From Xiphydria camelus (Eukaryota > Arthropoda > Insecta > Hymenoptera > Xiphydriidae): a DNA stretch of 64,000 nucleotides. Under the pieces are notes generated by a model. It made no database searches. It saw only the letters and a list, made by a program, of their open reading frames with translations, and was not told where the DNA came from. Below are positions 1 through 64,000 of the stretch, piece after piece (the first letter of the stretch is position 1; every line of letters starts with the position of its first letter). Both the position numbers and the translations under genes were made by a program. Location: assembly GCA_963678675.1 (NCBI GenBank), contig OY783193.1, forward strand, positions 10,092,822-10,156,821, written 5' to 3'.

Positions 1-367
1 ACAATGAATTTTTTCATAGTCATAGCGTATTTTTTACAGTTTACACCCGACACATATTAACGGGCGATTGGTAAGTACATTTTACCGTACCTATACGATA
101 AAAAAGTGGTGTTACTTTTTTATACCATTTCACCGGCTGCAGCTGCAGGTGTCATTGAGTCTTATGCCATTTTTATCTGACACCAAAAGCGGTCTACATA
201 AATCCACGCGGCAGAATTTTTTTTACATATACATATACAAACTGTAAAAAGTATACTGTGGTCTATTAAAAACTTCAATATTTCGCCTCGAGGAGTCCTG
301 TTGCTGGGATACGCTGTAAAAACTCATGGTTTTTTCCATGATTTTTTACTAATCCTTTTTCTCCTTG
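1..367. mobile_element. MITE family E, copy 1 (left end cut by window)
   Basis: This is the right-hand part of a short non-autonomous DNA transposon. It ends in TTACTAATCCTTTTTCTCC followed by TTG and TA, matching the right ends of the copies at 4253, 48232 and 51481. Internally it has the family hallmark: an AACTGTAAAAAGTA segment facing its reverse complement, and a segment around 288-312 reading CCTCGAGGAGTCCTGTT. No coding capacity is seen. The left terminus lies upstream of the window, so its target duplication cannot be checked. Confidence 0.75.
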
Positions 368-1063
368 TAGAGAATACACACTTACACTTCATTAAATCGC
401 AGTAGATGCACTTCTCCCATAAATCACGAGACAGCCATCGCTTCCCTTCCTCCCGCTTATTCATCGGGGAAGAAACGCGAGGCTCGAACCGCCGCGGCGA
501 AGAGAGGGCGGTTTCGGCCGAATTAAAATTGCAACAGCGCGCCGCGCGCGGCTCACGATATCGCGAGGCGCGCGGAGGCTCTAATCATGGATACGTACGA
601 GCTACCATGTTACCCCTCGGCAGAGCACTCATTACGCTAATGTCCCCCAATCACGGCTCTCTCTATCGGCGCCACTCCCCTTTTTTTCCCCAATCACTCC
701 AGTCGGAATCATGCGAACCGCCGTAAAAATCGACGGCGCGGCTCCTCCAGACGAATGGATATATCCGGACGTAGTACCACGTACCTATATGGGAGCGTGC
801 GCTCCTAGCTGAAGAAGGCGGACTCTGCGGAGCGTATATATATCTGGCTTCGATCGATGAAGCTGTCGTAACGCGGCGGTAGATCCGAGGTGTCGTTAGC
901 GATGACGTGCAAGGGATGCGCGCACATGGGTGAGATTTATTTACGAGGGTTCAAAGTAAGGTTGGCTCGATTGTTGATGGATACACCGAAAGGAAAATAT
1001 GGCTGTATGATGTATTTGTATGTACAATGAAAGAAGTGTATGTTTATCAGTGATAACTTATCG
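368..1063. other. Unassigned stretch, CpG-rich in its middle
   Basis: About 470-900 is rich in CpG and CGCG steps, and the rest is AT-richer. The open frame at 406-726 has no recognisable domain, no biased codon use and no splice-site support, so I do not call it. I see no paired inverted repeat or second copy in the window. Confidence 0.5.
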
Positions 1064-1249
1064 CCGTTGTACTAAATAATAGGTATTTGATATTTTGGGA
1101 AACATATTGCGTTCATTGCTCTACTGCATGACAACAATTGACATACGTTTAGCGGAGTTTATTAGATATATGTCAACTGTTGTCATACAGTGAAACAATG
1201 AACGCAATATTTTCCACGAAATGTCAAATCTATTATTTCGTATAACAGT
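1064..1249. mobile_element. MITE-like palindromic element O
   Basis: Two arms of about 80 bp face each other. The left arm, from CCGTTGTACTAAATAATAG through the GCGTTCATTG and CTGCATGACAACA segments, is matched in reverse by the right arm ending CTATTATTTCGTATAACAG. Identity is roughly 85 percent, and the loop is short and AT-rich. There is no second copy in this window and the duplication at its ends is unclear. A non-autonomous foldback or MITE is the simplest reading. Confidence 0.6.
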
Positions 1250-1332
1250 GATTAATACATATACCTACTCTTCTCTATACGAGAGTAGCTATAAAGTAGC
1301 AAAATAGAATAATACATTTACAGAGTATTATG

Positions 1333-1532
1333 CACGGAAAAAAGTTTGTAATAACCACTCTCATTGATCCATGTCGTAAGATTGAATTATTGCGTCGTAC
1401 GACGTTCAGTACCATAAATACCATACCATAAGTACCATATGTCGATATTTATGGTACTGAAAGTTATATGCCGTAAAAATTCAATCTTACCACGTCGATT
1501 ATGGGAGTGGTTACCACAAACTTTTCTCCGCG
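1333..1532. mobile_element. MITE family N, copy 1
   Basis: The termini are CACGGAAAAAAGTTTG and CAAACTTTTCTCCGCG, with arms of about 55 bp that carry the inward segments AACCACTC and GTAAGATTGAATT in inverted copies. The centre contains repeated ACCATAAATACC motifs. A second, more diverged copy lies at 27537-27771. The flanking dinucleotides are TG and TA, differing by one base, so the target duplication is probable but not exact. Confidence 0.75.
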
Positions 1533-2628
1533 TAGTTATCTAAAAGAATTACCACTTTGTCAATTAAAATTTACGTTATTTAGTTGATTTCATCAACCTT
1601 ACATTCTCACTGCAATATCACAGTTACAATTCCAGAAACGTCAGACGTGCATTTCTCCAACATTTTTCGCGAAAAGAACTTCTACGACACTTCTCTCCAC
1701 GAACTTCATTCGATTTCACGGTGCATGCGAAGCGCCTTTCGCCTCGCCGTTTTATCGTCTCGATAAATGCACCTTCGAGCGTTCCAAGAAGATGGAAAGG
1801 ATAATCACAGAGGAAGGGAGGATATTGACTCGCGTACCCCGCGCCTATTTTAATCGATAGCTAACGGTCGCGATTCGATTCCCCGCAGCGGAGGTGCGCC
1901 GCGAAATATAGTCGAAGGAAACGCTCTTTAGCATACGCAGTGGGAGAAAAAGAAACGGGAGACACAGAGGGGGGCGCGAGAGGAGCCAACAGTTAAGGCA
2001 GTCGTTAAGGTTTATGGGGAGCGTGAGATGCAGGGGCTGGCAATTAGTCGTTCGGTGAACACTGTGATCTTCTCGGTGCGCGAGGGAACGACTGGAACAT
2101 CGCGCGCGGAATGGTATATACCGCGCGCGCCGGAGACGGGAAATTGAATATGGGAACCCCGAGATCAGGAAATTTTTCCGGCGGGCGAATCATCTTCCAC
2201 GCGGTCTCGCGTTCGTCTCTTTGGGCGCCGCGCGATCCTCCCGAGGAGCACGTCCTGCTGCTTTGCGCGTAAATTATCCGCCAGTGGTCGGTAGCGGAGG
2301 TCCGTTTCTACTTGCTGAACCGTTAGCGCCGCTTCGTGCGCGGCTGATGCACTTCCTCTAATTTGCGGCTGGCTGCGGAGAACGTTTCTTCGGGTATTTA
2401 TAGAGAGCGATTAAACTCTTGCGATTTTACGAGCATTGTCAGCCATGCTACTGTCAAATTCGACGGTCCATTTTAATTGACTGCGAACTATTTTAAAATG
2501 ATGCATTGTTCTACTGCAGTATTTACTCGCATGAGAAAGTATTTTATATCTCGTATAATCCAGCAAAGACGCACCATTTTTTGATTACCTGCAGCATCGA
2601 AATAATAATTCGATCAAAGACACAGCTG
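1533..2628. other. Unassigned CpG-rich stretch
   Basis: From about 1800 to 2400 the sequence is dense in CGCG, CCGCGC and similar steps, and the flanks are AT-richer. No open frame with coding character, splice pair, tRNA fold or repeated copy was seen. It could contain regulatory or untranslated sequence, but nothing specific supports that. Confidence 0.45.
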
Positions 2629-3162
2629 CACTGAGAAAAATGATTTGATCAATCAAACCAAAATCCCGGAGACCATAACCAAACCATTTAATGAAATATA
2701 GATCCTCCATCTGTTTCGTACAACTGATCACTCTTTCTTGTTAGAATAACTAGACATGTAGTTAGAATAACTACACTGAGAAAAATAATAAGGTTAAATG
2801 ACAAAACGAATCTAGTTGCACGTGTTTAGTTATTCTAATCAAAATACAATACTAGTCAGTTGAATCAAATATCGAATTATTCCAACGAAACATTCAGTCA
2901 TTCCAACTAAACGTTTAGTCATTCTAATAAAAAATTAGTCAGTCAAACCAAAAACCCACAGATGGAGGATCCATATTTTACCAAACGGTTTGGTCATCGT
3001 CTCCAGGATTTTGGTTTGATCGATCAAGTTATTTTTCTTAACGTAAACATGTAGTTGGAATAACTTGATATTTGATTAAACTTACTAGTATTTTGATTAG
3101 AATATCTAGATCCCTTTAACCAGTTGCGCTTTGTCATTTTAACCAAGTTATTTGCCTCAGTG
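2629..3162 (+). mobile_element. MITE family A, copy 1 (split by a second A copy)
   Basis: The outer element begins CACTGAGAAAAATG and ends CTCAGTG. Its interior carries the family A landmarks: a segment near 2666 reading CCGGAGACCATAACCAAACC, then the AGATCCTCCATCTGTTT segment and GTTAGAATAACTA repeats. It is interrupted at 2774-3043 by a complete A copy in the opposite orientation. Removing that insert and one TA restores a continuous family sequence of about 262 bp. Flanks are TG and TA. Confidence 0.88.
2774..3043 (-). mobile_element. MITE family A, copy 2 (nested inside copy 1)
   Basis: This is a 270-bp full-length A element in reverse orientation. It begins CACTGAGAAAAATAATAAGG and ends in AAGTTATTTTTCTTAACG, where the last seven bases are a decayed CTCAGTG. 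It is flanked by TA on both sides (2772-2773 and 3044-3045). The outer element reads continuously across the junction when the insert and one TA are removed, so the younger element and its 2-bp duplication are directly visible. Confidence 0.9.
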
Positions 3163-3164
3163 TA

Positions 3165-3831
3165 TACAATGCAAGCTCCATCAAAGAAATTCACGCGCAA
3201 AGAGACCGTCAACATTTTCTTCGCGAATCGCCCAGCGCGGCGTACGAGTCGCGGCTCACGATTTTGAGTAATTCATCGCGCAATTTGAGCCGCGATTCGG
3301 TACGGCGATTACGCCGGGAGACCCGAAGCAAAGGAGAGCGAGAGATCCCGCGCGCGGATGGAAACCTCTCGCCGAAGACCGAAGGCAACGACGGCGGAGG
3401 AAGGCCTCAGCAGCCCCACTTATCATTAGCCGCATCTGCCGAGCAGTCGGGGTAATTGTTTCCTCCGGTTTATAGTTTTATTCCGACTCTCCGCGCGCGA
3501 TGATATCTCGGCTCGTTTTATATTCCTCGGGGCTACCAAACCATCACGGCCGCGTCTCCGGCTCGCAGGTTTTTTGCGCCCCTTCCTCCGGCATCGTCCT
3601 GTCCTCTACAGCGCTGCGGGATACTCGGCATTCACTCAGGCTTCGTTCGACCGTGGGCAAAAACGCCGGGATTCGCTATTCGCGAAATGTAACGCATCAT
3701 TTTCGTCAGTGCGCAAACGGTATCGATTTTTAATTTGTCGGATGGCGTCACGGATATTCGATATCAGTCGTCGAACGTATAACGTCGATTGAGTAAGACT
3801 TATAGTTCCAAGGAGCTCGCGTAAAAAAAAA
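3165..3831. other. Unassigned CpG-rich stretch
   Basis: The stretch is rich in CpG. Open frames at 3264-3455 and 3500-3792 overlap one another in several frames, as expected from low stop density in GC-rich DNA, and carry no recognisable motif. No repeat partner was seen. Confidence 0.45.
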
Positions 3832-4231
3832 GTGTGGCGGAAGTCTGGGAAAAATTGAACCAAAAAAGTACGGCTGAGGATCCGTATCCGAGATTTTCAA
3901 CTAGACGATTTTTTTATATCGGCTGAAAAATAAGATTTACCCGATTTACTTGTACCTTTTTGATTCAATTCTGTTCTACAGGTTCTTCATTATAAAACTA
4001 CAGTGACTTTTTCGATACTAGAATATGGTTTATTAGTAATAATTTAAGAGTTTAATAAAATAATATCATTTTGAAATAATATTAACTGACAGAGCAGACA
4101 TCGATTACAGCATAACTTCGTACAAACAACTGAACTCTAATTGAAGAGCGCATTGTTTACCGGTTGAAAGTTTGGGTTACGATTCGTAGCCATACTTTTT
4201 TGGTTCAACTTTTCCCAGACTTTCGCCATAT
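3832..4231. mobile_element. Foldback element DD, about 400 bp
   Basis: The ends form inverted repeats of about 45 bp. The left arm reads GTGTGGCGGAAGTCTGGGAA and continues through TTGAACCAAAAAAGTACGGC. The right arm is its reverse complement with a few changes, ending CCCAGACTTTCGCCATA. The interior is AT-rich and non-coding. It lies immediately left of the family E copy at 4253. No second copy is in the window and the target duplication is not clear. Confidence 0.65.
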
Positions 4232-4252
4232 CTTAGTCATAATTTTTTAGTA

Positions 4253-4596
4253 CGCGGAGAAAAAGGATTAGTAAAGAATGTTGGGAAAAGCCATGAATTT
4301 GTACAGTTATCCCAGTAACAGGGCTCCTCGAGGTCAAGGATACGTGAAACATTGAAGATTTTGATAAATCACAGCATACTTTTTACAGTTTGTAACAGCA
4401 TAAACATCAGTTTATATGATAACATTTACCAATCTCCCGTTAGTGTGTGTCGCGCGCGCGCGGGTATATATTGTATGGATTTATATTTCAACGAACTGTA
4501 CAAAGAGTACGCTGTGTCTGTTCAAAAATTCCTACATTTGAGGAGCCCTGTTACAGTGACTTACCCTTAAAGTTACCACAATCCCTTTTCTCCGCG
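4253..4596. mobile_element. MITE family E, copy 2 (complete)
   Basis: The termini are CGCGGAGAAAAAGGATTAG and CCCTTTTCTCCGCG, flanked by TA on both sides. The interior holds the family E segments: CAGTTATCCCAGTAACAGG, then CTCCTCGAGG, ACTTTTTACAGTT and the inverted AACTGTACAAAGAGTACGCT. The length of 344 bp agrees with the other copies. It has no coding capacity. Confidence 0.85.
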
Positions 4597-4598
4597 TA

Positions 4599-5703
4599 CC
4601 TCCCGCACTAAACCCCAGAAATACCTCCGCTCTGAAACCCGAAGTGACGTAAAACCAAGCGGCCATTTTGGTCTCGCCGCTGCAGGCGCCCCGACTCTCG
4701 CCCTCCTCGCTCTCCACCTCTCTCTTCGCGCCATCTTCCCTTTCTAGTCGCCCACCTCGCGCACAGGCATACCCATACGAACGCGTGCAGCGGCCGCACC
4801 GCGGAGCGAGGGTGGAATTAGCCTCGTCTAGCCCTAGCGATATGGAAATATTCGCGATAATAACAGCCCCTCTCGCGCGTATAGGCGGTTCCCCGCGTAT
4901 AGGGAGGTCGCGCGCGCGCGTAAGGTATTTTCGCGGAAACCACTGCCGCTCGTTTCGCGGCGAAATTAAGAGTTTCGCAAGGCGGTACCGCGGACGGGCC
5001 TATCGTTTAAGTCGGATCTCCATGCGAGATTGCTGCCCCCGGGGGGTTGGTGGCGGCGGCGACGGCGGCGGCGGTGGTGGTGGTGGCAGCGACGGTGGCG
5101 ATGGCGCGGCTGCCCTCCTAAGGCGGATTCTTCGAGACCCAGGCATTACGATGCGCGCCGGGGCCCACGTGACGCGCGCGTCCTCCTTTCGGCGATAAAA
5201 GTAGAATTCACCGCGAGAGAGAGAGACGCGGGAATGGCGGGACGCGGCGCAATTACGAGCTTAGAGCGCGCATGTAAATGCGGGAGGGATGCGTGCGTGC
5301 ACGCGTGAGGCTGGGCGCGATGTGTTGGTCAGGTATATATGCAGAGCGCCGCGGCGTTGGGAATGAACGTGACTATTAGCTTCTTAAACGCACGTGGCTA
5401 TTATCTTTGCGGCCAGCTCCTTCGAGAGGGTGCAGGTCTTCTGCGAGGGAAATAAAAGGACGGCGCACCTAAATATTCGGCTTGGAGTATACCTGTATAT
5501 AGCTATGACGCGTCTCTCGCGTATGGATGCGTGGATGCGCGATGGTTCTCCGCGAAATTATTATGAATTATTTGACGATAAAACGCGGGGGTGTGTTTGG
5601 TGAGGGTATACAGCAGCGGTGCCGCGAGTGATTCCCGGTACTCGTGTGTGCCAAGTGCGTTTGGTTTATTCGTTGTCATCCCTTATATTTCTTACGTATA
5701 TAT
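4599..5703. other. Unassigned CpG-rich block
   Basis: This is one of the most CpG-rich parts of the window. It contains an imperfect GGC/GGT triplet repeat (5047-5106). Several overlapping frames are open (for example 4668-5198 and 5030-5308), but the composition is low-complexity and arginine- or glycine-rich in whichever frame is read. I see no splice pair or domain. A promoter-like CpG block is possible but unsupported. Confidence 0.45.
5047..5106. repeat. Imperfect (GGN)n triplet repeat
   Basis: The run consists of GGC, GGT, GAC and similar triplets. In one frame it reads as glycine with aspartate and serine, in another as arginine and tryptophan. It inflates the open frames here and is best read as a simple repeat. 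Confidence 0.75.
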
Positions 5704-5704
5704 A

Positions 5705-5857
5705 CCGTGAGAAAAAAAACTTTGTCATTTTTTAACCAAAATCCTGGATACGACGACCAAACCGTTTGGTGAAATATAGATTCTCTATCTGTGTTTAGTT
5801 AAACTGACCATTTTCCGGTTAGAATAACTAGACAAATAGTCAGAATAAGTGAACATG
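5705..5857 (+). mobile_element. MITE family A, copy 3 (left half only)
   Basis: The copy starts CCGTGAGAAAAAAAAC, a decayed family terminus, and carries the CCTGGATACGACGACCAAAC and GGTGAAATATAGATTC segments in plus orientation. It stops where another A copy begins at 5858. It is either a truncated copy or the host of an insertion whose right half has been lost. Confidence 0.75.
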
Positions 5858-6055
5858 CACTGAGAAAAATAATTTGGTCAATTTAAACAAAATCCTGGAG
5901 GCGATGACCAAACCGTTTGGTGAAATATGGATTCTCTCCATCTGTTCGGTTGGAGTAACTAAACATTTGGTTAGAATAACTACAAGTATTTGGTTCGACT
6001 CATTTTGCACATTAAATCGACTGAATTCTTTTGTCAATTCAACATTCTTAGTATT
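5858..6055 (+). mobile_element. MITE family A, copy 4 (right end degraded)
   Basis: The left terminus CACTGAGAAAAATAATTTGG is intact and is preceded by TG. The CCTGGAGGCGATGACCAAAC and TTGGTTAGAATAACTA segments follow in family order. From about 6000 the similarity fades and no TTTTTCTCAGTG end is found, so the right boundary is approximate. Confidence 0.78.
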
Positions 6056-7755
6056 AGTTTTGACATAAGATATGTTAAATTAACGCGAAAAACCAGTTGA
6101 TTTTAACGCACAAAAATAGGTGAACTGATTCCTGCACAATATATCCAACTGCGTATAGATTCTCTCAAACATCTCCCTACACGATTTACGAATTCCCCAC
6201 CAGGAATTCTATATAAATATCATTTTAACGATACACCCATAAATATTCACAACGAGAGAAAATCCTCCCCATTCTCCACACATATACAAATCCATCCTCT
6301 CCTCTCTCGCGTACAACGATCTTCCACCGCAGAGGCGTCGAGTCGTGCACGCGCTATGCGCGCCGGTTATTCGAAAACGCGTGCCACCCCTAACCCCAGG
6401 GGGTGTGTCGTGGGCGTGGGGGGGCAGCTGCTCTCGTGGTCTGCACGCGTCACATATATTCCAACGGTGCCGAGCAACTCGAACTACATCCTGAAACCGG
6501 TATAGGTCATACGTGTACACGTGTCCCGATGCGCGTACCACCCATTATGCCGAGCAGGGCTGTCGATCGGCCTTCGACAATGTTAAACGCGCACCTCGAA
6601 GAGGCGAGCGAAACTCCCGCCCGCCGGCGCGAGAGCGGAAGTCCCGCGCGAAATCGGAGCTCGCACCTTCTCTCGCGCGCGCGCGCGCGCCTTCCTGTCA
6701 CTCGAGACTCTTCGGGGTCCCGCCGCGCCGTCAGATCCGCCCCACCCCCTTCGGGAGCCGCTAATAGCGATTGTATACGTAATGGGGTTGCTCGCTCGGA
6801 CGTAACGACCTCTCTAAGACGACGTTCATTATTCTTCGGGGGCTCCAGGGGTGGATGGCAGGCGGGCGCGTTTATTATTTGGCCACGGAGAAGCTCAACG
6901 AGAGAGAGAGAGAGAGAGAGAGAAATAGAGGGAGAGTTAAGGGAGGTGGGTGTTAACGGTCCGTCCCCATCTAGCGCAGCTTGCGTCGGTACAGACGGGG
7001 TATACCGCGCTCCCCGGTGGCCCCACGTGTCATTCGGTCATTGTGTCGCTGGCTGTCACGTGTGCGCATAAACGCGTCACTGCCAGAAGATCGTCCGTGC
7101 CAAGTGACGAGTTAACGATATTTTATACGAGCGCGGGCTTTTTTCTCTTGTCTTTTTATCACTCGGACTATAGGTATACGTATGCGGGAAAGGGATCGCA
7201 CTCATCGGGATCGTCGAGAATCGACGACGCGGATACACGCGGAGGCATCGACCGAAATTGGTGGGCGATGGACGTTTCGAAATCGGCATCGGAAGAAATT
7301 TTAACGACCTCGCCGTCTCCGCGTAGATATAACCGCGCGCGTTCCTCGGATGAGCCGAAACTGGAGTAATAGCTACCTACCGGCGCACCAGAAATATCCT
7401 AACGCGCTTACCGGGGAGTGGTAATGACCATGCAATCATCCGGCCGATACAATGCTATCCGATCGGATCACAAAATAGGCACGTACGCGTTTTCAAAACA
7501 CGTTTGATTGCGATGTTTTGCCGCGGCATCGACAGATGTCGGCTTTGCCGCTCTTATACGATGTGTACTTATGGGCGAGCTGTTGATTGTGGGGAGTTGA
7601 TTATGCGAGGTATTACGTAAGATCGTTTGATTGGGCGCAGACTTTTTCGGGGGAAATTATTTTTAGAGGAATATATCCTGGTGATATTTTATTTTTTATC
7701 TTACCGTCACACACATTCGCTCTTATCCCTTGGACATTTTCTTCGTAAAACGATA
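6056..7755. other. Unassigned stretch with CpG-rich core
   Basis: About 6350-7380 is CpG-rich with CGCGCG runs near 6670-6690. Open frames such as 6403-7071 show no domain, and their composition follows the local base bias. A GA dinucleotide run lies at 6901-6923. Nothing else could be assigned. Confidence 0.45.
6901..6923. repeat. (AG)n microsatellite
   Basis: A perfect AG dinucleotide run of about 11 units in otherwise non-repetitive GC-rich DNA. Confidence 0.9.
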
Positions 7756-8011
7756 CACCGCGAGAAAAGATCCAGTTGAATGTGAACCTAAAATGGAAAC
7801 ATTTATTTACTTCGGATAAATGGGAATTTATTCACATCGAACAAAAGTCGATTTTAATTTGATGAATGTTTTGCATATCTTTTTAATCGAGAACGAACCT
7901 AGTAGAATGCTTATTGAATTCAAATAGACTTTTGTTTGATGTGAATAAATTCTTATTTATCTCAAATACATTTTTCTATGTTCATGTTCAACTAGACCTT
8001 TTCCCTGGGTG
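7756..8011. mobile_element. MITE family L (complete)
   Basis: The termini CACCGCGAGAAAAGATC and CCTTTTCCCTGGGTG are flanked by TA on both sides. Long arms include GAATTTATTCACATCGAAC on the left and its near-perfect reverse complement ending near 7955. The element is 256 bp with no coding frame. Its end sequence is a looser version of the CAC(T/G)GAGAAAA terminus shared by the other families. Confidence 0.8.
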
Positions 8012-8013
8012 TA

Positions 8014-8906
8014 ACCCAGATAGACACATGTGATGTAAATTTTTCAGTAATTTTACGAAAACCTAGATCACTGCGTGCAGCAACTGTGTGTGTTTTATGA
8101 GTCCTCCCTTGGTACTGTTATTTTGTGTAATTGAATGATGAAGTTATGTTTCGAAAATAATAAGTAAATTTTACGTAAATTTGATGTAGGTATCATTTGC
8201 AGCTTACACTTGTAATAAACAATTTCTATTAATTTGACGTAAAATTTAAAAAAAAAACTCAAAGCAGGTTCCCCAGCAGCTTAGATTCGAAAGATTCGAT
8301 CTGCATTGTCGCGAACGAAATCGATATCCTCCTCGCAGAAATCCACGTTTCACCTTTTATCCACCCCGCCATCTCCGTGATATACCCCGGCACGTGTTCC
8401 GCACGACGGATCCGTCCGATGGCACGGATCCCGCCGGGAAAATTGAGCGGTAACGCTACACGTATTTCCTGCGGGACAGATTTCGAGTCGCCGATCGCTC
8501 CTTCCCCGCCCACCGGAGTCCTCCTCCTTTCACGGTCCTTACAATATTATTGTATCGCTTCCTGCCCCGTAGGACGCTAACTAGCCCCGCGGCGGAACCG
8601 AGTCGAAATTCGAGTTACCGCGTCCAAAGGAGCCGAGGAAATCCATCACAATGACTCGGAGGCGTATACAGGCGTTCGCGCGCCGCGGAAGTGCAAGGTT
8701 ACAAAAAGAAGTATACATGATCCTCGCGTATTCGTTTATGGTACCATCGGAGAACGAGTTCCGAGAAAGCTGCGTCGGCGTTTGTGCAACCCGTGCGTGG
8801 CAGCTTTGAGGAAAGTCCTTCTATAAAAAACTTCTTTCGAAGACAATATATATATACATCGATCTAGAAAAAAGTTTTCTACCGAAAATCTCCCGAAATA
8901 ATCGTA
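8014..8906. other. Unassigned stretch
   Basis: The first third is AT-rich with poly-A near 8250. The rest (about 8270-8770) is CpG-richer. No convincing coding frame, splice pair or repeat partner was found. Confidence 0.45.
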
Positions 8907-9651
8907 CACTGAAAAAAATAACTTGAATAAAATGTCAAAAAGCGTCTGATTAAATGAGCTAAGTTATTCTAACCAAAATACTAGTAAGTTGAATCAAATA
9001 TTTAATTATTCTAAACATGTTTAGTTATTCTAACTACATGTCTAGTTATTCTAACCACTCGTGTAGAAATTAGTCAGGGATGGTCTTAGTTAAGAAGGGG
9101 CTCCTATAAGGCTGAACAAGAGTTTCCTTGGTGAAGGCTTCCTTATTATTATCTCAGTAGGGCCCTGTCAGGGCTTTCTAAGGTTTGCTTACTTTTAAAC
9201 TGCAAAGCTTTAGTAAGACAAACTTGTAAGGGTCTCTTCAGGGTTTGATAAGGATGCCTTGTTAAGAAATAAGCAGTCTTTTTTAATAAAAACTTAGCAG
9301 GGCCCTGTCGGGGCATTTCAAAGCTTCCTTATTATAAAACTCTAAGCAACGTGCAATAATTGTACGTAGTTTAATTATTAAGACCTTATTAAGGTTTTTT
9401 ATTGAGGCCCGATTAGTTGCCCATAAAAGGGGCTTTGCACACCAAACTTTTCACTTCCTCATCCGGGCCCGATTATAAAAAGGTCCAAATAATCAAGCTC
9501 TTATTACAATCCTCAGACAATTTCTACACGGGCAGAAAATGGTCAGTTTAACCAAACAGATGGAGCATCCAAATTTCACCAAACGGTTTCGTTATAGTCT
9601 CCAGGATTTTGGTTAGATTGACCAGTAAGCTATTGTATTTTTCTATTGAGG
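8907..9651 (-). mobile_element. MITE family A, copy 5 (split by a 475-bp element)
   Basis: The left end is CACTGAAAAAAATAACTTG after TA. The right half carries reversed family landmarks, including GTCTCCAGGATTTTGGTTAG, and ends with a decayed terminus near 9651 followed by TA. Family sequence is broken between CTAACCA and GAAAATGGTCAG by the element at 9058-9532. Removing that element and one CA restores the family consensus. Confidence 0.85.
9058..9532. mobile_element. 475-bp element nested in A copy 5
   Basis: The termini are CTCGTGTAGAAATTAGTC and GACAATTTCTACACGGG, an inverted repeat of about 18 bp. The dinucleotide CA flanks both sides, and the disrupted A copy supplies the empty-site sequence. 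The interior repeats motifs such as GGGCCCTGTC, GGGCTTT and TTATTAAG several times in both orientations. There is no coding frame. The 2-bp duplication resembles that of the CACTGAG families, but the terminal sequence differs. Confidence 0.82.
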
Positions 9652-11290
9652 TATATTAATACCTCTACGAAACAATCCTCCGTAAAAATCGATATCCCCC
9701 TCCCCCCGATACCCCCGATACCAAACGATCCGTGCACCGCGCGAACTTTCACCGTTCATCTCGCAAAAGAAAGGACTCCCGGGCGCCGCTCCTCGCGAAA
9801 GTCTATGACGACTATCCGCGGTCGTTTGCAAATCCACCCGGAGCACACCCCGCGGGCGTGTCGCACCCCGCGCCATTAACGAAGCAGCGCTGCGATGGCT
9901 CCGCGCGTTTTGCTTAACTGCCTGCAGCGCGCCGTATACTCGCGTATACACACGCACGCGTGCACGGTCGTTTCTTTTACGACGCTGCCGTGCGACGGGC
10001 GTCGCGCGCTAGGCTCTCTCTCTCTCTCTTTCTCTCTCCCACGAGCCGCGCAGTGCAAGCGGTGGAATCGCATACCGAACCGCTGCGCGTTTGATGACCG
10101 ATCTTATCGGTTTCACGATGTCACGCCGGATGGAGGTACGACGTACAAATCTACCGTTTATCACTGCACTCGTTCGCGCCGACTGTAATCCGCCGTTTAC
10201 GGCGTTCGTGTGCACAGCGCGCGCGAACCTCGCACCTGCGTGTCGACTGCAAACGCGCGTCTGTGCATCGCGCCTCCCCCGTATATAAGAGTCCGGCGAG
10301 TATATATGTATATAGGTACCTATGTAAATGTTGCGGTTCCCGGAGAAAAATCATGTACACGTGAGACGCACGGACGATTATTAACGTTCCGTGAACGTAT
10401 CGCGATCTCACACGTGGCCGACGCTAACGATAACTTCTTTATTAAGACGCGTCGAGATCACGCGGGGATACAGGAACCGAGGACGGCTTCCTCGAAGCGG
10501 CTACGCTAAATCAACGTCGCGCGATGGACGCGCGATATTTCGCGACGTCTAATCAAGGCGTGACCGACGCTTCGTTAACGACGTGCCGCGGTTGTGATTG
10601 GATTGTTAACACTTCCTTCAGGCTCTTGGTAATTTGACGAGCTGAATTAGTTGTGACCGGGATAAGTGCGGCTCGGGAAAATACGACGTGGTTTGACTGT
10701 TGGAACGTTCCCTGATTTTATCATACTTTCGCCTTTTCAGGTAGAAAAGTGTCCCTTCGACTTCTAATGATTAACCCTCTGTGGTCCACTTGACTCGGGC
10801 CCCAATTTGGAAACTGACTGTACTTATTTTTTTACGATCATAACTAAGATCTCGTCAGATCTCGAGATAAATAGCTTCTTTTTTAAATTCGTACTACGAA
10901 ACTTCTTCGGACTTCGGAAAAAATCATTTTTGAAATGTGCACTGTAGAACTTCTTATTACTTCAAAGTATATCTTACGAGAATCAATTATTAAGAAAACG
11001 TAAAAAAATGAAGAAGTTATAACACTTTTATAGCGAAGCGGCTCATTTTTCTCGCATCTGCACGATCGTTTTTGAATGTGGTATCATTTCATTTTTTATG
11101 TAAACATGGAAATTAGATATTCTACAATGTTCGAGGAATGTTCCATAATTTGTTGGTCAAAATTGGACGGATGTTGTTCACGTGACTACTAATTAAAAAT
11201 CGGTTGGGTCCATTTGTCTTTAGTATCAAGTTTATTTTATAATAAATAAGAAAGTGGCTTGCCCGCACAAAACGCTGTTGTAGTGCCCAG
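9652..11290. other. Unassigned stretch, CpG-rich then AT-rich
   Basis: About 9690-10600 is CpG-rich with a CT run at 10014-10038. The many overlapping short open frames there have no domains. From 10770 it becomes AT-rich. A TTAACCCTCTGTGGTCC sequence near 10771 resembles a piggyBac-type end, but no matching opposite end was found. Confidence 0.45.
10014..10038. repeat. (CT)n microsatellite
   Basis: A nearly pure CT run interrupted by one extra T. Confidence 0.85.
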
Positions 11291-11294
11291 GAGA

Positions 11295-11735
11295 AAAAAG
11301 TTCTATATATTTTGTATACAATCTATATTAACCATATAAGAACTATATACAGATTTTTGAATATTTGTATATATAATCCATATATAGTTCTTTTATGGTT
11401 AATATAAAAATCGTATACCCGGGGAAAATATTCCATTTGAAATTACGATGACCGGACCATACCGACAATATGAAACATTCTACATAACTTCTCTGAATAA
11501 CTGCTCTGCAGATATATTTTTCTTTTAGATGCTACCATGCAATTTTACGATGCTAGCATCTAGGAAAAAATACGTTCATAGCAATTAGCGACAAAAGTTA
11601 TGCGGAATGTTTCATATTGTCAGCACGGTCCGGCCAAAAGATGCGTAATTTCAAATGAAATTTTTTTTCCGCGTATAATCCGTATATGACCAAAACCACA
11701 TATGGATTATACAGAAAATATATCGAATTTTTTTC
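11295..11735. mobile_element. AT-rich palindromic element K, copy 1 (split)
   Basis: The stretch is rich in ATATAT steps. It has facing motifs around ATTAACCATATAAGAACTAT and its reverse complement near 11380-11405. Right-hand sequence resumes after 11672 with TAATCCGTATATGACC and CCACATATGGATTATAC. The same vocabulary (ATATGGATTATA, TTCTATATGAACCATA) forms element K copy 2 at 63509-63770. The element at 11419-11672 is inserted in it. Confidence 0.6.
11419..11672. mobile_element. MITE with 60-bp inverted ends, nested in K
   Basis: The left arm reads CCCGGGGAAAATATTCC, then ATTTGAAATTACG and ACAATATGAAACATTC. The right arm is the reverse complement with scattered changes and ends TTTTTTTTCCGCG. 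TA flanks both sides. The loop contains a smaller palindrome around GATGCTA...TAGCATC. There is no coding frame. Confidence 0.75.
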
Positions 11736-12995
11736 CACCTGGATTTACTCCGAATTTTTACACCGAAGCTAAAGATGAACGCCCCTCGACTTGCTGCACT
11801 TCTTCGAGAAACAACAGATCCGTCGCTGCGCGCCCGCAGGCGTGCACCGCGCCGCGCCATCCCCCGCGCGTTGCAACGGCCTCGTAAATTTTCGCATACC
11901 TGGTGCGCGTCACGCGCTCACGAGAACCCGCGAACCCGATGAAAGGGCGTGCGGCGGTGGCGGGAAGGGTGGACGGCGGAAAGAGGGCGATCCAGCCTAG
12001 AACGAGAGAGAAACGCAGTTTGTCTTATCCGCCATCTCTCGCGCGAGCCAGCTTCGCCCCTGCTTTACGACTAATGGACTTACACCGCTAAATCACTGGA
12101 CAATGCTCGGCCGCGATCGCCCGAGATTTACGAGAGCGCTCCGCCGCGATACCGTTCGATATAAAACGCGGAGAGAAATTTGCCCCGCACGCGAAGAGCT
12201 GCCACCGCGTATCTTCACTCGTAGAGTGGTCCATTGAATTCGCGATTTCGTGACGGGGGGTTGGCCTTCGTTTAGGGATCGGAATTGTCGACTGCATCGA
12301 ATCGTTATTCGTTGAGAAATGTACACTTTTCTTTCAAAATTGAGACTTCACGGCATAATTGTGCGATACGAAGGATTAGATTAATTAATGACAGAATTCT
12401 AGATGATCCGCTGTGATTTGAAGTTGAGATATTTTTATTAACGACCAATTATAATCGTGTCTACGAATAAAGAACCTCATCAATTCATCATACAGGCTTT
12501 TATGTATCAGCGAATTATACGGCACGCTAAGGACTTCATGTACACTTCGCGAATACACGTACGTCGATCGCGCCGATCCCTAAACGCCTGAGCGCCCGGC
12601 GAGTCGACGAGCCGTCCGGAATCGACGCAGCAGTCGAGAGTGCAGCCCTCAGCGCGCGGCCGCGCGCCGTAAATCACGGGAAACGTAAATGGCGCTCGGA
12701 TAATATTTTCTTAACACCTCGTCAAGGGGTGGGACCGGCCGCATCCGCGGGCCAGTAAATCTGCCCGCAATTCCTCGCCATTACGCGGCCCCCAGGTGGG
12801 TGCAATACGCACGGGCGAAATATCTATGTATGTGAGGCCGTACGCGCGTATTCTACACGCGCAGCAGAGGGAGACGCGATGGGAAATGGAGAGAGAAACC
12901 GAATTCCAGGACGAGTCGAATTACAGGTGCGAAGGCGCGGAGGGTTTGTCGGATGGTCGGGATTTCAGCGGAGATTCGAACCCCTCGACGAGAAA
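11736..12995. other. Unassigned CpG-rich stretch
   Basis: About 11780-12260 and 12560-12970 are CpG-rich, with a more AT-rich segment between. Overlapping open frames show no domains or splice support. Confidence 0.45.
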
Positions 12996-12999
12996 TTAA

Positions 13000-13830
13000 A
13001 GTTCTTGGAATCGATCGCTCGATCATCCTGTCTTGTGTACTTTTTTGTACTGAACGCGAGAAGCATGGTTACTATAGGTTGATATCTCAAAGGAAACATA
13101 AGTTATCGGTGATTTTATGCACGAGGAAATTATTTTTTCCTCCGAAAATCGTCAATATCTCAGTTTCAACAAATCCGTGATTGTTTAAATTAGCGCGAAA
13201 AGAATACATCGGGTAGAATGGTCGAGAATTCGATTTTAAAAATTGAGATTTTCACAAAAAATTTTTGCCAGAGATTTAGCCAGAAATCGACATCCTTGGA
13301 ACAAATTGCTCGATCACCCTATCTGCTATATTTTTGCATGCTATATCGATCTCTCAGTAAGTAATCATTGATTTTATGTACAAGGAAATTATTTTTCCAC
13401 CAAAAATCATCGATACCTTGGCATTTCTTTACAATTTTCCCAATGAATCCATGATCTTCATAATTAACATGAAAAAATACATCTGCGGCGACCCGTCACG
13501 CTACGACGGCCTGCCGCCAGATGGCGCCAACCCTCTCGGCCTTCGACTCACGGCTCTCGGCTCTCGGTAGTGGTCCGACGACGGGCAGTCATTATATAAG
13601 AACGCAACTGCCCGTTTCTCACGGAGGACCATAGAGCGTCTAAGTCAGGAGTCGCGGCCTAGCCTTACTGACGAGTCCACAGGCCGACTCCAGGACGAAA
13701 CGCTCCGCCACGAGATGGCGAACTCACTCTTCGTTCGCTTTACATCTAATGGGATAGTCTGGAGTTCACTCTCAGAAATTTCAATTTTTGCGAAAATGTC
13801 AAGGGGTAGAGATTTCGACAAAAACGTTTG
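13000..13830. repeat. Repeat D, array 1 (with inserted solo LTR)
   Basis: Degenerate units of roughly 280 bp contain recurring phrases: GGTCGAGAATTCGATT, then GATTTTTGCGAAAA, GATTTTATGCACGAGGAAAT, CGAAAATCGTCAATATCTCA and AATCCGTGATTTTC. At least two units are present, and the second is interrupted by the LTR at 13484-13742. Related arrays lie at 21190-21850 and 61640-62240. The units are strongly diverged and have no coding frame. Confidence 0.7.
13484..13742 (+). mobile_element. Solo LTR, copy 1 (259 bp, internally shortened)
   Basis: It begins TGCGGCGACCCGTCACGC and ends TTCGCTTTA, a decayed version of the TTCGCCACA end in the 42518 copy. CATC flanks both sides (13480-13483, 13743-13746). 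A TATATAAG box lies at 13593-13600, followed by a segment reading CTTACTGACGAGTCCACAGG that all three copies share. The interruption falls in the middle of a repeat D unit whose uninterrupted form is seen near 21500. No internal retroelement coding region adjoins it, hence a solo LTR. Confidence 0.82.
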
Positions 13831-13948
13831 ACTAAAACAATTACACGTTTCACGAAAGTTTCATTGAACTACGTTTGCTCTATCAACGTGATACATTCCT
13901 CCAGGGCATCGTGAAATTCTCGGCGTGATCCTCGAAAGGGTTACTTAT

Positions 13949-14077
13949 CACTTGTTCAAAGTAAATTCAAGGCTGGTTCAGCTTGAACTGCCGTTCTTGG
14001 TATAATTCGTGTCACACATAATATACCAAGAACGGCGGTTCAAACTGAACCAGCCTTGAACTTACATTGAACAAGTG
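13949..14077. repeat. Near-perfect palindrome Q1
   Basis: Arms of about 56 bp run CACTTGTTCAA, AAGGCTGGTTCAGCTTGAAC and CGTTCTTGGTATA, with the reverse complement ending GAACAAGTG. The loop is about 17 bp. It is followed by GGGCCTTAA. The same arm sequence recurs singly at 26598-26643, and a related palindrome is at 26386-26561. It would fold into a very stable hairpin and is probably a MITE. Confidence 0.8.
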
Positions 14078-14091
14078 GGCCTTAACCCAAA

Positions 14092-14139
14092 TGTACAATG
14101 TAAGTTCAGAGCCGGTTCAGCTTGAACTTACATTGTACA
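14092..14139. repeat. Small palindrome related to Q
   Basis: TGTACAATGTAAGTTCA faces TGAACTTACATTGTACA around a short loop that contains the GGTTCAGCTTGAAC motif of Q1. It is followed by CTGGGCCTTAG, a variant of the GGGCCTTAA next to Q1, so it appears to be a second, smaller derivative beside the first. Confidence 0.75.
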
Positions 14140-14730
14140 ACTGGGCCTTAGACGCACAAACGGGGACTTCTCACGGAAGGGTTAGCGCGGTCGCATCGTT
14201 ATACCGCCGCTTATCCGTCGAGTTAACGACGCTTCGGGTTGCTTTCGCCCTCGTACGTCCAGTCGATCCCGGATGCTCGTCAATCCCGACCGCGGCACGC
14301 GGCCGCTGTGCGGGTATCCTACTTTGAAAATCGCATTCGATCTAATCATTTGGTGAAGGTTCGGTGCCTTACTCGTACAGTGCAATACGGTACCTGAGGT
14401 TAATAGAACTATAATTCCGCGAGGGATCCTCGTGGAACGACTATAAATATTTAGAGGCTGTTGTGGAAGGTTATAGGGTCCGGCGTAGTTCAAGGCGCTT
14501 CGAAAGTATCTGCGTGGAACTGCAACGGATCCGGATTCGAGAGGTACGAATTATACGCTACTTGCCATTGCCTACTTACGGCGTCGGTTCATCGACGACT
14601 CGCGGATGCACCTACGTAGGTACTTTACCCGCCGTGCGGCGGAAGGTCAAGGAGCCGGATGCAGGCGTTACGTCATCTAATCGTGAGACGAGAGTCGATT
14701 GTCGTGAACGCGAATGGATCTACGATTCTA
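14140..14730. other. Unassigned CpG-rich stretch
   Basis: Moderately CpG-rich DNA with short open frames of no recognisable character. Confidence 0.45.
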
Positions 14731-15001
14731 CGCTGAGAAAAGTATTTTGGTCCATTTAACCAAAATACTGGAGATGATGATCAAACCGTTTGAAGAAATA
14801 TGGGTCCTCCATGTGTTTGGTCAGACTGACCACTTTTTGGTTAGACTAACTAAACGTTTGGTTGGAATAACTAAATATTTGGTTAGAATAATTTGTTATT
14901 TGGTTCAACTGTGATGAGTATAAAATATATTTTGATCAGAATCACTAAACGTGCTTAATCAGATGCATTTTGTCACTTTAGCCTAATTATTTTCCTCGGT
15001 A
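14731..15001 (+). mobile_element. MITE family A, copy 6
   Basis: The start CGCTGAGAAAAGTATTTTGG follows TA. Family landmarks come in order: CTGGAGATGATGATCAAACC, GTCCTCCATGTGTTTGG and three GGTTAGAATAACTAAA-type repeats. The end is AATTATTTTCCTCGGTA. At 271 bp it is full length. Confidence 0.87.
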
Positions 15002-15645
15002 TCTGCAGAATCGTTTTAGAAACTGAACATAATTCTTGGGATGGCGATTAACGAAATTCCAGTGCAGTAGCATTTACACCAGGCCAGATTGCGATCGATG
15101 AATCAACGAGGAAGAAGAAAAAGAAGAAGAACCTGAGGATATCGCAGGTGCCCTCCCACTTCACACAAAAGCCCCTCTCGAATTTCGTATCACCTCGTCC
15201 CATCCTCCTCCGAGGGGCGAACGCTCCTCTCTTCGAGCCGCATTGTACGAGGACCCCGAGGAAGTGGCTAATTAAATTATTTCGGGCATTGAAATCGCCG
15301 ACGAAGAATCTATCGGTTGCCTCTCGAAAGGGGGAGCGGGGGAGAGATTTTCGGGGGCCCGTCACCACTTCGGCCTCCTTCGAGAGGGCCATTGTACCGC
15401 GCGCGGGTTCGTCTCTTCGCGCCGCTCACCTCTCCAATTATCCGGGCCAAGCCGCGGTGTCGGAGGTGAGCAGGCAGGATTATACTTTCCTTCGGCTTCC
15501 GCTGCTAATAGCTGACATGTCGGTTGGGCAGGTAGAGATATGCGATGAAGGCAAGTGCATCGATCGGATCGATGCGTGTATAATACGTCAGAAAAGTAGC
15601 ATAGGATCAGAAGGGTTACTAGATTTTATTTCATTATTTTGAAGT
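15002..15645. other. Unassigned stretch
   Basis: GAA-rich near 15108-15132, then CpG-rich. The open frame at 15148-15642 has no recognisable domain, and its composition is what GC-rich DNA produces by chance. Confidence 0.45.
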
Positions 15646-16109
15646 ACCCTGTAATAAAATTTGTATTAAATTTAATACAATTGTGTATAAAGCTTTTATC
15701 CAATACGTGATTATGCTCCATTATGAAATTTATAAGGGCAATTTCATAAGAAAATATATTAATTTTCATAATTACACTGAGAAAACTGTTTATTTGTAGT
15801 TAGTAAATGTTTGTTCGAATATGACGTTTTATTGAATGAGGTAAATATTCGTTAACTATTACGATATTTATTTAGCATAATCAGATCCTCAGAGGCAACC
15901 ATTTCAATAAAATAAACATTTTAATACTATCCATATATTTTCTCGGCTCAACGAAATATTTATTTCGTCGTATTTCAAATAACGTTTATTAACTATTAAT
16001 AAACTGTCTTCTCGATGTATGGAGTACCTATATTAATTTTCATAATCACGTATTGGAAAAAAGCTTTATGTAATTGTACTTATATTAAAAATACAAATTT
16101 TTTTTAGTG
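15646..16109. mobile_element. Foldback element with a B MITE in its loop
   Basis: The left arm (15646-15722) contains TTGTATTAAATTTAATACAA and AAAGCTTTTATCCAATACGT. The right arm (about 16035-16109) contains ACGTATTGGAAAAAAGCTTT and AAAAATACAAATTTTTTT in reverse. The stretch between includes AATTTTCATAAT on both sides of the B copy at 15775-16017. Arm similarity is about 75-80 percent, so this element is older than its insert. Confidence 0.68.
15775..16017 (+). mobile_element. MITE family B, copy 1
   Basis: The termini are CACTGAGAAAACTGTTTATT and AATAAACTGTCTTCTCGATG, flanked by TA on both sides. The interior follows the family: TTTGTTCGAATATGACG, ATTGAATGAGGTAAATATTC, GAGGCAACCATTTCAAT, CGAAATATTTATTTCG. 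It is 243 bp and has no coding frame. Confidence 0.88.
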
Positions 16110-17062
16110 TCCGGATAGATAATTATCACACGAAGATTTTCCGAATTGCCTTCACGGTCGACTAGCATTTCAAAAGAAAGAACCCGAAGAAGAACGAGTC
16201 AACGACGTCGAGTACATAATTTAGTAATTCCCTGAGAACAGCCTCAACTAGAGAAAGGTGTCTACTATCCGTCTACAACGATTAGGTGCCTATGAGCGAC
16301 TCGTACAACGCTCGTTAACTCGTTCCGCAGTCGCCTGTCTGTATCCGGGTTGAAGGAAAAACACACCTACCAAAAAAAATGGCCGCTGGAATTAACACAA
16401 ACGAGCGAAAGAACCGACGTATAGACGTCGTCGGGAACGAAAAGTCCTCGGCGCACGGTTATTAATACGACTTTAAACGAGTCGTCGAGCCGCGAACGAC
16501 AGCGCGAGAACAGAGACATATCGGTTCGTAATGTTATAATTAAACGCGTGATACGGGCGCGACCGACAAAAACGCCGTGAAATTACCGGGTGTCGCGCGT
16601 TTGAACGCGCGACGAAACTCCGGGTTAGGCGCCTAACTCTCTATCGCGACGGGCAATAAAGCGAGGTTGATAAATGCGGGCCGGGGCCTCGGGTTTGTCA
16701 ATGAGGGGCTCGCTATTAATGCGTTATTAATGTCACGCCGAATTATAGAGTGTGACCTCTCTCTCGGCTTTTTCTCCTTCTCTCGCTTTCCCGGTCTCCC
16801 ACCTTCGCGTTCAGTCACCTTCTCGTTCCGTGCCGTCGCTCGACTCGATGACGCAGAAGGAGGGCGGAAGGCGCAGAGGATGAAAGAGAGACGGCGGAGG
16901 TGGAGAGCGTCGGGATGGGATTACGGAATCGCGGGAGGAGGAGGTGTTTGTCGAGACAGGGTAACACCGGGGTAATAACACCTCCCGTCTTTCTGTTCAC
17001 TTCATTTTCAAGGGAACGGACTGCGACGTCTTTCCCTTCGCGTTGCTGCGAAGGCGTTAATC
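16110..17062. other. Unassigned stretch
   Basis: CpG-containing, moderately GC-rich. Overlapping frames near 16633-17000 have no domains. No repeats were seen. Confidence 0.45.
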
Positions 17063-17318
17063 GCGGAAAGACGGATACCAGTAAATTTTACTGTATTTAC
17101 AATGAAAGTGATACGTATGAGGGTTTTCGGATGGTCCTACTGTGCTGAAGAACAATTTTTTCCTTAGAAACTAGTAAATTGCAATGTAAACCGTCAAGAT
17201 TTAATATTTTCGAAAAGAAACATTTCTGTATCGCACTGTGAAAACATCTAAAAATCCTCACGTGTTCCACTTTTATTGTAAATACAGTAAAACTTACTCG
17301 CGTGTCGGTTTTTCCGTA
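17063..17318. mobile_element. MITE-like element AA with 55-bp inverted ends
   Basis: The left arm starts GCGGAAAGACGGATACC and runs through TTTTACTGTATTTACAATGA and GATACGTATGAGG. The right arm is the reverse complement with scattered changes and ends CGTGTCGGTTTTTCCGT. The interior is AT-rich and non-coding. No second copy was found in the window. Confidence 0.68.
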
Positions 17319-18015
17319 ATGGGTTGTCAAAAGCGAAATGTGACGTCGAAACTTTCGAATGCAAATAGGTATAACTCACATTTGGATGACATTTTTTTTA
17401 CATTTTTGAATGGCACGACTAACGCGCTACTTGTATAATTATCAGATTATCACGTATTACTTAAAATTCTTTGAAATTCGGTAAATTTACAAATTAACGA
17501 AGCGAATTAATTCGCTTTTATCGGAATGATATTCCACCTTGACAAATTTGATCGAACATCGCAAAATATTATAGAATAATGCCAAGAAAACAGAATAGTT
17601 GTAAAAACTCCCTTAAAGATTTTGAACATTTTCATATGTCTGAAAGAACGAGGCGAGAGTGCTGAAGGATGGAGAAGAGGTAGAAGAGGTGGTAAGGCGG
17701 GAGTGAGATCGGATTGATACCATTCGGATGTGTGTCCAGAGCGGCGCCTTCTTCTGGCTACCGGGCGGCGTAGCGGTCATCAGCGATAAAAGGTGATGAA
17801 GAAGACGAGGAGGATCGCGACTGGTTACGTCCCTCGGCAACCGCTGCACTTCTATATACTCGCAGCCAGTGACTTTTGACTTTGCGGCTTCCGACCATTA
17901 AGCGCGGATAACATCTCTGACCCATCCTCCTCCGCGTAGCTTTCCTTCTTCTCTTTCGATACTCCGATCGCGATACGTCGTTTCTTTCTGACTTTTTTGC
18001 GGCGATCCGTCGCTG
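17319..18015. other. Unassigned stretch
   Basis: AT-rich to about 17640, then mixed composition. Short open frames on both strands overlap and lack motifs. Confidence 0.45.
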
Positions 18016-18205
18016 CACCTAGAAAAATAATTAGATTAAAATAACCAAACGCAACTAGTTAAATGCGTTTAGTTACTGCAATCAAAATACTGGTCAGTTG
18101 AACTGATTATTTAGTTATTCTAACTAAAAAGAGGTCAGTTTAACCAAACAGATTGGTCATTGTCTCCAAGATTTTGATTAAATTGACCAAATTTTTTTCT
18201 CAGCT
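18016..18205 (-). mobile_element. MITE family A, copy 7 (internally deleted)
   Basis: It begins CACCTAGAAAAATAATTAG and ends AATTTTTTTCTCAGCT, with TG on both sides. It carries reversed family landmarks (CTGGTCAGTTGAAC, ATTGTCTCCAAGATTTTGAT) but lacks the middle section, giving 190 bp. Confidence 0.83.
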
Positions 18206-18853
18206 TGGATCTACAATGATGCAATGGCAAGATGATCGATTTTTCGAAAGTTTCGCAGGTTCTAATAAGACTTTAACGTTCGGTTGTCTGGTGGGACGAA
18301 GAACGATCTTAAGGATCTGTCGCGCGGTCTGGGAGACGGAAAAGCGATCCTCCGTGGAATTCCTCCGATGACCCGATTCTGACCTCGAGGCGCCAGGATT
18401 CGTTCTCGCCATTAGCGTGATCGATGGACCGTTCGTCCTGTTTGTTTATCCATCTTCTTGCCGCGGGTAATGCAAGACGCGATGATCCTTGAGGAAATGG
18501 TCCATGCGGTCCGACCCCGAAGACTAATTAGTCTTCTGGTTCCTATTGTTCTTCGGCTGTCGTGAAAAAGCCGATTCCCGATCCGTCGAAACGTGGACGC
18601 GCGCGAATAATGATGAATTTTCTCGGAGAGGAGAATCGGAGGGAGAGAATTTAAGGAAAATCGAAAGAAGAGAGAGATAAAGAGGGTGAAAAATTTTGGA
18701 TAATATCTATATTACTCGTAGGTATCGAAATTCGGTGCACCTGCTTCGTTAAATTTCGACCACTTCAATTATCGAGGGCGCCTGGAACCTGGAAAAATAA
18801 TAAACATCTGCTCGTAGCCGTGGAAGGGGAAATATCATCTCAAGAATTGTGAA
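18206..18853. other. Unassigned stretch
   Basis: Mixed composition. It contains a perfect 18-bp palindrome GAAGACTAATTAGTCTTC near 18520. No coding signal was seen. Confidence 0.45.
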
Positions 18854-18991
18854 CACGGAAAAAAAACAGCAATTTTTACTGCTTCATCCAGTAACGCTAA
18901 AACTCGAGCTCATTTTTATAAAATTTGTAGAGAGGAGACATTTCTATTTATTATTGCATGAAGCAGTAAAAATTGTTGCCTTTTTTCCGTG
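18854..18991. mobile_element. MITE family M (complete, 138 bp)
   Basis: The ends CACGGAAAAAAAACAGC and GCCTTTTTTCCGTG sit at the edges of 35-bp arms that include AATTTTTACTGCTTCAT and its reverse complement. AA flanks both sides. This copy helps show that the 2-bp duplication is not restricted to TA. Confidence 0.85.
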
Positions 18992-19740
18992 AAGAAAGCT
19001 AAAGGACCTTCCAATCGATAAAAGCAAATGCACATGTCGTTTAATTCTATAAGTAAAACCTTCTTCACTAGAATAAAAACCGAATCATTATCGATCTACG
19101 GTTACTTAAATCGAACGTCTATTACTCTTTTTCTTATGTACCTCGTACGGAGTGGAAGACGCAAAGCAGGGACCGTGAAGCGCGCAGCTTCTCGCGCCGG
19201 AGAGAATCGTGTAATGAGTTGGAACGGGCCTGGCGCCGGTGGCTTCGTCACGGCCTTATTTCGTTAACGCTGTGCTTTGGCTCGTCGGTCCCCTCCTCCG
19301 TTCTTCCGTGTACCTCGACAGTTCGACTTTCTCACTTCAATCTCCGCATGTAGGGATCGATTTTAAAATAAGACTACAGAAGGCTGCGGTTCTCTCGAAA
19401 CACGCGTGAAGAATAATGGAAGTTCCACGACACGGAAGATGTACTGTTACTCGTCCGATGGAAGCCCGATCGAGATTTCTCGCACGCGTCGGAGGGTCGT
19501 CCAACGGAAGAAGAAGAACAAGAGGAAGCTTTATTATGGTACTAGGACGGGCCCTCTAAATGTCTGTACAGTAGAAAAGATACAGCAGTAAAATTAACAA
19601 AAACAATTGAAATAACGCAATAACAAAGATAAACTTAAGAATAATAAGCGCAGTGAAAGAAGTAAAGACACACACACGGAGTGCGGATATCAGCGAGCAG
19701 AGTTCTACGTGACTTGTACAAGATCTTGTACACTTTTCTA
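18992..19740. other. Unassigned stretch
   Basis: Mixed composition with no convincing coding frame or repeat. It ends directly at the Helitron 5' end at 19741. Confidence 0.45.
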
Positions 19741-20335
19741 TCTATACATATAAAAAAAACATGTCCTGACTGATTCATTAACGTCGAGCCGAAGCCGTTG
19801 AAGATAGTTATATGAAATTTTTTGACAGTAGGCTTCTTTTGTGACGTAAGCTCCCACTAAGAAAGGATTTTACGAAATTCTTCTGAGGTGGTAAAGTATA
19901 GGGGATGTAAGTTCACTGAGAAAAATGACTTGGTTAATTTAACCAAAATTCTGGAGATGATGGCCAAATCATTTGGTGAAATATGTATCTTCCATCTGTT
20001 TGGTTGAACTGACTTTTTTGATTAGAATAACGAAACGTTTGGTTTGAATAACTAAACATTTGGTTAGAATAACTGAATATTTGGTTTAACTGAGCAGTAT
20101 TTTGGTTAGAATAACTAAGTATTTTTAACTAGATGCGTTTTGCAATCTTAACCTAATAATTTTTGTTCCGTGTTTCTATGAAAACCCGTCATTTTTGAAG
20201 TTTGATCCATGAAAATTGGTATTTGGCCTTTTGGTTAGAAATTAGGAAAGACGTGTCACAGGATTTTTAGAGATTTATAGAGGATGAGATTATTTCGACA
20301 TCTACGCGAACGAAATCGCAGGCGGAAAAAGTTAG
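19741..20335 (+). mobile_element. Helitron-like element, copy 1 (split by an A MITE)
   Basis: It starts TCTATACATATAAAA and ends in a GC-rich segment (CGCGAACGAAATCGCAGGCGG) followed by a TTAG-type terminus. The preceding base is A and the following base is T, as expected for Helitron insertion between A and T. Internal phrases (GACTGATTCATTAACG, TTGTGACGTAAGC, ACGAAATTCTTC) match the pair at 39016-39639. The element at 19914-20172 is inserted in it. It is non-autonomous, with no Rep/helicase frame. Confidence 0.72.
19914..20172 (+). mobile_element. MITE family A, copy 8 (inside Helitron)
   Basis: CACTGAGAAAAATGACTTGG begins the 259-bp copy and TTTTTGTTCCGTG ends it. TT flanks both sides. 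The homologous uninterrupted Helitron sequence near 39200 (GATGTAAGTTTGTATGAAAA) serves as an empty site and agrees with a 2-bp duplication. Confidence 0.9.
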
Positions 20336-20902
20336 TAAGTACTATCATACGCTGGCTTTATCGGACATCGTAATGTTATTAGATTACGGAGCCGGAGTCG
20401 AAGTTTCGGTCGGGCTTGGACACTGGAAGATGAGGGTCTGACTGCCGCTTCATTGTCGACCTCCTCTCTCGCCCCTCGCCAGGTCCTATAAAGGATAGCA
20501 TTAGTAATGGGTTTTAATTACTCCATAATGAGGCCGTGATTTAGCTGCCTCTGTCGGCGCTGAGATCAGAGGCACTATCGTCGTAGAAGATAAAGGGGAA
20601 AAAAAGGCCGTCGACCGTCGGAAAGGAGCGAGATGAAGGAGGTCGAGGAACAAAAGAAGAACAAGCGGATCCTGGAAGATAAAACGTGCTTACATAGGTA
20701 CGATGTGGACGTGGCAGTCACCTCTATACCTGGCACAGTTACCCGTTACATCGATCGACCATTGATATGAGCCTCTTCAAGTGAGAAGTGGTTATAAGAT
20801 CTGCTAATTTTCCCGGTCGTTCACCGATTTCGCGTTGGCATCCATCGAAACCTGTTCTCTTCGTATAGGAGCTCCTCACTTGTTTCGCTTAAAATAGTTA
20901 TT
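20336..20902. other. Unassigned stretch
   Basis: Mixed composition with no coding signal or repeat partner. Confidence 0.45.
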
Positions 20903-21015
20903 TTCGTTATTAGGGCGTGAAGCGCTGTTTCTAACGAGTGTGAAGTTTGCCGCACGAGCGAAGCGAGTACGGCAATCACACTCGTTAGAACGGCGCGAAA
21001 CAACCGAATAACGAA
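20903..21015. repeat. Hairpin-forming palindrome
   Basis: TTCTAACGAGTGTGA and GCCG face CGGCAATCACACTCGTTAGAA across a short loop GAGCGAAGCGAG. The flanks extend the pairing with TTCGTTATT and AATAACGAA. It lies next to the TA-flanked element at 21021 and resembles a foldback MITE. A hairpin RNA is an alternative that the sequence alone cannot exclude. Confidence 0.72.
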
Positions 21016-21020
21016 TTCTA

Positions 21021-21181
21021 TTTTTTGTCACTAAGTGTCAAATACGAGGTTGACGATTTCACGCACTGCGCAGGTTATTTCACGCACTGCGCAACTTTTC
21101 ACGAATTGGTGTGTGAAAGATGATTTCACATGCGTCGAGGACGCCTATGAAACCGAGTATTTGACACTGAGTGACAAAAAA
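21021..21181. mobile_element. MITE BB (161 bp, TA-flanked)
   Basis: The termini TTTTTTGTCACTAAGTGTC and GACACTGAGTGACAAAAAA form 28-30 bp inverted repeats with only two or three mismatches, between TA dinucleotides. Inside, TTTCACGCACTGCGCA occurs twice in tandem. It has no coding frame. Confidence 0.8.
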
Positions 21182-21189
21182 TATATCAA

Positions 21190-21850
21190 ACAGGGCGAAC
21201 GAACGATCGGTTCTAAAGATTTTGATTTTTGTGAAAAATTGAGAAAATTTCAGGGAAACCTACTCTTTGACATTTTGTTAAAAATCGAAATTTCTGGAAT
21301 CGGTCGCCTATCCGATGAATTTGTTCACGCTGATTACGAAAAGCATAGTTAGGTATTAGATCGATATTTCGAAGCAAGCATAAGATATCGGTGATTTTAT
21401 GTATGAAAAAATGTTTTTTTTTTCACTGATAATTGTAAATATCTCAATGTGTTCCATTGAGATTTCCTCAATAAACCCGTGATTTTCGAAATCTTCACAA
21501 AAAAGTACATCGAATAGGGCGGTCGAGAGTTCGATTCCAGAAATTTTGATTTTTGCGAAAATATTAAAATTTTTCGAATCGAAGTCTTCACCACCCTATC
21601 TGATGTATTTTTTCGTGCTGATTTCGAAAATCACAGATTTATCGAGGAAGTCTTAGGGAAACATTGAGATACTGATGATTTTTTAAAATGAATAAACAAT
21701 ATTTTTCTGCTTTAAATCACCAATTTTTTCATATTTCTTTTGAGATATGGACCTAATAATCATGACCTTCGTAATCGGCGCGAAGAAATACACAAGACAA
21801 TATACGAGCGATACGACAAGCCTATACGAGCGATCGATTCTACAAATTTT
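21190..21850. repeat. Repeat D, array 2
   Basis: It carries the same recurring phrases as the array at 13000: GTCGAGAGTTCGATTCC, GATTTTTGCGAAAA, GGTGATTTTATGTATGA and CCTCAATAAACCCGTGATT. Around 21495-21545 it shows the intact sequence equivalent to the site of the solo LTR at 13484. Confidence 0.7.
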
Positions 21851-22903
21851 GATTTTCTCCCACCTGATTAGATATTTCATCGAACCGAGCGTAAACTTTA
21901 CAGAAGTAAACGACGACGGTGCTGCTGGAAGAGAACGGAAGGTGAAAGAGGAACACCACCCTTTGTGCCGTTGACACGCGTTCGCCGCGGAGCCTATTAA
22001 GAATTCTGAGCAACTCATTTAACCGTTCGGATGGCCGTTGCTCCCCCTCGTCCTGATGCCGCGGAGCGAGAGGGGGTGGACGAGGGACGGAGTGACTAAT
22101 GCGTCTGTGGCTACCTGAAGAAGCGTCGCGCGGCCGAGGTTCAAAGGATTCGCTGGCGCCGCCACCCTCGCCACCTTCTCGGCTCACGATGCGACGTCGT
22201 AACAACGAGTTTACACGCAACCTGTGGTCGACTTACAAGCTGACCGACGCGTCGAAGGGAACCCCGATAAGATAACTAAACGATTACACGAGTTCTATGC
22301 ATTTACACGAGCGTTGGTAGCCATTTTGGGTTTAGGCGCGAAAGGTAGACGAGATTCTTTGAAATTCTGACTGTGTGATTTGGGATGACATCACATGGCA
22401 TGCGTCACACCTAGGGTTCTGACCACTCGTATCTTAAGTCACTCGATTAGTCGACTTCGTTTGATCATTCAGTTCGAAAGTTTAATCGTTGAGCGTGGGT
22501 CGTTCTATTGTCGATGAAAGCTTGAAATCTTTGTATTTATGAATAGAAATAATGCTTTATGCACGATTCACAGGAGAAATGTATAGGCGAAAGTCGAGTA
22601 CCTGGTAAAAAAAAACCACTTCTATAATAGTCCCTAATTATGTCACGCTTGAACTTTCTCCTACTTGGGATTATTAGGGTACTTTGGACAAACTAGGAAC
22701 TCTATACTGCTGGTAAAATACATGCATATAATGCTGAATTAATAAATCCTACTTCCAGCACTATTTTCTCCAATATTGAAGAAATAAATAACAAATATAT
22801 ATCGCCATTCTTGAAAAAATATTTTATTATCTTAACAATACTGAACTTTTATCCTCCATTTCAATTAAGAATTATTCGATTCATCCCGTTATACGTAAAG
22901 GCA
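21851..22903. other. Unassigned stretch
   Basis: The first 400 bp are GC-richer and the rest is AT-rich. Open frames around 21840-22220 on the minus strand have no domain. Confidence 0.45.
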
Positions 22904-23136
22904 CACTGAAAACACGATTTATTTATAGTTAATATACGTATATTCGATTATGGCAAAAGAAACATTTTTTTTCAATAATATCAAATATTCATTATCCGTT
23001 ACTCGATTTCAGTTTGAATGAAAGATACATTCTAATAATTATTCGTAATACATATATTTACTTGACTCAGCGAAATATTCTTATCGCCATAACCAAGTAT
23101 ACATTTATTAACTCCAAATAAACTCTTTTCTCCGTG
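22904..23136 (+). mobile_element. MITE family B, copy 2
   Basis: The ends CACTGAAAACACGATTTATT and AATAAACTCTTTTCTCCGTG are flanked by CA on both sides. The interior matches family B with more divergence than other copies. It is 233 bp. Confidence 0.84.
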
Positions 23137-23779
23137 CATGGAAGTTAGAAAGTAACGAGCAATTCGCAACCCGTTAGTTTCAGTTGGGTATGTTTTAAGC
23201 TCCAATTTAATCAATTGCATTTTATAGCCGAGAATAGCGCAGCGGGGTATACCTGTACGCCGCGTGCTCGCACGGGTAAATCCTGAAAGCAAATTGAATG
23301 CAAATTGCAAATGAATCGCGACCCTACCCATCATTTGCGCGGGCATCGTCATGCAATTCCCGTGAAACAATTTCCCGGGGCGAACGCACGCGCGCGCTCG
23401 GTCGCGCGCGCGTTTTCTCTTCAGTCTCCTCGTGTATCAATCGGCTAATTGCGCTTTGAGCTATTATATCATTATTTAATTAATTGCAAACGGGTAATTG
23501 CCGCGGAGGCTCACCCTCCCGCTCGTTCTTGCTACACGGGGAGAACTAATTACAACCCTCTCGCGCGTATACGTCCGGATTCCTATACTTTGTCTTCCGC
23601 GCCGCGCACCGTGTCCTCGAGTATTCGCGGGATGTCGCTCTGTACGGTGCATTTTTTTACGTTCGCCACAGTGGAAACGAGCCCTCTGTAAGAATTAAGG
23701 AGCTTTGCGAACTTTAACGTAATTAGTCTGTTGGAAAACGCTTATAATGTTGCGTATCCATAGCATTCAATGGAAAATA
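23137..23779. other. Unassigned stretch, CpG-rich core
   Basis: About 23370-23660 is CpG-rich with a CGCGCGCG segment. No coding support was found. Confidence 0.45.
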
Positions 23780-24039
23780 AACTGAGAGAAATAATTACTG
23801 ATGTGCAAAAATGATCAAGCTATAGTTTTCTCGCGTGCGAGAAAATACTTGATAGGCTCGAGTAGTTGTTTTTTTCGCGCAGAAAGAATTTCTTGTTCCA
23901 ACGAAGGTACTCTTCTATTAGAATATATGTATACCTACCTACTCTTGGACCAAGGATCTGCACTTTTAAAAATTTGTAAGATCATATGCCCTTGATTCAA
24001 GACATATTTTTTTGATACTAGCAATTATTTCTCTCAATC
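23780..24039 (-). mobile_element. MITE family S, copy 1
   Basis: It begins with a decayed AACTGAGAGAAATAATTAC and ends GCAATTATTTCTCTCAATC, flanked by TA on both sides. Read in reverse it matches the copy at 30126 closely (TTGCTAGTATCAAAAAAAT, TTGAATCAAGGGCATATG). Confidence 0.82.
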
Positions 24040-24605
24040 TATACATATAATTGAATGTTGTAGTCTTACTCAATTTGATCAAAGTATTATAAATACATCG
24101 AGAAGAAGAAAACTTTTCCAGAAAACCTGCAATTATAGGTAAAATAGAATTTCCTTCCTTTTCAATTACGCAGTTGTTCGAGTAGTAATTGTCCCGATAA
24201 TCGGTCACTTTACGACGCAGTAGTTGTTCTTTTGAATCCTACCATAATGACACTCGTATCTTAAAAATAAATACATCGTATCTATACGATACAAAGGGCC
24301 TCGCCCTATCATTACTCAACTCTTGGGTATACGCGGTGGCTCCGACTCACGTGAGCTGTTGTAGGTTGGTACCCCGACGCACCCCGGAAATGGGAAACGC
24401 GAGGAAGACGTATTCATTGTGCCCTTCACCTTCGGAGTCATCGCAACCTATTATCATTACTGCGGTTAAATTATCAAAAAATAACTTATGCCGTTTGAAT
24501 GCCCTTGTCGATTGATGGGCCGTATGACTCGAGCGAGGCTCTTATTGCGGGGGTAGTATCGACATTGCACCGAGAGCATTCGCGCTATGATGTACGAGCC
24601 TCGTA
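24040..24605. other. Unassigned stretch
   Basis: Mixed composition with no coding signal, splice pair or repeat partner. Confidence 0.45.
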
Positions 24606-24839
24606 TTAAGAGGCCGACACACGCCGTCTGGAAAAACATAAATCTAGGGCCCCATAGAAAAAAAAGAAAAGAATAAATTTCTGATTTTGCCGATTGATTA
24701 CAACAAAGAAATTTATTTTTTTTTTTCTATAGAGCCCTAGATTTATGTTTCTTAAGTGGCGAAAATACAAAAGGTTCTTATGCACCACATGTTGGAAATA
24801 TATCTTTACATTTCCAGACGGCGTGTGTCGGCCTCTTAA
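24606..24839. mobile_element. TTAA-flanked element W with perfect 25-bp ends
   Basis: TTAA at 24606-24609 and 24836-24839 brackets perfect inverted repeats starting GAGGCCGACACACGCC and ending with the exact complement. A second, imperfect inverted repeat lies inside (CTAGGGCCCCATAGAAAAA against TTTTTCTATAGAGCCCTAG). The TTAA flanks suggest a piggyBac-type target, but the ends lack the usual CCC start, so the superfamily is uncertain. The perfect ends imply a fairly recent insertion. Confidence 0.8.
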
Positions 24840-24940
24840 GGGCGATATGTCAATGAAGTCCTAGCAGAGGTTTTTTGTTTTCATTATCACACGAAGAAAA
24901 TTCAACGGTAATGATTATCAAGCAGAATAGTAAATAGGTA

Positions 24941-25191
24941 CACAGAGAAAAGGAATTAAGTGGATGTACTATAATTACTTGCGGGATTGCAAATAATTAT
25001 TTATTTACGTCAACTAGACCTTTTTTCATATTAATTTGATTTTTCTCCCTTACAATCACATACTATTCCATATGATTGTAAGGAAGAGATTTAACTGATG
25101 TATTAAAAGATTTCATTGATATGAATGAATAATTATTTACGACCCCGCATGTAATTTTCAGTAGATCCGACTAATTCTTTTTCACTTTGTG
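24941..25191. mobile_element. MITE family F, copy 1 (right junction rearranged)
   Basis: The start CACAGAGAAAAGGAATTAAG follows TA. Family F phrases follow: ATTACTTGCGGGATTGCAAA, TTACAATCACATACTATTCC, ATGTAATTTTCAGTAGATCC. The end CTAATTCTTTTTCACTTTGTG runs directly into a family I fragment, so its own 3' flank is lost. Confidence 0.78.
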
Positions 25192-25352
25192 ACGGTTTCG
25201 ACAATATTGTGTCGATTGATCTGCGGAACAGTAATCATCACTATTCGAATGGTAATCATTACTATGTTGCAGATTATTCAACGCGATATTGTCGAAGCCA
25301 TCACCTATTTACTATTCTGGCTGTTAATCATTACTATTCAATTTTCTCCGCG
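25189..25352. mobile_element. MITE family I, copy 1 (left end missing)
   Basis: The body matches the I copy at 34382: GTTTCGACAATATTGTGTCG, CAGTAATCATCACTATTCGA, GCAGATTATTCAACGCGAT. The right end is TACTATTCAATTTTCTCCGCG. The left end is replaced by the F copy, which suggests recombination or an insertion at that point. Confidence 0.75.
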
Positions 25353-26385
25353 CAAGGGACGTCAAACACCTTGATGTCAAACTGCAGGGGAAGAAATCAC
25401 ATTGAACCATGGAAGTCTATACCGATACAAATATCCACCGAAAAGTGGAAGACAATTCAAGAAACCGAGGAAGAGACCACACCGACCGTATTCCCGGAGA
25501 TACCTCAGGATTTTATGCCCCTCGTAAAGCGCGCTTTCGCTCTTTCGAGGGGCGGGCACCGCTGCCACCTCCAACTATAAAAGGCGAATGATTCTGCCCT
25601 CTGCGGCTAATGAGCCGTGTGTGTTTATGCGTCCCGCAATCGGCTACCGGTCCTTTTGTTACGCGTTTCATTGCCGACCCTCGAAGAGCGGCTCACCGCG
25701 ACGTTCTCGTTAATTAGAATTTATTAAACGGCCATACGCGGGTGTTGATGCCGATCCGAATCTTACGGCGTGGGTCGTAAAGGGTGGATCGATATATTTC
25801 AGTGTCAGCTATTTGATGTAAATTAGAGCGAGGCTAATGTTCGGTCGCCGCGCGATCAAGGTTAGATCTCCTCGGGGTCGTAAATCCCGAAGACACTCGT
25901 TCGTGACACGACTGGTTACCGAACATACCGCAAGGCGGATTTTGAGCTCTCGGCTATTGATTGAACGCGTGGTGAGGTGGTTTAAACCGATCGGTTGGTT
26001 CAATGATTTAACACTGCTCTCACTATATTACTGGTGATATACTGGATTCAAAGAGATACAGTAGTTTGATGATTTAACCGTGGTTTACAATTAGATACAT
26101 GTTTGACTGAGTTAGCGAGATACAGGGGATCAGTTGCCCTGACGATAGCGCATGAGATTGAGATGGAGACGAACCGTCTAATTGCAAGTTAGAGCGCTTG
26201 CACACTGAATGCACCGTATACGTTCCGGTACACTTCGTTGTATGCATGACTAACGCGCATTTGGCTCCGACTTATATCTATAGCTTACATCTAATAGTAA
26301 TTGAAAGACGGTGGGGATAGCGTGGGCTGATGCAACGCTCCCTGATTGGCTGGAGGAGGAATGACGGTGGAACAAAAGATGACGT
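25353..26385. other. Unassigned stretch
   Basis: Mixed composition. Overlapping short frames at 25377-25591 are open on both strands and lack motifs. Nothing else was assigned. Confidence 0.45.
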
Positions 26386-26561
26386 TAGGGGCCGAATGTA
26401 TAATATAAACGCGGTGAACTGTAGTTCAGCTTGAACTGCGGATCGAGCGTCGTTTTGGTATATTTTGTGTATTTTGTGTGACACAAAATATACTAAAACG
26501 ACGCTCGCGATCCACAGTTCAAGCCGAACTACAGTTCACCGCGTTTATACAACCGGCCCTA
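26386..26561. repeat. Near-perfect palindrome Q2
   Basis: The arms run from TTAGGGGCCG through AAACGCGGTGAACTGTAGTT, CAGCTTGAACTG and GAGCGTCGTTTTGGTATA, with the complement ending CGGCCCTA. The loop is only about 20 bp (TTTTGTGTATTTTGTGTG). Arm identity exceeds 90 percent outside small indels. It shares the CAGCTTGAACTG core with Q1 at 13949. Confidence 0.82.
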
Positions 26562-26597
26562 GGTGTTTCCTGACAATGAGTTCCGTACCTAACGGTT

Positions 26598-26643
26598 AAG
26601 GCCCACTTGTTCAATGTAAGTTCAAGGCTGGTTCAGCTTGTAC
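26598..26643. repeat. Single Q arm fragment
   Basis: GGCCCACTTGTTCAATGTAA and the following AGGCTGGTTCAGCTTG match one arm of Q1. No opposing arm follows, so this is a truncated copy. Confidence 0.7.
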
Positions 26644-26792
26644 CGGTACCGGTTGCTCTTTCCTGACCATAAAGATGGGTCAGGCTACCTCGAATGGTGA
26701 ATCGATCCTTGTACCTGTATGAGTCAGGTATTAGGTAGGTATTCCCGACCGGTCATCTATTGAATTCATCATTTCTCCCCTTTACAAAGCTG

Positions 26793-27126
26793 ACTAAAGG
26801 GGCGTCTAAACGGGCAATATTGTTACTGCAATATGTGGCTGCAATATTGGCAACTATAGCCCAGCCATCATGAAAACATTTTAATGCAGTATATGGCTCG
26901 ACAATATATATTTCGGCAATATTTTCTGCATGGGCATATGGCCCATGTTTAAAGGCGCCGCTAAATGGGCGACGATACCAAAAATGTGTAGCTATATGGC
27001 CGGGACATACTAAAAATATTATCCTAAATTGCATAGTCTGGCTGGTATTGTCGGCAATGTTGTCGGCCACTGTGTTGCAGCCACATATTGAAGTAAAATA
27101 TTGCCCGTTTAGAAGGCCCTTTAGTA
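26793..27126. mobile_element. MITE U (334 bp, 55-bp inverted ends)
   Basis: The ends ACTAAAGGGGCGTCTAAACG and CGTTTAGAAGGCCCTTTAGT continue into CGGGCAATATT and CAATATGTGGCTGCAA in both arms. The interior repeats ATATGGC and CAATATT motifs. The minus-strand frame at 26753-27274 spans it by chance. The target duplication is unclear. Confidence 0.72.
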
Positions 27127-27536
27127 TTCGACGTATAGCGATATCAATTAAAGTGGATACTGCGGGAGACGGCTCATTCCGACCTGTCCGGTAATTAACC
27201 TTTCCGAGAAAGGTGCGGGATTGCGAGCGCATTCGCAGCCTAGGTTCGCTGAAACATACCGCCCACCTTGTCATTGCGTCCGATGGCGAGATTAGCTCTA
27301 GATTAGCGCGTTATTTAGATTGCGATGATAATGAGCGGTAAGAACCGATATGTAGACGTTCGCTTGACGTGCGACGGAACAGCTAATTTGATTACTAATC
27401 ATTATTTTTCTCGGAAATTCGAGTTTAATTTTGCGAATAACAAATTTCATATAACATGGACGAAATACGATTTCTCTTCTTATCGCACATCTACTATAAA
27501 TATCTTTTTAAATGTAGATAAATTTACATCGAGAAA
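27127..27536. other. Unassigned stretch
   Basis: AT-rich to mixed DNA between two elements, with no coding signal. Confidence 0.45.
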
Positions 27537-27771
27537 AGTATGTGGTAATCACTCCCACAATCCATGTGGTAAAATTGAATTATTGCGGCATATACACGTA
27601 TAACGTTCACACACACTACCATAAATATGTTTATGTTTACCACAAGTATTGTCACATTTGCTATATTTATGGTAAATATTGACATACCTATGGTACTGAA
27701 CGTCATGTGCCATAATAATTAAATCTTATCACATTAATCGTGGTAGTAGTTACCACAAACTTTTATTCGTG
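27537..27771. mobile_element. MITE family N, copy 2
   Basis: The ends CATCGAGAAAAGTATGTGG and CCACAAACTTTTATTCGTG are flanked by TA on both sides. Arms and centre correspond to the copy at 1333 (AAAATTGAATTATTGCG, CACTACCATAAATATG) with clear divergence. Confidence 0.8.
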
Positions 27772-28546
27772 TAGAGTCACCGTGTGTCTAATAAAATTTG
27801 ATGATAAAGTTTCGACATCATCGCAGTTGGTGTGCTAGCCGTATAGCCTCGCGATAATAAATCACTTTCAAATCCTCGCATAGCATCGATAAGCGTCATC
27901 GCATCATCTCCTGGGGGTTTATCCATGGCGGATTAACGCGCGCCACCCATCGCCGCCCTGGACCACCTAGGGGTCGTCAGGGGCGGTAGTCGGGATGCCC
28001 TTGATACGCCCTTGCGCGTGCTGCAAGCACTCCCGGGGTCGGCAGAGCACGCGTTATCCGTTCCACGGTCAGATTGCGACCCTGCGGAGCGAGCCGGGAC
28101 TGAAATTATCCCGGCGGGGGCGTGGGCGTGCCACCCTGCCCCTCTGTCAAACCCGCTGACGGCAGCCGACAAAAAACGTCGCACTCTTACCTCTCACTTT
28201 CTCTCCGTATCTCTCTTTCTCTCTCTTTCTTTCTTTCGCAGCAAAAATAAAGCGATGTTCACGCGCGCAAGTGAGGCAAACATTGGAGCAATTTATCTAC
28301 CCTTCCTTTTCCAACGAAGCTTCGTTAAGACCTCATCGCAGTTCGTTAGAGAGGCGTCGTTGCGTCGGGCACGCGTCGTGAGATCATCGGACAAGAGGCG
28401 TCATACGTATGTGAGGTAACACGTGTGGCACGATAAAGAATTCGTCGATTTGGAAATCTACACGGAGAAAAATGGATTTCGGAATGAAGAGTACCGAGTA
28501 CCCACATTCTGACACTCTGAGTACCTAATCAGATACTGGCATTATG
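27772..28546. other. Unassigned stretch
   Basis: CpG-rich between about 27920 and 28160. A CT/TTTC run lies near 28200-28235. A lone CACGGAGAAAAATGG at 28461 looks like a family terminus but has no clear partner. Confidence 0.45.
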
Positions 28547-28943
28547 TGATCGACTATGTGAGCTGAAGTGACAACTCGAGTTTATTGCAAAATATTGCCG
28601 TGCAAAATAGCATTTCATTCCCCTCATGTGGCAAAAATTGGTGCAATATAGCATATTATAAAATAATTTGGCATTTTTTGCAACACAGCTATACCGTGTA
28701 AACAGAGGAAAGTAAAGTAGGTACCTATATATAATGTTTTTCTTATTTTTCAATTTCTGTTCCTTACTTTTCTCCATGTACCTATTCGTTGGCTGTATTG
28801 CCAAAAATACCAATCTATTTTAAAATGTGCTATATATATTGTACTAATTTTTGTCATACGAGGGGAATGAAATACTATTTTATATGGCAGTATTTTGCAA
28901 AAACTCATGTTATGACTCCAGTCCACACAGTCGATCGCATGAC
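28547..28943. mobile_element. Foldback with 150-bp arms and an inserted small MITE
   Basis: The left arm (28547-28691) and right arm (28791-28943) are reverse complements at about 75 percent identity. They share TTTCATTCCCCTC, TTTGCAAAATA and GCAATACAGC-type segments. The loop contains a 78-bp unit (28701-28778) with ends AACAGAGGAAAGTAA and TTACTTTTCTCCATG between TA dinucleotides, probably a separate insertion. Confidence 0.65.
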
Positions 28944-29061
28944 GTCAGAGTATGGGTACTGTTCGTCTTTCTGGGTGTATTCTTCGTTTTCATTGCCTAT
29001 CAATGGCTATATATACACACTCACACGCGACACACACACGCATATATATATGAGGCTAAGC

Positions 29062-29260
29062 TTATAATATCATATGAGGCTAAGCTTATTTGCCAAGAAA
29101 GAAACTTCAATCACTATTATCTCATTATTTATGAACTTTTGGCCAATATCGATATAAGACTTTCTTGAAGATAAAAATGTAATCTTCAAAAAAGTATTAT
29201 ACAAATATGAGCCAAAAGCTCATAGATAGTGAGATAATAGTGCTCGAAGTCTCTTTCTTG
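29062..29260. mobile_element. Element J, copy 1 (left end duplicated)
   Basis: ATATGAGGCTAAGCTTAT occurs twice in tandem at the left. The family body follows: AACTTCAATCACTATTATCT, CGATATAAGACTTT, AAAAATGTAATCTTCAAA, GAGCCAAAAGCTCATAGAT. The right end fades after TCTCTTTCTTG. Copies at 34578 and 63779 share the body. Confidence 0.75.
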
Positions 29261-30125
29261 ATAAGTAATAGAAACAAATAATTTACAAAGCCACACGTCG
29301 CGTAGACAAAGGAAATATCTAAAACGCGAAGAGTTGAAGGCTCCCATTCTTCCCTTAGAAATTCGTTATTTTGCGCGGTTACCCTCGTGCCGCGTATATA
29401 CATCCCCTCGACACTCGTGGGATCGTGGGGAGGGCTTCGGCCCACTATTAAGGACAGCGTTCGGCTCGTTTCAGGAATACCAGTAATTTTCGTCAAGAAA
29501 CGCAACGTTCGCGTATAGCCGGGTCTCCTCTACGAATTTACCTCGGGGAGGACGTGGCGCAGCGCGCGGTAGAGGGCACAGTTCGGCTTCCACGAAGAAT
29601 CGTAAAGGCGCGGCCAACCTGGAGCGCGCGGACGAGCGGCTAAAAAGCGCCAAACCCACCGCGGGGACCTGTTACGAATTTAATAACATATTAGGTCGCC
29701 TAATGAGTTGAGCAAACAGTATACGCGAAAGCAGGTCCTTCGACGAGCGGGCCCGGGGAACGGCGGTCGAACAAAGGAAAATTCTTCGCGCTCTCTCTCT
29801 CTCTCTTTCGCTATCCCTGTGAAGCCCCTTCTCCCTCTCGTCTCCCCTCCTTCCTCCTAGTTCACCGTCACCTCCCGCGCCGCGCTGTTATTATTTTTTT
29901 CTTTCTTTCCTTTTGTCGGCAAAGCGGACTTTCGAAATGACGGGACTCCGCGTCGCCCGAGCGCCTTTCTCACTGAGCAGTCGCATCGGATAACTATACC
30001 ATGAGATTGTGTGTGTGTCGATTTTACGAACCTTCTTGAAAACGATACAGTTTGATTGGAAAGCTTTTCCTCTTAACCCTTCCGTTAGAATCTCGAAAAA
30101 GCCGCTTATGAGATTTCCGACGGTA
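29261..30125. other. Unassigned stretch
   Basis: GC-richer around 29330-29990 with a CT run near 29790-29808. Minus-strand open frames (29197-29505, 29471-29659) have no domain. Confidence 0.45.
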
Positions 30126-30411
30126 GATTGAGAGAAATAATTGCTAGGGTCAAAAAAATGTTTGTTGAATCAAGAACATATGATCTTAAAAATGTTGTAG
30201 AATACAGATTCTTAAAAAGAATCTTATATATTCTTGATTTAAGAATACCTTCATTTTGTGGAACAAGAAATTCTTCCTGCGCGAAAATTACTCGAGCCTA
30301 TCAAATATTTTCTTGAACGAAGAAAATCATAGCTTGTGCTCCTGGAATTATACCTTGTTTTTGATTGAAGAAAACATTTCTTCGGCACCAGCAATTATTT
30401 CTCTCTCAGTG
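30126..30411 (+). mobile_element. MITE family S, copy 2
   Basis: GATTGAGAGAAATAATTGCT and AGCAATTATTTCTCTCTCAGTG form the ends, flanked by TA on both sides. The 286-bp interior is rich in TTCTTGATT- and AAGAAT-type motifs that face each other. It matches the reversed copy at 23780. Confidence 0.85.
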
Positions 30412-31409
30412 TACATATTATATCTACGTAATGAACGTAGGTATATGTATCGGTGGACATTTTTTCGACCTTTAATCTTACCCACCCCCCCACATCCTCC
30501 GATGGACCTCACGTACGAGCTGTACCCCTCTAATTTCTTCGTGCGCCTACAGAATAAACTTGCGGTTTCCACGATTTCGCCCCTAAAATCGGCGCGATCG
30601 CCCCGACGCCACCCTCGTTAGCGTCGTCGAGTCTCCGCTTACGGAGAGGCGCTAATTTAGCGGTGTCTCCGCCACATGGTCAAGTTAACTCGCCGCACCG
30701 CAAAATTCACCGCAGAGCGCCTCGGGGCCGCACCTCGCAGATGTTCGACGACGCATTGTGTCGCGCGGACGTTTCTCGACCGAAAAACTTCGTCGTCATC
30801 TGTATCGGGGCGACCAGTCATGCAGATGCCGGTTGGTGGCTTCTCGCATACGAGAGAGCGCCTTCGGGTCGCCACGCCGCGCGCGCGCGCACGCCTCGCC
30901 TCGAGGAGACTTCCGTTTAATTAGCAGGACCGTTCGATCATCCCCCTTCACGCGTTGCGACGCGGCCTTCCGCGTATGGAGGTGGGCGTGTTACACGGCG
31001 GACGAGACGCCTGTGCATATTCGCGGAAGCCGTTTCGCCTGGACTGCATGTACCGCGGGGTGGGCGATTGAACGTATATGACTCGGCGCGAATAAAAATT
31101 GAAGATGACGGCTGCGGCGATTGATGAATTAATCGAGTGGATCGCGCGCTTCTCTCGATCTTCGCCTTCGACGATGTCTAACCGTATGATGTGCGGCTTG
31201 ATTAACATGCATACATTTTGATACGACGTAATGTTGTAATTAACATTATAGATTTACGGACGGTTGCGACGTCCTAAAATGGTCATTTTAGCGGATAATT
31301 ATCTCGATGTCCTTGAAATTTTAGTCCATGCTATTATACCACTCTTGCACAATGAACTATTATATAATCTACAAAAATGTATTCTACTAATTTAGTCTAA
31401 AACCTCATA
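30412..31409. other. Unassigned stretch, CpG-rich core
   Basis: About 30530-31180 is CpG-rich, with many overlapping frames open on both strands and none with a recognisable domain. The rest is AT-rich. Confidence 0.45.
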
Positions 31410-31619
31410 CACTGAGAAAAAATGTACTCAAGTCAATTAAACGTGTTTTTGAATAGTTCTGAGAGCATATATTTTATTCGACTGGAATGAATATCGATTG
31501 GATGTATATAAATTAATATTATTGACTTAATTGAATGTTATTTGAATTAAATCGATTTTCATTCTAATCGAATAAATGTGTTCTTAGGAATACCCAAAAA
31601 CACGTTTTTTTTCTAAGTG
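31410..31619. mobile_element. MITE family T
   Basis: The ends CACTGAGAAAAAATGTAC and CGTTTTTTTTCTAAGTG enclose long arms: AACGTGTTTTTGAATA and GAATGAATATCGATT face their complements on the right. It is 210 bp. Flanks are TA and CA, differing by one base. Confidence 0.78.
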
Positions 31620-31765
31620 CAGATTACTAGATAATCGAAATTGAATGGCACTATAAATAAATACCCCGTCGAATTGACGAGGTTCCGCGAACCTAGTGTT
31701 AAAATATATCACGCGAAAGTCGATGCGCGTTTCTTCATCATCTATACCTCCTCTCCCGCAAATCG

Positions 31766-32025
31766 CCCCTAGAAAACAGTTTATTTGTAATTAATAGATG
31801 TTTGTCTGAATACAGCGAATTCAACATTTTATTGGATTAAGTGAATATTTATCAACTATCATGATATATATTTGGCACAATTAAATTCTTTGAGGAAACC
31901 ATTTGAATGAAATAAAGATTTCTATAATTAACATATATTTTCTTGTTCTAGCGAAATATCTAGGTATTTGTTTCGCCGTATTTGAAATTACATTTATTAA
32001 CTATTAATAAACTGTTATCGCGGTA
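31766..32025 (+). mobile_element. MITE family B, copy 3 (decayed ends)
   Basis: AGAAAACAGTTTATTTGTAA begins the recognisable part, and AATAAACTGTTATCGCGGTA ends it. The interior follows family B in order (ATGTTTGTCTGAATACAG, GAGGAAACCATTTGAATG, CGAAATATCTAGGTATTTG). The ends are mutated and no duplication is visible. Confidence 0.8.
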
Positions 32026-32734
32026 AGGCGAATCCGTTAAAGCACAGGACCAGCACTCGCCGCAGCAGGAAGAGGGCATTGAAGGATTCGGTGGGCGCGC
32101 GGAGCGGTTCCGGCACGGGGAAACGGTCACCCAACGTTCGATTCTCTCGCGTCCCCGTAATCGGATCCTTAAACTTTTATATCTCCTGGCCAGACCATTC
32201 ACGGCGCCGCTCCAGCTGCTTCCGGTGGGCGTTCACGTGGAAACGGGTTCGCGATTCTTTGGCCCCGCGACGCAACGAGAGCGGGCCGACGCGCGCGGAT
32301 GAAAAAAGGAGAAAAAAGCGCGGCGAGTTCGCCGCTGCGTCGCGCGGCAAAGGGTGCTGCGTCGCCCGGCGCGCGTCTCTCAGGGGCGTAACCTGCGCCC
32401 CCCTGCCACGACGAGGCGACGGGGTGCCGCGCCGGTTCATGGGTGCCCCTACGTCGAATTATCATCGCGGGAGGTAGAATCGCCCTGGAAGTATGATTGC
32501 AGTGCTCGGGTTTCCTTCCAGGATAACACGTGCACTGGGTGGACCCCATTAAAGGATTTGCGAACTATTATTCCGTTGTTTGGACCGCGATGCGATCTCG
32601 CGTGGGGTCGGAGCACTTCTGACGACGCGCGCGGATTTTGTCGTCGAGAAATTTGTACAGGGTACACTGGGAGTGAAGGTTGGATGACGAGAAGTCTTTA
32701 TCATCGAGCCGAATCGATATTATTGGCGAATGTA
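32026..32734. other. Unassigned CpG-rich stretch
   Basis: About 32080-32470 is strongly CpG-rich with frames open on both strands. No domain or splice support was seen. Confidence 0.45.
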
Positions 32735-32985
32735 CACCGAGGAAACAGTTTGTTAGCAGGTAACAAGTGTTTGTTTGAATATGACGTTTTATTGAATGAG
32801 GTAAATATTCGTTAACTATTGCGATATTTATTTGGCACAATTTGATTCTTTGGGGTAACCATTCGAATGATATAAAGATTTTAATAATTAACATATAGGT
32901 AAATACATTTTTGTCCTAACGAATTATTTATTTCGCCGTATTTAAAACTACATCTATTAACTATTAATAAACTGTTTTCTCGGTG
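32735..32985 (+). mobile_element. MITE family B, copy 4
   Basis: The ends CACCGAGGAAACAGTTTG and AATAAACTGTTTTCTCGGTG lie between TA dinucleotides. The 251-bp interior is close to the family consensus and very similar to copy 1, including TTTGAATATGACGTTTTATT. Confidence 0.88.
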
Positions 32986-33518
32986 TACGAAGTTGTATCA
33001 ATTCATGGGAGAATTTTCGTTGTCGGAAACTTATAGCGGCGCAACGAAAAAATCCACATCCTCTTCGATCAGCTTCGCGAAGATTGAACCGCTGAGAGGC
33101 TGAAGCCGTAGCCGTTAGTCGTAGCCTCGTGCAACCGAAGCGGCGAGAGAGGAGCGAGAAGGGAAGGACAAATAAGAACGACAATAATTATTGTAATCTC
33201 CCTCCGGTGGGAGGACAGCTGTGGGAGGTTTTGCTACTCCTCACCTCTCGCGCGGTCTGTATCTAATATTCCGCACCACTGTACAAAATTGTCTTCTCGC
33301 GGGAGGTCTCCGAGTTTCCCCCGCAATTTGAATTGTTATTAAATCCTTGCAAGGATCAGATTGACCGCCGCTCAAGGCCGGCGCGCGCAGCGGCGCTTCG
33401 ACGTCTCAATTAGCAGTCTATTATACGAGAACTGACATTGTGTTTATTTATGATTGTAAATAAGCACCAATCTTGCGAACAGTTAGGTGCATCGACGTAT
33501 CGCAAACGTTTAACTCGA
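32986..33518. other. Unassigned stretch
   Basis: Mixed composition with no coding signal or repeat partner. Confidence 0.45.
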
Positions 33519-33752
33519 TACGGAAAAAAATAAATCGTAGTAATTACAAAGTTTGTGGTAAATTTCGGAGCAAGGCCAATTTATTGTCACGATAACTTCA
33601 AATTTAGTAAAATTTATAGCAGAACTCGTAGAAGCTGCAAGCATTGCTGTAATTTTTATTAAAATCGTAGTTTTCATAACGAAAAATTAGCTTTGTTCCA
33701 AAATTTACCACAAACTTTGTAAATGCTACATTACAAATTATTTTTCTTCTTG
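33519..33752. mobile_element. MITE family G, copy 1 (decayed ends)
   Basis: TACGGAAAAAAATAAATCG and TTATTTTTCTTCTTG are degraded versions of the terminus. The arms contain ACAAAGTTTGTGGTAAATTT and AAATTTACCACAAACTTTGT as perfect inverted copies. The centre has TAGAAGCTGCAAGCATTGC. It is related to the copy at 50143. Confidence 0.75.
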
Positions 33753-34381
33753 AACATAAATCCTCGGAGATACGATTTTTCTGACGCGATTCGTACGATT
33801 AGTCGGCATCAGCGCACTCAGCGACTTCCTCAAGCGATATTATGACATAATCGTTTTAGGACGCGCCTATGCACTCACCGCTAAATCACCCGCTTCGACG
33901 CGGTGAAACTCCCCCGTTGCAACCTTCGTGCGTTGCAGTTCGAGGCGCGCGAGGGAGGTTCGATAAAACTTGCCTGACGGAAACTTATCGAACTACCTAC
34001 CGCCACGTGTTAGAAGCAGCCCGCGCCTTCTTTTCCTTGCCCCCATTGTTGTAGCGCGTACCTGACTATTTAACTAACTGCGCAGGGTCTGGCTATTTTG
34101 CGCATTACCTACTATACTTCAAGCACGAGAGAGAAATTAGTTCTGAAGTCGCCTGGGCATATCTGTATCGGAGAGCACGTCGAACAATTGGGCGGTTAAT
34201 ATCGACTTGTGAAACGAGTAATGGATGAGTAAATGGAATTATGCGAAGAAAGTTTGCGCGGAGAAATCGAGAAGATCGAACGTCGATCTATTTGGAGATC
34301 TATGGTGGAAGCGTCCTCGCTGTACTCTATAATCGAGAAAAACTATCTTCCTGGAAGCAGCCAATATATAATATGAGTCTG
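33753..34381. other. Unassigned stretch
   Basis: Mixed composition with no coding signal or repeat partner. Confidence 0.45.
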
Positions 34382-34577
34382 CACGGAGAAAATTGAATAG
34401 TAACGAATTACTATCTCAGAATAGAAAGTAGGTGACAGCTTCGACGATATTATGTTGAATAATCTGCAGAATAGTGATGATTGTTATTCGAATAGCGACG
34501 GTTACTGTACTGCAGATTATTCAACATGAACTCTACTACTATGGATTAGAGATTGTTACTATTCAATTTCCTCCTTG
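34382..34577. mobile_element. MITE family I, copy 2
   Basis: The ends CACGGAGAAAATTGAATAG and CTATTCAATTTCCTCCTTG enclose repeated AGTAAC/GTTACT motifs and TTGAATAATCTGCAG facing CTGCAGATTATTCAA. Flanks are TG and TA. It abuts element J. Confidence 0.82.
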
Positions 34578-34798
34578 TAAACTTACTCGCCAGAAAAGGA
34601 ACTTCAATCACTATTATCTCATTATGTATGAACCTTTAGCCTACATCGATATAAAACTTTATTCTAGATAAAAATGTAATCTTCAATAAAGTGTTCTACA
34701 AATATGAGCCAAAAGCTTATAGATAATGAGATAAGACCGATTGAAGTTTATTTCCTGGCGAGTAAATTTAGCCTCATGTGGTATGTGGGTGAAATGCA
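34578..34798. mobile_element. Element J, copy 2 (left end truncated)
   Basis: The body AACTTCAATCACTATTATCT through AAAAGCTTATAGATAATGAG and the right end GGCGAGTAAATTTAGCCTCA match the copies at 29062 and 63779. The left ATATGAGGC terminus is missing at the junction with I copy 2, which starts its homology at CTTACTCGCCAG. Confidence 0.78.
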
Positions 34799-34806
34799 AA
34801 GTGCAC

Positions 34807-35267
34807 ATATCGCCCCCTTAATACTACAACTAGGTAACTCAAATTTTCGTTATTTTCAGTTATCTACTTTGTACCCAACACTGAGAAAAAAAAAGATTAA
34901 AAGTTATTCTGTTAGAAGGATAATCTGAGTACGAAAGGTAAAACAGATCAAAAATTATCCTTCCAGGGTATAAAATTTAACCTTCCTTAGAATAATTTTC
35001 GATCCACTTTACCTTTCGTACTCAGATTATCCTTCTAACAGAATAATTTTTAATCTTTTTTTTTCTCAGTGAACTTCGTATCCAACTTTGTACGCTCTCT
35101 TTTCGGTGTTACAACGAGATAAGGTCTGTCGCATATTTAAGGTTAGAAATCTAGTAGTATGATATAGATACAGTCACTAAAGTGACTAATATATGCATGC
35201 AATAAGTGCACAATTTGAATACCGAAAATTCGAGTTACCTAGTTGTAGTATTAAGAGGGGACGATAT
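34807..35267. mobile_element. Foldback with H MITE in its loop
   Basis: Arms of about 50 bp (34807-34855, 35218-35267) are reverse complements. The sequence TTAATACTACAACTAGGTAA followed by CTC is identical in both arms. The interior holds the H element at 34879-35071. The arms are about 90 percent identical. Confidence 0.72.
34879..35071. mobile_element. MITE family H, copy 1 (near-perfect palindrome)
   Basis: CACTGAGAAAAAAAAAG to CTTTTTTTTTCTCAGTG, 193 bp, AA on both sides. Arms include TATTCTGTTAGAAGGATAAT and CTGAGTACGAAAGGTAAA with almost exact complements. It differs from copy 2 at 37605 by only about five positions, so the two are recent relatives. Confidence 0.92.
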
Positions 35268-37256
35268 ATTATATCTTCCGGAATACACGTGCGCATGTAC
35301 CAATAATTGCATGCTGCTCTGCACTCGAGAAAATTACGATCGAACTTTCTGAGGAAGCATATTCCAAGGAAAGTAATACGCGCGTTATTTGATCGGTTCT
35401 TATCGATCGCCCCCCCCCCCCCCCCCCGGGCTATCGAATCTTTTATCAATCCACGAATAGTTGCATAACGCCGTTGCTATACCTGTATCCGAAGGAATTC
35501 CTGCGACCTGCACGTTTCAGGCGAGCAATCACCTTCGCAGGTTAAGTTCCACCTCCACTCTCCATTGGTCGAGACAGGGATACGCCTCCTCCGCACCTGC
35601 GTCCCGGGCGCTGCGGTGGAGGGGGACTACGACTTACCTGCGACGGTGACGTCACTGGAGTCACGCTACACGCTTCCACCCAGGCGAAATAATTTGCAAT
35701 TTATATCACATTCGTGCGACATTTCCCGATGTGCCGTGTGTGCTCGCCCCGCGCTCGCGGGTAATAAATGTTCCTCCGCGCAGGGGGATGAAAAAGAGTG
35801 CCGGCTCGAATCGCACTTCCCGCGGGTATTAAAGATGGCCGTGAGTCTCCTGGACATCTTCTCGCAGGGCGACATGAATTATTAAATTTGAATTAAAATT
35901 AACGTCATTTCGTTCATTCGCCATTGCCCTACTTATAAGTAATGACGATTAATTAATCACATAGATTTCTATGCTTTGACGATTGGCAAACGTCGTTCAC
36001 TCATGCTTTCAAGATTCCAGATTCTAGATGGCGAATTCAGCTAATAAAATTCACGGAGAAGTGTGCTTCGTTGTAACGTGTCATTTGATAAATCAGTAAA
36101 CGTCGCTTATATATCTGCCGAATAATACGCTTTGAAGACTCGAGATTCGAGAAAGCAAATATCGATATGAAGTCGGCCAATAAAATTCACGGAAAAGTGA
36201 CGTCCTTTTCGTGAATATTAGCCAATGGGAATGCCGAAAAGGGTCATACGTGACGTGTCCTTTCTACGAATGGAGAAGCCAAAATGCGGTAATGATTGGT
36301 GTAAAATTGAAGGAACGAAACGATGCAATTAAAATAGCAAAGATCGGAGATACCCTTTTTAAAGAAGCGACGAGGAAGTGGGGAAAAAAAGGAGAGAGGA
36401 GGTAGGCGTGATACCTCCGCGAAGAGGGTGAAGAAGCAAAAAGGAAGAAGGAAGAGAGAGCGAGGCCTGCGTAGGTCATGTAGATAGAGATCGCGCGCGC
36501 GTTTCGCAGGATCGTTCGGGTCCTATGAAAATTCATGAACCGCTGAACTTAAAAGGGTTGATATCCATATTCACAAAATGGCGTCGTTAACATTAAACGA
36601 CGCCCATTACGTGGGACTACCTATACACCAGGCGAGGGGCGCCCCCCTCGTAGTTGCCGGTAACTCGCGTAGTAATACGCATACCGCGGTGTCAGCGGCA
36701 TTGCCCCTTGGCATGCGACGATACCTATCGCCGCCGCGCCATGTCGTTCCGAGGCAACGACGGAAGTGTAATTTTAAAAAGTACGATTAATCGGAGATCT
36801 TCGACGGCCTTCTCTTCCGGGGGAGTCATTAAGTTCAATTAATTTTGTTGATTGGATAGCGACATTTAAGGCAGATCGAGAATGGATACGAATAGCGACA
36901 GTCGTATTTACGTTTTATCTTAAACATATTGCTCGAATTGGAAAAGAATATAGCAAATATGCAAATATATATATGCATATGCAAATTGAAGGGGTCAGAA
37001 GCAAAAGTGTCTAAGTGACATTTTTGGTGAAAATGACATAAGTACAGATTCGTGTTCTCAGTGTTCGGTTCTGTTTGGTGCAATAATTAGCCAATCGAAA
37101 ATTGTAAAGTAGCGCCATCTTTTGACGGGGAGAAAAAGTTATATAAATGAACTGCTTCAATACGTACCGAATAAGCATCTTACTACCTAGGCACTTTTGC
37201 TTCTGACCCCTTCAGTTATGATATAACTGTAGAGTATAAATACACGTAAAATCCTA
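35268..37256. other. Unassigned stretch with poly-C run
   Basis: Mixed composition. It holds an 18-base poly-C at 35410-35427 and CpG-rich patches near 35540-35650 and 36570-36740. Open frames at 35461-35885 and 36211-36405 lack domains. No element boundaries could be established. Confidence 0.45.
35410..35427. repeat. Poly-C tract (18 C)
   Basis: An uninterrupted homopolymer of 18 cytosines followed by GGG. Its exact length is uncertain because such tracts are error-prone in sequencing. Confidence 0.85.
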
Positions 37257-37523
37257 CACAGAGAAAAAGAATTATGTAGTTGGATCTACTGAAAATTACT
37301 TGTCTGCTCGCAAGTAATTATTTATTTATTATACATCAATAACATTTTTAATGCAACGATTAAATATCTCGTCCTTACAATCATATGAAATAGTATGCGA
37401 TTGCAAGAAAGACATAATTAATTAACATGGGAAAGATTTAATTGATATAAATAAATAATGAAGTACTTGCGACACCGCAAGTAAATTTTAGTACCTAGAT
37501 CCAACTAATTCTTTTTCTTAGTT
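37257..37523. mobile_element. MITE family F, copy 2 (complete)
   Basis: CACAGAGAAAAAGAATTATG starts and AATTCTTTTTCTTAGTT ends the 267-bp element, with TA on both sides. The arms include GATCTACTGAAAATTACTTG and the inverted ACTTGCGACACCGCAAGTAA, and the centre carries TTACAATCATATGAAATAG facing its complement. Confidence 0.87.
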
Positions 37524-37604
37524 TAGATAGATAATTGTATACGTAAATCGTACAGCAACCTTAGATGGTATTCACTTATCTGATGCAACAAGGTTGTGCG
37601 CTCA

Positions 37605-37795
37605 CACTGAGAAAAAAAAATTAAAATTTATTCTGTTAGAAGGATAATCTGAGTACGAAAGGTAAAACAGATCAAAAATTATTCTTCCAGGGTATAAAAT
37701 TTAACCTTCCTTAGAATAATTTTCGATCCACTTTACCTTTCGTACTCAGATTATCCTTCTAACAGAATAATTTTTTATCTTTTTTTTTCTCAGTG
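37605..37795. mobile_element. MITE family H, copy 2 (near-perfect palindrome)
   Basis: CACTGAGAAAAAAAAATT to TTTTTTTTCTCAGTG, 191 bp, with CA on both sides. It is almost identical to the copy 2.7 kb upstream, including the GGTATAAAATTTAACC centre. Different flanks (CA here, AA there) show two independent insertions, not one duplicated block. Confidence 0.93.
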
Positions 37796-38084
37796 CAATG
37801 AGTTATCATTAAGCAGACATATTTGTGTCATTAAATGATTTCAAACTAATACAGATAAAATGCTAATCACATTCAATATGTGCACAATTTATCGTAAATA
37901 TATTGCTGCAATAAGTACGATTAAATTGAATCATATTACAATGTAAATTAAAAAATTCTTCGATTAACAATTTTTTTTCTAAACTCATACGGCAAAATGA
38001 ACGAAAACTTTAGAACAATACATTATTGTAGTTTGTATAAACGTCGTGACGATCATATAAGCCTACCTGAGATTATTCCAACCG
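37796..38084. other. Unassigned AT-rich stretch
   Basis: AT-rich DNA between H copy 2 and element V, with no coding signal. Confidence 0.5.
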
Positions 38085-38216
38085 AATGGGGATCAGGAGC
38101 GCGAGTTTTTGCCGTTAGGGGCGCCACTATAGTACACGGTATACACGCAAATGCGGGTTAGGTTCCAATTACGGTGTCGCCACCTACATCGCACTTCTCA
38201 TATCCTGATCCCCATT
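38085..38216. mobile_element. Short element V with perfect 14-bp ends
   Basis: AATGGGGATCAGGA at the left is matched exactly by TCCTGATCCCCATT at the right, 132 bp overall. The interior has a GGGGCGCCACTATAG motif and is not palindromic. There is no clear target duplication and no second copy. Confidence 0.6.
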
Positions 38217-39015
38217 GATCATTCGATCTTTTCACGCGACCACCCCTAAAGAAACAAGCAAACATCCGAGCAAACAACCCTTGCCCCTCCGAATCCGCGC
38301 TTTCGATCTACATACAACAGAGACCCACGCCTCTGACCCCGTCAACTCCATATACCGATCGGCATCGAAACAGATCAACGTCGAGCTGGAATAGAAAATG
38401 TTAAACATCCGACGATCCCCTTCAGTCGGTCAATATTGGCCCCCTGCGAGAGAGATAACGGCGATATTGGATGTCTCCCATGGAGTTGGCACAGCTCTCG
38501 GTTCGCTCGAAGGGATGTCGCAGCCTCGACTCTGCCATCGCAGTCGCGCTCCATTGTGGCACGTTCGTTCGAGCAAATGCACATCGGCGGCTCTTCGGGC
38601 TATATCCACACGCGTATCTTCGCACGTACGACGTACGGCGACTCCCGCGTGTGAGTTCACACACGTATGTATGCCTCGGCAGAGCCGCCGGTGTACACGC
38701 GTTCACCGGGTATCCTGCAGCGCGTGTATTTACATATCAAAGTGACGCCTCGCACCAGAGACTTCCCGGCGTCGCGCACAATGTGCTCCGGGATCGAATG
38801 GGATTTGCCTATGGCGCGTCTAATCCGTGAATGCTCCATTTTCAGATTTAAGGCTATTTGTCGCCGACTAATGGACCGTGTCGGATGCCGAGGTTCATCG
38901 GGTGGGGCGTGTTTCTTTATGCGCGGAAAGGGGGGTGGGTTTTCGAAGAAGGCAGGAGTTGTTTTCTAGGTGAAATTAATTGTCTTTTTAAATTATATAT
39001 ATATATATGTATATA
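38217..39015. other. Unassigned CpG-rich stretch
   Basis: About 38270-38800 is CpG-rich. Many frames are open on both strands at once (for example 38398-38745 and 38422-38706), which argues against real coding. An AT dinucleotide run begins near 38994. Confidence 0.45.
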
Positions 39016-39399
39016 GATATACCTATATGTGTATATATAAAAAAACATATTCTAACTGACTGATTCATCAACGCCGAGTCGAAACCGCTGAAGCTAATTA
39101 CGTTAAATTTGGACAGTAGGTTTCTTTTGTGACGTAAGCAGTCAATAAGAGAGAATTTTACGAAATTCTTCCCCTGAGGTGGTAAAATAGGGGATGTAAG
39201 TTTGTATGAAAATCCGTCACTTTTGAAGATTGATCCATGAAATTTGGTATTTGGCCTTTCGGTTAGAAATTAAGAAATACGTGTTTCAGGAGTTTTGGAA
39301 ATTTATCCCTTCAGAAGGTAGAACAGGAGATGAAGAATCGTATGAGAATTTTTATTTATTTCGAGATCTACGCGGACGAAGTTGCGAGCGGAAAATTAG
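39016..39399 (+). mobile_element. Helitron-like element, copy 2
   Basis: The body matches copy 1 at 19741: GACTGATTCATCAACGCCGA, TTTCTTTTGTGACGTAAGC, GATGTAAGTTTGTATGAAAA, GATCCATGAAATTTGG. The 3' end is CGCGGACGAAGTTGCGAGCGG then a TTAG-type terminus followed by T. The 5' boundary lies in an AT-rich tract and is approximate. It supplies the empty site for the A insertion in copy 1. Confidence 0.72.
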
Positions 39400-39401
39400 T
39401 A

Positions 39402-39639
39402 TCTATACATAATGTATATATATAATAAAAGGACATGTCCTGACTGACTGACTGATTCATCAACGCCGAGCCGAAACTGTTGGTTAATTATATGAAATTT
39501 GGATAGTAGTTTTTTTTTCTGTGACGTAAAAACCCTCTAAGAAAGGATTTTATGAAATTCTTCCCCCCTAAGATGATTAAATATAGGTGTACGATTTATT
39601 TCCAGATCCACGCGGACGAAGTCGCTGACGGAAATCTAG
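39402..39639 (+). mobile_element. Helitron-like element, copy 3 (tandem to copy 2)
   Basis: TCTATACATAATG starts directly after the A that follows copy 2, and CGCGGACGAAGTCGCTGACGG plus CTAG ends it, followed by T. The body is shortened relative to copy 2. Head-to-tail Helitron pairs are known for this superfamily. Confidence 0.75.
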
Positions 39640-40544
39640 TGCAGTATAATTTGCGATAACGAGAGGACTCGCATTTCGATTAGGTGAACGTCATCCGGTT
39701 TCGATCTCTCCCGCTTTCCGTCGAAGTCACGGGGAGATACGATCGCCATGGGAGCGCTCCACGCGCACGTGCCACGCGTGGAGAGGTACATACGCGCGCG
39801 TACATGATCCAGGTACGCACTGCACGCGTGTATCGTGGCGCGCCCTTATCGGAAATCTGAAGTGTCAAACGGGAGTCTCCTAATTGAAGGCTTTCAATAA
39901 AAAGCTATCGCCGCTCGATCTTCGTTCAATCGTCGGCTCTTGTATACAGTCGCAGTCGATGCATCCATCATCTCTCTGAAATTTGTCAGGGCGCCGAGAG
40001 GCGATCGAGTGTGATTAGCCATGGAGTTCCCCTAGCTCTCTCTCCCTCTCTCTTTCTGTCTCTCTCTCTCTCTCTCTCTCAGTACTCGCAACACACGGGG
40101 TTGTCTAATGTAAGCCGCGCATGGGGTTGCCATTCCCACGTCACGGGACGCGTCGTCACAATAACCCGCGCGTCCCCGACACACACACTTCCGCGTGTAT
40201 AACTTGCACGCGCGTCACGCTAAAAGCCCGGGCCGGTGCAACGGGCGAGGGATGCGCACAATGAGCGCGTTTCGCGCGCAGTCGCCCGAGTGGCGCGGTG
40301 AAAATTTTAGCCTCCGGCATCGTGCAGTGACGTGTGTCCTTAGAAGTTTGTGATCCTCGAAGAGAGATGTAAGCAAAAATTGCACATTTGATTATTCCTT
40401 GAACAACGAGACAGAGAGAGAGAGGGATTCGTGGTACAAAAGCATAATTCTTCCTAAAAGAAGAAGAAGAAGCGTTTATTTATGGCTCTGAGACACGGGC
40501 GTCTTCTGAGAGCACAAATGCAATTAATAATTAAAAGCGTGCGA
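39640..40544. other. Unassigned stretch, CpG-rich core
   Basis: CpG-rich between about 39700 and 40330, with a CT microsatellite at 40035-40080. No coding frame could be supported. Confidence 0.45.
40035..40080. repeat. (CT)n microsatellite
   Basis: A CT run with a few interruptions, the last 20 bases being pure CT. Confidence 0.88.
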
Positions 40545-40762
40545 GATGAAGAGAGAGAAAAGGATTTATTTATTTACATCAATTATATCTGTTTTCATAT
40601 TAATTCAATATTTCTACCTCGGAATCGCATACTAGGTATTCCACATGATTGTAAGGAAGATATCAAATTCATATATTAAAAGATTTCATTGATATAAATA
40701 AATAATTACTTGCGACCCCGCAAGTAATTTTCAGTAGATGCAACTAATTATTTTTCTCTGTG
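40545..40762. mobile_element. MITE family F, copy 3 (left end degraded)
   Basis: The right part is clear: GATATAAATAAATAATTACT, TTGCGACCCCGCAAGTAA and AACTAATTATTTTTCTCTGTG followed by TA. The left side has only GAGAGAAAAGG in place of the family terminus, within AG-rich sequence. Confidence 0.72.
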
Positions 40763-42271
40763 TAAACGAGTAATTTTTTCTTTGAAAAATGCATTCAATT
40801 TGCAGTTATAACGTCCTTCCGTTCGTTACTCTTGGCTTCTGCAAAAATCTCAATTCCCCAGCACTCTCCGAGAAACTCACGCATCGCTCGCGCCGTAAAG
40901 TAACGAGAAGTCGTCATACTTGGCGGCAATTAATATTTTACGAACTCGCACGCGCGCTCTCACCGTCCTGCAGTATTATTTCTGCGGTCGCGAAACGCTG
41001 AAAAAAGCGAAGAAAAAATCTCGCGAACCTGGTAAAAGCCCGTTCGTCCCTTTCTCGGGCCCCTCGACTCGCTCTTGTTTCCCAGCCAGTTAATTCGAAT
41101 CATAAACAGCAATTTGAGGGAGCAGGTGCACCGGTTGCTACATAGATGCGAGATGCACTTTCATACTTATATACGTCTGAGCAATCATCACGAGAGAACG
41201 GTACGTTACTCTCCCTATACATGCTGACGAACTTAACTACATGTTCGGGTATGTATCTGGAAGCCTAGATCGTTAAACACGACAAGCCAAGGAATCGAAA
41301 CGATTGAAACGAATACGCGTCAGATGCATTTCCTTTCATAGGTCACGTGGGACAGCTGCATTGGTGTAAGAAAAAAAGGGATGATAGAATCGAATAAATG
41401 ATTGTTTCTTTCTCTCTTGACACAAATGTTATTTGGCCATTCCAAGTGAAAATCATGGACTCGACTTGTTTTCACTTATTTTGAATAGTCGATCACTTAG
41501 AAAAGTAGAATCTCGTAACTTTGGAAAGTTTCGTACAATTAAATCATTTCTTTTTATCCTCCTGAATCTATTTTGCGCGACAACGAATATTACTATCAGC
41601 ACAAACGCTTCCGAAGTATCGGAAAATCTTGACAAGTGTATTTTGGAATTTAGATCTCCCTGGAAATTCCTCCCGAGTCTCCAGTGCGAATTTACCTGGC
41701 GCATTGCAATCTTGACAACCTGCCATCGGAGGTCAAGGCGAGCATTTGCCAACGGGGCGATCCGGGATCGCTCGATCGGCCACAGAAAACGGCAGAACGA
41801 CTTAATAAGCCACGATTGCGAGGGACGATTGCTTCGCCCCGTTTGCTACGACCATTTGCATACACGATTATAGAGCGAGTGGTAAAAAAGGCGAATTCCT
41901 TCGGAGGCAAGTCGAAGGGAAATACCAAAAATGTCTATACACCATGGCACACCTAGCTATTACTCGTACGCCATGACGAGGGACGGAGCCACGTCTCTTT
42001 CCTCTTTCCTGTATTCTTACGTGTAGTTGGATTCTACAGGGGGAGACACTTGTGAATGAACTCGATCCGACAACCAGGAGAACTTCTTGAAAATTCTTGC
42101 AGGTGATAAAATTGTATATTTCATGCTCCGAATATAGCTATATTCTCATACAATTCGAAATAAGTATAAGACAAATTCAACATGGAAACTTGATTATTTT
42201 TATGTCTAAAATATTCACTTACTGAACCATCTTCTTCACTGATGCTTTCACGTTATAAATTTGTATAATAG
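40763..42271. other. Unassigned stretch
   Basis: Mixed composition. The frame at 41433-41873 is the longest here but shows no domain, its start is arbitrary and its reverse strand is open too. No repeat partner was found. Confidence 0.45.
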
Positions 42272-42436
42272 ATAGAAATTGCGTCAATCGTAAGTGAAAT
42301 ACTTCAATCCTTACTTATATACTTTTTCTACCCCGAGAAAACAGTTTAATAGAAATTGCGTCAATCGTAAATGAAACGCTTCACAATCCTTATACAATAT
42401 CCTTATCCTTATTTTCTACCCCGAGAAAACAGTTTA
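42272..42436. repeat. Tandem duplication covering a B MITE left end
   Basis: Two units of about 77 and 88 bp begin ATAGAAATTGCGTCAATCGT and end CCCGAGAAAACAGTTTA. The second unit runs into the intact B copy at 42419. The first therefore carries the flank plus the first bases of the MITE, showing the duplication happened after the MITE inserted. Confidence 0.8.
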
Positions 42437-43076
42437 TTTGTAGTTAATAAATATTTGTTTGAATATGGCGGAATAGGCATTTTATTAGGTCAAAGAAATA
42501 CTCGTTAACTATTACAATGTGGCGAAAAGATTTGGTCGCCATCTAATCGGCAGAGCGTTTCATCCCGGAGTTGGCCTGTGGACTCGTCAGTAAGACTAGG
42601 CCGACTCCTGCCTTAGACGCTCTGTGGTTCTCCGTGAGAGGTGGGAAGTAAAGGCTGGGTCTCACTAGGACACTGATGGAGGCCACAAGTTGCCTTCGAC
42701 TGGACAGTAAAATTTGCTCCCTGGGGAAACAAAATTTCTTACTGGCCTAATTGATTGGAAGCGGCAACTTTTAAGCCTTTACGGTCTTATATAGTAACTT
42801 GCCGTTGTTGGACCACTAACGAGAAGCCGAGAACCGTGGGCCGGTAGCCGCGGAGTCGAGGGCCGAGAGGTTCGGCGCCATCTGGCGGCCGGCCGGTGTA
42901 GCGTGACGGGTCGCCACAACAATATATATTATACATAATTAAGCCCCTTTAAGGCAATCATTTGAATGAAATAAACATTTTAACAATAAACATGTATTTT
43001 CTTATCCTTACGAAATATTTATTTCGCCCTATTTAAAATTACATTTATTAATTATTAAGTAATCGTTCTTCCGATG
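42419..43076 (+). mobile_element. MITE family B, copy 5 (split by solo LTR)
   Basis: CCCCGAGAAAACAGTTTATT follows TA, and TTAAGTAATCGTTCTTCCGATG precedes TA. Family sequence breaks at TTAACTATTACAA and resumes at TATATATTATACATAATT, around the LTR at 42518-42918. Without the LTR and one ACAA the element is about 253 bp. Confidence 0.88.
42518..42918 (-). mobile_element. Solo LTR, copy 2 (401 bp, complete)
   Basis: It begins TGTGGCGA and ends TCGCCACA, with ACAA duplicated on both sides (42514-42517, 42919-42922). Read in reverse it starts TGTGGCGACCCGTCACGC, has a TATATAAG box (complement at about 42787-42793) and then the CTTACTGACGAGTCCACAGG block. TG...CA ends, the TATA box and the 4-bp duplication fit a Gypsy-type LTR. 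No internal region remains. Confidence 0.88.
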
Positions 43077-44543
43077 TATACCATTCCAATCACGCATTCC
43101 TCGAATTTGTTTCATTTCTTCGATAGCGTAAAGTGCATTAAGCCTCGTACAAAGTAACTCGTCCTCATCGCCTCTCATCTTCCCGACTTCGAATCACGAT
43201 GTAGGAGTACACCTATACAACGGAGGTACATAGCACAAGCAGAGGTAAGTACTCGAGTTACCAGCGAGAAGCACGAAGCGAGTCAAAGTCATGGCGGCAT
43301 CGCGTGTGTCGCGCATGCACGACCAACTGTGCCTCCGCTCGTTCCTGCACGCGCATCATGCGAGTGTGTTCGCAGAGCGCGCGCTTCTGTACGATATTAT
43401 TACCCGCGAGTAGCGAATCTAATAAATGGCCGCCTTCTAATTGCAATAGCAGTGCCACGTACGGTGGAGGCAGGTAGGAACGTATCCGCCGGAACGTCGT
43501 AAATGCTTGTCATTTTCGCTAATACCCGACAACATTGTCGGCCGTATCACTTGTGCGAAGGGATGCGTATCGCTTACCTCCCTCGCCTCCCACTCTTCGA
43601 AATAGGAACACGGGATTCGCTGTCGAACTGTTTAGAAGGCTCGCTCTCGCGTTTCGATTCTCTCGAGGGGTTACGTTATACGAGCTGCGGAAACTGCCGC
43701 GGTGGAAGATTACGGCGGGTATATTGCGCGTTAGTATAGCGATCGTCATTTCCGGGGAGAAACGTTGGTGGTTCCGCGGTTAACTTTTCATTTGCGAGGG
43801 AGGAATTCTTTTTACGGATACCAGTTTTCTTTCCTGATGAATAAAATGAACATTTTACTGTAATGTATGTGGTTTGAGATCAGAATTTACTCTATAATAT
43901 TTGTGACATATTATATTAATAATATTATAGATGATACTGTAATAACGTAAGAATGTTGTAATAAAAATAATTCTTTCAAGATATAATAAAAATCTCTATT
44001 ATTCCTACGTCTTTAAAATTAAAAAATATCGTTTCCTCCCTCCGCACAAGTCTATCAATTTCCTCCTCTTTGCCTTCGATTTTGCAATTCTTGCTCCGCA
44101 AATTGAACTGTCTCCGAGTCACGATACACACGCCCGGAATCGTTCGATCCAATCGCGGCACGGAGTGCAACGTGAACGCATTACGAGAAGACACTGTCAA
44201 CCGCGGGACGCTGTGACCAGGGCGGCGAAGATCAAAGGCGTCGTGAGCGCGGTTCGTGCAGGTCCATCATAAGCTTTCACGAGCGTTCGTCCGGTCTCGG
44301 TCGGATCGGAACGTGACGCGGGCGAGGCGATTTATTTGCCATTGCCGCTCCTCATTTCATCGCGACGTGCCTCCTCTCTCGGACCGCTCTAACGTGAAAC
44401 ATTTTGTGCACGTGGAGCGCACGTCGCGTACGACTCGATGAGAAAAGCGAGCGATGCAGTTGAATATTTCTAATAAATACAAGATACAGGAAGATTTATT
44501 CAGATTCGATGAATAATCGAATAAATTAAATATATTTTACATA
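43077..44543. other. Unassigned stretch
   Basis: CpG-rich around 43200-43790 and 44140-44450, with AT-rich DNA between. Overlapping frames at 43503-43783 are open on both strands. No coding support was found. Confidence 0.45.
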
Positions 44544-44784
44544 CACTGAGAAGAATAATTAGATTAAAATAACAAAATGTATCTAACTCTAAACACGTTT
44601 AATTATTCTAACCAAAATACTGGTCAGTTGAACTAAATATCAAGTTATTTCAACCAAACATTTAGTCGTTCTAACCAAAAAGTGGTCAGTTTAACTAAAC
44701 AGATAGCGGATTCATATTTGACCAAACGGTTAGGTCATCGTCTCCAGGATTTTGATTAAATTGACCAAGTTTCTTTTCTCTGTG
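44544..44784 (-). mobile_element. MITE family A, copy 9
   Basis: CACTGAGAAGAATAATTAG to TTTCTTTTCTCTGTG, 241 bp, TA on both sides. The reversed landmarks are present: CTGGTCAGTTGAAC, AAGTGGTCAGTTTAAC, CATCGTCTCCAGGATTTTGA. Confidence 0.89.
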
Positions 44785-45545
44785 TAAAGTAGATGAAAAG
44801 TACCGAACAAACTTCGTGCTACAAAAATCGCGATATTCTTCTATAGGAATCCTCATCCCCCTCGTCTTCTCGCATCTTCCCCTCTATAGCAGTTGAGCTA
44901 CCGCAAGGAGGAGGTAATTTCCCCGAAATACGTACCTACAAAGAGCCTCTCGTCGTCACCGGCGCTCGTTCATCGTGGCTTACTTTGTCTGCCTTTGCGA
45001 GAGTCTTCGGCGCAACCCTTAATCTCGTCTCCCAATTTGGTACGAGAGAGGAAGCGGGACGGGGAGAGAATGAGAGGGAGGAGAGCAAATTTCCACCGCG
45101 CTCGTGGTCGCGGCACGACGGCGATGACGACGACGATGATGGCACGGCAATGGTGATACGCGCCGCGGTTCTCCACGGCGCGTTCCCCGCCTATCCACGC
45201 GACTCTTCAGCGCCGCGAACGACGAGGCCTGTAATTCTTGTGATGAGGCCGCGCGACGACGAACGACACTCGGAGACAAATATCTCCGCGAATCGCGAAT
45301 GAACGTTTCAGTCGTTGCCGCGACCACCGCGTCGTCGTGCCTCAAAACCGGAATACGGGTTGACGATTTTTTCTTCTCTTGCTTTGTTTTATACTTCCCT
45401 CTTCGTCGTTCCTTCTTTGGATGCGATAGGTGCCGCGCAATTCAGGCGGTATCTATAATATCGCGACCCTCGAACTTTTCCACTGCTGTCCTCGTATCTT
45501 AAAACCGGAATACGAATTTAGTGGTACCTCTGTTCTCTCTTCCCT
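44785..45545. other. Unassigned stretch
   Basis: CpG-rich between about 44900 and 45350, with overlapping frames on both strands. It leads into the hexanucleotide array. Confidence 0.45.
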
Positions 45546-45860
45546 TTCATCTTCATCTTCTTCTTCTTCTTCATCTTCATCTTCGTCTTCGTCTTCGTCT
45601 TCGTCTTCGTCTTCGTCTTCGTCTTCGTCTTCGTCTTCGTCTTCGTCTTCGTCTTCGTCTTCGTCTTCGTCTTCGTCTTCGTCTTCGTCTTCGTCTTCGT
45701 CTTCGTCTTCGTCTTCGTCTTCGTCTTCGTCTTCGTCTTCGTCTTCGTCTTCGTCTTCGTCTTCGTCTTCGTCTTCGTCTTCGTCTTCGTCTTCGTCTTC
45801 GTCTTCGTCTTCGTCTTCGTCTTCGTCTTCGTCTTCGTCTTCGTCTTCGTCTTCGTCTTC
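45546..45860. repeat. (TCTTCG)n hexanucleotide array, about 47 pure units
   Basis: From 45580 to 45860 the hexamer TCTTCG repeats about 47 times without a visible error. Before it (45546-45579) there is a TTC/ATC-rich imperfect run from which it probably grew. No frame on either strand contains a stop, so it reads as poly-Ser, Leu-Arg, Glu-Asp, Lys-Thr or poly-Arg. These frames are artefacts of the repeat unless an exon is shown here. Confidence 0.95.
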
Positions 45861-47479
45861 TCTCGACGCAACAGGCATCGTGGTCCAGAAGACATCTTCG
45901 GCTACCATGACCCTCAATACTCTTCCGACCCATGGTCGAGTGGTGCTGCCATCTTGAAGCTGGGCTGCAGAACCTGTACGACTACTGGGCCGTCATCTCG
46001 AAGCAAGGAAATTGCCTCGCCCTCGCGTCTCCTCGCGTCGTGGGTGCAATTGCTTCGGGAATGTTAATCGTCCCGCTGCGGAGGAAGAGAGAGCGACCCT
46101 ACCGCGGTGGTCCACGGAGGCCCAAATTACGTTTTCGGTCCCTGCGTTGGATATACACAGTGTAGCGAGCAGGCATTAAGTTCCTCCACGCGGTTGCCCC
46201 TCTTTCTCTCCTCTCGAAATGGTCCCACTGCAGAGACGACCGGCGCAACGCCGGTGTTTCGAAATTGTTAATTTAAAAAAGCTAGTATCGCAGATTCTTT
46301 ATAATTGCATTTCATTGTAGGGACGTGCTACCGACGGCAGCCTTCAAAGATCGTCGATATATCGTATAAAGATACAAAATTGAATGTGTGTGTGAGACGA
46401 TGATAATATCTTTAATTTATTTTATCATCAAGGATATATACCTAAGAGCCTGTACCATTTTGATTTTTTCTAACTTCTCGAAAGCTGTGAAAATTGCATC
46501 TAAAGCGCATCCACTGGAAGATTCTATACCATAGCTACATTAAAGACTAGAACTGTTTTGAAACGTCAGTCGAATGTGTCGAAACTCCCGTCGAAACGTC
46601 ACCATGTCCTGCATAAAGTGACGACAGCTCGAGGGGTGCAGCGAGATCCCTCCACACGCGCGCGGCCGTGTCGATCACGTCTTTTGGGGTGACTTTTGCC
46701 GACGCGCGTGTATTCTACGGTGATAATAGGTGGTATTAAGCCGAGGTGAGGGCCGAAATAGTGCCCTCCGCTCTCAGGAACGTGACGAGAGGGCGAAAGG
46801 GCCCTGCGGTTCCCGGCGCTGCAGCACACTTCCAGAAATCGCGCGTTAACGAGTCTCGTTTTAACGGCGATTAACCCTCAGCGGCCGCCTGACCCCTGAG
46901 TCCCGGCGTTTAAGGGGAGGAGAGAGAGAGGACCGGCGCGCGGAGGGCCCTTCGGAAATTGGTTCGTTGCCTCTTTTGCCAATTTCCTCAGATTGCCTAT
47001 TTTTCGAAGGTCGGCGTCGGCCGGAATTGGCCGGCGTCGGCGGAGCCTCCCTCCCCCTCGTCGCTGGCCATCACGGTTCCTTCCCATAACGAAAATTGTG
47101 TAAATTTGCCCCGGCAACTATTTATCTTTATGGCTCCGAGACCCGGGAACGATTTCCAGGTTTGGTGCGGTTATTACCGCGAAGAGACGTTAAGTTAAAC
47201 GCGAGTCGACTTTCTCGCGGATTGGATTTATGTATCTTCTTCGGGGAGAGATGCAATTAGGCAACTGTGCGGTCCTCCTTGTATTGTGATTACATGTCGT
47301 GATGGGAGAGAGCAAAAGAGGGAGAGATAGAGGGAGGGAGGAGGGACCTTGTCGTCTCGAGGCTGTGCTGATTCAATTTGAAGATAAATTGAAGTTGGGT
47401 ACAAATGATACGCACGATTTGTACTGAATTTATTTCGGAAGCAAATTCTAAATTGAATATTGCGAGAGACGACTTCCAT
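45861..47479. other. Unassigned stretch, CpG-rich in parts
   Basis: A 68-bp segment (45972-46039) reads in one frame with codon use resembling coding DNA, but evidence is thin. TTAACCCTCAGCGG near 46872 resembles a TTAA-type transposon end without a partner. The rest shows no assignable feature. Confidence 0.4.
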
Positions 47480-47815
47480 TGATTCGCGTAAAATCAGCAA
47501 GGAAGAAGGTAGTGGAAGATGAAGTGATCAATTTTTTGTCGTATTGCAAATTTATGAACGTGTATAAACTACGAGGGAAAGGGAAAGAGGAAGATGGGAA
47601 GAAGTAAATACAATCATTACATATCGCTACGTACAAGACCGTCCGTATGGAAAGGAAATGGGAGATAACTTCCCTAGGTACCTACTCTGAAATGTATCGA
47701 GCGGCAAGTACAGAGTATCGACGAGTATCGTGCTCTGTAATACTCGGGAATTTCGAGTAAATAGCTACCGTATGACTTTCTTCCGCTCGCTGTCGTCGAG
47801 TTCAAAGGACCTTCG
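47480..47815. repeat. Local duplication, unit 1
   Basis: Contains TTCGCGTAAAATCAGCAAGG, a GGGAAAGAGGAAGATGGGAA segment and CCTACTCTGAAATGTATCGA followed by GCTCTGTAATACTCGGG and ATAGCTACCGTATGACTT. The same order of segments recurs at 47875-48050 and 48950-49080, in direct orientation. Confidence 0.75.
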
Positions 47816-48057
47816 ATTTCGAAATATTATTCCATCATCGTTCCTGCTTCTTTATCACACTCTGACAGCCCTGTTGCTTATTCGCGTAAGATCAGTGAAG
47901 AATTAAGGAAATAGTAGAAGAGGAAGCAATCACACAGTTCCATTACGTAGTGAAGAAAAAAAGAAAAGAAGGGGAAGAAATAAGTGCAATGATTATAATC
48001 ATATAGAAGAATCATATCTCTATAGAGAGATAAGAGAATAGTAAATAGGCTCCTTTT

Positions 48058-48118
48058 GGAGTTGGCCTCTGATTACCGCGACAAATAACGGTAACGAGAG
48101 GCCAATCCTAAAGGGTCC
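48058..48118. repeat. Palindrome, hairpin-forming
   Basis: GGAGTTGGCCTCTGATTACC faces GGTAACGAGAGGCCAATCC over a short loop. Outer bases (CCTTTTGG and CCTAAAGGG) extend the pairing imperfectly. Confidence 0.65.
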
Positions 48119-48231
48119 ATATTACCACTTTAAAGTATCCATTGACTCAACTGAATATCAGTTAAGCTAACCACACTGCGATATTAAAAACGCGGAACTT
48201 AAACGCGAAGTTGTCTCAACTGCACGATGCA

Positions 48232-48555
48232 CACGAAGAAAAAGGATTAGTAAAGAATCACGAGAAAGTCCATGAATCTTTGCAGTTATCCCAGTAAGAG
48301 GGCTCTTCGAGGTAAAACACATTGAAGTTTATAATAGACCACAGCGTACTTTTTGCAGTTCGTAATAGTACAAACATCAGTTTATACCATACAATTTACC
48401 AATCTTCCGTTAATATGTATCGGCCGTTTATGGGTTTATATTGTAGTGAACTGTAAAAAGTACGCTGTGTTTATTTTAAAAATTCAATTTTTCACCTCGA
48501 GGCGTCCTATTACTGGGAGATTCACTGTAAAAATGACTAATCCTTGTTCTCCGCA
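48232..48555. mobile_element. MITE family E, copy 3
   Basis: CACGAAGAAAAAGGATTAG to GACTAATCCTTGTTCTCCGCA. The interior has CAGTTATCCCAGTAAGAGGG, CGTACTTTTTGCAGTTCG, AACTGTAAAAAGTACGCTG and CACCTCGAGGCGTCC in family order. The ends are slightly decayed and the flanks do not match exactly. Confidence 0.82.
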
Positions 48556-49080
48556 AAGTTGGATGATGATTTTCCATGAACCTCATCGGTGGTTGAAATA
48601 ATTTGATTAGAAACTTATTGTTAGATGATCTCATTGAAGCATTGGATTGATAATTAACTGAATAATATAGCTAACTCTATTGAGTAATTACCTAACCGTT
48701 GTTTCAATTTCTACACATTTGTGACAATACCTATCGCATTAGTAGTTAAATCAACTGAACAAGTCAACTATGTCGTTCAGTTGAATCTACCACATTAACT
48801 TAGTTTCTTCGACCTTCAGTTAGTCACGTTGATCAAAATTCGGTTCGACTACAAGTCCTTTGACCACATGGAGCAGTTGCACAAACACAGCAATTTTATT
48901 TCAGTGCACGTAATACGTATTCCACACAGATAGAAGACGCGTGTCGACTTTCCTACTCTGAAATGTATCGAGCCGCAAGAGTATAGAGTGTCGCTCTGGT
49001 ACCGCGCTCTGTAATACTCGGGGGTTCCCGGTAGATAGCTACCCTATGACTTCCTTCCGCACGCTGTCATCGAGTCCCAT

Positions 49081-50142
49081 AAACAGCCGTCGACTTCAGC
49101 ACGTGACCAATTTGTCAGAAACTTTTAACAATCTCTCCGCGCCGTAGTCGAATGGACGACTACGTACCTCGTCCATAGAATTCGCTCTTGCGGCCTCTCG
49201 ACGCTCGGCGCCACCCCACGCGTGCTGCATCCCCTACGGATGTATTAGCTTTACGGTCATTCGGCAGTCCGGAGCAGCAGGCTCCCGGGGGCAAACAGGA
49301 AATAGCTTCAACCTTTTAGGGTTCCGAGTGTCCAGTTTATCGACGGCCATTTTCTCGAGCTCCGGGCGTAATGTCTCCTCTGCTCCCGTGCAAAAATGGC
49401 CACTTAGGGGTGCCGGAACGACGGAGAACGAAGGGTGGTTCGCGAAGAAAGGAAGAGTCTTCTTTTATCGAGAATAGATGACTCGTACGGTGATCTATAT
49501 TCTGTATACAGCGAGGGAATTAATGATTTCAAACTAATTTAAATTAAATCAATGAACGATATTTCCCTAAATTCAACCCTTAAATTTACACGATGAACCG
49601 GTCTGATCTATGCCGCGTCCTGGAAGAGCCGATGGAAGAGTTGGCAGGAAATGGCGCGAGGGTCGATTGAGAACGAGGGTGCCAAAGGTCAAACCCATGC
49701 AGGGAGAAAAACAAACGCACGGAGTGCTACCACACACTGCTAAACGGCCCTTCGGTTTAGTTACACCCGTAGGCCGGAGGGGCCCGAGGGGCTCTTTTCG
49801 AGTATCGGAACGAATCATATTTATCGAGCGAGCAAATCTCCAGTCTACTCAAATCCCAAGGGTGGTCCTTATACGCCTCTCGCCCTCTGTCTATCAATAA
49901 ATAATAGCCGCGGGGCGGTCATAAAGTGAAAATAGTGCCGATCGGCGCGGGGTTAACCGCCGAAATGTATGGGAGGAATTTTCCGGCGATTCGCATGCAT
50001 GCGAGGCGCTTCGAACTTTGTCGGGTGACGTTGCGACGTCCAGGGAATTCATGTAAATCGTACGTTTAGTACGAGGGGATGAAAAAGAAAGGGGCGCTAG
50101 TGCTTTTTTCCCATGAATTTAAGAAAAAACCACCCTATAACG
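49081..50142. other. Unassigned stretch
   Basis: GC-richer at 49130-49420 and 49600-50060. The frames at 49573-49900 are open on both strands and lack domains. Confidence 0.45.
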
Positions 50143-50392
50143 CACGGAGAAAAATAAATTGTAGCGTTTTTGCAAAGTTTGTGGTAAATTTCGAAACCAG
50201 ATCAATTGTATAACTACAATTTACTAAAATTATAATTATACAATTTTAGAACGAAATTGTAGTTAAACTTGTAGAAGTTGCAAGAGTTGCTGTAATTTTT
50301 ACTGAAATTGTGGTCATTGTAACAATACATTGTCTTTGTCTCGAAATTTACCAACAACTCTGTAAAAATGCTACGATTAATTTTTTTCCGTA
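50143..50392. mobile_element. MITE family G, copy 2
   Basis: CACGGAGAAAAATAAATTG to AATTTTTTTCCGTA, 250 bp, CG on both sides. The arms contain AAGTTTGTGGTAAATTTCGA and TCGAAATTTACCAACAAC. The centre TAGAAGTTGCAAGAGTTGC matches copy 1 at 33519. Confidence 0.85.
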
Positions 50393-50705
50393 CGGTTTCT
50401 TGTAAATATCTACCAAAAAAAACATCTCGAAATCATTTTGACTTCAAATCCGGACGTTAAAATATTTTGCATATCGTAATATCGTAACAATAAATTGGCC
50501 TTGTCTCGAAATTTACCACAAACTATGCAAATGCTGCATAGTTTATTCTTCTCCATGCGTTATATTGTGGTCTTGTCTCATAATTTACCAAAAACTTTGT
50601 AAATGCTATGCGATTTATTTTTCCCCGTGCGGCTTCTCGTAGATCCTTACGAAAAGAAACACCTCGAAATCATTTCGACCTCTAATTCGAATGTTAAAAT
50701 ATTTT
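50393..50705. repeat. Duplicated G right ends and flank
   Basis: Two further G-type right ends (about 50488-50560 and 50562-50634) contain CTTGTCTCGAAATTTACC or a variant and end CTCCATGCG or CCCCGTGCG. The flank after copy 2 (CATCTCGAAATCATTTTGAC, GTTAAAATATTTTGC) recurs after the last one (CACCTCGAAATCATTTCGAC, GTTAAAATATTTTGC). This is a tandem duplication of about 237 bp with internal changes. Confidence 0.75.
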
Positions 50706-51480
50706 GCCTGTATAAATATCGCATCGAACCATTCATCAGCACCATCACTAATGCGCTCGAGCGCCGCGATCGCTTTTCTCTCTTCTGCTTCCTCCGTACA
50801 CGCGAGAGGAGGCTCGGAGAGAGCTCGAGGGCACCGAGAAAATAACAATCATCTCAAAAAACCACAACGCCGCATGCGACCTCGCATCCCAGGTTTCCCA
50901 TGAATCGGATCCCCGACGGGCAGCGCTGAATGAAACGAAGGAAGGAGAGCTATTAGTGTCCTGCCAGTCGGATGAATGAACGGGGAACGCGCGGTCCTCT
51001 CCTCTCTCGGTCCTTGCGAGAGCCTCGCACAGGTTGCACCCCGCTGAGAAAGCCGCGTGAGCCGCTTCGCGCGCCCGCGCGCAGGTCGCTACAAGGGCCG
51101 ATCTATCGACATTCGATACTAATTGCCCCGCCGCCTCTCGGGTGTCCTTTATTGGACCTCTTCTCGAATGCTCTTTTTTTTCCCTCGCTATGCGATATAC
51201 AGCCAATTACCGATCGCTCTGGGCTGCCTCGGCGTAAGAAGCGGCGACACGTGATCCTTCCTCGAAAAAAAACCATCCGCCGATTTCTACTCTTTTGGCC
51301 TCCGCGTCTTTTTACATTCTCAAAGGATCGGCTAATCCTTCCTTATAAGGGTGATTACGTAGGAGCGCCTAATTTTCTATATCGAGTTCTCGAAAAAAAA
51401 AAAAACGTTCTAAAAATCTGTTTATGTGGTTTACATTCTTTTTGTAATCGGATGCCTCTTTGGGGAGATGAAATCACGTG
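50706..51480. other. Unassigned stretch
   Basis: CpG-rich from about 50740 to 51260. Overlapping frames (50748-51206 minus, 50972-51499 plus) have no recognisable domain. Confidence 0.45.
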
Positions 51481-51800
51481 CACGGAGAAAAAGGATTAGT
51501 ATATAATCACGAGAAAACCAATGGATTTTTACAGTTATATTAGTAACAGGGCTCCTCGAGATGAAATGTTGAAGATTTAATAGACCATAGCGTACTTTTT
51601 ACAGTTCGTAACAGCATAAACATCAGTTTGTACGGTGAAAAATGTACAAATTTCCCGTTAATACATGTCGAGTGTTTACGGGTTTATACTGCAACGAACT
51701 GTAAAAAGTACGCTGTGTCTATTAAGAAATTCAATATTTCACCTCGAGGAGTCCTGTTACTGGGATTCATTAGAAAAATTACTAATCCTTTTTCTCATTT
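51481..51800. mobile_element. MITE family E, copy 4
   Basis: CACGGAGAAAAAGGATTAG to TTACTAATCCTTTTTCTCATTT. It carries CGTACTTTTTACAGTTCG facing AACTGTAAAAAGTACGCTG, and CTCCTCGAG facing CTCGAGGAGTCC. The right terminus is decayed, so the last few bases are approximate. Confidence 0.84.
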
Positions 51801-53379
51801 ACTAATTAGGAATGTAGAGTGGTGAAGACGAATAAAAATCGCGCGCTTCCCCCAATAAACCGACCAAAGAGGAACGGAAGAAAAGAGAGAAATTCGGACT
51901 ATCATCGCACCAACGAATAGCATCGTTTCACCGCCTTGTTAGACGCGACTCGGCGTCGAACCGTAAATATAGGTAGGCACAGAGAGGACTTCCGCGTCAC
52001 CTGGTATCCTCCCCCTTGGACAACCCCTCCGCCCCAAGGAAAAACTCCTAGGCGGCCGAAAAACGGCGATAAAAACGTGAAAAACGGAGTGCGCGACCCG
52101 GTCACGGCTATAAATACCCGAATAACGAGGCGCGAACGCCAGTGGGAACATCCTGGAGAGCAAAGGAGCTGCTAGGCGAGGCGCGCTCGCGCCGCTCGTA
52201 TACGGCGTAAGTCGACGCGCGTGTGTCGAGACTTTAGGAGAGGGCAAGAAACGCGTTATACACGCGGAGGCTGAGCCGAGGGTCTATTAAGCTCGCGGTA
52301 ATGAATGTGTCACCTCGCTGGAGTGGTCGTGTAGGTATATAGCGACTGCTCGGTAGTCATTACCCGTGGAAGAATGGCGCCTGGAAAGAGCCGTGCGTAG
52401 GTAGAGTCGCGTAGGAAACGCGAGGCGCTGGTCGGGCAATTATTTTTTACGTTAGTTGGTTCGAACTGGTGCTTAACCTTCTCGACATTTTCTTCCTTCG
52501 GTCATTTTTTTTGCAGCGTGAATATTTTACAGTGGATTATTATTGTTATTGATCATCAAAATATTGGTTTATAAATCAGCAGATTTTTTATAGCAAGATA
52601 AGAACGCATCGTCGTTTTAATTTTATGAAATTCCCATAAAATTTTATAAAAAGAGAGTTTATAAAATACTATTTAAGCCAGGAGAAGCTTAAACAATACA
52701 CATATCTCATTTTCACAATTTCAGACTTATACCACTTTCCTCGCCGGACCGCCAATATTTAAAGCTAATTAAATTACCTACAAATTATATTCTCAAGTTC
52801 TACTCGTAGGATCAATGGTTTCGATACTAGTCTATCCTTTCCCCATTCCATTGTATATTACTTTTTTATACCAATAAACCGTGGTTCTAGAATAAACTAA
52901 TTATACAAACTTCTAAAAGATTTCATACGGAATTTTCTTTCAAGTGCTGTATTCATAAATAAAATGATTCATTCATTAAACAAAACGTTCGCATATATTT
53001 GAGCACCATCAACAAAGATCAGGGCCAATCTTTAGAGTTATGCAGTTTAGATCTAAATACGGATTGCTTCTCACATGGACAATTACATTTTTATAGTGGA
53101 CGTGGACGCGGATAGTTACACTTTTATTTATATACAGACTGAGCCACAGCAACGCGTAGCAGGGTACAGCTAGTAGTGATATAAAAAAATTACACGTTAC
53201 CGGGAACGTTAGTTAGGCAAGCCTAGCCATTCACCGCAGGATTGTTAGTAGAGATGGATACCACGCAGACGTTTTTAAAAACGGTAAACTGGCGCATCTG
53301 ATCCTACTCTCTCGCAACGTGCATCAACGTTCGTATCTCAACGGACATCAGACAAACAAGACGCATCGGCTCTTGCGTC
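51801..53379. other. Unassigned stretch with a Helitron 3' end relic
   Basis: CpG-rich near 51930-52450, then AT-rich to 53080. ACGCGTAGCAGGGTACAGCTAG ending at 53173 and followed by T resembles a Helitron 3' terminus of a different subfamily. Its body and 5' end were not identified. Confidence 0.45.
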
Positions 53380-53597
53380 TGTGGCGACGGAGTGCGGTCA
53401 CCATCTATTGGCGAAGCGTTTCGTCCCGGAGTCGGCCTGTGGACTCGCCAGTAAGCCGACTCCTACCTTAGATGCTCTGTATGTCGCCCCTCCATGAGTG
53501 ATGAACAGTTTCGGTCTTATATAGGAACCGTACCCGTGTTGGATCACTCACGAGAGGGACAGCGCCATATCTCGCCATCTGGTGGCGGGCCACTACA
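53380..53597 (-). mobile_element. Solo LTR, copy 3 (218 bp, diverged)
   Basis: It begins TGTGGCGACGGAGTGCGGTC and ends GGGCCACTACA. It shares the GGAGTCGGCCTGTGGACTCG block, the TCTTATATAGG box (about 53515-53523) and the CGCCATCTGGTGGCGGGCC block with the copies at 13484 and 42518. No exact duplication is seen at its ends. Confidence 0.75.
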
Positions 53598-53602
53598 CTG
53601 TA

Positions 53603-53682
53603 TTAACCTTTTGCGGTCGTATTAAATTTAGAGACATGGAGCTTCGGTGGCTGAGAGCAGACATACGGCCGCAAAGGGTTAA
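53603..53682. mobile_element. TTAA-flanked mini-element X (72 bp plus TTAA)
   Basis: TTAA at both ends brackets CCTTTTGCGGTCGTAT and its near-perfect complement ATACGGCCGCAAAGGG. TTAA targets and ends starting CC(C/T)TTT are typical of piggyBac-type elements, so this looks like a very short piggyBac-type MITE. It lies a few bases from the third LTR. Confidence 0.7.
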
Positions 53683-53968
53683 TTATTAATCTTTCACATC
53701 TCATCGAATGTACGTTGTTTCAGTATTTCTTTAAAGTTTCGATATTTTTCATTTAAATTAAAGATACGATTTTTCCTTACAACAAAGAATTACTCTTTAT
53801 TCAAAGGACCAGTCGAAAATTGAAGTATTTTCCTTGGAAAAATCGCGATGTGATAAGTCCCGAAAACCATTCTCTGATATTCTCGCAGTTTTTTTCAGAA
53901 AAATTTGCAGACAAATATTATTTTCGTGAGACGGATATCGGCCAATTCCTCCAGTTTCGGTGTTGCAG
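53683..53968. other. AT-rich stretch upstream of the exon candidate
   Basis: AT-rich, intron-like sequence. Several AG sites precede the exon candidate, notably CTCCAG at 53949-53954 and GTTGCAG ending at 53968. Confidence 0.5.
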
Positions 53969-54120
53969 ATTTCTGGCAACACCTGGTCATGCCTAATACG
54001 TCGCTCTGCATGGGATCGGACTATCGCATCACTCTCCTCTGCAACACGTATTCGACGAACCAGAAGTACTTCAGCAGACCGATGACCGCTCTCGTGGACA
54101 CGATACTCGGACCTCAAAAG
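53969..54120 (+). CDS. Candidate internal exon of an unrecognised protein
   Basis: A 152-bp segment follows the acceptor-like GTGTTGCAG and precedes AAAAG|GTAATC. After two leading bases it reads 50 codons with no stop, starting FWQHLVMPNTSLCMG, continuing SDYRITLLCNTYSTNQ and ending in TALVDTILGPQK. It ends exactly on a codon boundary at the donor, and the frame hits a stop four codons into the presumed intron. By my count about 37 of 50 third positions are G or C, although the surroundings are AT-rich, and the residue mix (Trp, Tyr, Cys, Phe, Asn) is protein-like. I do not recognise the family. A different acceptor (CTCCAG at 53949-53954) would add five residues. No partner exon was identified in the window, so neighbouring exons would lie far away. 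Confidence 0.55.
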
Positions 54121-55395
54121 GTAATCGTCTCGTGATAAAATAAAACACAAGAAATAAAAAAGTAGTTGCGGAAAATAATTAAATAATCGACCAATTATGC
54201 ATCGCCACTGCTTAGCGAAGTATCAATTTTATGAAAAGCGTGAATTCATTAAAATTCTCATGAAATTGTACAAAAAGAGAATTTTTCAGGATTTAATTAT
54301 GAAGTCAAATATGAGAAATAGAAAATTTTAATAGTTCTGACAAATAATGAAATAATCGACCAACGCATCGCCGCGCTACGCGACACTCTTCAACGACGCG
54401 TTTCTAGTACCACGCGGCGTTCGTGGTAATCGACCATGAGAGAGCACGCCGTGTGCGAAAGAGTGCACGGCGGCTGCACCGGGCGCGTAAAGTGCCCGCA
54501 TTACCGCGAGCGCATAAGATAATTGACCGAGCAGGCCGGCACACCCCGCCGTCAATTAACCCGATACTTTTCATCGGGCGCCCGTCAATCTGCCGACGGT
54601 TTTTCCGCGAAACCGCGCGTCCCTTTTCCCCGCGCGTTCCCTCGCAATTTCCGCGCTCGAATCCTACTCTCGCCTCGTCTCGCCCGCGCGGCAGTTAAGC
54701 GCGACTTAACGACTCGGACGCGCCTGATGAGGATAAAGCGGATAAAAGTGACGGCCTCGGCGAATGGGATCGCGGCTGCGATTCGCAGGGATGCATGTTT
54801 TAGCGCTATTCGTGTTACGTGTCCCGGTCGCAGACGGAATTGCGCGCCGAAGAAGCGCGGACCTTCAGAGCGATGATAAATCGTCGCGATGAAAAAGTCC
54901 GAGAGTGATGCGTCGCGTTTGAGGGAGAGGCGAGGGAGAGAAAAGGGAAAGGAAAAAAGCGCACAGAGCCGCGCATCGGGAACAACCAGGGCAAACGTGG
55001 CCTACCTGCATGTATCCGTGGTACATGCAGTCGTATCCTCTCTTCGTCATCTCTAGTAATTATATTCCACTCGCGCGGAGTCGCGATACCGCGTGCAACG
55101 TAGTGCGGCACAACATGCACTATAGGTACCCACGCACGACACGGGTATAACGAATGTTTCAATTAGCATTAATAACGCCAATCGCACGCATCAAGCCGCG
55201 ATATGCGCCGGATTTATCAACGGAATACGGGTGCAACGATAGCGCCGTCGTTTCAGGTATTCCGTAATTATTATACATGTATACAATTTCGATTCTGGTT
55301 CGGCGGGTTGATTTTCTTTGATTCGTGGAGAAACAATTTCCTTCTTCTCTTTTTCAATCTCCTATTTGTCACGTGATTAAACCTGGTCATGGCTG
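54121..55395. other. Intron-like then CpG-rich stretch
   Basis: The first 250 bp are AT-rich and contain AATAATCGACCAATTATGC near 54182, echoed as AATAATCGACCAACGC near 54351. About 54360-55260 is CpG-rich with overlapping open frames on both strands and no recognisable domain. Confidence 0.45.
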
Positions 55396-55573
55396 CACTG
55401 GGAAAAAATAATTAGATTAAAGTGACAAAATATGTCTAGTTAAACATATTTAGTTATTCTAACCAAAAATTGGTCAGTCAAACCAAACAGATGGAGGGTC
55501 CATGTTTCACTAAACGGTTTGGTCCATTATCTCCAGGATTTTTGTTATCTTGATCAAGTTATTTTTCTCAGTG
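55396..55573 (-). mobile_element. MITE family A, copy 10 (internally deleted)
   Basis: CACTGGGAAAAAATAATTAG to AAGTTATTTTTCTCAGTG, 178 bp, TG on both sides. It keeps the CAAACAGATGGAGGGTCC and TTATCTCCAGGATTTTTG landmarks in reverse and lacks the central repeats. Confidence 0.87.
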
Positions 55574-56933
55574 TGAGTGCGACTCGTGATACAAGAAGTC
55601 AATGATTTTTTCGTCTCCATAAACTTGACGATATCTCGACTCCCTTTTCAGACAAATCAGTCATGTTTCGAACTGGTGTAAAAAACACGTCGCAACCCTA
55701 CGAAAGAGTAATTTTCAGCTTACTTTCTCAAGCACGAACGCCCTTCTCGTCACTTACCGATGGAACGACTTCCCCCTTCGACCCCTCCTTCGTCATTTTC
55801 CTTCCGCCGCAGGACCGTCGCATCCATCCCCTTCCACACACCCCTCCCACCCCCCAAAAATCTCACCGCGTCTCACAGAGAAAAATTCACAAAATGTTAA
55901 TAAGCGCTATTTCACACTTCCACAAACAATTATTCGGGGTAGCCGCGTTGCATTCCTCCTTGGGCATATATTAGACGAAGTGCGGATATGCCATAAATAC
56001 TCGGGCGAAGCAGTATATCTCTTTCGCGTCGGTCCACGCCCAGAGCACATGCTGTCGGCCCCTCTTCTCGACTCTTCGGCTTCTTCTTCTTCTTCGTCGT
56101 CCTCTTCTTCTTCTTCTTCTTCTTCTGCTGCTGCTGCCGCGGCTAGGCACGGCTTCTCGACGTCGAAAGAGGGAGAGGACGGGCGCGCGTACGCGGTTCA
56201 CGAGGTCGTAAACGTCCTCGGATCGCCAGAAATTCCTCGTATTTGAAGGATCGTCGCGGTGCCGGCAAACGCGACACCTGACCCCGGCGCAGTGCGTCCT
56301 AAGTGGCGACGCCCAGCAGCCTCGGCGCTCGTCGGGGACGCGACGCGTCGCTGAAGGTCTAAATTGATATTACACGCTCGCCCGTGCACGAGTTACAGCT
56401 ATATCCGCGAGTTTAACATCTGCATTGTGGATGCGGAGGTGACTGCCTTATCTCGGGACAACTACAGGCCAAGTGTCTGCCGTCTTTATCAGTTTTTTTT
56501 AGGAGGTATTTCGATCTGTAAGAAAAATTCTATGATTAGACGAGTGGGAAATTCGCAGATAATGAAATAATCGTGATCTTAAGTGATGCATATCGTCACC
56601 CTAATGAGAAAAGCTCGTAAATCCAATTCAATCTTGAAATAAGGACGAAACTTCGTACATCCACATTGAATTGGAAAAAAATCATAAAACAGTAAATTCT
56701 CTTAAATATCATTACCTACTTTTTTACTTACAATATACCACTGATATCAGAATTATTTCTGTGAAAATAACCGAGATAAACAGTTTTTTGTTCTCCCTCC
56801 TGAACAATTTATCGTTTTGTATTTATAAGGTTTTCTCATTAGGGTGCCGATATGTTGTTCACATTCTACACTAATATAATAAGAAGGAAAAGTTTTGAGT
56901 TTGTTTGATTGTCGGAGATAATCTCTGGAACTA
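55574..56933. other. Unassigned stretch
   Basis: Mixed composition with a TTC/GCT microsatellite at 56081-56140. From 56500 to 56900 it is AT-rich. The segments GTGATGCATATCGTCACCCTA and AATGAGAAAA near 56585 and TTTTCTCATTAGGGTG near 56830 form a partial inverted repeat that may be a decayed element. No coding support was found. Confidence 0.45.
56081..56140. repeat. (TTC)n/(GCT)n microsatellite
   Basis: TTC triplets with a TCGTCGTCC interruption, followed by five GCT/GCC triplets. Confidence 0.88.
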
Positions 56934-57195
56934 TACTGAGGAAAATAGCCTGGCCAATTTAATCGAAATTTTGGAGACTATAACCAAACCGTTTGGTGAA
57001 ATATGGATTCTTCATCTGTTTGGTTAGACTGACCATTTTCTGGTTAGAATAGCTAGACATGTAGTTAGAGTTACTGAATATATAGTCAGAATAACTTGAT
57101 ATTTGGTTCAACTTACTAGTATATCTTGGATAGAATAACTATACTCGTTTAATCAAATGCGTTTTGTCATATTAACCAAGTTATTTATCTCAGTA
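56934..57195 (+). mobile_element. MITE family A, copy 11
   Basis: TACTGAGGAAAATAGCCTGG to AAGTTATTTATCTCAGTA, 262 bp, TA on both sides. The family landmarks are in plus orientation, including CTGGTTAGAATAGCTAGAC, which supplies the consensus for the site disrupted at 9058. Confidence 0.89.
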
Positions 57196-59239
57196 TACTG
57201 ATTCGATTAAAAAAATCCTTCTCTCGTAAGGAGCCTGGACTTTCTGAATGAATATAGGCTTTGTTTCATGAGGTCTTGACAAAAGGGACCTGACGAGTGA
57301 CGATTTCAGTGAAATTCGTCTTTGTAAAAACGGACAAATGGAACATTTTTTGGAAAACGCTGCCTTTATGGTAAAGGATATATAAAAATGATGCACAAGC
57401 ATATTGTAGAACGCAAATAGATCTACAATAAACATCCACGCGAACGAAATCGCAGGCAGTTCTCAGTTATTTAATAAACACTAAAATCCGAGTCGACTGA
57501 TAAGTATACGACAATACCAAATGAATTTCTCATCCAAAAACATCGAGCACCGCCGACGAAAGACACATTGCCCCTCTAAACATCCGAGATTGGACGTGAA
57601 AATAAATAACGTCAATCTCCCTCCAGGACGTCACCCCTCCGATCTGCATGCCGAAAGCGACAAGCTCTCAACCCCCATCTCTCCCTCCGACCACCCCTCG
57701 CCCGTCGATCCGTCATTCGTGTTTAAGCTAAATTTCTTAAAGGGCCATAAAGCGCAGATGGACCAGAAAGAAGCACGAACTTCCTCCCCGTCACCGCTCC
57801 CGCCATAAAACAAACTAACCGCCGACCGAAATCTGTTCATCGCTTTTACGCGGGGCGTTGCGAGAGGCCCAGACTTTATCGCCCCGTGAACTCGTAACTC
57901 TTGCGAGCGGTTTTACGCGCTTGCGTCGTCTCAGACGAGCTATACACCTATACACACCCCTTTCACCCCCCTGCGCGAGATTTCCAGAAGACCCGCGGGA
58001 GGAGCCTCGCGTAGGTGGCGCGGCAACGGGAGCCCACCCCCCCACCCCGAAAACAAAGACCCCGAAGGGGGAAAAAGAAGATTCGTCTCGGAGAATCGTC
58101 GCGGGTCGTTCGCTTCGCTCGTGTAAATAACCCATAAATATTCCAATACCAAGCCGACGGGGCCGATGCGATCGCGCTCGCTATTTTCGTCGTCGAACGT
58201 TCGGCCCTACCTGAATCCTTCTTTTCTCTTCCTCTCGAGAAGCGACGAGCGCGCGCGTCTCCCGATGCGGAGACGCGCGCCGACGTTTCTCTACTCTCGC
58301 GAGGCGAGTGCGCGGAGAAAAGGCCGCTTCGCTCCGGCTACTCGAGCGATTTTTCCAGCCTCGTCGACGTTTGCGGTCGAAGGTGGCAAGGGGGAGGAAG
58401 GGAGGTGAAGCTTTTCCGCTCTCGTCGCAGCATCCAAAATGACGCATAGGTATCCCGGGTTACACGAGACCGTCGGGGTCCCGCGCGGTCGTTTGTCATC
58501 GAGCCGCATTATGGTCGCGCCTCTGTGCGACGACGAAACACATCTCGTTCTCGCCGACGCCACGTGGAATTCTTCCCGCTTTGTGGCGCGCGGCATCTCC
58601 GGCCGATCATTGTCGGCCCGCGCGCGGTAGCGGGGCGATCGTTGATTTATGCATTCCCTTTTGGCGCGCGCGACAATGACGCCATTCGCGGTCGGGAAGA
58701 AACCGCCGCCGCGCAGGGCATCGTCGTCGGCGCGGAATCGGGAGAGCGGCCCGCTCTGTTTGGGGGGAGTGCGTCGACGCGCGAGGAGCGATCGCCGCCG
58801 CCGTCGCTTTTCGTGCGCACGCGGGAAGAATATCGTTTCGTGGCGTGAAAGACGGTAGGTTCGGCGTGAAGAGGAGGGGGGATGGGATATTATGGCGCGA
58901 AGCATCTGCCAATATTTGTCATCCATTATCGTCCTACCCCTCATCCCGCGATGCGAGTGTCAACCTTGTGAACGCGTTACGCCGGTGTGTACATACATAC
59001 CTGGAGGAGGACTTTATGAACGGCTTGTTAAACGGGTACCGCGAAACGCGTGGGATGCAATTACTCCCGGGAGAGATGCCCGTTATCGCGACGTTACGTT
59101 GGATACGGAAAATAGCGTAACGATGAGTTTATTTTTCGAAAATCTGAGGGACACTTTTCAGGTGCGTCGAGCTGAAGACGCGGGGTACTTTTGAAATAAG
59201 TATTTGGCGATATCTTCCGAGGACGAAATGCACTCTGCG
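57196..59239. other. Unassigned stretch, strongly CpG-rich
   Basis: A Helitron-like 3' segment (ACGCGAACGAAATCGCAGGC) lies near 57437. From about 57840 to 59110 the sequence is one of the most CpG-rich in the window. Long frames there (58291-58944 minus, 217 codons) are Arg- and Pro-rich, overlap frames on the other strand and show no domain. Confidence 0.45.
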
Positions 59240-59449
59240 CACTGAGAAAAATAACTTGGTGAATCTAACCAAAATCCTGGAGACGATGACCAAATCGTTT
59301 GGTGAAATATGGATCCTCTCCGTTTGTTTGGTTAGACTGACCACTTTTCGGTTATAATGACTAAATATTTTGGTCAGAATAACTAAGCGTGTTTAATTAG
59401 ATGCATTTTGTCATTTTAACCTAATTATTTTTCTCAGCGTATGTACAGA
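59240..59449 (+). mobile_element. MITE family A, copy 12
   Basis: CACTGAGAAAAATAACTTGG to AATTATTTTTCTCAGCG, 210 bp, with CCTGGAGACGATGACCAAAT and GGTGAAATATGGATCC. Flanks are CG on the left and TA on the right, so the duplication is not preserved or the end is shifted. Confidence 0.86.
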
Positions 59450-59581
59450 ATGATTCTCAGAATTGAGGTCGTAGAACGGTAGTCTATGTGGCGTTTTGCA
59501 GACTATAGGTTGTACACTATTGGTCCGAGGATGCTGTACATACAATTGGCTGCGACGACGTGCAGTGTCCGGTAAACCCTT

Positions 59582-59827
59582 CACAGAGAAAAAGAATTAG
59601 TTGAGTCTAAGTTTAGTTCTTGCGGTCGCAAGAAATTATTTATTTATATCAATGACATTTTTTAATGCATCAATTTGACATCTCTTCTTTACAATCACGT
59701 GGAATAGTATGTGATTACAAGGAATGAATATCAAATTAATATGGATAAAGATCGAGTTGATGTAAATAAATAATTACTTGAGACACCGTAAATTTTTAGT
59801 AGTGCTAATTAATTATTTTTCTCTGTG
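59582..59827. mobile_element. MITE family F, copy 4 (complete)
   Basis: CACAGAGAAAAAGAATTAGT to AATTAATTATTTTTCTCTGTG, 246 bp, TT on both sides. The arms and centre follow the copy at 37257 (TTACAATCACGTGGAATAG, TTGATGTAAATAAATAATT). Confidence 0.88.
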
Positions 59828-59828
59828 T

Positions 59829-59880
59829 TCAAAAAAAGATCCCTGGTATCTGATTCAGGCGATCAGACACCAAGGATCTT
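59829..59880. repeat. 21-bp stem hairpin
   Basis: AAAGATCCCTGGTATCTGAT faces ATCAGACACCAAGGATCTT around a short loop, directly after F copy 4. Two mismatches occur in the stem. It could be a decayed foldback. Confidence 0.6.
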
Positions 59881-61018
59881 CTTCCGGAACGATTGGTGGA
59901 ACCTGCTTGCACGTCGTCACACTGAGAGAAAAAAAGTAGCCTACAAAATAATTTTGTTGAGTCAGTTTGATAACCTAAACAAATATTTGTTGGATTATCC
60001 CAATGTTTAACTCTGCCTTCTGAGTTTTCATGAAATCGACCAAAAATTTTTGCGATCACAAAAAAACCTTTTGTTGGCTCGTATTCATTCAAAATATTTT
60101 GTTAGCCCAATCAAGAGTTCTTTGAGTACACAGCTGATCACCTAGGTGCTCAGCAGTGTCTGATCGTCTATAGTCTCCAAAGCGCTACGTAGCACAACCT
60201 CTTACGACCTCCAGCCCGAGACTCACTCTGTACATAAACTACAAAAAAGAAATTCCCACGCTCTATTTATCACGCGATCGACCGACGTTTCCGCGAGAGA
60301 GAGAACGTTTCGACGGCCTCTTCTCCTCGTTTCGCGTTGAAAGAGTATATATCCCGAGGCACGGAGGAAGATATTACCAGCTCCGAATTTCCATGAGAAT
60401 ACCGGGGCTCCGCGGGCGCGCGCGTCCGAAGCAGTAGCGCGGTGGCTGCGGCGCGCGCGGAATGGAGCGATCGACGGAAACCGGAAGGCGCGACAGCGAA
60501 GCGTGCGGTTGCACGCATCCCCGTCTCGCTCGCGTTGTTATTATCCCTTCGGGCATATGTGGGCCACGCATTATTCAGAAAAACACTTTCGAACGGTCGT
60601 ATTGACGGGCCCCGGGCGCGTTTCTCCATCTGTCGAGGCCGAGAGCGGCCCCGGGGCCCCCCCGATTCGGCGCGAACTACAGTTACTCATTGTTCGGCGC
60701 GGCGAGCGAAACCGCCGCCGCGCGCGAGATGCAAAGCGAGAAAGCGCCGAGAGAGGTATATTCGCGTCGGTGTATATAAAGTATGGCATACGCGTCTGTA
60801 TGGAAGGAGGAGGAGAAGGGGGGAGGCATCATCGATGGCACGCGATATGAAAGCGAGAGAGACTTTTCGATTGGAATTACCTACTATTATTGCGCGTACG
60901 GTATTGTATCCGTCAAAGTTCCTTTGGCGCGGCGACCCTTCTTCGGTGAGGTCTCACTCTGGCGGATGTTCGCGTCGGCGCTTCCGTTTTCGTTATTCCA
61001 TTGAATGTAAGGTATAAG
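59881..61018. other. Unassigned stretch
   Basis: CACTGAGAGAAAAAAAGTAG near 59932 resembles a family terminus with no clear partner. About 60260-61010 is strongly CpG-rich. The long frames there (60442-61017 plus, 60270-60629 minus) overlap and lack domains. Confidence 0.45.
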
Positions 61019-61274
61019 TGGATGTAGTTATAGAACATGGAATCAAGCGACATGCACTTGATGCTGAGAAAAACCCATTTTAAGTTGTTATTCCTATTCT
61101 TAAAAATTATAGCTTTTGAAAAATATTAATCTTACAGATTTTGGATTGAATAAGAGGCTTCGTTTATTGCCATGAAAATATTGTTTATTAAAGTTACTCT
61201 CTGATAGATGGAGAAGTATTGGCGATTTTAAATTTGGCGCTTGGTTCCATATGTTCTATAACTATTATACATCC
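61019..61274. mobile_element. MITE-like element Y
   Basis: GGATGTAGTTATAGAACATG and the following GAATCAAGCG are matched in reverse by CGCTTGGTTCC and ATGTTCTATAACTATTATACATCC. It is 256 bp and AT-rich inside, with no second copy. Confidence 0.65.
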
Positions 61275-61279
61275 ATTAG

Positions 61280-61476
61280 TGTCCTAGTTCCTGACCAGTA
61301 AGCCCGATTCCTAACCACTTATATATTTATTTTTATTAATGAAAATGTAATATTGGTGTGCCTTCAATTAAAAGTAATATTTATCTAAATAATAAAGGAT
61401 AATAGATATATTCATATTCACAGTTTACGATGAGTTAATAAAGAGATATTTGAGGATTTGGTTAGGAATTGGGACA
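61280..61476. mobile_element. MITE-like element Z
   Basis: TGTCCTAGTTCCTGACCA and TGGTTAGGAATTGGGACA (plus flanking bases) form imperfect inverted ends of about 18 bp around 160 bp of AT-rich DNA. TTCCTAACCA recurs inside the left end. It lies directly after element Y. Confidence 0.6.
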
Positions 61477-61639
61477 TTCACTTTATTCCGATCCTATCCT
61501 CGCGAAAGGACATAGCGAGAACTTTGAATTTAGTCGATGACCGCGTGAAAGGGGTAGATTATTTTTATCGATATACTCTGGTGAGAAATTGAGTCTATTA
61601 AAAATAAAATTATTTAATTCGACCAAATGCTGTGATCAT

Positions 61640-62240
61640 CGACTATCGCACCGACCGAGTAAGACATCGATAATGTTATATAATACGAAAAATATATTCT
61701 TTCACGGAAAATTATAAATGTCTCGGTGTTCCCTTGAGATTTCCTCGATCAATCCATGATTTTCAGAATCAGCACGAAAGAATATAATGGATAAGTTGGT
61801 CGAGAATTCAATTCCAGAAATTTCGATTTTTACGAAAATTTGAAAAATTGTCAAGGGAATAAAATTAATTATTATATTAATTAATAATATTCATAGAAAT
61901 TTTAATTTCTCATTATTTAATAACTAATTGTAATTAATTTATTTTAATTCATGAGAAAATAAAAATTAAATTTTCCCTTGACATTTTGCAAAAAAAATAG
62001 AATCTCTGGAATCGTTCACTCAACCACGCTATCTTACGTATTTTTGTTGCGCTGATTACGAAAAGCACGGTTATCAGGGGGATGCCTCAAGGGAAATATA
62101 AGACGTCGGTAATTTTATGCACGAAATAATTATTTGTTCACAGAAAATTAATAATGTATTGTTTCTTTCTTGAGATTTCCTCAATAAATCTGCGATTTTT
62201 AAAATCAGCGCAAAAAATAGATCGAACATGGTACCTGGTT
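61640..62240. repeat. Repeat D, array 3
   Basis: It has the same phrases as arrays 1 and 2: GGTCGAGAATTCAATTCC, GATTTTTACGAAAA, GTAATTTTATGCACGAAATA, TTGAGATTTCCTCAATAAAT. Two units are separated by an AT-rich segment (61860-61975) containing TTAATTAATAAT-type inverted motifs. Confidence 0.68.
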
Positions 62241-63023
62241 CAAAGTTTGATTTTCGGCAAAATACACACGTCGAAGGATAATTCCTACCAGCAACAGCAT
62301 TATCCGATTCGTAATTAACTACCCTCAGAAATTCTTCCTTTCCCCCCCTGTCTCTTTCTTTCTCTTTTGACATCGATCTCCTCCCTCTGTAAGTATCCAC
62401 TTATTTCGGATAGCAAGGTACGGACTAGAACGAACTAACGACGCAAAGCGATGTGTAGTTATCGGCAAAACGGCGCGTACGCGTATATATGTGGGTAGAT
62501 ATGCGCGACGGACGGGAGCAGCGGTAATGCAAGGATCGATCGTGCAAATATAGGTAGCCCGCGGTGGTGCGCGTAATACCTGGCGCGACAGGATGAAATT
62601 ACGCTCGCGCGCGTATAGCGCCGACTTTCGCGGGACAAAAAAAATGTTTGTATTTTCTCGATTTATATCCGCGGGGAGTTCGAAGCGGAGTTCTTGCGTC
62701 ATGTTATTTATGCACGCGCGGTAGAATGAGAAATGCCGCGGTGCCACCCCGACCCACCTGGGGGCGGAATCGCCTCCGCCCTTGCCGCCTTCGGGCGGAT
62801 GGGGGCCGCACGTCGTCGTTGTATACGCGGCGACTCGTCGTCGACCTCGCTGTGCGATGTCCTTGTATAACTACTCGGCGTCGAGTCGATGTGGCGGTTC
62901 CTACACGGCTCGTCCTCGAATAGCGTGTCGATAAACGCCCCGCAAAGAATAGATGCGATATGGTACCAATGTTGGCATCGCGAGAGACCAGGAATCAGAG
63001 AGAAGTTAATTTCTATCATTTTG
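62241..63023. other. Unassigned stretch, CpG-rich core
   Basis: About 62420-62960 is CpG-rich, with no supported coding frame or repeat. Confidence 0.45.
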
Positions 63024-63281
63024 TACCGAGAAAACAGTTTATTTGTAGTTAATGTATATTTGTTCGAATATGGCGAAGTAAATATTGTATTGGTTCAAGC
63101 AAATATTCGTTAATTTTTGCGATATTTATTTGGTACAATTTGATCTTTTGGGGCAAAAATTTCAACGAAATAAATATTTTAATAATTAACATATATTTTC
63201 TTGTAGCGAAATATTTATTTTGCCGTATTTGAAGTTACATTTGTCAACTATTTATTATAATAATAAAGTGTTTTCTCGGTG
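63024..63281 (+). mobile_element. MITE family B, copy 6
   Basis: TACCGAGAAAACAGTTTATT to AATAAAGTGTTTTCTCGGTG, 258 bp, TG on both sides. The interior follows the family. All six B copies in the window lie in the same orientation. Confidence 0.88.
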
Positions 63282-63508
63282 TGGTACATGAATCCCAGAA
63301 AATACATCCATTTTAAATCCATATAATATATATTTTTGGCTGAAACTTATTTTCATGAACCTCTGCAACATTTTTCCTAAAGAGTGAGCAAAAAGTATTT
63401 ACATACCTATCGCTACCATCCACACATGTGTGCCACCTCATCGTTAAGCTTCATCAATGCATCTACATAATGCCCGCGGTAAAGAAAGTCCGCGTATCCC
63501 AGACGGAA
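63282..63508. other. Unassigned stretch
   Basis: Mixed composition between B copy 6 and element K, with no feature seen. Confidence 0.5.
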
Positions 63509-63770
63509 AAGTTCTACATGGATTATATATAGTGTATACATATGGATTTGATCCTATGTGGATTAGATATGATTTCTATATAAACCATACATGAACTCTA
63601 TATTATGATTTATATAGTGTTCATATATGGTTTTTATATAGCCCGTATATGGATTTGGTCCTACAAGAATTATTTATGATTTCTATATGAACCATATGTG
63701 AACTCAATATGGTTTATATAGAGTCCATATATGGTTTTTATAGAAATCATATATATAATCCATGTAGGAC
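63509..63770. mobile_element. AT-rich palindromic element K, copy 2
   Basis: GTTCTACATGGATTATATAT at the left faces ATATAATCCATGTAGGACC at the right. Inside, TTCTATATGAACCATA-type motifs alternate with their complements (TATGGTTTTTATA), giving several nested stems. It is related to the split copy at 11295. Confidence 0.72.
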
Positions 63771-63778
63771 CATATACC

Positions 63779-64000
63779 ATATGAGGCTAAACATATTTAT
63801 CAGGAAGGAAACTTCAATCACTATTATCTCATTGTTTATAAACTTGTGGCCCACATCGATATAAGACTTTATTATAGATAAAAATGTAATCTTCAAAAAA
63901 GTATTATACAAGTATCAGCCAAAAGCTTATAGATAATGGGATAATACTGATTGAAATTTCTTTCCTGGCGAGTAAATTTAACCTCACATGGTGTACAAAC
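63779..64000. mobile_element. Element J, copy 3 (best preserved)
   Basis: ATATGAGGCTAAACATATTT and the inverted right end AAATTTAACCTCACATGG (about 63975-63992) define both termini. The body (AACTTCAATCACTATTATCT, CGATATAAGACTTTATTATA, AAAGTATTATACAAGTATCA) matches the copies at 29062 and 34578. The right boundary lies a few bases from the window end. Confidence 0.78.

Follow-up and report, generated by a model that had tools for sequence, protein, structure and literature searches.

Unrelated MITE families with a common terminal motif and 2-bp, pyrimidine-purine-biased target duplications in 64,000 nucleotides of Xiphydria camelus DNA

How do many short repeats with different interiors come to carry the same termini, and what kind of enzyme would have moved them? 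These questions are raised by a stretch of 64,000 nucleotides from the hymenopteran Xiphydria camelus (GenBank assembly GCA_963678675.1, contig OY783193.1, positions 10,092,822 to 10,156,821), here called the window, in which shared ends, paired inverted repeats, 2-bp target duplications, empty sites, one nested insertion and a bias of the targets towards pyrimidine-purine (YR) steps are directly observed. The elements, about 140-520 bp long, are probably MITEs, non-autonomous DNA transposons of the CACTA/CMC type that are cut and pasted by a DDE transposase encoded elsewhere. The window has a GC content of 40-48% (4-kb steps), and CG makes up 7.2% of its dinucleotides, about 1.5 times expectation, a raised CG share being a hymenopteran trait. 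A MED23-like exon lies near 53968-54122 (Pfam Med23, E 2.5e-13; three PDB MED23 sequences, E about 1e-6), and the listed elements and fragments, weak pairs included, amount to 10,492 bases, or 16% of the window.

The shared terminal motif described in an earlier note on this DNA was borne out: CACNGAGAAAA with at most one mismatch was matched 62 times in the window versus 4.6 expected, and none of 100 shuffles (4.64 ± 2.40, largest 11) reached that count. Motif copies facing each other (at most two mismatches per end and three in total, ends 100-600 bp apart) formed 53 combinations with overlaps allowed, versus 0-6 across 20 Markov simulations, and inverted repeats running past the motif were common among them. 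From TIR score and mismatches, blind to flanks, 29 non-overlapping pairs were picked, with three weak pairs kept in the count. As a control, 300 shuffled motifs were made, one of which was CACNGAGAAAA itself and was dropped; the other 299 gave a mean of 1.4 pairs, and at most 8 pairs and 2 flank matches. A search made without the motif found 88 inverted repeats, and some of the longest 25 lie outside the elements (21450-21663, 17080-17298, 29086-29268 and 13938-14088), so that not all palindromic repeats in the window belong to the set. The elements and weak pairs are as follows, with strand unassigned throughout and the matching 2-bp flank, where there is one, given as the duplication.

2774..3162: MITE, largest family, TA duplicated
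8907..9159: MITE, largest family, unmatched flanks TA/GG, 3' end uncertain
14731..15001: MITE, largest family, unmatched flanks TA/TC
18016..18205: MITE, largest family, TG duplicated
19914..20172: MITE, largest family, TT duplicated, with an empty site
44544..44784: MITE, largest family, TA duplicated
55396..55573: MITE, largest family, TG duplicated
59240..59439: MITE, largest family, unmatched flanks CG/TA
15775..16017: MITE, second family, TA duplicated
22904..23136: MITE, second family, CA duplicated
32735..32985: MITE, second family, TA duplicated
63024..63281: MITE, second family, TG duplicated
24890..25352: outer MITE into which the MITE 24941-25189 has inserted, CA duplicated, related to 34382-34577
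24941..25189: nested MITE inside 24890-25352, flanks TA/TG
37257..37523: MITE, duplication TA, relative of 24941 and 59582
59582..59827: MITE, duplication TT, relative of 24941 and 37257
34382..34577: MITE, flanks TG/TA
31410..31619: MITE, flanks TA/CA, weak empty site
34879..35071: MITE with long near-perfect TIRs (no motif mismatch at either end, TIR score 95), duplication AA
37605..37795: MITE of the same family as 34879, duplication CA
4253..4596: MITE with CGCGGAG ends, TA duplicated
51481..51800: relative of 4253 with unmatched flanks TG/AC and a diverged 3' end
1333..1532: MITE, flanks TG/TA without a match
27527..27771: MITE, duplication TA, relative of 1333
18854..18991: MITE, duplication AA
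28461..28977: MITE, duplication TA
50143..50392: MITE, CG duplicated, related to 33519-33752
7756..8011: MITE, motif diverged, TA duplicated
11418..11673: MITE, motif diverged, TA duplicated, weak empty site
30126..30411: MITE, 5' end diverged, TA duplicated, with a relative at 23816-24039
1806-2078: weak pair, no TIR past the motif, flanks AT/CG
40551-40762: weak pair
42419-42723: weak pair

The interiors, held by the earlier note to be unrelated, did separate on comparison: BLAST of 37 entries at E<1e-5 gave 14 components (10, 6, 6, 2, 2, 2 and 2 entries, and seven singles), one of which merges two families only via the nested element. With lengths of 138-517 bp, non-coding interiors, TIRs and multiple copies (families of up to 10 entries), the elements show the traits of MITEs, and Pfam detected no transposase or other domain inside them.

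Identical 2-bp flanks border 18 of the 29 facing pairs, versus a mean of 6.9 when flanks were re-paired (maximum 15 in 20,000 trials, none reaching 18), and the 17 flanks quoted in the earlier note were all right on both sides. A stricter motif gave 12 of 15 pairs with matching flanks (re-paired mean 3.3, maximum 11), a looser motif combined with TIR gave 12 of 23 (mean 4.9, maximum 13), and ranking by mismatches alone gave 12 of 27; at other offsets in the 29-pair set, no more than 6 flanks matched. Identity at three or more bases was found in none of the 29, a count that adds little, since a third match after a 2-bp duplication would require a homopolymer. With no match at 3, 4 or 5 bases among the 29, Transib (5 bp), hAT (8 bp) and piggyBac (TTAA), whose duplication sizes are listed in Table 1 of PMC9033116, were set aside.

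We give next to no credence to the idea that the matching flanks are coincidental, made likelier by the frequency of the motif and of YR flanks. The re-paired agreement in 6.9 of 29 does show how much such flanks coincide by themselves, and the excess is weaker in the 15 pairs whose TIR extends beyond the motif (score at least 22), where 11 match versus a re-paired mean of 4.2 and 3 of 20,000 re-pairings reach 11 (maximum 12 in another run). The idea is nevertheless contradicted by the failure of every re-pairing to reach 18, by the small yield of the shuffled motifs, by the existence of empty sites, and by what a chance pair looks like: when relatives were sought in bacterial, archaeal or viral collections, as distinct from insect genomes as such, viral contigs gave 0 matches and genome contigs a single one, in a MAG contig labelled Verrucomicrobiales, which we take as chance: the sequence around it has no BLAST similarity to the window, and the pair itself shows neither a duplication nor a TIR extending past the motif.

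For 34 entries the flanks were joined so that the duplication appeared only once, and a search of the window with these joined flanks returned junction-spanning empty sites for five, three strong and two weak; in all five alignments the occupied site has two extra bases at the junction. The element 19914-20172 has a strong empty site at 39122-39282 (88% over 163 bp, target TT), and 34382-34577 has two (29067-29162, 84% over 96 bp, and 63772-63869, 80% over 98 bp; target TA). The third strong case is 24941-25189, a MITE inserted inside another MITE, for which the uninterrupted target, TG, is present both in the relative 34382-34577 and in the second TIR of the outer element 24890-25352. The weaker sites are 29177-29238 for 31410-31619 (76% over 62 bp) and, for 11418-11673, a position within a simple tandem repeat near 63623-63720. 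Flanks are unmatched in 11 of the 29 pairs, and in three of them (24941, 34382 and 31410) they lie one transition apart, with the empty site suggesting the original base, so that some unmatched flanks would be the product of later mutation. The other eight are unexplained, and count against a CMC-type reading.

The matching duplications comprise TA (8), TG (3), CA (2), AA (2), TT (2) and CG (1), and CG also comes next at the extra copies of the 3' end of 50143-50392 at 50557 and 50629. YR steps account for 14 of the 18, versus 24.3% of window dinucleotides (P 2.8e-6); they also occupy 23 of the left and 21 of the right flanks of the 29 pairs and, with pairing ignored, 20 of 27 exact termini. 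Around 21 target sites, including three from elements outside the 29 pairs, each duplicated base carries 0.82 bits and positions elsewhere at most 0.21. The earlier proposal of a 2-bp duplication of free sequence thus divides: the 2-bp duplication stands, in 18 of 29 pairs and at the empty sites of five entries, and free sequence does not, the target being YR-biased with TA first. Its exclusion of a fixed TA target agrees with the 10 of 18 matching duplications that are not TA. The lead of TA, which is the commonest duplication as in Tc1/mariner and in that respect speaks against a CMC-type enzyme, might suggest that the enzyme was of Tc1/mariner or pogo-like type, with its preference for TA relaxed. 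Tc1/mariner elements duplicate TA only. We consider this origin unlikely, given the non-TA majority, the TT target at one strong empty site, and the pair 34879-35071 and 37605-37795, members of a single family that are 97% identical and both sit at non-TA targets (AA and CA).

The autonomous partner of a CACTA/CMC element encodes a DDE transposase bearing C(2)C and H(3-4)H motifs. The window was cut into five overlapping pieces, each translated in six frames with stops written as X, and a scan of the resulting 30 stretches against Pfam, run with no positive control, detected no transposase domain; the three families at E<=0.05 were Med23, DUF1771 (E 0.046) and SOG2, the last located in a poly-serine array, and the poly-serine and Asp/Glu frames alone matched nothing in Pfam. 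A CMC-type transposase encoded elsewhere is the most likely mover, its class being suggested by the ends and the duplication length. Such an enzyme, acting in trans, would bind inverted repeats with the common core CACNGAGAAAA, cut the element out and insert it into a target opened with a 2-bp stagger, for the most part at YR steps and at TA first, after which gap repair would leave the 2-bp duplication. Interiors could then differ between families because little except the ends would be needed.

Whether a single enzyme served all families is a further matter. One transposase, or a few related ones, is our working hypothesis, and related masters for each family would fit as well. That each family had its own master within the CMC group, the shared end reflecting common ancestry or shared chemistry instead of one enzyme, is a real possibility that we stop short of calling probable. 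It gains from position 4 of the motif, which is identical at both ends in 17 of 29 pairs versus 8.1 re-paired, and from the divergence between families, which sets in at base 12 and continues inward. Against it stands the constancy of the remaining motif positions: over 14 representatives, most of them found via the motif so that conservation is partly due to selection, positions 1-3 and 5-11 carry 1.1-1.8 bits, position 4 carries 0.28, and columns past position 11 stay below 0.6 except position 20 (0.84). Their 28 ends, again with motif-based selection for most, have C at position 1 in 25, A at position 2 in 23 and C at position 3 in 25. Returning to a shared CMC transposase, we offer a more speculative thought that we regard as rather doubtful: the 11-base end CACNGAGAAAA plus a YR step may nearly suffice for one transposase lineage, so that unrelated DNA repeatedly became MITEs by gaining ends, and position 4, free yet often the same at both ends, may mark enzyme sub-lineages.

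A single window here samples the elements densely and carries its own controls in a 97% identical pair, a nested insertion and empty sites, which fixes the duplication at 2 bp and reveals the YR target preference. It also supplies a key for searching, namely CACNGAGAAAA ends that face each other and are flanked by a matching YR dinucleotide, with which the transposase can be hunted and MITE families per enzyme counted.

The elements resemble several known systems. A literature search for the literal CACTGAGAAAA returned no transposon paper by title among its 10 matches. The closest description is that of CMC-NA_1 and CMC-NA_2, MITEs of wasps and polydnaviruses, which together with ENS1_Cis have CAC..GTG ends and 2-bp duplications and are classed as CACTA in the CMC group by the authors of PMC6004678, who report no autonomous partner for CMC-NA_1 and CMC-NA_2. 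Like the window elements, these two are short and non-coding, with TIRs, CAC..GTG ends and a 2-bp duplication, a likeness at the level of description, and the resemblance to CACTA/CMC ends noted earlier on this DNA holds to that extent. The CMCT clade of PMC12730594 (EnSpm/CACTA, Mirage, Chapaev, Transib, Plavaka, ESTA and Lanisha) has mostly CA..TG ends and duplications of 2-5 bp, TA in ESTA; that range covers the 2 bp of the window, with the clade defined by transposase and the window elements by their ends. Taken together, the CAC..GTG ends and 2-bp duplications of the wasp and polydnavirus MITEs and the CA..TG ends of the clade are therefore what makes a CMC-type transposase most likely here. 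Fungal EnSpm elements in PMC12730594 give 3-bp duplications, which speaks against it. A PHIS-type (ISL2EU, PHISTA) or other superfamily with 2-bp duplications is very unlikely: Harbinger-related PHIS elements duplicate 0, 2 or 3 bp according to PMC12730594, but in the PHIS lineage with 2-bp duplications that it describes the duplicated bases are always TA, and the CAC ends match the CACTA-type elements of PMC6004678. Returning to CMC-type elements, insects offer two further parallels. Helicoverpa MITEs filed as CACTA have 2-4 bp duplications and TIRs of 15-46 bp (PMC9033116), a filing by duplication and TIR only, and a likeness to the same extent; for the ant Camponotus floridanus, CACTA-derived MITEs figure in a title cited by PMC6004678 (Jiang et al. 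2016) and are alike as far as that title goes. We read the window elements as new members of the CACTA/CMC kind of MITE already reported from wasps and their viruses in PMC6004678.

Besides the CACTA-like MITEs, another dispersed repeat family carries a long palindrome (21450-21663), whose arms lack the CAC ends common to the MITE families, and a 205-bp dispersed repeat has an inverted-repeat structure, with copies that are 78-85% identical, one of them with the MITE at 34382-34577 at its edge. These repeats, together with an exon and a simple repeat, lie as follows:

13075-13721, 21176-21663 and 61685-62215, dispersed family with palindrome
29081-29285, 34578-34782 and 63788-63992, 205-bp dispersed repeat
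53968-54122, + strand, MED23-like exon
45546-45860, hexanucleotide array TTCGTC (52.5 copies, 99% matches)

In the region 50143-50640, further copies of the 3' end of the MITE at 50143-50392 were found at 50557 and 50629, within a 72-bp tandem array. Each is directly followed by CG, matching the CG duplication at 50392, and it is likely that end and flank were duplicated together in tandem.

Within the largest MITE family, ends interleave at 2629-3162: the end at 2629 has its best partner near 3043, and the end at 2774 has its partner at 3162. This arrangement looks like an incomplete copy placed next to, or overlapping, a complete one. Members of this family also harbor a 21-bp tandem unit of the TTTGGTTAGAATAACTAAACA type (e.g. 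14836-14905, 20017-20086, and similar stretches), the core of which is, within the window, confined to them. Subterminal repeats of this kind are reminiscent of CACTA elements.
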